Positions 1 to 27,690 of a stretch of DNA of 27,690 nt are shown piece by piece. Positions within the stretch are counted from its first letter, which is position 1. Each line of letters begins with the position of its first letter. The notes beneath the pieces were generated by a model. It searched no databases. It worked only from the letters and a program-made list of their open reading frames with translations, and had not been told where the DNA came from. The position numbers and the translations under genes are program-made. Source of the DNA: a virus. Location of the stretch: IMG/VR virus record IMGVR_UViG_3300006751_000096, positions 1 through 27,690 of that record; one strand, written 5' to 3'.

Positions 1-237
1 AGAATACACAGGATAATTCAAGAAGACGGCATTCAAGCCAAGAAACAGTTTGAAAAAGACTTGGAAAAGGTGAATAAAAAGTTAAAAGAAATTCATTGGT
101 TCGATTCAGAATGCTTTCGGATATATACAACCACAGGAATGTCATTGAATGAATTTTCAAAACAGTGTGGCATTAATAGAAACACGCTCTATAAATCAAT
201 AGTAAAAGTAAAAAAGATATTCAATGAGCAAAAATAA
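1..237 (+). CDS. C-terminal part of a protein with a helix-turn-helix-like end (partial)
   Basis: Open from the first base, so the start lies outside the window; 78 residues are visible. The last 30 residues (MSLNEFSKQCGINRNTLYKS, then IVKVKKIF) have the spacing of a helix-turn-helix: a short helix, a turn at CGIN, then a basic recognition-like helix. The first half is charged and probably helical. The stop overlaps the start of the next gene by 14 bases, so it sits in the same operon. A DNA-binding role, for instance regulatory or packaging-related, is inference from this short motif only. The family is not recognised. Confidence 0.75.
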   Translation, partial: RIHRIIQEDGIQAKKQFEKDLEKVNKKLKEIHWFDSECFRIYTTTGMSLNEFSKQCGINRNTLYKSIVKVKKIFNEQK

Positions 238-379
238 AGGAATACAACAGCTAAAATCAATACAAAAAGATTTTGAACAAACAGGTGATGTCAAGCAGTT
301 AATGGATTCAGTTAATACATTGCCACCAGAAATGCAGGAATTATTTCAAGAAATGTGTAAAAGTGTAGAAAATGAGTAG
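224..379 (+). CDS. small hypothetical protein (51 aa)
   Basis: ATG at 224 overlaps the upstream gene by 14 bases, and its stop overlaps the next gene's ATG at 372. The peptide is hydrophilic, with a short acidic and helical second half (PPEMQELFQEM). No domain is recognised. The evidence that it is real is the overlap on both sides and the lack of another frame explaining 238-371. Confidence 0.6.
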   Translation: MSKNKGIQQLKSIQKDFEQTGDVKQLMDSVNTLPPEMQELFQEMCKSVENE

Positions 380-734
380 TAAAGGAATTGGCGATGACAT
401 AAAAAAGTTCACGGACAAAACAGGATTGTCGAAATTAGTGAAAAAAATCTTTGGTGATGACTGCGGGTGTGCGGAACGACAAGCAAAACTAAATAATATG
501 TTCCCGAACTTCAAGAACATCCGAGCATTTACAAAAGATGAAAAAGAAATATATGAAGGTGTTATGCCAGAAATAGACAGGACAAGCAGAATAACACAGG
601 AACAGAAATATATTCTTGGGAAACTATACAAAAGTGTTTTTGATGCAGACGCTTCATGGTCAAGCTGTGGATCATGCAACAAGAAAACATTGGACAACAT
701 GAGAAGGATTTATGAAAAAAGCTGTGATATATGA
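372..734 (+). CDS. conserved-type phage protein with Cys pairs (120 aa)
   Basis: A 120-residue protein with a GDDCGCAERQ stretch at about residues 29-38 and a CGSC motif near residues 98-101. The two CxC/CxxC pairs could bind a metal. From memory, short proteins carrying DCGC followed by a basic, Asn-rich LNxxFP segment recur beside the terminase genes of Bacteroidota phages, and their function is unknown. Here too it lies a few genes upstream of the terminase. Its start overlaps the preceding stop, and its end overlaps the next small gene at 731. The gene call is firm; no function can be assigned. Confidence 0.85.
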   Translation: MSSKGIGDDIKKFTDKTGLSKLVKKIFGDDCGCAERQAKLNNMFPNFKNIRAFTKDEKEIYEGVMPEIDRTSRITQEQKYILGKLYKSVFDADASWSSCGSCNKKTLDNMRRIYEKSCDI

Positions 735-838
735 AAAAATCAATTTGGGTGTATAGAAAAAACAAACGCAAAAAGCGAAAAGGAATACACAGTAAAAACA
801 ATAAACCAAGTAAAAAATATAGAGGTCAAGGAAGATGA
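731..838 (+). CDS. small very basic peptide (35 aa)
   Basis: ATG at 731 overlaps the previous stop in an ATGA arrangement, and its TGA at 836-838 overlaps the ATG of the next small gene at 835. About half of the residues are Lys or Arg (for example RKNKRKKRKG). Such a peptide could bind nucleic acid, but composition is the only clue. Translational coupling on both sides supports it being real. Confidence 0.5.
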   Translation: MKKSIWVYRKNKRKKRKGIHSKNNKPSKKYRGQGR

Positions 839-993
839 AAAAAAAATCACAAGTATTTAGATTCTGTTGCGGTTGCAGTAGAGTTAGTTTAATACAAAAA
901 GGAAGCTGTTATTTTTGTGATAGCAAATTTATTTTAAAAGGAAGAACAGATGACCTTTACATAAGACCAAAGAACAATGCAAAAACACACTAA
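835..993 (+). CDS. mini zinc-ribbon-like protein (52 aa)
   Basis: ATG at 835 lies inside the preceding stop (ATGA). The sequence shows FCCGC at residues 10-14 and CYFC at residues 25-28, two Cys pairs separated by a short loop containing SRVSLIQKGS. That is the pattern of a four-Cys zinc ribbon, followed by a basic tail. Its end overlaps the HNH gene start at 977. Metal binding is inferred from Cys spacing, and a DNA- or RNA-binding role is only a guess. Confidence 0.6.
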   Translation: MKKKSQVFRFCCGCSRVSLIQKGSCYFCDSKFILKGRTDDLYIRPKNNAKTH

Positions 994-1285
994 GGTATAT
1001 TTTGATTTTTTTGATTATGGAATGGACGATTTTATTCCGTGTGAAATGTGTGGTTCAAAGGCTGCGGACGTTCATCACTTAACTAAAAGGTCAAAAATTG
1101 GAAGCAAACAAGAAAGAGATTACATTGAAAATCTTGCAGGTCTGTGCCGCGACTGTCATAACAAAGCAGAGAATGACGGAATGTTCAATATGTTCGTTAG
1201 AATAAAACATTTGGAAAACGTATGCGCGAATGTGTATGCAATGATTGACTTAAAACGAAAACTAAATGAAAGTAGAAAAAAATAA
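977..1285 (+). CDS. HNH endonuclease
   Basis: A 102-residue protein with the HNH nuclease core. There is a Cys pair at residues 22 and 25 (CEMCG), His33-His34 in DVHHL, the central Asn52 in IENLAGLC, and a second Cys pair with the last His at 57, 60 and 61 (CRDCH). This beta-beta-alpha metal fold cuts DNA. Phages often encode a small HNH protein close to the terminase, where in some well-studied phages it is needed for DNA cleavage during packaging. The location two genes before the terminase genes fits that role, but a homing-type nuclease cannot be excluded. It overlaps the upstream gene by 17 bases and the downstream one by 20. Confidence 0.88.
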   Translation: MQKHTKVYFDFFDYGMDDFIPCEMCGSKAADVHHLTKRSKIGSKQERDYIENLAGLCRDCHNKAENDGMFNMFVRIKHLENVCANVYAMIDLKRKLNESRKK

Positions 1286-1424
1286 AATAAATGTTGATTA
1301 TAGTGATTTTGAATATTGGGTGAAGTTTGAAAAGTATATAAGAGAATATAAATCAGAAATTTACGAAGATGCCTATCAATGGGCGATGGATAAAAAAAAT
1401 ACAATTTATGAAAATAGAAAGTAA
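1266..1424 (+). CDS. small hypothetical protein (52 aa)
   Basis: ATG at 1266 overlaps the end of the HNH gene, and the stop at 1422-1424 overlaps the methyltransferase start at 1408. The peptide is rich in aromatic and charged residues (DYSDFEYWVKFEKYIREY) and probably helical. No domain is recognised. If it is real, the methyltransferase starts at the ATG at 1408, not at the upstream ATG at 1369. Confidence 0.55.
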   Translation: MKVEKNKINVDYSDFEYWVKFEKYIREYKSEIYEDAYQWAMDKKNTIYENRK

Positions 1425-2883
1425 ATTAATTAAAGATTTAAAACCTGCTACCTACAACCCCAGACAAATAAGCACAAAGCAGTATAACGATTTAAAAGCT
1501 TCAGTCAAAAAGTTCGGGTTGGTTGATCCTATTATAATAAATCAAAATGGAAACGTTGTAGTTGGTGGTCATCAACGATTAAAGATATGCAAAGAATTAA
1601 AGCATATTGAAATAGATTGTGTAGTGTTAGATTTAAGCAAAGAAGAAGAACGTGAATTAAATATACGTCTTAATAAAAATACAGGTGATTTTGATATGGA
1701 TATTTTGGCTAACGAATTTGATATTGATGAACTTACTGATTGGGGTTTTAAGCATATTGACTTAGATATTAACATTGATAAAATCACAGAAGGCAACACA
1801 GAAGATGATTATATACCAGAAGTAAAAGAAAGCAGAGTTAAACTTGGTGATGTTTGGCAACTTGGAAAACACAGATTAATGTGTGGAGATAGCACAAAAG
1901 AAAGTGATGTTGAAAAGTTAATGAATGGAGATAAAGCAGAATTATTACACGCAGACCCGCCCTATGGAATGGGCAAAGAAAAAGATGGTGTATTAAATGA
2001 TAACCTATACAAAGAGAAATTAGACACTTTTCAATTAGAATGGTTTAAAACATTTAGACCTTATTTAGATGATAATGGTTCTTGTTATATTTGGGGAAAT
2101 GCACAAGATTTGTGGCGTTTGTGGTATACACTATTAAAAGATTCAGAAAGATTAACTTTTAGAAATGAAATAGTTTGGGATAAAGGATTTGCACAACAAT
2201 TTGCACAAATGACTAAGGGAAATTCTATATTAAGAAGTTATAATATAATAACAGAAAGATGTTTATTTTTTATGATAGGTGAACAAGGTTTTAATAATAA
2301 TGCAGATAATTATTGGGAAGGGTGGGATAGTATAAGAAATTATTTGATAGATGAAAAAGAAAAAAGCAAATTCACAAATAAAGAATTAACGGAATTAACA
2401 AATACTGCACACACACATTATTGGTCTAGAAGTCAATGGGCATTTCCAACAAAAGAGCATTATAACACAATTAGAAACGCAAGTAAAGGTCTGGCGTTTA
2501 AAAAAGAATACAACGAATTGAAAAAAGAATACAACGAATTGAAAAAAGAATACAACGAATTGAAAAAAGAATTTTATGATACAAGGGCATACTTTAATAA
2601 TACACACGATAATATGACTGATGTTTGGAATTATGAAAGAGTATCAGGAAAAGAAAGACACAACCACGCTACACCAAAACCTGTTGAAATGATGGAACGA
2701 ATAATTAAGTCAAGTAGTAAAGAAAAAGTAATAGAACCATTTTTAGGTAGTGGTTCAACATTAATAGCTTGTGAAAAAACTAATAGAATATGTTATGGAA
2801 TGGAATTAGACACTAAATACTGTGATGTAATTATAGAAAGATGGGAACAGTTTACAGGACAAAAGGCAAAGAAATGTGGTTAA
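1408..2883 (+). CDS. ParB-like domain fused to a DNA methyltransferase
   Basis: A 491-residue protein in two parts. Residues 1-125 form a ParB/Srx-like domain with the signature VVGGHQR at 51-57. Residues 145-491 form a DNA amino-methyltransferase: DPPY (motif IV) at 183-186 and FLGSGST (SAM-binding motif I) at 445-451, the order with motif IV before motif I. This fits adenine-N6 or cytosine-N4 methylation. Such fusions are common in phages, where they can protect DNA from host restriction; no cognate nuclease is beside it. Residues 365-388 hold three copies of a seven-residue unit KKEYNEL inside the catalytic region. The start at 1408 was chosen because the ParB domain begins immediately there and the alternative at 1369 would run deep into the upstream gene. 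Confidence 0.9.
   Translation: MKIESKLIKDLKPATYNPRQISTKQYNDLKASVKKFGLVDPIIINQNGNVVVGGHQRLKICKELKHIEIDCVVLDLSKEEERELNIRLNKNTGDFDMDILANEFDIDELTDWGFKHIDLDINIDKITEGNTEDDYIPEVKESRVKLGDVWQLGKHRLMCGDSTKESDVEKLMNGDKAELLHADPPYGMGKEKDGVLNDNLYKEKLDTFQLEWFKTFRPYLDDNGSCYIWGNAQDLWRLWYTLLKDSERLTFRNEIVWDKGFAQQFAQMTKGNSILRSYNIITERCLFFMIGEQGFNNNADNYWEGWDSIRNYLIDEKEKSKFTNKELTELTNTAHTHYWSRSQWAFPTKEHYNTIRNASKGLAFKKEYNELKKEYNELKKEYNELKKEFYDTRAYFNNTHDNMTDVWNYERVSGKERHNHATPKPVEMMERIIKSSSKEKVIEPFLGSGSTLIACEKTNRICYGMELDTKYCDVIIERWEQFTGQKAKKCG
2500..2571 (+). repeat. 21-bp in-frame tandem repeat in the methyltransferase
   Basis: Three identical 21-base copies (2500-2520, 2521-2541, 2542-2562) and a 9-base partial copy up to 2571. 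The unit begins AAAAAAGAATAC and ends GAATTG, and encodes KKEYNEL. Its length is a multiple of three, so copy-number changes would keep the reading frame. Identity at every base suggests recent expansion. Confidence 0.95.
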
Positions 2884-3020
2884 TAAAAATAGATAGCAAA
2901 AAGAAAATAAAAGAATTTAAAAAGAAAATAAAATCTTTATATGAAAAGAATAAAGCATTATTATCTACAAATAAGAACACTAATAATACTAAATGTAGGG
3001 GTAATAAAAATAATAGTTAA
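2874..3020 (+). CDS. small basic hypothetical protein (48 aa)
   Basis: ATG at 2874 overlaps the end of the methyltransferase gene by 10 bases. The peptide is dominated by Lys and Asn (KKKIKEFKKKIKSLYEKNK) and may form one amphipathic helix. There is no recognisable domain. It fills most of the gap before the terminase gene. In AT-rich DNA such an ORF can arise by chance, so confidence is limited. Confidence 0.4.
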   Translation: MWLIKIDSKKKIKEFKKKIKSLYEKNKALLSTNKNTNNTKCRGNKNNS

Positions 3021-3064
3021 TTCTATATATTACCATTTTAAAAATCGGTATAAAAACGGAAACA

Positions 3065-3427
3065 ATGAATAAATTCCCAAACGAAGCAACAAGATTCAGT
3101 TCTGAAAATCAACCAGAGAAACGTGGAAGACCTAAAGGCAGAAGAAATGTGGCTACAGTATTAAAAGAACTATTGGCAACACAAGATGAAAACATGGGTG
3201 GTCTTGGTGATTTTGGAAGTCCACTTGCAAAGATGTTGATAAAAATTGCATTCAGTAATGATTCTAATAACAATGAAAAGCTAAAAGCTATAAAAGAAAT
3301 ACTTGACAGGATTGAAGGGTTGCCAGACCAAAACCTTAATGTTTCTGCAAGTCCACCTTCTTGGATCAATGACGGCGATGTTCTGGGTGGTGAAGTATAT
3401 GATGACTATGAAGATGAAACAAGCTAA
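3065..3427 (+). CDS. terminase small subunit-like protein (DUF5681-type)
   Basis: A 120-residue protein whose N-terminus has the GRPKGRRN signature (residues about 21-28) after a hydrophilic FSSENQPEKR segment. This is the pattern of the DUF5681 family, small phage proteins that usually precede the large terminase subunit. The remainder is helical (LKELLAT, KLKAIKEILDRI) with an acidic tail (DDYEDE). A DNA-recognition role in packaging is inferred from position directly before the large terminase and from the basic AT-hook-like GRPKG. Its last 20 bases overlap the start of the large subunit, a usual coupling. Preceded by a 44-base gap without a clear promoter. Confidence 0.75.
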   Translation: MNKFPNEATRFSSENQPEKRGRPKGRRNVATVLKELLATQDENMGGLGDFGSPLAKMLIKIAFSNDSNNNEKLKAIKEILDRIEGLPDQNLNVSASPPSWINDGDVLGGEVYDDYEDETS

Positions 3428-4580
3428 ACCATATTATGATGTAAAAAATTCAAGCAAAAGAATTTGTGTGTTGCAGGGTGGAACAAGAAGTGGAAAAACG
3501 TATTCAATAATTCTTGCATTGATTGAGTTTGCATATAAAAACAAAGGCAAAGGTTTGTATATAACAATTGCAAGAAAGACATTCCCAAGTTTGAGAGGAA
3601 CAAGTATGCGTGATTTCTTTGATGTTCTAAACAAAGAGAATTTGTATAGTGAAGCAAATCACAACAAATCAAGTGCATTATACGAACTCTACGGCAATAT
3701 CTTCGAATTTATAAGTGTTGACCAACCCGCGCGTGTTAGAGGGCGTAAACGTGATGTTCTGTTTTTGAATGAATGCAATGAGTTTTCATTTGACGAATAC
3801 ACACAATTGGCATTACGAACAACATACAAGATAATAATTGACTTCAACCCAAGTGAAGAATTTCATTGGCTATACACACAAATAATTGATGCAGACAGAG
3901 ATGATGTTGACTTTCATATTTCAACATATAAAGACAACCCATTTTTAGAAGAAAGCACAATATCAGAAATTGAAAGACTTAAAGAAGTAGATGAGAACTT
4001 ATGGCGGGTTTTTGGTGAAGGGCAAAGGGGTGTTGCTACTGAAACCATTTTCCCTTCATTTAATATAGTGGACAAAGTTCCAGAGAATGCAAAACCTATT
4101 GCATTAGGACTCGACTTTGGTTTTAGCGCTGATCCAACATCATTGGTTAAAATATACAAACATGACTTAGATTTGTATATTGATGAACTACTTTATGAAA
4201 AGGGTTTGACCAACCAAGACATTGCAACCAAAATCAAACACTTAGGTATTGACAGAAGTATTGAGATATTTGCCGATTCAAGCGAACCCAAGTCGATTGA
4301 AGAAATCTTTCGAATGGGTGGCATAAATATTAAGGGTGCAAAGAAAGGGCCGGACAGTGTGAGGATTGGAATTGATGTGATGCGAAGGCACAAGCTGAAC
4401 ATAACACAAAGAAGCGTCAATGCAATTAAAGAGTTTAGAAACTACAAGTGGATAAAAGACAAGAACAATGAAATCACTAACAAACCAATTGATGCTTATA
4501 ACCACAGCATTGATGCGGTTAGATATGTTTGCTTGAACAAGTTAATGGTGTCGTATTCTGGAAAGTATTATATTAGTTAG
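3408..4580 (+). CDS. terL: terminase large subunit (PBSX/Terminase_3 type)
   Basis: The packaging motor ATPase and nuclease, 390 residues from ATG 3408 (ATG 3414 is equally possible). Residues 24-31 are the Walker A loop GGTRSGKT. Residues 117-126 (VLFLNECNEF) give Walker B with the catalytic acidic residue. The C-terminal RNase H-like nuclease has its acidic residues in GLDFG (Asp236), FADSS (Asp290) and HSIDAVRY (Asp369). Length is normal for the family. It overlaps the small subunit gene; the longer reading frame from 3303 is just the overlapping out-of-frame extension. It is followed by a 30-base gap that carries the composite late-promoter motif before the tail genes. Confidence 0.96.
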   Translation: MKMKQAKPYYDVKNSSKRICVLQGGTRSGKTYSIILALIEFAYKNKGKGLYITIARKTFPSLRGTSMRDFFDVLNKENLYSEANHNKSSALYELYGNIFEFISVDQPARVRGRKRDVLFLNECNEFSFDEYTQLALRTTYKIIIDFNPSEEFHWLYTQIIDADRDDVDFHISTYKDNPFLEESTISEIERLKEVDENLWRVFGEGQRGVATETIFPSFNIVDKVPENAKPIALGLDFGFSADPTSLVKIYKHDLDLYIDELLYEKGLTNQDIATKIKHLGIDRSIEIFADSSEPKSIEEIFRMGGINIKGAKKGPDSVRIGIDVMRRHKLNITQRSVNAIKEFRNYKWIKDKNNEITNKPIDAYNHSIDAVRYVCLNKLMVSYSGKYYIS

Positions 4581-4611
4581 ACAAAAACAATAATTTTATA
4601 TTTATAAAAAA
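4578..4611 (+). promoter_or_regulatory. candidate phage late promoter, copy 1 (tail operon)
   Basis: TAGACAAAA at 4578-4586, ten bases, then TATATTTATAAAAAA at 4597-4611, ending on the A of the ATG at 4611. The same two blocks with the same 10-base gap occur at 13887 and 17381. If TATATTTA is a -7 box, transcription would begin on or next to the start codon, giving a nearly leaderless message. Function is inference from repetition and position. Confidence 0.6.
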
Positions 4612-5180
4612 TGAAGAACATTAAATTAACAGTTCCAGAAAGTTGGAATGATATAACAGTTAGACAGTATCAGAAGTTCACAAAGATTCTTAAACTTCAA
4701 CAAGAAGAACGACAAAGAACAATTGACATTGTTTCTGTGTTTTGCAATGTAGACAAAAAGCTGTTGAAGAAATTTAAAATGAAGGACTTGGACAAGATTT
4801 CAAACATTATTGTTTCAATGACCAAAGAAGACCCTTCAAATATTAAAATGGAAAAGAACATTGAGTTTAACAATGACAAATATGGTGTCATTCCAAATAT
4901 GTCTGAAATGACAACAGGCGAGTTTGTTGACCTTGAAAGCTACTGTGAAGAATCAACAGAAAACCTGCACAAGATTTTGTCTGTGTTGTATAGAAAGCAG
5001 ACAGATAATGTTGATTATTGGGGGCGGTATCAAGTAGAAGATTATGATCCATCACCAGAAAAACACACGTTGATGTTAGACCTTCCGATGAATTATGCTT
5101 TGGGGGTTCTCAATTTTTTTTTTCATTTAGGCGACAAACTTTTAGCAGATTCGGACAATTATTTGATGAAGTTGAAATAA
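4611..5180 (+). CDS. tail assembly chaperone-like protein, zero-frame product
   Basis: A 189-residue soluble protein opening with LTVPESWNDITVRQYQKF, a start style seen in small tail-assembly proteins of Bacteroidota phages. It is mostly helical and charged. Shortly before its stop lies a run of ten T (5114-5123), read as FFF. From there the -1 frame stays open for 91 codons to 5398 with no ATG of its own. This matches the G/GT arrangement of lambda-like tail chaperones, where a short form and a frameshifted long form are made. The chaperone role is inferred from this architecture and from its place at the head of the tail module. Unusually, the tape measure gene is about 6.2 kb downstream, not adjacent. 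Confidence 0.75.
   Translation: MKNIKLTVPESWNDITVRQYQKFTKILKLQQEERQRTIDIVSVFCNVDKKLLKKFKMKDLDKISNIIVSMTKEDPSNIKMEKNIEFNNDKYGVIPNMSEMTTGEFVDLESYCEESTENLHKILSVLYRKQTDNVDYWGRYQVEDYDPSPEKHTLMLDLPMNYALGVLNFFFHLGDKLLADSDNYLMKLK
5112..5123 (+). promoter_or_regulatory. slippery site for -1 ribosomal frameshifting
   Basis: AATTTTTTTTTT read in zero frame as AAT TTT TTT TTT, followed by CAT. Any heptamer within it is T TTT TTT, the X XXY YYZ form that lets both tRNAs re-pair one base back. After the shift the ribosome reads TCA TTT AGG and continues to the stop at 5396-5398. Polymerase slippage on the run would give the same result. Confidence 0.65.
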
Positions 5181-5398
5181 CACAGAATGAGGGAACAAGT
5201 TATGAAAGAAGGATAACAACAGAAAAAAGATACAAAAGCAAGTGGGGGTGGTATACCGTTCTCTACAATTTGTCTGGTGGGGATATACTGAAAATAGAAC
5301 CTGTAACCAAGACAAAAATATACGAAGCATTAACATTCTTGTCTTATCAACAAGATTTATTTATTTTAGAAAAAGAAAAAAATGGCACAAAATTCTAA
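5123..5398 (+). CDS. -1 frame extension of the tail chaperone (GT-like part)
   Basis: Ninety-one codons in the -1 frame, beginning SFRRQTFSRFGQLF and ending KEKNGTKF. Joined to codons 1-171 of the zero frame, it gives a 262-residue protein. The extension looks like a real protein: KWGWYTVLYNLSGGDILKIE followed by EALTFLSYQQDL, a pattern I associate with the C-terminal part of tail assembly proteins in Bacteroidota phages. It has no ATG, explains the otherwise empty stretch 5181-5381, and ends 17 bases inside the next gene. The alternative is a single 262-residue gene broken by a miscounted T in the homopolymer. Confidence 0.7.
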   Translation, partial: SFRRQTFSRFGQLFDEVEITQNEGTSYERRITTEKRYKSKWGWYTVLYNLSGGDILKIEPVTKTKIYEALTFLSYQQDLFILEKEKNGTKF

Positions 5399-5879
5399 CA
5401 ACACACCAAACAATATCACATACAGACAAATGGTTGGAACATTTAGTGATATAGCAACAAATCACTTGCAAATACAATCATTCAATTCTGGTAGTTTAGA
5501 TGACTTGGATATTGAAAAGTTAGATGCTGACAAATTCCCTTTGCTGTATATAACGCCACAACCTGCTATTGTTGATGCACACACATTAACATACTCATTT
5601 GATGTTGTTGTTGCAGACCAAATACAAGAAGACATGACTGACATTGATGACACTTATTCTGAAACACTTTTAATAATAAAAGATGTCATTGCTAATTTTA
5701 GACAAGCAGTGCAAACAAAGTCTTGGGCGGATCAAAGAACAGACATTGAAATGCCAATAAATTTAACACCGTTCACAAGTAGGTTTTCAAACTTACTGAC
5801 AGGGTGGGCGGGGACATTTAATATAGTAGTTAACAATGAGAACAACCTGTGCATTGTTCCACAAACAGATAATACATAA
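5382..5879 (+). CDS. tail terminator / neck-like protein
   Basis: A 165-residue protein starting at ATG 5382, overlapping the frameshifted chaperone extension by 17 bases and ending TAATG with the next gene. The middle has an alternating beta pattern typical of small head-tail joining and tail terminator proteins: FPLLYITPQPAIV, then LTYSFDVVVADQI, a helix (YSETLLIIKDVIANFRQAV), then LTGWAGTFNIVV. That beta-beta-helix-beta order, and the place just before a gp10-like gene, suggest the protein capping the tail tube or linking it to the head. The assignment rests on fold pattern and context, not on a signature motif. Confidence 0.6.
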   Translation: MAQNSNNTPNNITYRQMVGTFSDIATNHLQIQSFNSGSLDDLDIEKLDADKFPLLYITPQPAIVDAHTLTYSFDVVVADQIQEDMTDIDDTYSETLLIIKDVIANFRQAVQTKSWADQRTDIEMPINLTPFTSRFSNLLTGWAGTFNIVVNNENNLCIVPQTDNT

Positions 5880-6451
5880 TGGCAACATATCCAAATTTTA
5901 CACAAGCATTGCAGGACTTTGGAAAGGTGCAGGTTTCTGATGCTAAAGCAGGTGTTCCAGACACAGCATTGGCAACGTCAATAGAATATCAAGTGCAGGG
6001 TGCGGGAAGGTTTCAACCAACAGTTAGTTTCAAAATGAATGACTATGGTGGATTTGTTGACACAGGGGTTGTTGGAACAGGACAACCATTTGACAATGGA
6101 AGAAAACTTGATATGAAGACGCAACTGAACAGTAAAAAAGCAAATGAACTTTTTGGCTTTGATAAACAACCTGCATTTTCTGGAACATATAAAATGATAA
6201 ACCCAAGTGCAATTGATAAATGGGTTATTAAAAAAGGACTTGGTGGAACAAGAGATGCAAAAGGAAGATTTATAAAAAGAAGTGCTGTCAAATTTGCTGT
6301 TGCAACCGCTATATACAGACAGGGACTTCAGGGAACAGGTTTCTTTTCAACACCACTAGAATCAAATATAGAAGCATTTAACCCCATCTTTGAAGACGCA
6401 CTTGCTAAAGACTTAACTGAAAACTTAAACATTGATAAATACTTTGTATAA
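5879..6451 (+). CDS. HK97 gp10-like neck / head-tail joining protein
   Basis: A 190-residue protein with the features of HK97 gp10-like neck proteins. YGGFVDTGVVGTGQPF (about residues 58-73) is the strand-turn with a V-D-x-G motif. It is followed by PSAIDKWVIKKGLGG and then RDAKGRFIKRSAVKFAVATAIYRQG, a basic segment and a helix, and FFSTPLE near residue 160. Proteins of this kind complete the head-tail connection. The start is coupled to the previous gene (TAATG), and it abuts the next gene with no gap. Family assignment is from remembered motifs and is fairly secure; the exact position in the virion is not. Confidence 0.65.
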   Translation: MATYPNFTQALQDFGKVQVSDAKAGVPDTALATSIEYQVQGAGRFQPTVSFKMNDYGGFVDTGVVGTGQPFDNGRKLDMKTQLNSKKANELFGFDKQPAFSGTYKMINPSAIDKWVIKKGLGGTRDAKGRFIKRSAVKFAVATAIYRQGLQGTGFFSTPLESNIEAFNPIFEDALAKDLTENLNIDKYFV

Positions 6452-7978
6452 ATGGCAACACTACAGATAACACAAATACCAACAGAAACAGCAACCTTCG
6501 TAGGCACAGCAAACACATATGCTGAACTTGTGCCAACAAACTATTGGCCGATACTTCCAATAACAATAAGAGTAACAGATGACCTCGCGGCGCTTTTTAA
6601 AGTGAAGTATATATTGAGAGTGTATAAAGACAGTATTTCAGATGCCAACCTTTTAGCCACAGTAAAACAAAGAACAAACAATCTTTCTTCAACAACAAAT
6701 CAAGTTGCTATTTTTGATGTTAGAAATATCATAAACACACAACTTCAAGCAACCTACAGTGATGGTGCTAACGCAGACAAAGAAATTCACACATTGGGGG
6801 AAAATACAGTGACCAAGATATTTAGTGGAAACAATGACACAGTTCAAACCATTATATTCAAAGCAACATGGGAGAGGTCAACAACTGCAGGTGGCGCACC
6901 AGAAGAGCAGACAGGTGGCACAGATGAAGTGCAAATAACAATGTATTTCATAAATGCTACATTCAAATTGTTCAGTGTTATGGGTGAAGACACCAATCCC
7001 TTAACGGATTACAACACAGTTTCAAACATTGACTATCTACATTCTAACGCACCAGACATCACAGATACAAGAATGATGAATTTGGCACCGGGTGGTTCTT
7101 CTGGTCTTTTAAGTGGTTTAATGAACTACATAACCAACACACATTCGTTTCACACAATAGCATTTCAGAACAAAGGCGCGTGGGGTTCTAACGCTGATTA
7201 TTTAGGACTGCAATTTTATGAAGCAGATGGAAGTTTAATTTTTACATATACATTTTATAACAGCACAGCACAGGGTGGCTACTTACCGGCAAGTGCGGGT
7301 TCAGATTTATCATACTTTTTGTTTGCGGGTGTTGGTTCTGCAAATCTTGAGAATTACACAGGCGCATGTTTCAAAGATGATTCGGCACTAGCAAACTTTG
7401 ATGGTCAACCTTCTGGGGATGTTGTGAGAGATTATGCGTATTATAGAGTATATATGTGCGACAACCAAAACGGAACCGCTTCATTTAGGTCTAAGTATTA
7501 TTATTTTGTAAAAGAATTTGACAATGCTGTTAATTGCCAAAAGCAAAAAATTATTCGTCTTGGTTGGATCAATGAACTTGGTGCTTGGGACTACTACAAT
7601 TTCAATGGTGGTCAAACTGAAACAGTATCAACAGAACGGCAAACGTATTCAACAATGCTTGGTTCAAGTGCCTTAGACAGGGGGGCAACATACAGCTTTG
7701 ACACGTGGGGTGCAGGAACAAGAACATTAACAACAAGGTCTAAATTGAAAAGCCAATTACAAACACAGTATATTGATGAAGCAGAAGCACAGTTTCTTGA
7801 AACATTATTTAACTCAACAGTAGTGATGCAAATACAACAAGCAGGTGTTGACACCTTTTCACAGTCTGTTGTTATTACAGACAAGTCTTTTCAAAGAAGA
7901 ACAAAAGCAAAAGACAGACTGCAAATACAATATACATTCACAATAGAATATAGCAATCCTATTAACACAAACTCATAA
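6452..7978 (+). CDS. large tail structural protein (tail tip / distal tail region)
   Basis: A 508-residue, beta-rich, Thr- and Asn-rich protein without signal peptide or membrane segments. The N-terminal part alternates short strands (ITIRVTDDLAALFKVKYILRVY). The middle has aromatic-rich strands (FYEADGSLIFTYTFYN). The C-terminus has a domain with YSFDTWGAGTRTLTTRSK, then EAQFLETLFNSTVVM, SVVITDKSF and LQIQYTFTIEYS, a strand set typical of ring-forming tail proteins. It is coupled to the following 1154-residue gene by TAATG. In this context it is probably part of the tail tip complex. I do not recognise a named family. Confidence 0.65.
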   Translation: MATLQITQIPTETATFVGTANTYAELVPTNYWPILPITIRVTDDLAALFKVKYILRVYKDSISDANLLATVKQRTNNLSSTTNQVAIFDVRNIINTQLQATYSDGANADKEIHTLGENTVTKIFSGNNDTVQTIIFKATWERSTTAGGAPEEQTGGTDEVQITMYFINATFKLFSVMGEDTNPLTDYNTVSNIDYLHSNAPDITDTRMMNLAPGGSSGLLSGLMNYITNTHSFHTIAFQNKGAWGSNADYLGLQFYEADGSLIFTYTFYNSTAQGGYLPASAGSDLSYFLFAGVGSANLENYTGACFKDDSALANFDGQPSGDVVRDYAYYRVYMCDNQNGTASFRSKYYYFVKEFDNAVNCQKQKIIRLGWINELGAWDYYNFNGGQTETVSTERQTYSTMLGSSALDRGATYSFDTWGAGTRTLTTRSKLKSQLQTQYIDEAEAQFLETLFNSTVVMQIQQAGVDTFSQSVVITDKSFQRRTKAKDRLQIQYTFTIEYSNPINTNS

Positions 7979-10900
7979 TGGAACAAGTTAGATTAGTTGC
8001 ATATAGAAAAGCTACGAGTGGCGCTACAGTGGACACAAGCTATGAATTTGACTTGCAAGAAAGTCCAAACATATCTTTGAATTTTCAATTCTCAGATATT
8101 AAAGAACCGCAGACAAGAAAAGCAAATTATTCACAGACATTCAAATTGCCATTCACAGACAACAACAATGACTTCTTTCAAAATTGGTTTAATGTTAATA
8201 TGGCGACACTTGTGTTTTCTACAAGGCAAAAATTTACCGCTACTTTGTTTGTGGGTGCAACACCACAGTTTGAAGGGTTTATTCAATTAAAAGCGGTATA
8301 TCAAAAGGCACAAGTCTATGAAGTTGTTTTGATGTCAAACACAGCAGACTTGTTTTCTGCAGTTGGTGAAAATAGATTGCGCGATGTGTTCAGAAATGAA
8401 GATGGTTCATACAGCAATGAATTAAACCATATATATAAACGCGATAACATAATAGCATCGTGGAATGGTGGTTCTTCAAGTTTTACAAGTGATTGTGTTG
8501 GTTGCAGTGGCGCATCTTTAAGAGATGTAGATGCAGGTGTTCAAAAGGTGATGTATCCGATGTCCATAACAACACCCAAATTTTATTACTACAGTAATAT
8601 TCAATACTTTTTGAACATGCCCCAATCATATATAGATGCTCAGGGATATGAAAACTCGTCTGATAGGATGGTTGACATAACACAGTTCAGACCTGCATTG
8701 CAATTAAAAAATATACTTAATCTGATACTTGAAAAAGCAGGTTTCACATATACATCAACTTTTATTAATGGTTCTTATTTTGGCAAGTTGTTCATGACAA
8801 CTGCAAACAATATAGAGGGTGGAATGTTGCCAACAACAACCTCAACAACATTCCCAAATTTTTCAACAAAAGTTGGAAACAATGCAACTTGGGGTGTTTA
8901 TGAACCGAATGAAGGTGGAATGCCTAATATAGACACGCCTATTCCAGAAGCAGACTTGATGACTGTTGTCCCTGCGAACACAGAAAGCGGTTATTCTTGC
9001 GTTTCTGATACTTTTAATTGTTGGAATACAGTCGAAAATTCTTTTACAAAAGTTTCTGGTGGACAAATAGAAATGTCTGTTAGTCACAGGTGGAAGATAG
9101 ACAGGGTTTCAAGGGTTAATTCAGAAGAACCAATTTTATTAAAAGTATGGTTACAAGACACGTCAAACCCAGACTTAGTCTATGGCGACCCCTCTATTGT
9201 AACCACAAGTGTTGGTGATGGTGGTGGTTCTACTGATAGTTCTAGCCTACCCGAATGGCATTATTTTGACCTATCACAAATGGACATTGGTGCAACTGCA
9301 CACATATACATGAGTTTTACAAACATACAATTTGATCATGCAACACTATCTTCTATAAAATTTGCAAACTCAACAGCTACGGTCTGCGGTGGCGAAATTG
9401 GTTTATATTCTAAAATCACTGTTTGGGCAATTCCTTATTCAGAAGGGGTTTACAATGGAACAATTAATGTTCCTGCTTGTATTGATGAAAACATTTTGCA
9501 GAAAGATTTTTTGCTTGATATTGTTCAGAGATTTAACCTTGTTATCATATCTGATCCAGACAACCCTGAGAACCTGATTATAGAACCTTATGATAATTAT
9601 ATTGCAACTGGTGAAATAAAGAAATGGACAGACAAATTAGATGTGTCTAAAGAGGTTATTGTGAAAGACACTACATCAATACAAAAAAAGATTATTCATT
9701 TCACAGATCTTGAAGACACTGACCTGTGGAACAAAGCATTGAAAGAAGAAGCGCCAGAGGTCAATGTATATGGACATTATAAGCAAATAAACAGCACAAA
9801 TGAGTTTGCATCTGGTGAATTAAAAAACAATTCTATATTTTCACCATATATCAATGATAAGGTCTTTATCTATTCCGGTGACGAGCAAACAGAACTTCCA
9901 AACATGACAGTTCAATATGAAACAACATACAATGATGATGGCAATTTTATTGTTCCCGCAAAAACAAAGCCAAAGTTGTTTTATTATTGTGGAACAGCAA
10001 CAACAGTCAAAGATGGCAATGACGACACTGTTACTTATTACATGCACAACCAAATTGAAGCATTGAGTGAAATAACAGCATATAGTTTCACAACCTATCC
10101 TGTGTGTTCACCATTTGACATAACACCTTCAAGTGATGCTTATACATTAACGTCAGCAAATAAATCATTGTATTGGAATGCTAACCCGCCACCACGTGGT
10201 GAATTAGATGTTTTTAATTATACTGATGAAACAGCAACGTGGTTTGCAAACACTTTATATGGGTTATATTGGCAATCATACTTAAACACTATCTATGATC
10301 CAAATGCAAGAATGATGGAGTGTTATTTGTATCTGGATGATGTGGATATTCATAACTTCAAATTCAATGATGAGGTGTTTATTAAAAATGCTTATTGGCG
10401 GGTTTTAAGTATCACAAATTATCAAGTAGGCATAAAGACTTCAACAAAGGTTTCACTGCTTAAAGTGGTTGATGACAGTGGTCCGTGTGAAGATTGTGAT
10501 TATGTTGTTGGAACAGATTCAACAGGAAACAATCTTTGGAATGGGTTTTTTTATTATTGGTGTCCGGACACTGATCCAAATTGCACCCCTTCTGTTTCAG
10601 CATTGCCATTGCTCGGGATATTAGCACCAGAAAGTTGTTGCACATGTCAAGGTGGAGAATCATTGACCAACTTCCCTTTTGCAACAGGCATTTACCCTTG
10701 TTTTGCAAACTCAGGTAGTTTGCCAATTAATTTGAAAAGTCTTTTAGGTATGCGTTCAATACTATCAAAAGGACAAGCCAAGTCAATTATATTTGACAAA
10801 ATAAGTGGTTACCAAAGACAACTTGTGATTGGTTCTGATAATGGACAATACAGTAGTTCCATTCTACCAAACTATGCAGATGATATGGTTATTAAATACA

Positions 10901-11442
10901 AGACCACACAGAAAGGAACTCCAAGATTACATGGAGAGATGCACAGAATTGTTGCTACAGGTTATACAGAGGGCAACACAAGAGGTTATGCTTATCCTGC
11001 GGGAACAAAATATAACAGAAGACCATTTGTTCCATATAACTCAAATATGATTATTAGAATCACAGGAACGGCAACAGTAATTGGTGGAACAAGTTCAACA
11101 TACGCAGTTGGAACAACAGAAGGGTTTTCATGGTATACAGCTTTTAAAAATGTTAATGGAACAATAACACAATTAAGCACAGCAGGGGGACAACAGGAAT
11201 TTAGTATTCGAGAGGGTGCAAACCCCACAACCTGCACATTGAATATAGCAACCACAAATGGAGAATTGCAATTTGGGTTAGATGATAGTCAAACAGACAC
11301 CAAAAGAATCTGGTCTTTGTCTGTTGACTTAGCTGTTCAAAGGTTGCCAAATATTGCTTTGCCTTATGGTGAAAATTGGGCGATATTCCAAAACACAAGT
11401 AATATACAATTTATGAATTTTGATAAAATGCTATGGAATTAA
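7978..11442 (+). CDS. very large tail-tip / baseplate protein
   Basis: The longest gene in the window, 1154 residues. The N-terminus (residues about 20-110) carries a motif I associate with tail-tip proteins of Bacteroidota siphophages: a strand (YEFDLQESPNISLNFQF), then KEPQTRKANYSQTFKLPFT and NNNDFFQNWFNVN. The middle holds LKNILNLILEKAGFTYTS and LLDIVQRFNLVIISDPDN, as in hub or Dit-Tal-like proteins. A Cys-rich stretch around residues 835-900 (CEDCD, CPDTDPNC, ESCCTC) is unusual for a cytoplasmically assembled virion protein and may bind metal. The C-terminal 200 residues are beta-rich and could contact the host. Probable role: tail tip and receptor-binding platform. Confidence 0.65.
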   Translation: MEQVRLVAYRKATSGATVDTSYEFDLQESPNISLNFQFSDIKEPQTRKANYSQTFKLPFTDNNNDFFQNWFNVNMATLVFSTRQKFTATLFVGATPQFEGFIQLKAVYQKAQVYEVVLMSNTADLFSAVGENRLRDVFRNEDGSYSNELNHIYKRDNIIASWNGGSSSFTSDCVGCSGASLRDVDAGVQKVMYPMSITTPKFYYYSNIQYFLNMPQSYIDAQGYENSSDRMVDITQFRPALQLKNILNLILEKAGFTYTSTFINGSYFGKLFMTTANNIEGGMLPTTTSTTFPNFSTKVGNNATWGVYEPNEGGMPNIDTPIPEADLMTVVPANTESGYSCVSDTFNCWNTVENSFTKVSGGQIEMSVSHRWKIDRVSRVNSEEPILLKVWLQDTSNPDLVYGDPSIVTTSVGDGGGSTDSSSLPEWHYFDLSQMDIGATAHIYMSFTNIQFDHATLSSIKFANSTATVCGGEIGLYSKITVWAIPYSEGVYNGTINVPACIDENILQKDFLLDIVQRFNLVIISDPDNPENLIIEPYDNYIATGEIKKWTDKLDVSKEVIVKDTTSIQKKIIHFTDLEDTDLWNKALKEEAPEVNVYGHYKQINSTNEFASGELKNNSIFSPYINDKVFIYSGDEQTELPNMTVQYETTYNDDGNFIVPAKTKPKLFYYCGTATTVKDGNDDTVTYYMHNQIEALSEITAYSFTTYPVCSPFDITPSSDAYTLTSANKSLYWNANPPPRGELDVFNYTDETATWFANTLYGLYWQSYLNTIYDPNARMMECYLYLDDVDIHNFKFNDEVFIKNAYWRVLSITNYQVGIKTSTKVSLLKVVDDSGPCEDCDYVVGTDSTGNNLWNGFFYYWCPDTDPNCTPSVSALPLLGILAPESCCTCQGGESLTNFPFATGIYPCFANSGSLPINLKSLLGMRSILSKGQAKSIIFDKISGYQRQLVIGSDNGQYSSSILPNYADDMVIKYKTTQKGTPRLHGEMHRIVATGYTEGNTRGYAYPAGTKYNRRPFVPYNSNMIIRITGTATVIGGTSSTYAVGTTEGFSWYTAFKNVNGTITQLSTAGGQQEFSIREGANPTTCTLNIATTNGELQFGLDDSQTDTKRIWSLSVDLAVQRLPNIALPYGENWAIFQNTSNIQFMNFDKMLWN

Positions 11443-11615
11443 AACAACACATACAGCTAAGTTCAATAATGATGTTGACACAGCTAAGAATTATTAATAC
11501 AATTGAACTGCATGGAGAAAAAGAATACTGTTTTTTATACGGCATGAATGAAAGACATGACAGCTTCACAAGAATGTTTAAAGAAATAAAAAGAATAATA
11601 TGGCTAAGGAAGTAA
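11433..11615 (+). CDS. small hypothetical protein before the tape measure gene (60 aa)
   Basis: ATG at 11433 overlaps the end of the tail-tip gene by 10 bases, and its stop overlaps the tape measure start by 16. The sequence is MELKQHIQLSSIMML followed by an EKEYCFLYGMNERHD turn and a basic helix (MFKEIKRIIWLRK). Without it, 157 bases would be empty in an otherwise gapless module. The place just before the tape measure is where tail chaperones usually sit, but nothing in the sequence shows that function. Confidence 0.55.
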   Translation: MELKQHIQLSSIMMLTQLRIINTIELHGEKEYCFLYGMNERHDSFTRMFKEIKRIIWLRK

Positions 11616-13324
11616 ATGTAGAAGTAAATTTTGACACAAAAGATGCTCAGAAAAATGCAAAGGACTTAGGGAAGGACTTTCAAGACTTAGGCAACAGTGC
11701 AGATGATGCGGGAAACAAAGTGAAAGGTGCAGGTGGTGGCGCAGAAAAATCTGGAAAAGAAGCTAAAAAAGGATCAAAGGGTTGGAACATATTTGGTAAA
11801 GCAATGCGAATGACAGGCATTGGTGCTTTGGTTGGTGTGTTCTTTAAATTTAGTGAGGTTTTAATGGGAAACCAGAGAGTGATGGACGCGGTGAATACTG
11901 TTGCCAATACAATGTCTATTATATTTTCTGATTTGGTCAATTTAATTATTGATGGTGTTGGTGTTGTTATTGACTGGGTTTCTAATCTTGGTAGTTTGTC
12001 GGATATTTTCAATAACGTAAAAGACAAAGTGCTTGACTTTGGTGGAACGATAAAGACATACATCATTGATTCAGTGAAAAAAACCATTGAAGGCATTGGT
12101 CTTCTAGGTCAAGCAATTGGAAAAGTGTTCAAGGGTGAATTTAAAGAAGCTGCGAAAATAGCAAAAGAAGGTGTCAAAACATTATGGAATGCAAACCCTG
12201 TTGTTGACTTAACAAAGAAAACAGTTAAATATGCAAAAGAAGTGTTGCCAAAAGTGGTTGAAGGAATTAAAAAAGGTGCAAAAGCGACAGGCGAGTATTT
12301 GAAAAAAACATACGAACAGGGAAAGGCAATTGTTGACACAGAAAACAAGCTGACAAAATTAATTGGAACACTTGAAAAAGAACGTGTTGCTATACAAAAA
12401 AACATTGATGAAAAGATAAAACTAAGGGACAATGAAAATAAAACCTTTGAAGAAAGAAAACAGGCGGCACAAGAATTATTGAAACTTGAAGAAGATCTAC
12501 TTGCCAAAGATATAGAACTACAAAAAGCAAGGGTTGAAAATTTAGAAGCTGAACTGAGGGTGAACCAAGACAACCTGCAAATGAAACAAGACCTTGCTCT
12601 CGCACAAGCAAAGTTAACAGAATTAGAAAACCAAGATGTTAAGCAAATAACAGAACAGACACAAGCTATTCATGATTTGACAATGGCACAAACTCAGTCA
12701 ATAGCAGAAATTGAATTGCTTTCTAAGTTTGGTCGAGAAAGGGAACTTGCTGAACTTGATTTGTTTTACAAAGAACAATTAGAAAAAGCAAGAAAAGCGG
12801 GTGTGGATCAATCTAAGGTCACTGAACAATATGAAGAAAAGAAGAAGCAAATAAGAAAGAAATATAATGATATTACAATACAGGCGGCGGGGAATTTACT
12901 TGGTGCTTTGGCGGCGGGACAAAAAAAGGGTTCAGATAAATGGAAAAAAATAGCAACTGCACAAGCATTAATAAACACATACTTGGGTGTTACTAAAGCA
13001 TTAAGTGATAAAGAAATGCCATTTGTTGCTAGAATGATTAACGCGGCTACACAATTAGTTATGGGTTTAAACAATGTGAAGTCAATTAAAAACACAAAAA
13101 TGGAAGGTTCTGGTGGTGGGGGTTCTGGTTCTGGTTCAGCCGTTTCATCGCCTACAATCAATCCAAGTGAATTTATTGGTGATGTTGGCAATTTAGTTCC
13201 AAATCAACTTACAGAAGATGTTGCAGGAACAGAAGCACAACCTGTTCAAGCGTATGTGGTTGAAAGGGATATTTCAAGCAGTCAAGCATTACAAGAAGAA
13301 CTAAATTTACAATCAACATTGTGA
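11600..13324 (+). CDS. tail tape measure protein
   Basis: A 574-residue protein. Order of features: an N-terminal Lys/Asp/Gly-rich region (GNKVKGAGGGAEKSGKEAKK), a hydrophobic Gly-rich segment (MRMTGIGALVGVFFKFSEVL) starting near residue 70, amphipathic helices (GLLGQAIGKVFKGEFKEAAK), then a long coiled coil from about 255 to 420 (EKERVAIQKNIDEKIK, ARVENLEAELRVNQ). It ends with a Gly/Ser linker (EGSGGGGSGSGSA) and a tail. Tape measure proteins set tail length at about 0.15 nm per residue, which here would mean a tail near 85 nm. This supports a siphovirus of modest tail length. It is followed by the gene-free island, so it ends the tail operon. Confidence 0.85.
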   Translation: MAKEVNVEVNFDTKDAQKNAKDLGKDFQDLGNSADDAGNKVKGAGGGAEKSGKEAKKGSKGWNIFGKAMRMTGIGALVGVFFKFSEVLMGNQRVMDAVNTVANTMSIIFSDLVNLIIDGVGVVIDWVSNLGSLSDIFNNVKDKVLDFGGTIKTYIIDSVKKTIEGIGLLGQAIGKVFKGEFKEAAKIAKEGVKTLWNANPVVDLTKKTVKYAKEVLPKVVEGIKKGAKATGEYLKKTYEQGKAIVDTENKLTKLIGTLEKERVAIQKNIDEKIKLRDNENKTFEERKQAAQELLKLEEDLLAKDIELQKARVENLEAELRVNQDNLQMKQDLALAQAKLTELENQDVKQITEQTQAIHDLTMAQTQSIAEIELLSKFGRERELAELDLFYKEQLEKARKAGVDQSKVTEQYEEKKKQIRKKYNDITIQAAGNLLGALAAGQKKGSDKWKKIATAQALINTYLGVTKALSDKEMPFVARMINAATQLVMGLNNVKSIKNTKMEGSGGGGSGSGSAVSSPTINPSEFIGDVGNLVPNQLTEDVAGTEAQPVQAYVVERDISSSQALQEELNLQSTL

Positions 13325-13343
13325 TACGATTTATGCTTGAAAA

Positions 13344-13375
13344 TTTGGTAGTGTCAAAAATTTTTTGTATATTTA
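13344..13375 (+). promoter_or_regulatory. Bacteroidota-type promoter of island unit 1
   Basis: TTTG at 13344-13347, exactly 20 bases, then TATATTTA at 13368-13375. This agrees with the known Bacteroides-type consensus (-33 TTTG, -7 TAnnTTTG) except for the last base. It lies just after the tape measure stop and points into the palindrome at 13377. Confidence 0.6.
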
Positions 13376-13376
13376 C

Positions 13377-13410
13377 TATGTAAATGTGATTATAATATCA
13401 CAATTACATA
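13377..13410 (+). other. 34-base near-perfect palindrome at the predicted transcript start
   Basis: Outer arms TATGTAA (13377-13383) and TTACATA (13404-13410); inner arms TGTGAT (13385-13390) and ATCACA (13397-13402); one A-A mismatch (13384/13403) and a 6-base loop TATAAT. Thirteen base pairs in total. It begins two bases after the -7 box, so it could be an operator overlapping the start site or a 5' hairpin protecting the RNA. The TGTGAT/ATCACA halves resemble a dimeric regulator site, but the regulator is unknown. Confidence 0.7.
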
Positions 13411-13549
13411 AAACCCAAGTAAGGAACTGTGAGTTTTACCCTTTAAGAATTATGAAACACTAAGGAAAAAGGTTTAAGTAATAAACAACACCATTGTATC
13501 GCTTGGTGAAATAGACAAGAAAACTTTAGAAACTTGTCTATTTTTTTTT
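13381..13549 (+). ncRNA. candidate small RNA, island unit 1
   Basis: About 169 bases between a good promoter (13344-13375) and a strong terminator (13509-13549) with no convincing reading frame inside; the only ATGs give peptides of a few residues. Visible structure: the 5' palindrome; AAACC (13411-13415) able to pair with GGTTT (13471-13475); GTTTT (13433-13437) with GAAAC (13454-13458); CACC and GGTG near 13489-13507; then the terminator stem. TGTGA near 13429 could compete for the TCACA of the 5' palindrome. No known RNA family is recognised. The exact 5' end is inferred from the promoter. Confidence 0.45.
13509..13549 (+). terminator. rho-independent terminator of island unit 1
   Basis: AAATAGACAAG (13509-13519) pairs fully with CTTGTCTATTT (13533-13543), an 11-bp stem with a 13-base loop, running into nine T (13541-13549). 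Confidence 0.85.
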
Positions 13550-13593
13550 GCTCTAAATTCAATACGATTGTTAATAACTTTTGCCGATTTTAC

Positions 13594-13624
13594 TTGACTT
13601 GTGTCATATTTTTTCTTATATTAG
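13594..13624 (+). promoter_or_regulatory. Bacteroidota-type promoter of island unit 2
   Basis: TTG at 13594-13596, exactly 20 bases, then TATATTAG at 13617-13624. The -7 box differs from TAnnTTTG at one position. Transcription would begin near 13630 and run through the two 39-base repeats to the terminator at 13848. Confidence 0.5.
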
Positions 13625-13665
13625 TTATAGATGATTGGGAATAGGTTGAGTGAGTTACTTGAGAG

Positions 13666-13704
13666 GCGGACATTATGCAGGACAGAAGTTTAGAAAATAA
13701 CACC
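13666..13704 (+). repeat. 39-base direct repeat, copy 1
   Basis: Begins GCGGACATTATGCAGGACAG and ends AACACC. It matches copy 2 at 13757-13795 at 36 of 39 positions (ATT/ACT near the start and two bases near the end differ). Both copies hold an ATG at the same place, followed by codons MQDRSLE. Confidence 0.9.
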
Positions 13705-13815
13705 TTGATAAATAGTCAAAACAAGAGCAAGAAACCTAAAATCATCAAGTTCAGGTGCGGACACTATGCAGGACAGAAGTTTAGAATACAACACCAAGAA
13801 AAATCAAGATTATGA
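13675..13815 (+). CDS. possible small basic protein (46 aa), uncertain
   Basis: ATG at 13675 inside repeat copy 1 opens a 46-codon frame that passes through repeat copy 2 in a different frame, giving KPKIIKFRCGHYAGQKFRIQ in the middle. The promoter at 13594 would place it about 45 bases into the transcript. In the frame read here through copy 2, the two copies differ mainly by conservative changes (AGA/AGG, CAT/CAC are synonymous), hinting that RxGHYAGQKFR was once coding. Against it: the two copies are 91 bases apart and so lie in different frames. Treat as a weak call. Confidence 0.25.
   Translation: MQDRSLENNTLINSQNKSKKPKIIKFRCGHYAGQKFRIQHQEKSRL
13757..13795 (+). repeat. 39-base direct repeat, copy 2
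   Basis: Begins GCGGACACTATGCAGGACAG and ends AACACC; second copy of the repeat at 13666. Its ATG (13766) opens a 26-codon frame MQDRSLEYNTKK... ending at 13846, parallel to the frame begun in copy 1. Confidence 0.9.
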
Positions 13816-13847
13816 CACAGAACAGGTTTTGACAAATAGGAACTAAC

Positions 13848-13877
13848 AAAAGAGGTTTAAAACACCTCTTTTTTTTT
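13848..13877 (+). terminator. rho-independent terminator of island unit 2
   Basis: AAAGAGGT (13849-13856) pairs with ACCTCTTT (13864-13871) around a 7-base loop and runs into nine T (13869-13877). The T run and the following GCTCTAAA are identical to the end of the unit 1 terminator. Confidence 0.85.
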
Positions 13878-13886
13878 GCTCTAAAA

Positions 13887-13920
13887 TAAACAAAACACCC
13901 TTTCTTATATTTATAAAAAA
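13887..13920 (+). promoter_or_regulatory. candidate phage late promoter, copy 2 (head operon)
   Basis: TAAACAAAA at 13887-13895, ten bases, TATATTTATAAAAAA at 13906-13920, eight bases before the ATG at 13929. No TTG lies at -33. It directly follows the island terminator, so head genes are started afresh here. Confidence 0.65.
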
Positions 13921-13928
13921 CAAGTCAA

Positions 13929-14891
13929 ATGAAAAAAACAAAAATCGTTGAATTACTAATTGATGAAACAGAAGAAGTTCATGGCATTCAAGCCATTTCA
14001 CTTGTGTCAAACCCTGCATTAGAACGGGGGTGGGTGGCATTAAGCAAAGACAAATTTCTTTCACTTGCAAAAGTAGATGAAGAAAAAAGAACACTTGTGG
14101 GTGTTGCATTAATACCAGAAAAACAAATACCGAGATTCGATGAAACAGAAGGTGAATATTTAGTTTTCTTTTCAAAAGAAACAATAGAAAAAGCACAAGA
14201 ACTTTTCATGAACAGCTTAAAGAATAACAAAGCTACTGTTGAGCATGAAAAAGATGTTCAGGGTGTTTCTGTCATTGAAACATGGATCAAAGAAGATGAC
14301 AATGACAAATCTAACTTATACGGGTTCTCTGATTTGCCAATAGGTTCTTGGCTTGTGAAAATGAAAGTATACAATGATGATGTATGGAAACAAGTGAAGC
14401 AGGGTGATTTAAAAGGTTTTAGTATCGAGGGGTTCTTTGTTGATAAAGCAATCGAAATGCAGAAGGGTGATATTTTAGACTTAGCAGAAGAATGTGTTGA
14501 GTGTGAACAAAAAGAATTGATGGAAGAAATAAAAGACGTTCTTTTAAATGCTGAATTAAGACCAGACAAAACACTTGATGGAACACCAATATATATGGAC
14601 GTTGAAAAAGCTGAATTATATGGAAGTTTGTTTTTTGATTGTGTAGGAAGCCACTCGCATGAAATTGATGGAAAAACATATTACATGGGTTGTAAATCAC
14701 ATCAAGAAGTTTTAAAGAAAAGAAAAAAGAAGATTGCATATAAAACAAATCAATACAGAAATAAAAACGCGGAATCTATGGAAAAATACCCGTGGGATCA
14801 ATGTATTGAAGACCAGATGAAAGAATACGGGGACAGGGAAACGGCAGAAAAAGTGTGTGCGGCAATAAAAAATAGAACTGTTAAAAAATAG
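13929..14891 (+). CDS. XkdF-like prohead protease
   Basis: A 320-residue protein matching the XkdF-like serine protease family (Peptidase_S78_2), which matures phage capsids. N-terminal ELLIDETEEVHGIQAISLVSNPA is typical. The likely catalytic His is His106 in VEHEK, followed by SVIETWIKEDD; the likely catalytic Ser is Ser165 in LKGFSIEGFF. After residue 180 comes an acidic and Cys-containing linker (EECVECEQKE), a small domain with CVGSHSHEIDGKTYYMGC, and a C-terminal helix pair PWDQCIEDQMKEYGDRETAE ending in VCAAIKNR, a tail motif also seen in other phage head proteins. It precedes the scaffold-like and capsid genes, the usual order. It is the first gene after the late-promoter motif at 13887. 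Confidence 0.85.
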   Translation: MKKTKIVELLIDETEEVHGIQAISLVSNPALERGWVALSKDKFLSLAKVDEEKRTLVGVALIPEKQIPRFDETEGEYLVFFSKETIEKAQELFMNSLKNNKATVEHEKDVQGVSVIETWIKEDDNDKSNLYGFSDLPIGSWLVKMKVYNDDVWKQVKQGDLKGFSIEGFFVDKAIEMQKGDILDLAEECVECEQKELMEEIKDVLLNAELRPDKTLDGTPIYMDVEKAELYGSLFFDCVGSHSHEIDGKTYYMGCKSHQEVLKKRKKKIAYKTNQYRNKNAESMEKYPWDQCIEDQMKEYGDRETAEKVCAAIKNRTVKK

Positions 14892-14907
14892 TTTTACATT
14901 TTGAAAA

Positions 14908-14941
14908 GGAACAAATAACAAGTATTAATATATATAAAAAA
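14908..14941 (+). promoter_or_regulatory. degenerate copy of the late-promoter motif
   Basis: GGAACAAAT (14908-14916; 6 of 9 matches to TARACAAAA), ten bases, AATATATATAAAAAA (14927-14941; 13 of 15 matches), seven bases before the ATG at 14949. The spacing is the same as in the three clear copies. Weaker evidence because AT-rich leaders look alike. Confidence 0.35.
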
Positions 14942-14948
14942 CAAAGAA

Positions 14949-15659
14949 ATGGGTTCATTACAAAAAATCAAAGAACTATTAAGGTTCTCAAAAAAGAAGA
15001 CATACAAAATCAATATGTATGCAGAAGCAATTCTTGATGATGCAAGAGTAATTGCAACAGATTCAGAAGAATTTGAAATTGGTTCAGCCGTTTACGTAAT
15101 TAATGACGCAGGTGAAGTTGAAGATTTAGCGGAAGGAATATACACACTTGAAGATGGTTCTAAAATCAGAATTGATGCTGAAAGCAATGTGGCAGGGTTT
15201 GGTGAAGAAGAAGTTGTTGAAGAAGTAGAAGAAGATTTGGAAGAAGAAGTTGTTGTTGCAAAAGAAGAAGTAATTGAAGAAATTACTGCTGATCCTGTTG
15301 TTGAAGAAATTGCAGTCAAAATAAATGATGCTACTCCAGACGAGGTAACTGAAGAAATTGCAAAAGAAGTTGCAAAAGTGGTTGTCGATCATATTTCAGG
15401 AAAAGTAGAAGAAGAAGTTGAAGCGGTTGAATTGTCTTCTGATGTTATGGGCGAAATTTTAACACGACTTTCTGCAATAGAAGAAAAATACACAGAATTA
15501 GAAGAAATGCCTTCAAGCAATGGAGTGAATATTTCACCAACAAACCTTTCTAAAAATGGAAAAAGTTTATTTGCAAAGAAATCGCGTGAAGACGTCTTGG
15601 GCATGACAACATCAGACCGTGCGAGGTTTATGATACAAAATAAAATAACAAGAATTTAA
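14949..15659 (+). CDS. acidic scaffold-like head protein
   Basis: A 236-residue protein directly upstream of the major capsid gene. The N-terminus is basic (FSKKKTYKINMYAEAIL). Residues about 45-75 (GSAVYVINDAGEVEDLAEGI, then YTLEDGSKIRI) resemble the small beta segment found in capsid-adjacent proteins of Bacteroidota phages. Residues 78-155 are extremely acidic, with many Glu and Val repeats (EEEVVEEVEEDLEEEVVV), probably helical. The C-terminus is a short coiled coil (AIEEKYTELEE) and a basic end. Acidic, helical, capsid-adjacent proteins are typically scaffolds removed by the prohead protease, which is encoded just upstream. The role is inference from composition and position. Confidence 0.7.
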   Translation: MGSLQKIKELLRFSKKKTYKINMYAEAILDDARVIATDSEEFEIGSAVYVINDAGEVEDLAEGIYTLEDGSKIRIDAESNVAGFGEEEVVEEVEEDLEEEVVVAKEEVIEEITADPVVEEIAVKINDATPDEVTEEIAKEVAKVVVDHISGKVEEEVEAVELSSDVMGEILTRLSAIEEKYTELEEMPSSNGVNISPTNLSKNGKSLFAKKSREDVLGMTTSDRARFMIQNKITRI

Positions 15660-15670
15660 ATTATATTAAA

Positions 15671-16666
15671 ATGAAACAAAGAAATTTTCAAGACGATTAT
15701 AACGAGATAAATCCTAAATTAAGAAAGTATTTTTTCTCTACAACTAACCCTGCAATAACATCAACTTATGCAGGAGAGTTAGCACTTCCATATCTAAGTG
15801 CGGCACTGAAAAGTGGAAAAACACTTGCTAATAATTGGATAACAATTAAGGAGAATATTCCATACAAGGCGGTTCTGAAAAATGTTGCAAATGCAAGTCT
15901 TATTCAGGATGGATCTTGTGATTGGAATGAAGCGGGAACCACTACTCTAAGTGAAAGAATTTTAACTCCGGAGGAATTTATGATTAATACTGAATTGTGT
16001 AAAGGTAAATTCAGAAGTGATTGGGAAGCTTTAGCAACGGGATCTCTTTATGATGATCACATACCCCCTACATTTGAAGAATTTTTATTAGGTATGATAG
16101 CTGATGAGGTTGCTCAAAAAATTGAAACTACTATTTGGAATGGAACAAATGGAACAACGGGAGAGTTTGAAGGACTTGCAACAGCAAATGGTGTAATTGT
16201 TCAAGAAGGGAATGTAATTAATACTTCAGTTGACTGGTCAACAGGAACAAATGTGATGACAAATCTTGGAGCTTTAATAACTGGAGCTACGGGAGTGTTA
16301 GCGGTGTCTCCTGCAATTATTGATAAAGAAGATTTTGCAATATATGTTTCTCCGAAAGTTGCTTTTCTTTATCAACAAAGATTGGCAGAACTTGGATATT
16401 TGAACGAATACTATGTAAGTGAAAAACCACTTAATTATATGGGTTATCAAATGTTAGTATGTCCCGGCATGCCTAATGATAGAGCGATTGGAGCACAAAA
16501 ATCTAATTTATATTTTGGATGTAATACAATGACTGATATGACTTCTGTTCGTGTTATCGATAGAACTTTAATCGATGGGAGCGATAACGTAAGAATAACG
16601 ATGCGATACAATGCGGGTGTTCAAGCGGGTGTTATTGGTGAAACATTTTGTGTAAAAGAATCGTAG
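15671..16666 (+). CDS. major capsid protein (HK97 fold)
   Basis: A 331-residue protein placed between scaffold-like and tube-like genes and closed by its own terminator. The C-terminal part shows the HK97 P-domain pattern: FAIYVSPKVAFLYQQRLAEL, LNYMGYQMLVCPGMPND, then DRTLIDGSDNVRITMRYNAG and VIGETFCV. The N-terminal 60 residues are helical and could be a processed or scaffold-contacting arm. No long acidic delta domain is fused, consistent with a separate scaffold gene. Codon choice differs by eye from its neighbours (more ACT, GGA and GCT; less ACA), as expected for a very highly expressed or recently exchanged gene. No strong promoter is seen in the 11-base gap before it. Confidence 0.85.
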   Translation: MKQRNFQDDYNEINPKLRKYFFSTTNPAITSTYAGELALPYLSAALKSGKTLANNWITIKENIPYKAVLKNVANASLIQDGSCDWNEAGTTTLSERILTPEEFMINTELCKGKFRSDWEALATGSLYDDHIPPTFEEFLLGMIADEVAQKIETTIWNGTNGTTGEFEGLATANGVIVQEGNVINTSVDWSTGTNVMTNLGALITGATGVLAVSPAIIDKEDFAIYVSPKVAFLYQQRLAELGYLNEYYVSEKPLNYMGYQMLVCPGMPNDRAIGAQKSNLYFGCNTMTDMTSVRVIDRTLIDGSDNVRITMRYNAGVQAGVIGETFCVKES

Positions 16667-16679
16667 AAACTGAATTGAT

Positions 16680-16708
16680 AAGAGTGGTTGAAATACACCA
16701 CTCTTTTT
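16680..16708 (+). terminator. rho-independent terminator after the capsid gene
   Basis: AAGAGTGGT (16680-16688) pairs with ACCACTCTT (16697-16705) around an 8-base loop and is followed by a T run (16704-16708). It probably limits read-through from the abundant capsid message. Confidence 0.88.
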
Positions 16709-16732
16709 ATAACCTTTTAAAAGAAAATAAAA

Positions 16733-17323
16733 ATGAATAAATTTTATCAATTCGCCTGCGACGTCAGCGAAGGCCGTTTGGTCGCGTGTAAAGATGTCAT
16801 CGGTGGAATACAAAAGATTTTCTTGACTAATTACGATGAAGCGCTACTTTCAAAGCTAGTCATCACATCAAATGAAATAACTGACTTTGATTCCGCAATT
16901 ACTGTTTTTCAGTATGATCTGAGAGCAAACACAGGGACATATAATGCGAATTTCACAAGCAATGATGCAAATGGAACAACGTATTATGAACAAGTTTTGG
17001 AAGTGATGTTGCAAAAGATAATTCATGAAGACATTCCAAATTTAGACAACATACTAAAAGGAAGATGTCATGTTTGGGTTCTAGATGCAAATGACAATGT
17101 GTTTTTATTAGGAACAAGATTTGGTTGCACCGTGACTGCGGGAGCAATGTCTACAGGAACAGCAAAAGCGGACATGAGCGGTTTTACTTTGACGTTTACA
17201 GCACAAGAAACTGAAAACTACATGTTGAAAGAATCTGCGGGTGTTGGAACAGCGAAATATCCATTTGATGGAATCGCTACTGACGCCAACGTGACTATCA
17301 CAGTTGGAACTACACCGGCATAA
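16733..17323 (+). CDS. tail tube-like / structural protein after the capsid gene
   Basis: A 196-residue protein lying between two terminators. Its last 90 residues show a beta pattern seen in tail-tube-like proteins of Bacteroidota phages: CHVWVLDANDNVFLLGTRFG, GTAKADMSGFTLTFTAQETE, and a GTAKYPFDGIATDANVTITV end. The middle helix EQVLEVMLQKIIHEDIPNLD fits a tube protein as well. Being flanked by terminators on both sides suggests high, separate expression, as for a major virion component. It lies between capsid and portal genes, not with the other tail genes, so a head role cannot be excluded. Its first 60 bases are strikingly GC-rich compared with the rest of the window. Confidence 0.6.
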   Translation: MNKFYQFACDVSEGRLVACKDVIGGIQKIFLTNYDEALLSKLVITSNEITDFDSAITVFQYDLRANTGTYNANFTSNDANGTTYYEQVLEVMLQKIIHEDIPNLDNILKGRCHVWVLDANDNVFLLGTRFGCTVTAGAMSTGTAKADMSGFTLTFTAQETENYMLKESAGVGTAKYPFDGIATDANVTITVGTTPA

Positions 17324-17344
17324 ACAAATATTCTATTCTGTTTG

Positions 17345-17378
17345 AAAAAGGGTAATCTGCGGGTTGCCCTTTTTTTTT
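17345..17378 (+). terminator. rho-independent terminator after the tube-like gene
   Basis: AAAAAGGGTAA (17345-17355) pairs with TTGCCCTTTTT (17364-17374), including one T-G wobble, with an 8-base loop. The T run ends at 17378. Confidence 0.88.
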
Positions 17379-17380
17379 AG

Positions 17381-17414
17381 TAAACAAAAAGCGTATATTT
17401 ATATTTATAAAAAA
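17381..17414 (+). promoter_or_regulatory. candidate phage late promoter, copy 3 (portal operon)
   Basis: TAAACAAAA at 17381-17389, ten bases, TATATTTATAAAAAA at 17400-17414, eight bases before the ATG at 17423. It directly follows a terminator, as copy 2 does, which supports a role in restarting transcription. Confidence 0.65.
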
Positions 17415-17422
17415 GAACAATC

Positions 17423-17590
17423 ATGATTATAGTAAAAAAAGAGTTTTTGAATGAAAAGGTTTCACACTACAGAATACCATTGGGTGAAATGAATCAAGGT
17501 CAATTAAGACACATTCAAGAAAGGTTTGGGGACAAGTATTTTGAAACACCTAAAAAGAAAAAAAAGAATGATTCAGTGGACACGGAATAA
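17423..17590 (+). CDS. small conserved-type protein before the portal operon (55 aa)
   Basis: ATG at 17423, nine bases after the late-promoter motif. The sequence has a basic start (IIVKKEFLNEK), a short helix (GEMNQGQLRHIQERFGDKYF) and a Lys-rich, acidic tail. It overlaps the next gene by 23 bases. No family is recognised. The placement right behind the promoter motif, with an ATG at the expected distance, makes it a convincing gene. Confidence 0.65.
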   Translation: MIIVKKEFLNEKVSHYRIPLGEMNQGQLRHIQERFGDKYFETPKKKKKNDSVDTE

Positions 17591-18014
17591 TAGTATTACT
17601 TACACAGGCAATAGAATTTATGCTGACTTGTATGATGAAATGACAGCAACAACATACAATCCATTAGTTTCAATAACAAGTCAGTCAACAAACAAGACAA
17701 AAACTTTTATAGTTGCGGCAACAAACTTGACTAACAAAGAAAGATATATTCAGCTTTTGGTTAATATATACAAAGACGGAACTGAAAATCTTGGTTCTGG
17801 ACAGTTAAGCATGGGGAATGCTGACTATCCATACGGCTTTTATGATGTTGTAATTTATCAAAACGGGAATGCCTTAAACCTTGATCCAGATAATGCAGTT
17901 AAGGTGATATATAAAACAATAATGAATTTCAAAGCCGTCAACAATGATGCTATCACATACACTGAATACACAGACACAATTTCATCACCAACATATATAA
18001 CAAACACAATATAA
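17568..18014 (+). CDS. hypothetical virion-associated protein (148 aa)
   Basis: A 148-residue beta-rich protein from ATG 17568. Strands are visible at NSITYTGNRIYADLYDEM, NKTKTFIVAATNLT, RYIQLLVNIYKDGT and YPYGFYDVVIYQNG. The last is a YGFYDVxIYQ motif that I associate with structural genes of Bacteroidota phages. The upstream possible start at 17526 is a non-ATG extension into the previous gene, so the ATG was preferred. Its stop overlaps the portal start (TAATG). It may be a head-tail or decoration component. No named family is recognised. Confidence 0.6.
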   Translation: MIQWTRNNSITYTGNRIYADLYDEMTATTYNPLVSITSQSTNKTKTFIVAATNLTNKERYIQLLVNIYKDGTENLGSGQLSMGNADYPYGFYDVVIYQNGNALNLDPDNAVKVIYKTIMNFKAVNNDAITYTEYTDTISSPTYITNTI

Positions 18015-19930
18015 TGGCAAAGAAAAAAAACAATTACAATATGTCAGTAGTGGACTTGTCGCATTACAACATTCCACATATAAAAGAAGATGACAGAAAA
18101 GATTGGGTTGAATTTGGTCTTGACAATTTATATCCTCAATACTTGATTGAACTTTTTACGGGTTCAGGAATAAATGGCGCTATTGTAAAGGGTGTTTCAT
18201 CAATGGTTGCAGGAGATCAACAAGACACATGTCAAGGTCTTGACGTAGTTGACAAAGATGAACTTGAAGGAGATTTGAGGGAACAGTATTTAAAATTCTC
18301 AAAGCTGTTAAAAAATGGAAGTAGAAACACAATAAAAAACCTTTGTTTTGATTTAAAATTATTCGGAACGTGTTATGTTAACGTCATTTGGAATAAGACA
18401 AAAACTGCAATCGCAGAAATAAAACACATACCGGCACAATACATTCGTTCTGGAAAAGCAGATAGCTATGGAAAAGTTAATGACTTTTACTATTGCTATG
18501 ATTGGTCTAACACAAGAAAATACAAACCACATATTATAAAGGCATTTGATGAAACAGACAGAACAGAAACAAGTCAATTGCTACAAGTAAAAGAATACAA
18601 CCCACAATCATTCTATTATGGAATACCTGACTATGTTGGCGGGACTGATTACATACAACTCGATATGTCGATTGCTGAACTTCATTTGGCGAATATAGAC
18701 AATAATTTTATGCCCAGTTGCATGGTTAATTTTTCGAATGGAATTCCGACAGAAGAAGAAAGACGTGAGGTTGAGCGCAAATTGAACGCAAAATTTTCGG
18801 GTTCGGGCAATAGCGGAAAACTAATTTTGACTTTCAACGATGGAAAGGACACAACACCAGAAATAATTCCATTAAATACAGGTGATAATGATGACAAATA
18901 TCAATTCCTATCAACTGAGGTTTCAAGAAAGGTATTGACAGCACACAGAATCACAAGTCCGTTGCTATTTGGTGTCAAAGGTGATTCTTCCGGTTTCGGA
19001 AACAACGCAGACGAACTGCGAGATTCATACTCACTTTTCAATAATACGGTGGTTAAAGTATTCCAATCAACCATTTTAGAAGCGCTAGACAGACTTTTTA
19101 GAATAAATGGTATAGACAGCTTAGACATATACTTCAAGACGCTTAAACCGGCTGATTTCTTAGACCTCGATTCTATTGATGCAATTGATGAACAAGAAGC
19201 AGGAATTGACATTGAAGATGAAACAATAGAACAAATGGAAAGCATTATTGCTAAACATAAAAAAAAAAAATTCAATGCAATAGAAGTTAAAGATGATGAC
19301 GTTTGTCTTGAGTTTTTTGATGAAATAGGAATTAATTTAGATGAAGATGAGTGGTTTGAAGCGCATTCTGACGAAATTAAAGATGACAAAATTGATTCAA
19401 GGTATCATGAATTTGCTTATGCACCGGCAGGAACACCGAATGTTGCAGACAGTTCATCTGATATTGGAATGTTCAGAATACTGTATAGATATTCTCAGAA
19501 CCTATCGCACAACAGCAGGTTGTTTTGTCAAAAAATGGTGGCAAAATCACAGGGCGGAACACTGTATAGAATAGAAGATTTAAGAAAGGCAAGTGAAAGA
19601 GCGGTAAACAAAGGGTTTGGACCGTATGGATCAAACACGTATGACATCAGTCTTTATAAGGGCGGCGCTAATTGCAAACATCGATGGATTAGGGCGTTTT
19701 ATTTTAGAAGGATTGTTCCAAAAGGAATGACATTTGTGGACATGGACGGAAAAGAATATCAAGCAGGTGAATATTTGCCAAATGGAACACTGAATCGTTT
19801 CCGTAAAGTTTCACAACAATTTGCAAATGGAAAAATGCCGATGCCAAATGATAAAGAAATGAGAACAACAACTTGGAACATGCCAAATCACGGGTTTTTA
19901 AAACCAAGAAAAGAAACTGAAAGAAGTTAA
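18014..19930 (+). CDS. portal protein with a fused C-terminal Cys/His domain
   Basis: A 638-residue protein. Residues 1-415 form the portal: DDRKDWVEFGLDNLYPQYLI and LFTGSGINGAIVKGVSSMVA at the N-terminus, then a wing region and SPLLFGVKGDSSGFGNNADE. The portal ring is the DNA gate at one capsid vertex and the docking site for the terminase. After a run of 12 A (19259-19270, KKKK at 416-419) and an acidic linker comes a separate domain with NSRLFCQKM (Cys505), LYRIEDLRKASERA and GGANCKHRW (Cys554). Those Cys/His motifs resemble the end of MuF / SPP1 gp7-type head morphogenesis proteins (FC...GGxNCxHxW). A portal fused to such a domain is an inference from motifs. Coupled to the upstream gene by TAATG. 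Confidence 0.8.
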   Translation: MAKKKNNYNMSVVDLSHYNIPHIKEDDRKDWVEFGLDNLYPQYLIELFTGSGINGAIVKGVSSMVAGDQQDTCQGLDVVDKDELEGDLREQYLKFSKLLKNGSRNTIKNLCFDLKLFGTCYVNVIWNKTKTAIAEIKHIPAQYIRSGKADSYGKVNDFYYCYDWSNTRKYKPHIIKAFDETDRTETSQLLQVKEYNPQSFYYGIPDYVGGTDYIQLDMSIAELHLANIDNNFMPSCMVNFSNGIPTEEERREVERKLNAKFSGSGNSGKLILTFNDGKDTTPEIIPLNTGDNDDKYQFLSTEVSRKVLTAHRITSPLLFGVKGDSSGFGNNADELRDSYSLFNNTVVKVFQSTILEALDRLFRINGIDSLDIYFKTLKPADFLDLDSIDAIDEQEAGIDIEDETIEQMESIIAKHKKKKFNAIEVKDDDVCLEFFDEIGINLDEDEWFEAHSDEIKDDKIDSRYHEFAYAPAGTPNVADSSSDIGMFRILYRYSQNLSHNSRLFCQKMVAKSQGGTLYRIEDLRKASERAVNKGFGPYGSNTYDISLYKGGANCKHRWIRAFYFRRIVPKGMTFVDMDGKEYQAGEYLPNGTLNRFRKVSQQFANGKMPMPNDKEMRTTTWNMPNHGFLKPRKETERS

Positions 19931-19951
19931 AATTTAAAACATTAAAACGAT

Positions 19952-20518
19952 ATGGCTACAACGCACACACTTTTAATTAGTGCAGACACACTAAAAAGAA
20001 ACACAACGATTTCACAATCAGTCGATGAAGATTTGATTCACCCTGTGATCCTAATATCGCAAGACAGATATATATTGCCGATTCTTGGAACTGATTTATT
20101 TGAAAAGCTACAAACAGAAATTGCAGGAACACCTTCTGGTGTTTATTTAACATTACTGAAAGACTACGTTGCAAAATGCTTGTGTCAATTTACACTTGCA
20201 ACATTATATCCTGTTTTAAGATTAAGAGCAGTAAATCACAGCGTGGTGTCCATGAACAATGAACAGGGAACTTCTGCAAGTCATGATGATATACAACGCT
20301 TAATTGATAGCGCCACTGACATGGGCGAATTTTACCGCCAACGATTAATTTCTTACTTACAAGACAACACAAGTTCTTTTCCTGAGTATTCAAGCAATAC
20401 GGACGGAATGTCGCCAACAACAAGAAATTACTATAGCGGAATTAACATGGACACAACTATTGATGACAGAAACTTAAAGTCCTTATTGTCTGCAATGGGC
20501 GTTAAAAATATATGTTAA
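19952..20518 (+). CDS. head-tail connector / head completion protein
   Basis: A 188-residue helical protein directly after the portal. The N-terminal half reads TLLISADTLKRNTTISQSVD, DEDLIHPVILISQDRYI and LPILGTDLFEKLQTEI. This is the helical pattern of connector proteins that dock under the portal (gp6/gp15-like; in Bacteroidota phages often called DUF6712). A second helix set (LLKDYVAKCLCQFTLATLYP) and a long loop follow. Helical connectors are normally encoded right after the portal, as here. The start is the ATG at 19952, 21 bases after the portal stop. Confidence 0.7.
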   Translation: MATTHTLLISADTLKRNTTISQSVDEDLIHPVILISQDRYILPILGTDLFEKLQTEIAGTPSGVYLTLLKDYVAKCLCQFTLATLYPVLRLRAVNHSVVSMNNEQGTSASHDDIQRLIDSATDMGEFYRQRLISYLQDNTSSFPEYSSNTDGMSPTTRNYYSGINMDTTIDDRNLKSLLSAMGVKNIC

Positions 20519-20646
20519 TGAGGGGGAAATATAAAACAAAATTTTCTGGTGGAAACTTCAAAAAACTAAAGAAATATATTAAAAAATTAAACTATGGCAA
20601 ATCAAAGACTAACAGACAAAGACCTTCTTTCAGCGCAGATATATAG
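20518..20646 (+). CDS. possible small basic peptide (42 aa)
   Basis: ATG at 20518 shares its A with the preceding stop (TAATG), a coupling used repeatedly in this module. The peptide is strongly basic (MRGKYKTKFSGGNFKKLKKY, IKKLN). It overlaps the following gene by 53 bases in another frame, more than most overlaps here, so it may be spurious. Its start resembles the N-terminal helix of gp10-like neck proteins, so a decayed remnant is possible. Confidence 0.35.
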   Translation: MRGKYKTKFSGGNFKKLKKYIKKLNYGKSKTNRQRPSFSADI

Positions 20647-21130
20647 CGACGATTTATTTCATATTGTCGATGTTTCCGACACCACAGGATCAAGTGCAGG
20701 AACAAGCAAGAAGGTTGAAGCAAGAAGATTAATCGTGACGACCAGAGCTTCATGGTCGAATGCAGAAATTCAAGCATTAAATTCTACAGCACAAGATTTA
20801 TTTTCACCCCCTTCAGGTTATTATGTAATACCTATTTCCGTGACGCTATTTTGTGAACACGCGGCTTCAGATGAAAGTTCTAACAATAGTATTTATTTCG
20901 GCTATACAGGGTCGGGAACAGGTGCTTATTGGGATACGGGTTCAAGAATAATGGGTGGCAAAAGCTCAGACCAGACATATATGTATGGTGGCGGTGCGCC
21001 AACTGCGGGTGGTTTAGCACATGCAGGTGATATTTCTGGTGTTTCTTTTAAAGCGTGGTCGAATGGCGCTTTTAATGGTGGGTGGTCTGCGAAGGCATAT
21101 TTCACATGCACCATGATTGAAAAATTGTAA
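20594..21130 (+). CDS. virion decoration or fibre-like protein
   Basis: A 178-residue protein. The N-terminal 50 residues (LTDKDLLSAQIYSDDLFHIV, DVSDTTGSSAGTSKKVEARR) form a segment I associate with Bacteroidota phage tail fibre or decoration proteins, where it probably anchors the protein to the virion. The rest is a Gly-, Ser- and Tyr-rich beta region (YFGYTGSGTGAYWDTGSRIM, YMYGGGAPTAGGLAHAG), typical of surface-exposed or sugar-contacting domains. No signal peptide is present. It ends the structural block. A receptor-binding or capsid decoration role is inference. Confidence 0.55.
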   Translation: MANQRLTDKDLLSAQIYSDDLFHIVDVSDTTGSSAGTSKKVEARRLIVTTRASWSNAEIQALNSTAQDLFSPPSGYYVIPISVTLFCEHAASDESSNNSIYFGYTGSGTGAYWDTGSRIMGGKSSDQTYMYGGGAPTAGGLAHAGDISGVSFKAWSNGAFNGGWSAKAYFTCTMIEKL

Positions 21131-21131
21131 T

Positions 21132-22154
21132 ATGTTAAAATATCTATTGTTAATTTTTCCATTATTGTCTTTCGGACAATTTTATAAATATGCTACTATC
21201 TATGGCGGCATGTCATTGAATTCTACAATAGCACCAATAGAAACATTTTCATATACTGATGGACAGCTAATAGAAACAACACCAGATGACGGTGCTAATT
21301 ATCGTTATTTTGTAGGTATTAAAAAGCTATCAAGGTATCGGTTTGAAAAGAAACCCAAATTCTACTATGATGGATTGGAAGAAAATGCAAGTATATTTCG
21401 TTCACCTGTTGACAAATTTGAATACTTATTGCAATATGAAAGAATCAGAAATTTAGGTAGAGAATATAAAAACCACAATATTTGGTTCAGATATGTTGGT
21501 AGTTTTACAAGCATTAAAATTGAATCTTCTAACAATGGCTATATTGACTTGCAATACAAATCACTAGACATGCGTCTAAAAGCCGATTTGGGTGGCTTTA
21601 GAGGGACTTTTGGAGGTGTTGTGAGGTATCACCCTGTTTACGGCCTAGATGTCTTTAAAAGAGATTTTCCTAATTATAATGATTTTGAAGCGGTAGCAAC
21701 AGAACTTGGCTATACTAACGAATTTTATTTTGTAGATGCAAATAACAATGGACACTTAGACAGATTAGAACAGTCTTTTTTTAGGTGGTTGCTTGGCGAT
21801 AATGTAGTTGCGCAGAACACAGCACAGTTTCAACAATATTACGCAACCATACCCGCGCAATATAATAGAGATAAATTAAATGAACTTGGCAATCAATACA
21901 CACTTTCTGGTGTTGTTGGCTTGTCTTATTATCTACACAAAGACAACTTCTTTGTTTTAGCTTATGGAAACTATTTCTTTGTAAATGAAAAATTAACAGA
22001 ATACGGATCAGACACAAACGATTATGACTTTGGGGTGATAGCAAATTGGAAGATGAACAGGTTATTATCGTTTTACACACAATTAGAGTATTTGAGATAC
22101 TTTAATAGAGAAAACTACACAATCAATTTAGGAATTAACTTAATAATAATATAA
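21132..22154 (+). CDS. secreted, outer-membrane barrel-like protein with an EF-hand loop
   Basis: A 340-residue protein from ATG 21132. The first 16 residues (MLKYLLLIFPLLSFGQ) are a typical Bacteroidota signal peptide with cleavage expected around SFG-Q. Alternating hydrophobic strands follow, especially YTLSGVVGLSYYLHK, NFFVLAYGNYFFVNE and YTINLGINLIII at the C-terminal end, as in outer-membrane barrels. Residues 202-213 (DANNNGHLDRLE) fit the EF-hand calcium loop DxNxNGxLxxxE. I loosely recall a family of signal-peptide proteins with similar FYDGxEE and FEYLLQYE motifs in Bacteroidota phages; its role is unknown. It sits between virion and lysis genes. Exclusion of superinfecting phages at the outer membrane is one possible role, as is a lysis function at that membrane. 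Confidence 0.65.
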   Translation: MLKYLLLIFPLLSFGQFYKYATIYGGMSLNSTIAPIETFSYTDGQLIETTPDDGANYRYFVGIKKLSRYRFEKKPKFYYDGLEENASIFRSPVDKFEYLLQYERIRNLGREYKNHNIWFRYVGSFTSIKIESSNNGYIDLQYKSLDMRLKADLGGFRGTFGGVVRYHPVYGLDVFKRDFPNYNDFEAVATELGYTNEFYFVDANNNGHLDRLEQSFFRWLLGDNVVAQNTAQFQQYYATIPAQYNRDKLNELGNQYTLSGVVGLSYYLHKDNFFVLAYGNYFFVNEKLTEYGSDTNDYDFGVIANWKMNRLLSFYTQLEYLRYFNRENYTINLGINLIII

Positions 22155-22158
22155 ATAT

Positions 22159-22341
22159 ATGGAAACTTTAAAAAAAATAATTAACAGCAAAAAGTTCTGG
22201 TATGCTTTCACTATGTTCATTTTTATAACGTGTTCAAGCAGCTTTGGAATTACAGAAGGTGAAATGTCTAACTTAATCTGGATTGGAATTGCTTTACTTG
22301 TATCGCAGGGAATTGCAGATTGTAAATCTTGTGGAAAATGA
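22159..22341 (+). CDS. small membrane protein, holin-like (60 aa)
   Basis: A 60-residue protein with two probable membrane segments (about residues 12-29, WYAFTMFIFITCSSSFGI, and 37-54, MSNLIWIGIALLVSQG) and a C-terminal CKSCGK. It is the first of a run of membrane and lysis genes, and its stop overlaps the next gene start (ATGA at 22338). Size, topology and place fit a holin or holin accessory protein. The 3-TM holin further downstream is a stronger holin candidate, so this one may act as antiholin or helper. Confidence 0.55.
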   Translation: METLKKIINSKKFWYAFTMFIFITCSSSFGITEGEMSNLIWIGIALLVSQGIADCKSCGK

Positions 22342-22631
22342 AATTAAACGAAAAGTCCGAATTTACCCTCGACCTCAAGACAATAATTTTAATAACGGGG
22401 TTTGTAATATCGCTGTCTGCAACTTATTTCACACTAAAAGCAGATGTTGAAGAAGCAAAGACATTGCCGAAATTACCAATTTCAGAAAAAGAGTTTGAAC
22501 TAAAAGATCAACTAATTCGCCAAACCATACTCAACAACGGTTCGCAATTGGAAAATCAACAAGAACAACTGAACAAGATTGAGGACAAAATTGACAAGAT
22601 TGATGAACGACTTTATGAATTAAATAAGTAA
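22338..22631 (+). CDS. N-anchored coiled-coil membrane protein (97 aa)
   Basis: From ATG 22338 (the TTG at 22329 is a less likely start): a short cytoplasmic N-terminus, one membrane segment (LKTIILITGFVISLSATYF), then a linker and a coiled coil (ENQQEQLNKIEDKIDKIDER). A single N-terminal anchor with a periplasmic coiled coil is the plan of an inner-membrane spanin. It lies inside the lysis cassette, next to a lipoprotein gene (22634), the usual partner of such a spanin. The pairing is inference from topology only. Confidence 0.55.
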   Translation: MKLNEKSEFTLDLKTIILITGFVISLSATYFTLKADVEEAKTLPKLPISEKEFELKDQLIRQTILNNGSQLENQQEQLNKIEDKIDKIDERLYELNK

Positions 22632-22633
22632 TT

Positions 22634-22975
22634 ATGAATGTAGGACAGATATTATTGGTTTTAATGGGACTTGTGTTTTTTTGTTTTGGATCATGCAATG
22701 GTCAAGTGAAGGTGATACATTTTAACAGCGAATGGAATAGCGATAATAATTTTGATATTGCACAACTTAAAGACTGTGAAACAGAAAACATAACAATATG
22801 CCACAACCCAAAAAAACAAGAAGAACATTCAATTATGTCTGTTCCTACAATCATTGTGTTTGATGATGGTGAAGAAAAAATGAGGTTTGAAGCGAATATA
22901 ATGATGGAACTTGAAGCAACAAAAAAAGATATACAGAAAGAAATTGACAAAATAATGTTGGAAAAATTTGAATAA
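22634..22975 (+). CDS. thioredoxin-fold lipoprotein without CxxC
   Basis: A 113-residue protein with an N-terminal export signal (ILLVLMGLVFFCFGSCNGQ), with Cys at residue 21 in a lipobox-like GSC-N context, so probably a lipoprotein. The rest follows the thioredoxin order: VKVIHFNSEW (strand 1), a helix, ENITICHNP (strand 2), MSVPTIIVFDDGEEKMRFEA (the cis-Pro strand and strand 4), then a long C-terminal helix. The catalytic CxxC after the first strand is replaced by WNSD, so it cannot work as a normal thiol oxidoreductase. Coupled to the endolysin gene (TAATG). Possibly an outer-membrane spanin-like or structural role. Confidence 0.55.
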   Translation: MNVGQILLVLMGLVFFCFGSCNGQVKVIHFNSEWNSDNNFDIAQLKDCETENITICHNPKKQEEHSIMSVPTIIVFDDGEEKMRFEANIMMELEATKKDIQKEIDKIMLEKFE

Positions 22976-23442
22976 TGAAACTATCTGAAAACTTTTATTT
23001 ATCTGAGTTTACAAGAAGCGCAACAGCAGACCGTCTTGGCATTAACAACAAGCCAGACAACCATGATATTAAAAACATGATTGATTTGTGTGATAATATA
23101 TTACAACCTGTTCGCGACACTATTGGCGCAATTAGAATAACGTCAGGGTTTAGACACCCAGATTTGTCAGTGGCAATTGGATCAAGTAAACGCAGTCAAC
23201 ATTGTTCTGGAATGGCGGCGGACATTCAGTTTCATAAAAACGGAACAATGAACAACAAACTATTAATGGACACAATAATTCAGAACTGTGAGTTTGACCA
23301 ATTGATTGAAGAATTTAATTTTTCGTGGATACATGTTTCATTCAGTTGTGATAACAACAGAAATCAGATTTTGAAGGCATACAAAGATGAAGACAACAAA
23401 ACTAAATATGTAGATATAACACATAACTATAAAGCAATATGA
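22975..23442 (+). CDS. endolysin, M15 family peptidase
   Basis: A 155-residue zinc peptidase of the M15A type, which cuts peptidoglycan peptides. Signature residues: His76 and Asp83 in SQHCSGMAADIQF (the HxxxxxxD zinc pair), a conserved Glu near LIEEF (112-113), and His120 in WIHVSF (third zinc ligand). ITSGFRHPDLS before it is typical of the family. Length is that of a single-domain phage endolysin. No signal peptide, so export depends on the holin, encoded immediately downstream (4-base overlap). Start ATG 22975 shares its base with the previous stop. Confidence 0.92.
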   Translation: MKLSENFYLSEFTRSATADRLGINNKPDNHDIKNMIDLCDNILQPVRDTIGAIRITSGFRHPDLSVAIGSSKRSQHCSGMAADIQFHKNGTMNNKLLMDTIIQNCEFDQLIEEFNFSWIHVSFSCDNNRNQILKAYKDEDNKTKYVDITHNYKAI

Positions 23443-23819
23443 ATTTTTTAAGTAAACTATTTGGCAATTTAAATCTTGATGTGAATAACCTCGTTGATAA
23501 CTTAACAACAACGAAAGAAGAAAAGCAAGAATTAAAAATTAAATTTGAAGCATTGTTCTTAGAAGCAAGAGCAAAAGCAGAAGAACAAATAACAAGAAGG
23601 TGGGAATCTGACAACAAGGCGGGTTGGCTTCCTGCAAACATCAGACCTTTGGTATTAGCATTTTTAGTAGTGTCAACAGTATTATTAATTTTTATTGAAG
23701 GTGGTATAATCGAGTTTTCCGTCAAGGAAAATTGGATTGATTTATTAACGATGGTTTTGATTACCGTGATTTCAGCGTATTTTGGCGGTAGAAGTATAGA
23801 AAAAGTGAAAAAGAAATAA
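23439..23819 (+). CDS. holin of the 3-TM (GTA_holin_3TM) type
   Basis: A 126-residue membrane protein. The N-terminal 60 residues are hydrophilic and helical. The family motif RWESDNKAGWLPANIRPLVL lies at about residues 53-72, followed by membrane segments at about 70-90 (LVLAFLVVSTVLLIFIEGG) and 98-116 (WIDLLTMVLITVISAYFGG) and a basic end. RW-x-SD...W..NIRPL is characteristic of the gene-transfer-agent-type holin family. The ATG overlaps the endolysin stop, as expected for a holin-endolysin pair. It would form membrane lesions that release the M15 peptidase. Confidence 0.85.
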   Translation: MNFLSKLFGNLNLDVNNLVDNLTTTKEEKQELKIKFEALFLEARAKAEEQITRRWESDNKAGWLPANIRPLVLAFLVVSTVLLIFIEGGIIEFSVKENWIDLLTMVLITVISAYFGGRSIEKVKKK

Positions 23820-23839
23820 AAGACAAAAGAACATACCGT

Positions 23840-24610
23840 TTGAGATTAACAAAGTCAGAACATGACAGGGTTAAAGATTCAAGACAAAATGGTGATGAAA
23901 TTATTTTAGTGATTTCTGATTTACACATTCCGTATCACCACCAAGACAGTATTCGTTTTCTTAGAGCTGTCAAAGAACACTATAATATAGAAGATAATAA
24001 CCCAAATCATCACATTTTTAATTCTGGTGATGAAGCGGACTTTCACGGAATTTCTATGCACGACAGCGAAACATCATTGCCAACGCAACACAATGAAACA
24101 CTCAAAGCACGTAAAGTTTTTAAAGAATTAGAAGCGTTATTCCCAAAAATGGTGCTTGTGCATTCTAATCACGGAAGTATGTTATACAGACGTGGGAAAA
24201 AGCACGGCATACCTAATTATATGTTAAGAGATTATAACGAGGTTTTAGGCGTTGGTGATGGTTGGAAGTGGTTTCCTGATTATAAGTTTAAAATGAACAA
24301 TGGACAATGGCTATTTATGACACACGGAATGAAAAAGAACGGACTGGCACTTGCAAAAGAGATGGGAATGTGCGTTGTGCAGGGACATTATCACACCACT
24401 TTCGAAATAAATTACACATCTTCACCTTTGTCGCTTTCATGGAATTTGGCTGTTGGCTGTCTTATAGATGACCACAGTTTAGCGTTTGCGTATAATAAGG
24501 TTAATTCTGCAAGGGTTATTTTGGGTTGTGGAATAATAATAAATGGACAACCAAAACTTCTTCCAATGGTTCTTGAAAGGGGTGGGCGTTGGAATGGTGT
24601 GGTGAATTAA
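23840..24610 (+). CDS. calcineurin-like metallophosphoesterase
   Basis: A 256-residue enzyme with all five motifs of the metallophosphoesterase superfamily: DLH (Asp27, His29), GDEAD (Asp64), SNHG (Asn110, His111), THG (His162) and GHYH (His183, His185). These bind two metal ions and hydrolyse phosphoesters; the substrate is unknown. There is no ATG upstream of the first motif in frame, and the TTG at 23840 gives a 26-residue lead, so TTG is the probable start. It follows the holin gene by 20 bases and has no signal peptide, so it acts in the cytoplasm. Nucleic-acid, nucleotide or protein phosphate are all possible substrates. Confidence 0.85.
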   Translation: MRLTKSEHDRVKDSRQNGDEIILVISDLHIPYHHQDSIRFLRAVKEHYNIEDNNPNHHIFNSGDEADFHGISMHDSETSLPTQHNETLKARKVFKELEALFPKMVLVHSNHGSMLYRRGKKHGIPNYMLRDYNEVLGVGDGWKWFPDYKFKMNNGQWLFMTHGMKKNGLALAKEMGMCVVQGHYHTTFEINYTSSPLSLSWNLAVGCLIDDHSLAFAYNKVNSARVILGCGIIINGQPKLLPMVLERGGRWNGVVN

Positions 24611-24619
24611 TTATATTTG
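24589..24619 (+). promoter_or_regulatory. Bacteroidota-type promoter
   Basis: TTG at 24589-24591, exactly 20 bases, TATATTTG at 24612-24619, a perfect -7 consensus. It overlaps the end of the metallophosphoesterase gene and points at the small gene at 24638, leaving a leader of roughly a dozen bases. Confidence 0.65.
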
Positions 24620-24637
24620 TTAACGAAACTTAAATAT

Positions 24638-24772
24638 ATGAGCAAACATATTTATAGTGAAAATTTAAAACTTGGTGCTTATTATACTTATGATAAAAAC
24701 AACAATAAAGTTTATGATCTGAAAAGTATGCGACAAGATTTTAAAGAACTAATAAAAAAATTGAAAAAATAG
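24638..24772 (+). CDS. small hypothetical protein (44 aa)
   Basis: ATG at 24638, 18 bases after a consensus promoter. The peptide is Tyr- and Lys-rich (LGAYYTYDKNNNKVYDLKSM) and ends in a basic helix. It is followed by a structured element at 24771. The own promoter and the isolated setting make it a good small gene candidate; the function is unknown. Confidence 0.6.
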   Translation: MSKHIYSENLKLGAYYTYDKNNNKVYDLKSMRQDFKELIKKLKK

Positions 24773-24838
24773 AAGACACCTGTGTAGGTTTTAAATGTCG
24801 TCTTCAACCTGCAAATTGAGTTCAGCAGGTGTCTTTCT
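24771..24838 (+). other. nested stem-loop with alternative pairing
   Basis: Outer stem AGAAGACACCTG (24771-24782) with CAGGTGTCTT-T-CT (24826-24838), one bulged T. Inside it, TGTAGGTT (24783-24790) pairs with AACCTGCA (24806-24813). GAAGAC (24772-24777) can instead pair with GTCTTC (24800-24805), which would break both stems. No T run follows on the + strand, so it is not an ordinary terminator there. It could terminate leftward transcripts, or control the small genes beside it. Confidence 0.55.
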
Positions 24839-24885
24839 ATTCTCCTTTTGTTAATAATTCTGTTAACAACGCAAAACCCTTCTTT

Positions 24886-24916
24886 TTGATTATATGGATT
24901 TTTTTTCTTATATTTG
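24886..24916 (+). promoter_or_regulatory. Bacteroidota-type promoter
   Basis: TTG at 24886-24888 (within TTTTTG), exactly 20 bases, TATATTTG at 24909-24916. Perfect -7 consensus; leader of about 24 bases to the ATG at 24946. Confidence 0.7.
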
Positions 24917-24945
24917 TTGTGAAAATAACTAATAATAGAGAAAAA

Positions 24946-25131
24946 ATGAGAAATACAAATTTATGGATAGTATTGAATGAGGAAACCCTAAATACTATGA
25001 AAGGTAAAAACAATAAAACTGCTAAATTTTCCACTAAAGAAGAAGCGAACGAAGTGGCTTCTGGTAAATTAAATATGTGGGTTGTGGTTCATGTTAATTT
25101 TAATCACAAATGGTTAAACCATACAGTATAA
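24946..25131 (+). CDS. small hypothetical protein (61 aa)
   Basis: ATG at 24946 after an AGAGAAAAA leader and a consensus promoter; the frame is open further upstream, but the promoter position favours this start. The sequence begins MRNTNLWIVLNEETLNTMKG and has a basic turn and a C-terminal strand (MWVVVHVNF). No family is recognised. It starts a run of small genes that resembles the early region of other phages. Confidence 0.6.
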   Translation: MRNTNLWIVLNEETLNTMKGKNNKTAKFSTKEEANEVASGKLNMWVVVHVNFNHKWLNHTV

Positions 25132-25161
25132 ATAAATAGTATTAATTTAAAAATAGAGAAA

Positions 25162-25341
25162 ATGAAAGAAAAATCATTATATGACAAAGAAGAACTCATG
25201 CAATTAAGCAAAGAGTTTTTAGTGGCGACAGTTCTACAATTAGAAAAAGACAAAACTTATTGGATCAATAAAGCACAAGAAATTCATGAAGAACACAGAA
25301 AAGGCATGAGGGAAATGTGGGACTTAATAGATAAAAAATAG
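25162..25341 (+). CDS. small helical hypothetical protein (59 aa)
   Basis: ATG at 25162, preceded by ATAGAGAAA, the same kind of A-rich leader as at 24946. The protein is charged and almost entirely helical (EELMQLSKEFLVATVLQLEK, AQEIHEEHRKGMREMWDLI). No domain is recognised. It is followed after two bases by the next small gene. Confidence 0.6.
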   Translation: MKEKSLYDKEELMQLSKEFLVATVLQLEKDKTYWINKAQEIHEEHRKGMREMWDLIDKK

Positions 25342-25343
25342 AT

Positions 25344-25493
25344 ATGGAATTACATATAAAAGAATTCAATACAGAAACATCTGATGGTATGAAAAGTGCT
25401 ATCATGTTTGAAGCAAATAACCCTGAGTATAAATTAATAAATAGCAGGATTGATCCAACTTGGTATTTTGAAAAAATGATTAAAAATGATTAG
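25344..25493 (+). CDS. small hypothetical protein (49 aa)
   Basis: ATG at 25344, two bases after the preceding stop; its own stop overlaps the next gene start by 8 bases. The sequence MELHIKEFNTETSDGMKSAI is followed by FEANNPEYKL and an RIDPTWYFEKM end. No family is recognised. Close packing supports it being real. Confidence 0.55.
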   Translation: MELHIKEFNTETSDGMKSAIMFEANNPEYKLINSRIDPTWYFEKMIKND

Positions 25494-25803
25494 AAGCAAT
25501 TGCTGTAGTGCAAGATATTGGTATGAATTAGATTGTTGTTCAAAATGTAAAGAACATTGTGATACTTATGATGATGATAAAGAAGAAGAAATAAAAGAAT
25601 TCAGAATTGATGGCAAAGGATATTTTGGCGGGGTTGTTCAAAAAGATTCTATTATTCCATTTTTAGATATTTGCGACATTCAATATGGTTCTGGTTATAT
25701 AAAATTTAAAGGCACAGAAACACAGCTTGATGATTTCTTAATTGAACTCGGGAAAAATGAGATGTGTTTTAAAACAATAGGGGTTCACACAATAAAAGAT
25801 TAA
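25486..25803 (+). CDS. Cys-rich, zinc-ribbon-like small protein (105 aa)
   Basis: A 105-residue protein with a dense Cys N-terminus: NCCSARYWYELDCCSKCKEH followed by CD gives six Cys in 20 residues, consistent with one or two zinc sites. An acidic hinge (DDDKEEEIKE) and a small beta domain (YIKFKGTETQLDDFLIELGK) follow. Two more Cys (DICDI, EMCFK) occur later. No named family is recognised. It overlaps the upstream small gene by 8 bases. It could bind nucleic acid, or host proteins in early infection. Confidence 0.65.
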   Translation: MIRSNCCSARYWYELDCCSKCKEHCDTYDDDKEEEIKEFRIDGKGYFGGVVQKDSIIPFLDICDIQYGSGYIKFKGTETQLDDFLIELGKNEMCFKTIGVHTIKD

Positions 25804-25805
25804 TT

Positions 25806-25994
25806 ATGATATATAAAAATTTGCATGATATAGATACGTTTGCTTGTCATGATGGTGAGGTTATGTTGTCTGGACAAGATGAACAAGGTGAATCATTTAC
25901 AATTGTTATTCCCGCCTATGAATTTATAGAATGGGTTGACATGGACTATATTAGAGAAAAATTAATTGAACATATAAAAGAGAAAAAATTATGA
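25806..25994 (+). CDS. small acidic hypothetical protein (62 aa)
   Basis: ATG at 25806, three bases after the previous stop. Acidic N-terminus with short strands (EVMLSGQDEQGESFTIVIPA) and a C-terminal helix (MDYIREKLIEHIKEKK). Its stop overlaps the next ATG at 25991. No domain is recognised. Confidence 0.6.
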   Translation: MIYKNLHDIDTFACHDGEVMLSGQDEQGESFTIVIPAYEFIEWVDMDYIREKLIEHIKEKKL

Positions 25995-26287
25995 GATTAT
26001 TGGAATTTGTAAAAACAGGAAAACAATATACATCAAAACATGGTGGCAAATGGTTTCACATATATTTTAAAGATGACTATAAAAGCTACAGAACAGCTTT
26101 GTTTGACAACATGAGAAACTTTAGTAATTGGCAACAGATTATAAACAATGCAGAAAGAGGTGATTTTATTGACAACCTTAAAATGAAAATCTACAAAGGA
26201 AAAGAGATTGTTGACGCAGATAGTATGCCAAAGTTAATAACAAAAGAATTCATGGAAGAAGTCAAAGACTGTTTGTATGAAGACTAA
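25991..26287 (+). CDS. hypothetical protein (98 aa)
   Basis: A 98-residue protein overlapping the previous stop (ATGA). The first half has aromatic strands (LEFVKTGKQYTSKHGGKWFH, IYFKDDYKSYRTALF), compatible with a small DNA-binding or OB-like fold, and the second half is helical with an acidic end. Its 3' end contains the -33 element of the next promoter. The function is unknown. Confidence 0.6.
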   Translation: MRLLEFVKTGKQYTSKHGGKWFHIYFKDDYKSYRTALFDNMRNFSNWQQIINNAERGDFIDNLKMKIYKGKEIVDADSMPKLITKEFMEEVKDCLYED

Positions 26288-26303
26288 AAAATAATTATAT
26301 TTA
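26272..26303 (+). promoter_or_regulatory. Bacteroidota-type promoter
   Basis: TTTG at 26272-26275, exactly 20 bases, TATATTTA at 26296-26303, with a leader of about nine bases to the ATG at 26318. It would drive the replication-type genes that follow. Confidence 0.6.
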
Positions 26304-26317
26304 AACAAAAAACAGAT

Positions 26318-26710
26318 ATGGAAACAAAAAAAGACATTTTAAACAGATTGTTTAAGGAAAACAATTTAACAGACGAAGACGTGTTCAAGCACAAATTTTA
26401 TAACATCATCACTAGAAATGGCGTTGATAAGATTATGTCAAAAAATTCTATTAATATAACTTATGAATTAATATATAATTCTCCTGACCTGAAATATGTT
26501 ATAATAAAAGCAACAGGAAGTATGGGCGACCAAGTTATAGAAACATTTGGCGAATGCTCACCTCAAAATAATTCAAACAGTTATGGGGTTTCAATGGCAG
26601 AAAAAAGAGCAAAATCAAGAATTTGTTTAATGCTTTGTGGCTTGTATGCACAGGGTGGCGTGTTTTCAGAAGATGAAGCAGATGTGTTTAAAAGAAGTAA
26701 TAATCAATAA
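26318..26710 (+). CDS. hypothetical replication/recombination-region protein (130 aa)
   Basis: A 130-residue protein behind its own promoter. It reads as a small alpha/beta domain: INITYELIYNSPDLKYVIIK (strands), a Gly-rich turn, VIETFGECSPQNNSN, then SMAEKRAKSRICLMLCGLYA (a helix with an AEKRAxxR motif) and GGVFSEDEADVF. Similar ETFGEA...MAEKRAxxR patterns occur in small phage proteins beside SSB genes, which suggests a DNA-metabolism role such as recombination or annealing. I cannot name the family. The gene is followed after 11 bases by the SSB-like gene. Confidence 0.65.
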   Translation: METKKDILNRLFKENNLTDEDVFKHKFYNIITRNGVDKIMSKNSINITYELIYNSPDLKYVIIKATGSMGDQVIETFGECSPQNNSNSYGVSMAEKRAKSRICLMLCGLYAQGGVFSEDEADVFKRSNNQ

Positions 26711-26721
26711 ATAAATAAGAT

Positions 26722-27045
26722 ATGTATAAAATTAGAGGTGAAATAACCAGTATAGAAAACGAAAATATTAATACTCAAAAAGGAGATTTTGTTAAAAAGC
26801 TAATAACCATTGTAGAATCTGATACAGGGTTTGACCACGTGCAGCAATTTGAAATCTTTGGCAAAGAGAAGATAGATGTAATAGAGCATTCAAGAAAGCT
26901 GTCAACAGGTCAGTATGTCAATATAGATTTTTATATAAAGAGTAGAGAATATAAAGGAAAATTCTATAATACTTTAATGATAAAAGAAGTTATGATAGAA
27001 GATTCTTCAACAAGATTAGCAGAAGAATCAGTTCCATTTAGTTAA
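26722..27045 (+). CDS. OB-fold single-stranded-DNA-binding-like protein (DUF3127-type)
   Basis: A 107-residue protein with a five-strand OB-fold layout: YKIRGEITSIEN, FVKKLITIVES, VQQFEIFGKEKIDVI, GQYVNIDFYIKSREYKG, and FYNTLMIKEV. It ends EESVPFS, an acidic-aromatic tail like that of SSB proteins, which recruits partners. The DUF3127 family, common in Bacteroidota and their phages, has this layout and is thought to bind single-stranded DNA. Its place after 26318 and before a replication initiator fits. It is followed by a terminator. Confidence 0.7.
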   Translation: MYKIRGEITSIENENINTQKGDFVKKLITIVESDTGFDHVQQFEIFGKEKIDVIEHSRKLSTGQYVNIDFYIKSREYKGKFYNTLMIKEVMIEDSSTRLAEESVPFS

Positions 27046-27053
27046 ATTTTTAC

Positions 27054-27117
27054 GCCCTCTTGCATGTCTGGTCTGTTATTTTTTTCTCTATTTTACAGGC
27101 ATGTGAGGGGGTTTTTT
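27054..27117 (+). terminator. long-stem terminator before the replication gene
   Basis: CCCTC (27055-27059) and CATGTCTG (27063-27070) pair with CAGGCATG (27096-27103) and GAGGG (27105-27109), with small bulges and a 25-base T-rich loop, followed by six T (27112-27117). It separates the SSB-like gene from the next one. Confidence 0.75.
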
Positions 27118-27130
27118 ATAAAATAGAGAT

Positions 27131-27690
27131 ATGAAAAAAACTTACTTCAACCACGATAGTTCGGCAAGAACAGATTTACGTATAATCAAACTCAGGGCGA
27201 AATTAGGATATGAGGGTTATGGCGTTTTCTGGGCGTTGTTAGAATTATTGTTCACAGAAGAAAACAAACTTTGTGTTGATGATTATAGTGAAATTGCATT
27301 TGGTTTGCAGACTGATCCTAAAATTCTAAAGCAAGTCATTGAAGATTTTGATTTATTTAACGTAGAAGATGATTGTTTTTATTCTAAGCGATTAAATAAA
27401 CAAATAGAAGAAATCAATTCTAAGTCCAACAAAGCTAAGGAGAACGCTTCTAAAAGGTGGAAAAATGCAGTTGCAAAGCGAACGGATAGCGGTCGCATTG
27501 CTAGTAGAGTAGAAGTAGAAGCAAAAGTAGAAGTAAAGAAAAGTAATAAAAAGGGTGTTGATTATTATAATGATATTTCTTTTCCTGATTATTATGATAT
27601 TCATTATGCTAAAAGAATTGAACAGGATATAAACAAGACAAAAGAATATCACGAACACCTTAGAAGTATTGGTTATATACAACAAAGAAA
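27131..27690 (+). CDS. replication initiation-type protein, DUF4373 / DnaD-like N-terminus (partial)
   Basis: Open from ATG 27131 to the window end; 186 codons are visible. The N-terminal 100 residues match the Lin1244/Lin1753-like domain (DUF4373): YFNHDSSARTDLRIIKLRAK, GYEGYGVFWALLELLF, then a DYSEIAFGLQTDPKILKQVI winged-helix segment and YSKRLNKQIEEINSKSNKAK. Such proteins start replication or load the helicase in Gram-positive and Bacteroidota phages and plasmids. After residue 105 comes a basic, low-complexity linker (KENASKRWKNAVAKR, then SRVEVEAKVEVKK), as is usual for the family. The C-terminal domain lies beyond the window. Confidence 0.8.
   Translation, partial: MKKTYFNHDSSARTDLRIIKLRAKLGYEGYGVFWALLELLFTEENKLCVDDYSEIAFGLQTDPKILKQVIEDFDLFNVEDDCFYSKRLNKQIEEINSKSNKAKENASKRWKNAVAKRTDSGRIASRVEVEAKVEVKKSNKKGVDYYNDISFPDYYDIHYAKRIEQDINKTKEYHEHLRSIGYIQQR

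Follow-up and report, generated by a model that had tools for sequence, protein, structure and literature searches.

What reads the two-part sequence that recurs ahead of the virion genes of this phage? The window, which is the entire viral record IMGVR_UViG_3300006751_000096 (27,690 nucleotides), had been credited in a first-pass annotation with a composite late promoter at three operon heads, in which a TARACAAAA block (block 1) is followed after an identical 10-base gap by a second block (block 2, TATATTTA(TAAAAAA)). A pattern search of the window found the exact pattern at all three places on the + strand (Table 1), against 0.00 expected and with no match in 100 dinucleotide shuffles; a chance origin of three perfect copies is excluded. 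There are no further matches to the pattern within the window at up to three mismatches. Copies 2 and 3 lie directly after terminator hairpins, as had been reported for two of the copies, and a promoter is needed at both because the terminators precede them. The hairpin ahead of copy 3 was missed by the terminator scan that found the one ahead of copy 2, and was detected by folding. These two copies also stand before an ATG, with eight intervening bases each, but the description of copy 1 as ending one base before an ATG was wrong, since the motif's final A doubles as the first base of the ATG at 4611. A degraded copy had been pointed out at a fourth head, that of the putative scaffold gene; it keeps the spacing, with ACAA and N12 followed by AATATATA where the others have TATATTTA, and most of the nearest relatives have kept this variant unchanged, the full motif standing in others that include G002, G019 and G020. 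No match was returned by megablast of window positions 1-24000 against phage records, or by a search of Rfam.

Table 1. Features of the window that bear on late transcription.
Feature	Position	Strand	Evidence or remark
Sigma-like protein, C-terminal 78 residues (sigma-4-like HTH)	1..237	+	remainder lost at contig edge
Late promoter 1	4578..4611	+	exact match; block 1 4578-4586, block 2 4597-4611; begins at terL end
First gene after terL, head of tail block	4611..5180	+	PHROG 32199, E 1.3e-10; PHROG 166 tail protein, E 8e-4 (weak)
Terminator hairpin just 5' of late promoter 2	13848..13872	+	terminator scan
Late promoter 2	13887..13920	+	exact match; block 1 13887-13895, block 2 13906-13920
XkdF-like prohead protease gene, 8 nt 3' of promoter 2	13929..14891	+	PF14550, 56.5 bits (cut-off 24)
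Late promoter 4, weaker copy with AATATATA, ahead of scaffold and capsid genes	14908..14941	+	PWM score 17.7
Putative scaffold gene	14949..15659	+	position alone; no family match
Putative major capsid protein gene	15671..16666	+	PHROG 1623 virion structural protein, E 2.5e-7; PHROG 11320 (unknown function), E 2e-31
Terminator hairpin and T-run just 5' of late promoter 3	17345..17378	+	-16.4 kcal/mol, z -4.34
Late promoter 3	17381..17414	+	exact match; block 1 17381-17389, block 2 17400-17414
Small gene, first in portal block, 8 nt 3' of promoter 3	17423..17590	+	homologues in relatives
Portal protein gene	18014..19930	+	PHROG 33693 portal, E 1.1e-73
Candidate host-type (sigma-A) early promoter, TTTG-N20-TATATTTG	24885..24916	+	consensus match; given for contrast

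The core ACAA-N12-TATATTTA has 81 matches on the coding strand of 27 related phage records and none on the opposite strand, compared with a mean of 1.45 and a maximum of 4 in shuffles with both strands pooled. Seventy-nine of the 81 are at four heads, namely the gene after terL, the protease gene, the scaffold gene and the gene before portal, where for a few matches at contig ends or before uncalled head genes the head was assigned from the match's own downstream sequence, and where G019, whose ends repeat, contributes one head in duplicate; the other two are G023:14864, inside terL, and G015:12101. The expectation that matches would lie mainly before structural genes is thus borne out, and random scatter in coding DNA was not seen. 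A search of related loci allowing three mismatches gave 85 matches on the + strand and none on the - strand, which are not independent because the loci overlap, and a position weight matrix (PWM), trained on the same genomes that it scanned, gave 72 matches with a score of at least 16, all on the + strand and one within endolysin coding DNA. With a spacer of N13 the core has 16 more forward matches, five at structural heads and ten in the ORF ahead of the sigma-like gene described below; N6 matches nearly all overlap N12 sites.

When upstream regions were chosen by gene homology, without use of the motif, the pattern AC[AG]A-N12-TATATTTA was found in 77 of 87 distinct regions at the post-terL head, 19 of 21 at the pre-portal head and 25 of 34 at the protease head, with edge-clipped motifs entered as misses (in several of the nine protease misses the start had been called too early, so that only the beginning of the motif is still visible at the region's edge); at the scaffold head the strict core was found in just 1 of 28. 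Both blocks are visible in the gene-anchored consensus at the late heads and at no control head examined, and when other DNA intervenes behind terL (L213, L214, L224, L238, L255, L261) it is the head gene, not the terL end, that the motif accompanies. Position, spacing, strand and conservation thus support well the proposal that these are promoters for the structural genes, and the two-part signal is very probably a late promoter, in a tailed-phage family whose hosts are probably marine Bacteroidota. The motif is absent, where the head can be read, from the post-terL head of the L107-L109 sub-lineage and of the relatives L257-L275 fetched by the sigma search. L107-L109 carry a sigma-like ORF with a sub-threshold Sigma70_r2 score (11.7-13.4 bits) and have TACGTTATATA ahead of two or three genes, which is suggestive of a third sigma/promoter pair, with too few sites to claim one.

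At the post-terL head the start codon lies 6 nt past TATATTTA in 73 of 77 motif-bearing regions. By sigma-A numbering TATATTTA occupies -12 to -5, and aligned on the promoters of phage P12024S (below) it occupies about -15 to -8; under either register the first start codon falls between about +1 and +3. Initiation for the tail block would coincide with the AUG or lie no more than about 3 nt from it, and the message of the gene at 4611 is predicted from this geometry to be leaderless or nearly so; the earlier suggestion of a leaderless first message gains support from the fixed start-codon distance across relatives. The protease and portal heads would have leaders of about 9-15 nt. The A-run lies at the same distance from TATATTTA in regions where the ATG is joined to the A-run and in those where the ATG follows 8 nt later, and the A-run in near relatives therefore belongs to the promoter, not just to the translation start.

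A candidate for the protein that would read these promoters is encoded about 1.4-5.9 kb upstream of terL. A protein of approximately 170-200 amino acids with sigma-2-like and sigma-4-like domains is present upstream of terL in 25 of 26 relatives, and the record of the one relative without it begins 908 nt before terL; the 78-residue fragment in the window is 83% identical to the full-length homologue of G001. Three of the four family members tried matched PHROG 1740, "RNA polymerase sigma factor" (E 2.6e-7 to 1.1e-3). Structural models of the protein are mediocre (pLDDT 69.5 and 74.2; Foldseek E 7e-3 at best), and almost all of the top 32 PDB fold matches to the deeper model are sigma factors, with region 4 at 1.7-2.5 Å and Z near 9, a value that can be common among helical folds. 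ECF sigma factors have regions 2 and 4 and lack region 3; their size (about 160-200 amino acids) and their two helical domains fit the sigma-like protein, at fold E-values of 7e-3 or worse. Window-family members, where scores were shown, are below the curated Pfam cut-offs for Sigma70_r2 and Sigma70_r4_2; with E up to 0.1, Sigma70_r2 matches 5 of 49 family members (best E 0.0099) and Sigma70_r4_2 matches 13 (best 0.023), the commonest Pfam match being UPF0122 (28 of 49). A PDB sequence-profile search with the sigma profile returned one UPF0122 HTH protein and unrelated chains, without a sigma factor, and PADLOC gave no match for six proteins. A scan of 2.9 million viral contigs gave 18 of at least 19 kb with the exact motif; 16 of these encode the sigma-like protein and the remaining two begin less than 1 kb upstream of terL, a co-occurrence that reflects shared ancestry in part. 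Ten relatives have, approximately 75-110 nt before the sigma-like gene, a near-match to the motif in which the spacer is 13 nt, and the protein may switch on its own gene too, although this site falls within a conserved coding stretch.

Nonlabens (Persicivirga) phage P12024S/L, whose portal is 29.5% identical, is distantly related and has comparable gene types. Upstream of terL, where the window family has its sigma-like protein, this phage encodes a small sigma (gp33, "Sigma-70 region 2"), with a Sigma70_r2 score of 25.2 bits that is above the cut-off of 24. Its late heads have an AAAC block, a second block at a constant distance from it and a start codon at a short and likewise constant distance: seven heads have AAAC-N16/17-CGTTA with the ATG 11-12 nt from the C, and the N17 pattern was found seven times, six of them at heads, against 0.47 expected. 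The -10 block, 16-17 nt from AAAC, is CGTTAATA, compared to TATATTTA in the window family. A search for contigs in which the P12024S promoter is followed after 11-15 nt by a start codon yielded 21 loci from 19 records, P12024L itself among them, and a gp33 sigma is encoded in 6 of the 19 records, versus none of 40 controls, which were 40 of 99 loci. Alignment of gp33 with the sigma-like protein of the window family by hhalign gave no significant link, and a literature search found no published description of P12024S promoters. The general preference reported for ECF sigma factors is AAC at -35 and CGT at -10 (PMC4153023). The AAC is present in the window family, whose core sites read ARACAA, with AAC in most of them and GAC in some of those at the post-terL head; the CGT is present in P12024S (CGTTA) but absent from TATATTTA, and for that reason the ECF parallel is partial.

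The primary sigma factor of Bacteroidota (sigma-ABfr or sigma-A) reads a -33 TTTG and a -7 TAnnTTTG, and block 2 of the motif likewise starts with TA and has TTT near its end; the motif differs in having an extra conserved ACAA block. Sigma-A requires T-12, A-11, T-8, T-7, T-6 and G-5, and in F. johnsoniae the -33 TTTG element itself is weak (PMC6847099). The nearly invariant G at -5, the last base of the -7 box, is replaced by A in all 81 core matches, ACAA-N12-TATATTTG is absent from the 27 records, and TTTG near -33 is absent from all three copies in the window, as had been noted; host sigma-A is expected to read such sites poorly because of the constant A and the missing TTTG. It is therefore unlikely that sigma-A uses TATATTTA as a weak -7 box with the help of a phage activator on TARACAAAA, the sigma-like protein being that activator or having some other role, even though block 2 is one base off TAnnTTTG, the gap between the blocks is shorter than the usual -33/-7 spacing and the Pfam scores of the sigma-like family are weak. 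MotA is such an activator at T4 middle promoters. Also against sigma-A with an activator are the sigma-2-like plus sigma-4-like domains seen in the models of the candidate protein and the coupling in P12024S of the same block 1 to an ECF-type -10, and among the widely shared genes, of which the small ones were tested in part, none stood out as a better DNA-binding candidate. The activator on the TARACAAAA block that the first-pass annotation offered as one option is less likely, given that the AAAC of P12024S stands 17 nt before CGTTA, an ECF-type -35/-10 layout. Host-type early promoters, which had also been proposed, are weakly supported: among the matches listed, one TTTG-N20-TATATTTG is in early-region DNA (Table 1) and a second, at 8047, is inside a gene. 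The pattern TTG-N18-22-TAHHTTTG has 57 forward and 112 reverse matches in the 27 records; because it is not enriched on the coding strand, the early sigma-A promoter class was dropped and none is claimed.

Flavobacteria have several ECF sigma factors of their own, seven in F. psychrophilum (PMC9723704), and block 1 contains AAC, but it is very unlikely that one of these or another alternative sigma of the host reads the promoters, with the phage protein as an anti-sigma or an unrelated regulator. Among 84,980 bacterial and archaeal species genomes the exact motif occurs in only four stretches, in Epulonipiscium, Endomicrobium, Anaerofustis and Treponema records that are taken as chance matches, and none in a record with a Bacteroidota title, so that a host regulon with the exact site is not evident; the flavobacterial motifs that PMC9723704 describes, so far as its account of them goes, are unlike TATATTTA with ACAA. 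Nor is the A-rich block at all likely to be a Bacteroidota translation-start signal without promoter function, an idea encouraged by F. johnsoniae, which is without Shine-Dalgarno sites and in which A-rich sequence 5' of the AUG aids initiation (PMC6847099), but opposed by the terminators that precede two of the copies, by the lack of the blocks at control phage genes and by the constancy of block 1, the 12-nt gap and TATATTTA whether the AUG is fused or 8 nt away.

The best explanation as a whole, with a probability of about 0.7, is that the late promoter is read by the host core polymerase together with a small phage-encoded ECF-like sigma. We infer from the arrangement of the sites that TARACAAA would be the -35 element and TATATTTA(TAAAAAA) a diverged -10 element plus start region, read by the phage sigma-like protein. 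Host sigma-A would transcribe the early genes, that of the phage sigma included; the new protein, by its regions 2 and 4, would recognize the bipartite promoter on the host core RNA polymerase and switch on the tail, head and portal blocks. The phage-modified host polymerase of the first-pass annotation would stand in this one specific form, and no single-subunit phage polymerase was recognized among the scanned ORFs of the window, a contig without genome ends. A wider proposal is tentative, at somewhat less than even odds: that widespread small phages of marine Bacteroidota run their late programme by their own two-domain ECF-like sigma, that separate lineages keep the AAAC -35 and diverge at the -10 (TATATTTA here, CGTTAATA in the P12024 type), and that the tail-block messages here and many P12024-type late messages are leaderless or nearly so by design.

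Gene regulation in phages of Bacteroidota is little described, and their hosts have unusual promoters and no Shine-Dalgarno signals. If the phage sigma reading is true, an unannotated gene would be identified as the likely switch to virion production, the motif would be a rule to predict late genes in many uncultured marine phages, and the phages would offer a natural series of sigma/promoter pairs with drifted -10 and -35 specificity, as well as candidate orthogonal promoters for Bacteroidota genetics; selection on start-codon spacing would seem to maintain the translation of leaderless or near-leaderless late mRNA.

Phage sigma factors that switch gene classes are known from SPO1-type cascades (gp28, gp34), in large Bacillus phages with different promoter sequences. 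The late promoter motif of T4 is TATAAATA. The promoters described here do not conform to the T4 type, which consists of a -10 alone, in having a second conserved block at fixed spacing. In T4 late transcription (gp55 sigma, gp33, gp45 clamp), a small divergent phage sigma redirects the host core polymerase, and gp55, as described, is similar to sigma region 2 only and acts together with a co-activator and a sliding clamp (PMC2988020). Compared to T4, one protein appears from its models to have both domains here, and the promoter has an upstream block.

The window spans an IMG/VR viral record from end to end (27,690 bases) and is probably a fragment or a permuted copy of a small tailed phage, of which the nearest cultured relatives by portal protein are the Nonlabens phages P12024S and P12024L (29-30% identity) and the host is presumably a member of the marine Flavobacteriia. 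The late motif consists of block 1 (TARACAAAA), a fixed gap and block 2. Three of its three copies are exact where none is expected by chance, which bears out the identical blocks and gap that the first-pass annotation had reported at three operon heads, and no further match was found in the window with up to three mismatches allowed. Terminator hairpins end immediately 5' of copies 2 and 3, as had also been reported. The statement that each copy ends 1 to 9 bases before an ATG holds for copies 2 and 3, which are separated from it by eight bases, but not for copy 1, in which the final A of the motif is already part of the ATG, as its first base. A 560-nt noncoding stretch (13324-13886) separates the tape-measure gene from promoter 2 and holds T-tailed hairpins and two diverged 55-nt repeats (13659-13713 and 13750-13804). 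In the relatives searched, only loci L094 (in the same place) and L076 (directly after terL) have the repeat part, which thus looks mobile. The capsid gene is mosaic, having 77-78% identity to G016 and G017, records with only 48-49% identity in terL, and 27-37% identity to the nearest relatives, with 76-88% identity in terL. The methyltransferase gene contains three 21-nt in-frame repeats encoding KKEYNEL (2497-2572).

Features of the window, and sites before the sigma-like gene in relatives' records (G handles)
Feature	Position	Strand
Methyltransferase gene (ParB-N6/N4)	first in listed gene order, before terL	+
terL	3303-4580	+
Motif copy 1	4578-4611	+
Tail block, last gene tape-measure-like	11600-13324 (tape-measure-like gene)	+
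Motif copy 2	13887-13920	+
XkdF-type protease	starts 13929	+
Putative scaffold	starts 14949	+
Putative capsid protein	15671-16666	+
Motif copy 3	17381-17414	+
Small gene before portal	starts 17423	+
Portal	starts 18014	+
Endolysin	starts 22975	+
Holin	starts 23439	+
Early-type genes	after holin	+
ACAA-N13-TATATTTA sites before sigma gene	G001:20735, G002:9385, G003:23654, G004:14315, G009:4304	terL on +
ACAA-N13-TATATTTA sites before sigma gene	G010:26110, G011:13579, G020:15494, G022:26278, G023:9472	terL on +

Searching viral contigs with capsid, portal and terL yielded 106 loci of relatives, and the analysis covered the full length of 26 relative records (21.7-32.2 kb). When a weight matrix derived from 39 unique sites was applied with a threshold of 16 to the 27 phage records (the window and 26 relatives), it found 72 places, all on the coding strand; one is inside an endolysin gene and the others are at the heads of the post-terL gene, the protease, the scaffold and the gene before portal. 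The matrix-free core, ACAA-N12-TATATTTA, has 81 forward matches (45 from the 15 nearest records, 36 from the remaining 12), with zero on the reverse strand of the 27 records, at most 16 for each other spacing from 4 to 26 between ACAA and TATATTTA, and 0-4, both strands summed, in each of 20 dinucleotide shuffles of all 27 records. Only two of the 81 core matches lie away from the four heads, so that the motif search proposed in the first-pass annotation placed 79 at heads of virion genes. With gene starts as anchors and distinct upstream regions as the unit of count, AC[AG]A-N12-TATATTTA is present before the post-terL gene in 77 of 87, before the protease in 25 of 34, before the pre-portal gene in 19 of 21 and before the scaffold in one of 28; the scaffold head mostly bears the AATATATA variant, as at window 14908. 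The gene-anchored consensus of near relatives contains both blocks before the post-terL, protease and pre-portal genes and neither block at control heads. Among 2.9 million viral contigs scanned, 51 stretches contain the exact motif, and homology in terL, portal or sigma assigns every one of the 18 contigs of at least 19 kb with it to the window phage group. Loci L107, L108 and L109 are a related lineage without the motif; their sigma-like ORF is 197 aa long, and TACGTTATATA precedes both the post-terL gene and one other gene, located upstream of terL; in L108 it also precedes the protease. The motif copies are predicted from the DNA to be promoters of virion genes (probability about 0.93), as had been proposed at the outset, given their conservation, their confinement to the coding strand and their position at virion-gene heads.

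In loci L213, L214, L224, L238, L255 and L261 other DNA separates terL from the head that follows, and it is this head that the motif adjoins; the motif is thus part of the gene head, not of the terL 3' end. TATATTTA is accompanied by the A-run both with a fused ATG and with an ATG 8 nt downstream, and therefore the A-run is not simply a ribosome signal. More distant relatives have altered A-runs (TTAGTA, TAAGTA), and despite these 73 of 77 regions place the ATG of the post-terL gene precisely 6 nt past TATATTTA, which points to selection on the distance from transcription start to start codon and to a post-terL message that would be leaderless or nearly so. This fixed distance agrees with the earlier prediction of a leaderless first message. 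Leaderless mRNAs amount to 5.5% in F. psychrophilum (PMC9723704).

The main rival account of how these putative promoters are read is recognition by host sigma-A aided by an activator. Promoters of F. johnsoniae have nearly invariant T-12, A-11, T-8, T-7, T-6 and G-5, with starts 4-5 nt downstream (PMC6847099), but at the position of G-5 the late motif carries A in 81 of 81 core matches, and ACAA-N12-TATATTTG is absent from the 27 phage records. The motif is probably read by the phage's own sigma-like protein, and the phage-modified host polymerase of the first-pass annotation would then survive as a candidate phage-encoded sigma. The 5' edge of the window cuts an ORF and leaves its final 78 residues, an HTH. 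Of the 26 relatives, 25 have a homologue (about 166-198 aa), with the gene 1.4-5.9 kb upstream of terL; the sole exception (G014) is a record that begins 908 nt before terL. The protein is encoded by 16 of the 18 contigs of at least 19 kb with the exact motif, and the other two end less than 1 kb upstream of terL. The family alignment has two conserved halves with a variable linker between them. Three of four members tried matched PHROG 1740 'RNA polymerase sigma factor' (E 2.6e-7 to 1.1e-3), and some members matched Pfam Sigma70_r2 and r4_2 weakly, at scores that, where shown, were below the cut-off. Two models, built from 19 and 49 sequences (pLDDT 69.5 and 74.2), had as their best PDB matches nearly all sigma factors, mainly ECF, at Foldseek E-values of 7e-3 at best and Z near 9, which is not decisive for helical proteins, and the C-terminal domain fitted sigma region 4 structures at 1.7-2.5 A.

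Downstream of the sigma gene, window 372-734 encodes a 120-aa protein with homologues in nearly all relatives (43-74%) and no match in PHROG or Pfam, a candidate partner or anti-sigma. In ten relatives ACAA-N13-TATATTTA occurs about 75-110 nt 5' of the sigma gene, within the preceding ORF, where the peptide YIYKK is conserved; the site is possibly a self-activating sigma promoter or merely a product of coding constraint.

The small sigma of P12024S, gp33, exceeds the Pfam cut-off for Sigma70_r2, and its gene is upstream of terL like the sigma-like gene of the window family. In the DNA before its genes, P12024S has AAAC-N17-CGTTA (once N16) at seven heads of the structural and packaging regions. 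Six of these have the ATG 12 nt past the C of CGT and one has it 11 nt past; the N17 form has seven matches (six heads and one off-head) versus 0.47 expected. The general preference of ECF sigma factors is for AAC at -35 and CGT at -10 (PMC4153023). Counted from the C of AAAC, the ATG follows after 29-30 nt in P12024S, compared with 29 nt at the first promoter of the window. From this layout, the ECF preference and the similar distance, block 1 is most likely a -35 element, with TATATTTA occupying the -10 region, where P12024S has CGTTAATA. A scan of viral contigs for P12024S-type promoters found at least 120 stretches; among the matches listed, the CGT-to-ATG spacing peaks at 12 nt (at least 13 distinct), and a gp33-type sigma is encoded by six of 19 records with the ATG 11-15 nt away versus none of 40 control records. 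Profile comparison of the gp33 family with the window-family sigma found no link.

SPO1 has phage sigma factors for late genes. In T4, gp55 is such a factor (PMC2988020). Literature searches covering open-access full texts turned up no small Bacteroidota phage in which a two-domain ECF-like sigma is paired with a bipartite late promoter.

Follow-up and report, generated by a model that had tools for sequence, protein, structure and literature searches.

The tail chaperones that phages make by frameshifting serve as a textbook example of recoding by the ribosome. In the gpG/gpGT pairs of lambda type found in long-tailed phages, one gene yields a short protein and an extended form through a -1 ribosomal frameshift at one of various heptamers, and the gene lies between the tail tube and tape measure genes. 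Two products can also arise through slippage of RNA polymerase, which is efficient in vivo at nine A or T residues, with an RNA:DNA hybrid of 9-10 bp (PMC5009743). Bacterial transcriptional frameshifting uses T runs above 8 (PMC3711429), and the length at which A/T runs are avoided in coding regions is most often nine, as found by Baranov (2005; PMC1088944), in a paper that does not mention phages. The programmed slippage genes dnaX of Thermus thermophilus (nine As), mxiE of Shigella and those of IS elements (9A or 9T) have in common an A/T homopolymer of at least nine at the junction (PMC5009743, PMC1088944, PMC3711429); all of these are bacterial genes or IS transposases, and the papers searched yielded no phage example. 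Transcriptional slippage in phage tail genes was not reported in the open papers that we searched. Frameshifted tail chaperones and transcriptional slippage are already known, each separately, and their combination would be new if confirmed.

The gene described here lies in a viral DNA stretch of 27,690 nucleotides (IMG/VR record IMGVR_UViG_3300006751_000096, positions 1 to 27,690), termed the window, and the features of its locus are all encoded on the + strand. The frame-0 ORF (4611..5180) encodes a short product of 189 aa and contains a putative slippage run of exactly ten Ts (5114..5123), read in frame 0 as AAT TTT TTT TTT CAT. The heptamer T_TTT_TTT is in phase twice inside this run, the first and the last heptamers both being in phase. 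The -1-frame extension (5123..5398, SFRRQ...NGTKF) consists of 91 codons and a stop, reads FFF-SFRRQ at the junction, continues through KWGWYTVLYNLSGGDILK, stays open to the stop at 5398 and has no ATG downstream of the run. A slip at T10 would join 171 frame-0 residues, ending in FFF, to 91 residues of the -1 frame, giving a 262-residue product. The interval 5181-5381 is otherwise empty, and the next gene (5382..5879, 165 aa) shares 17 nt with the end of the -1 ORF, with similarly tight spacing in most of the relatives inspected. Directly upstream is the terminase large subunit ORF (3303..4580, given as ORF bounds and not as a start-codon call; PF04466, PF17288, phrog_2), and the tape measure ORF (11600..13324, 574 aa; phrog_1538, E 1.4e-6) starts about 6.2 kb from the T run gene. 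An earlier note, made from the letters of the window, had given the end of the frame-0 gene, the T count, the open -1 frame without ATG filling an otherwise empty stretch, and the distant tape measure gene, and all of these were borne out.

Several further features of the window were recorded. The gene order across 3303-19930 is unusual, running from terminase through tail genes with the tape measure gene to head protease, major capsid protein and portal. The portal ORF (18014-19930) contains an A12 run (19259-19270; AAA AAA AAA AAA following CAT), at which slippage would terminate both other frames within about 10 codons. Three intergenic T9 runs (13541-13549, 13869-13877 and 17370-17378), located between the tape measure gene and 17526, may be parts of terminators. 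A 504-aa ORF (1369-2883) reads as a fusion of a ParB-like nuclease and a DNA methyltransferase, and repeats the peptide KKEYNEL in tandem near 2500.

Within a single window the T10 is unremarkable, and relatives were therefore needed for the argument. The window is AT-rich, and its shuffles contain T10 matches at a mean of 4.9, so that the run is not beyond chance; the probability that three Phe codons are all TTT is about 0.45, hence the window alone gives no signal. As far as sequence comparison can tell, the non-randomness of the T10 arises only via conservation, the run and the -1 relation recurring in 385 non-identical relatives. Relatives were collected by eight IMG/VR scans with the frame-0 and -1 proteins and their profiles, one scan of bacterial genomes and tblastn against isolate phages; in addition, profiles were run against about 1190 genomes related to Galbibacter. 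Both parts are recognizable in 501 loci, of which 500 have them as adjacent ORFs in -1 relation and one (L515) has them fused; a locus on the opposite strand (L511) adds one more -1 case beyond the 501. The -1 extension is homologous across all relatives, and both parts align along their full length down to 22-25% identity. The two frames thus keep the arrangement seen in the window, which was the outcome that the earlier note had proposed to look for in related phages, and its suggestion of 189- and 262-residue forms made by a programmed -1 change gains support from it.

The pattern of substitutions agrees with the frame relation. Beyond the frame-0 stop, the window and its relative L001 differ by 5, 1 and 13 changes at -1-frame codon positions 1, 2 and 3, respectively (71 codons), and the corresponding counts are 9/3/18 against L002 and 11/4/26 against L005, with third positions of the -1 frame dominating throughout. 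Together with the recurrence in relatives, this makes the T10/-1 arrangement non-random. Conservation of the -1 frame starts at the run itself, in the motif FF.FR. A constant frame relation with coding signal in both frames, as expected of a gene with a programmed -1 frame transition, was found here, and the predicted -1 fusion is very well supported by this conservation.

Single uninterrupted genes, which the earlier note had named as evidence against its reading, occur only among remote relatives, and T runs of at least 8 are missing from all of them. L515, a remote prophage, is the sole single-frame locus in which both parts were detected, and reads AAT TTT TTT GAG CTG TTG (T7); its split relative L516 reads AAT TTT TTT TTG AGC TGT TGG (T9), with flanks alike and two Ts more. 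Neither a gene break nor the T run is present in two other remote loci, L521 and L520, or in the Unahavirus gene carried by Flavobacterium phages 23T and FPSV-F7; their -1 part was not detected by profile. On sequence grounds these genes fit an alternative in-frame state that is compatible with frameshifting elsewhere. Even Bacteroidia prophages at very great distance, with 0-frame matches down to E 6e-7, keep the T9. Flavobacterium phage 6H gp10 (L425 10352-10927) was considered as a second frameshifted case and rejected, since in its relatives 23T and FPSV-F7 the gene runs through without a break for 293 aa; two additional bases in 6H, either an error or a real change, shorten it to 191 aa. 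Several BFVD entries (A0A516L611, A0A516L5A8, A0A6J7WDG4, A0A6J5MY57 and others) present one chain that matches both the frame-0 and the -1 models, and may be real fusions or homopolymer errors.

Two plasmid-labelled records with T7 and T8 at the site, NZ_CP040811.1 (E. fergusonii pEF06) and CP045836.1 (Lysinibacillus pakistanensis plasmid), were left out of the counts because they are indel-ridden. These circular sequences of about 66-67 kb (L423 and L424) carry a terminase adjoining a gene of the T-run family and, filed under unrelated hosts, align over 6.5 kb at 99.7% identity with 3 mismatches and 16 gaps; they are probably one contaminating phage sequenced with many indel errors.

The length of the run at the junction was determined in the 385 non-identical split genes. 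It is 9 Ts in 301 of them, 10 in 76, 11 in five, 12 in one and 8 in two, and no run of 7 Ts or fewer was found. Thus, 383 of the 385 genes have a run of at least 9, the exceptions being the T8 loci L426 and L514, which still hold an in-phase T_TTT_TTT. As a background, T runs of at least 9 elsewhere in the same loci and on the same strand number 32 in 796 kb. The plain T run, which had been regarded as an oddity of this phage, did not prove to be one: a long T run is the rule in the family. The junctions vary in residue and phase, including GTT TTT TTT TAC, CTT TTT TTT TGG, GGT TTT TTT TTG, GCT TTT TTT TTG, AAT TTT TTT TTT and others. At the L257 junction (TTT TTT TTT CTG) the run already has 9 Ts, so that the next codon can do without an initial T. 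No nucleotide motif next to the run was found beyond what both coding frames account for.

To describe this variation, we defined u and d as the numbers of extra Ts upstream and downstream, respectively, of an in-phase T_TTT_TTT. The sum u+d is at least 2 in all split genes except two. Among the tree representatives, d is at least 2 in 49 of 49 with u=0 versus 17 of 165 with u of at least 1. On a family tree built with the slippage site excluded, the run moved to another codon phase at least 20 times, and the u=0 state changed 10 times; in seven supported independent pairs, d changes along with u in 6.0 on average and is opposed in none (sign test, median p 0.031). Because Ts missing on one side are offset on the other, the sequences indicate that evolution keeps run length and not a fixed codon motif.

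Three rivals of the programmed fusion were weighed. If the arrangement were a sequencing or assembly error and the true gene had one frame, homopolymer miscalls of the kind seen in the two plasmid-labelled records, where gaps outnumber mismatches 16 to 3, would be its source, and L515, fused with T7, would fit with this; however, the -1 relation with 8-12 Ts is found alike in hundreds of contigs from many independent metagenomes, in the isolate phage P12024S and in bacterial genomes, so this reading has a practically negligible chance and is refuted at the family level by the sequences compared. Long T runs are hypermutable in principle, and replication slippage could alter their length so as to toggle the long form between virions, as the naturally fused L515, two Ts shorter than L516, might suggest. 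Such switching would yield many fused or +1 copies, whereas, with run lengths that vary, only a single locus departs from the -1 relation, which points to length changes that are compensated or selected against; phase variation is accordingly held to be very unlikely. Equally improbable is translation of the -1 ORF as a separate protein, by re-initiation or coupling and without fusion. The annotation of P12024S does present the -1 part as its own 55-aa ORF (P12024S_39), but the -1 ORF of the window lacks an ATG after the run, -1-frame conservation begins at the run (FF.FR), and L515 has both domains in one uninterrupted ORF.

The weightier question is which machine slips. In programmed -1 ribosomal frameshifting, tRNA-Phe pairs would slip back on U_UUU_UUU, and the length of the run would follow from two-frame coding constraints and from the advantage of having slip sites that overlap. 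Every relative, the T8 loci L426 and L514 included, has T_TTT_TTT in phase, both end heptamers of the window run are in phase, and known G/GT pairs rely on a -1 shift by the ribosome (PMC5009743). If the heptamer alone were sufficient, however, T7 runs should be common, and heptamer-only runs of exactly 7 occur in none of the 385 split genes and runs of 8 in only two; moreover, no other heptamer substitutes for it despite divergence of the family to about 25% identity, and upstream and downstream Ts compensate for each other. Stimulatory RNA structure, a frequent though not universal companion of ribosomal shifting, was sought upstream and downstream of the run by a folding model that leaves pseudoknots aside: across 175 relatives the mean folding z stays near 0 whatever the offset, and neither a hairpin nor another structure was found in the window. 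We consequently regard the ribosomal explanation as possible and deserving of serious consideration, although on balance we doubt it. An uninterrupted T run of about nine or more is conserved at the junction, as expected of transcriptional slippage, and since the length rule of the family matches the length at which RNA polymerase slips, transcriptional slippage is preferred; the length rule is a property of the genes compared, and the RNA polymerase step is what we infer from it. Against it, every T run of at least 9 holds an in-phase T_TTT_TTT in any codon phase, and a ribosome could thus use every site; the T8 sites L426 and L514 are shorter than transcriptional slippage usually requires; constraints on the residues of both frames, with bulky hydrophobics on both sides, could partly mimic the length rule; and the tree test only just reaches significance. 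The earlier note had set the gene beside tail chaperone pairs made by slippage on X XXY YYZ sites; the conservation of length and not of such a motif now favors RNA polymerase over the ribosome. On the sequences compared, we think it rather likely that this is a programmed two-product gene with RNA polymerase as the most likely slipping machine.

Under transcriptional slippage, ordinary expression of 4611-5180 would produce the 189-residue protein, and at the T10 a fraction of expression events would shift by -1 to give the 262-residue protein, with its 91-residue extension to the stop in 5398. Within RNA polymerase the RNA:DNA hybrid, 9-10 bp long, would realign on a T run of at least 9 (U in the RNA), and some mRNAs would gain one U or lose two, so that standard translation would then make the fusion, of 262 residues for +1 U and 261 for -2. 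The +1-U product is the same 262-residue protein as that of a ribosomal -1 shift, while the 261-residue form made with two fewer Us differs. The short and long products would most likely act as tail-assembly factors in the manner of lambda gpG and gpGT.

The gene was predicted in the earlier note to be a tail chaperone, and the evidence on this point is divided. A short protein with a C-terminally extended -1 form (189 and 262 residues) is the arrangement that characterizes G/GT-type genes, so that the window gene shares the two-part architecture of the lambda gpG/gpGT pairs. It differs from them in having a T run of at least 9 in place of varied heptamers, in the absence of a detected stimulatory hairpin, in the lack of detectable sequence homology, and in its location directly after the terminase gene and not between the tail tube or major tail protein gene and the tape measure gene; this location is the same in the window, P12024S and a Galbibacter prophage, the last of which also has the same downstream gene order as the window. 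The frame-0 part, assigned to phrog_32199 (an entry without function), has a confident, mainly helical AlphaFold2 model (pLDDT 91), and the -1 part (KWGWY...LA.GD...) a weaker helical one (pLDDT 65). Neither part matched a Pfam or NCBIfam family; the PDB gave no sequence match and no informative fold match, the -1 model being weak. Of 78 members, 22 match phrog_166, 'tail protein', and among many uncharacterized viral fold matches of the frame-0 model in BFVD, one (E 2.9e-3) bears the name of tail assembly chaperone. Since the gene follows TerL and lacks family matches, it should not be filed as a lambda-type chaperone. The label of tail chaperone is plausible from the two-part architecture, the tail-gene neighborhood and the weak matches to tail protein and chaperone folds, though unproven; the most likely function, which we consider probable, is that of a two-form G/GT-like tail factor.

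With the bacterial slippage genes dnaX and mxiE and those of IS elements the window family shares a conserved run length and two products, and it differs from them in belonging to phages, with slippage inferred from sequence. The Nonlabens phages P12024S and P12024L (P12024S_38/_39) have a homologous frame-0 protein (25% identity), the -1 extension and a T9, also after TerL, although the genes are filed as two hypothetical proteins and the -1 part is not recognized as an extension. In JQ823122.1 (locus L024 6010-6704) it is entered as a free-standing 55-aa ORF that starts at an internal ATG. The Unahavirus (Duneviridae) gene, for example in Flavobacterium phage 23T (293 aa, phrog_25418), resembles the frame-0 profile distantly (hhalign E 5e-5), with a fold match of 6H gp10 (E 4e-5), and lies upstream of the tape measure gene. 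It differs from the window gene in being one uninterrupted gene in 23T and FPSV-F7, with a -1 domain undetected by profile.

Taken at the level of the family, the sequences give about an even chance that a large group of phages and prophages of Bacteroidota-type hosts makes a two-form tail-assembly product by RNA polymerase slippage at a conserved run of at least nine Ts, unlike the lambda-like ribosomal shift, and that this is the first such gene of tail-chaperone type. Automated annotation omits the -1 extension in hundreds of such phages, and homopolymer errors in long reads will generate false fused genes at the T run. The isolate phage P12024S allows the proposal to be tested directly. 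If it is true, phages would achieve the same two-product outcome by slipping at transcription, and the ratio of the two products would be governed by the RNA polymerase of the host.
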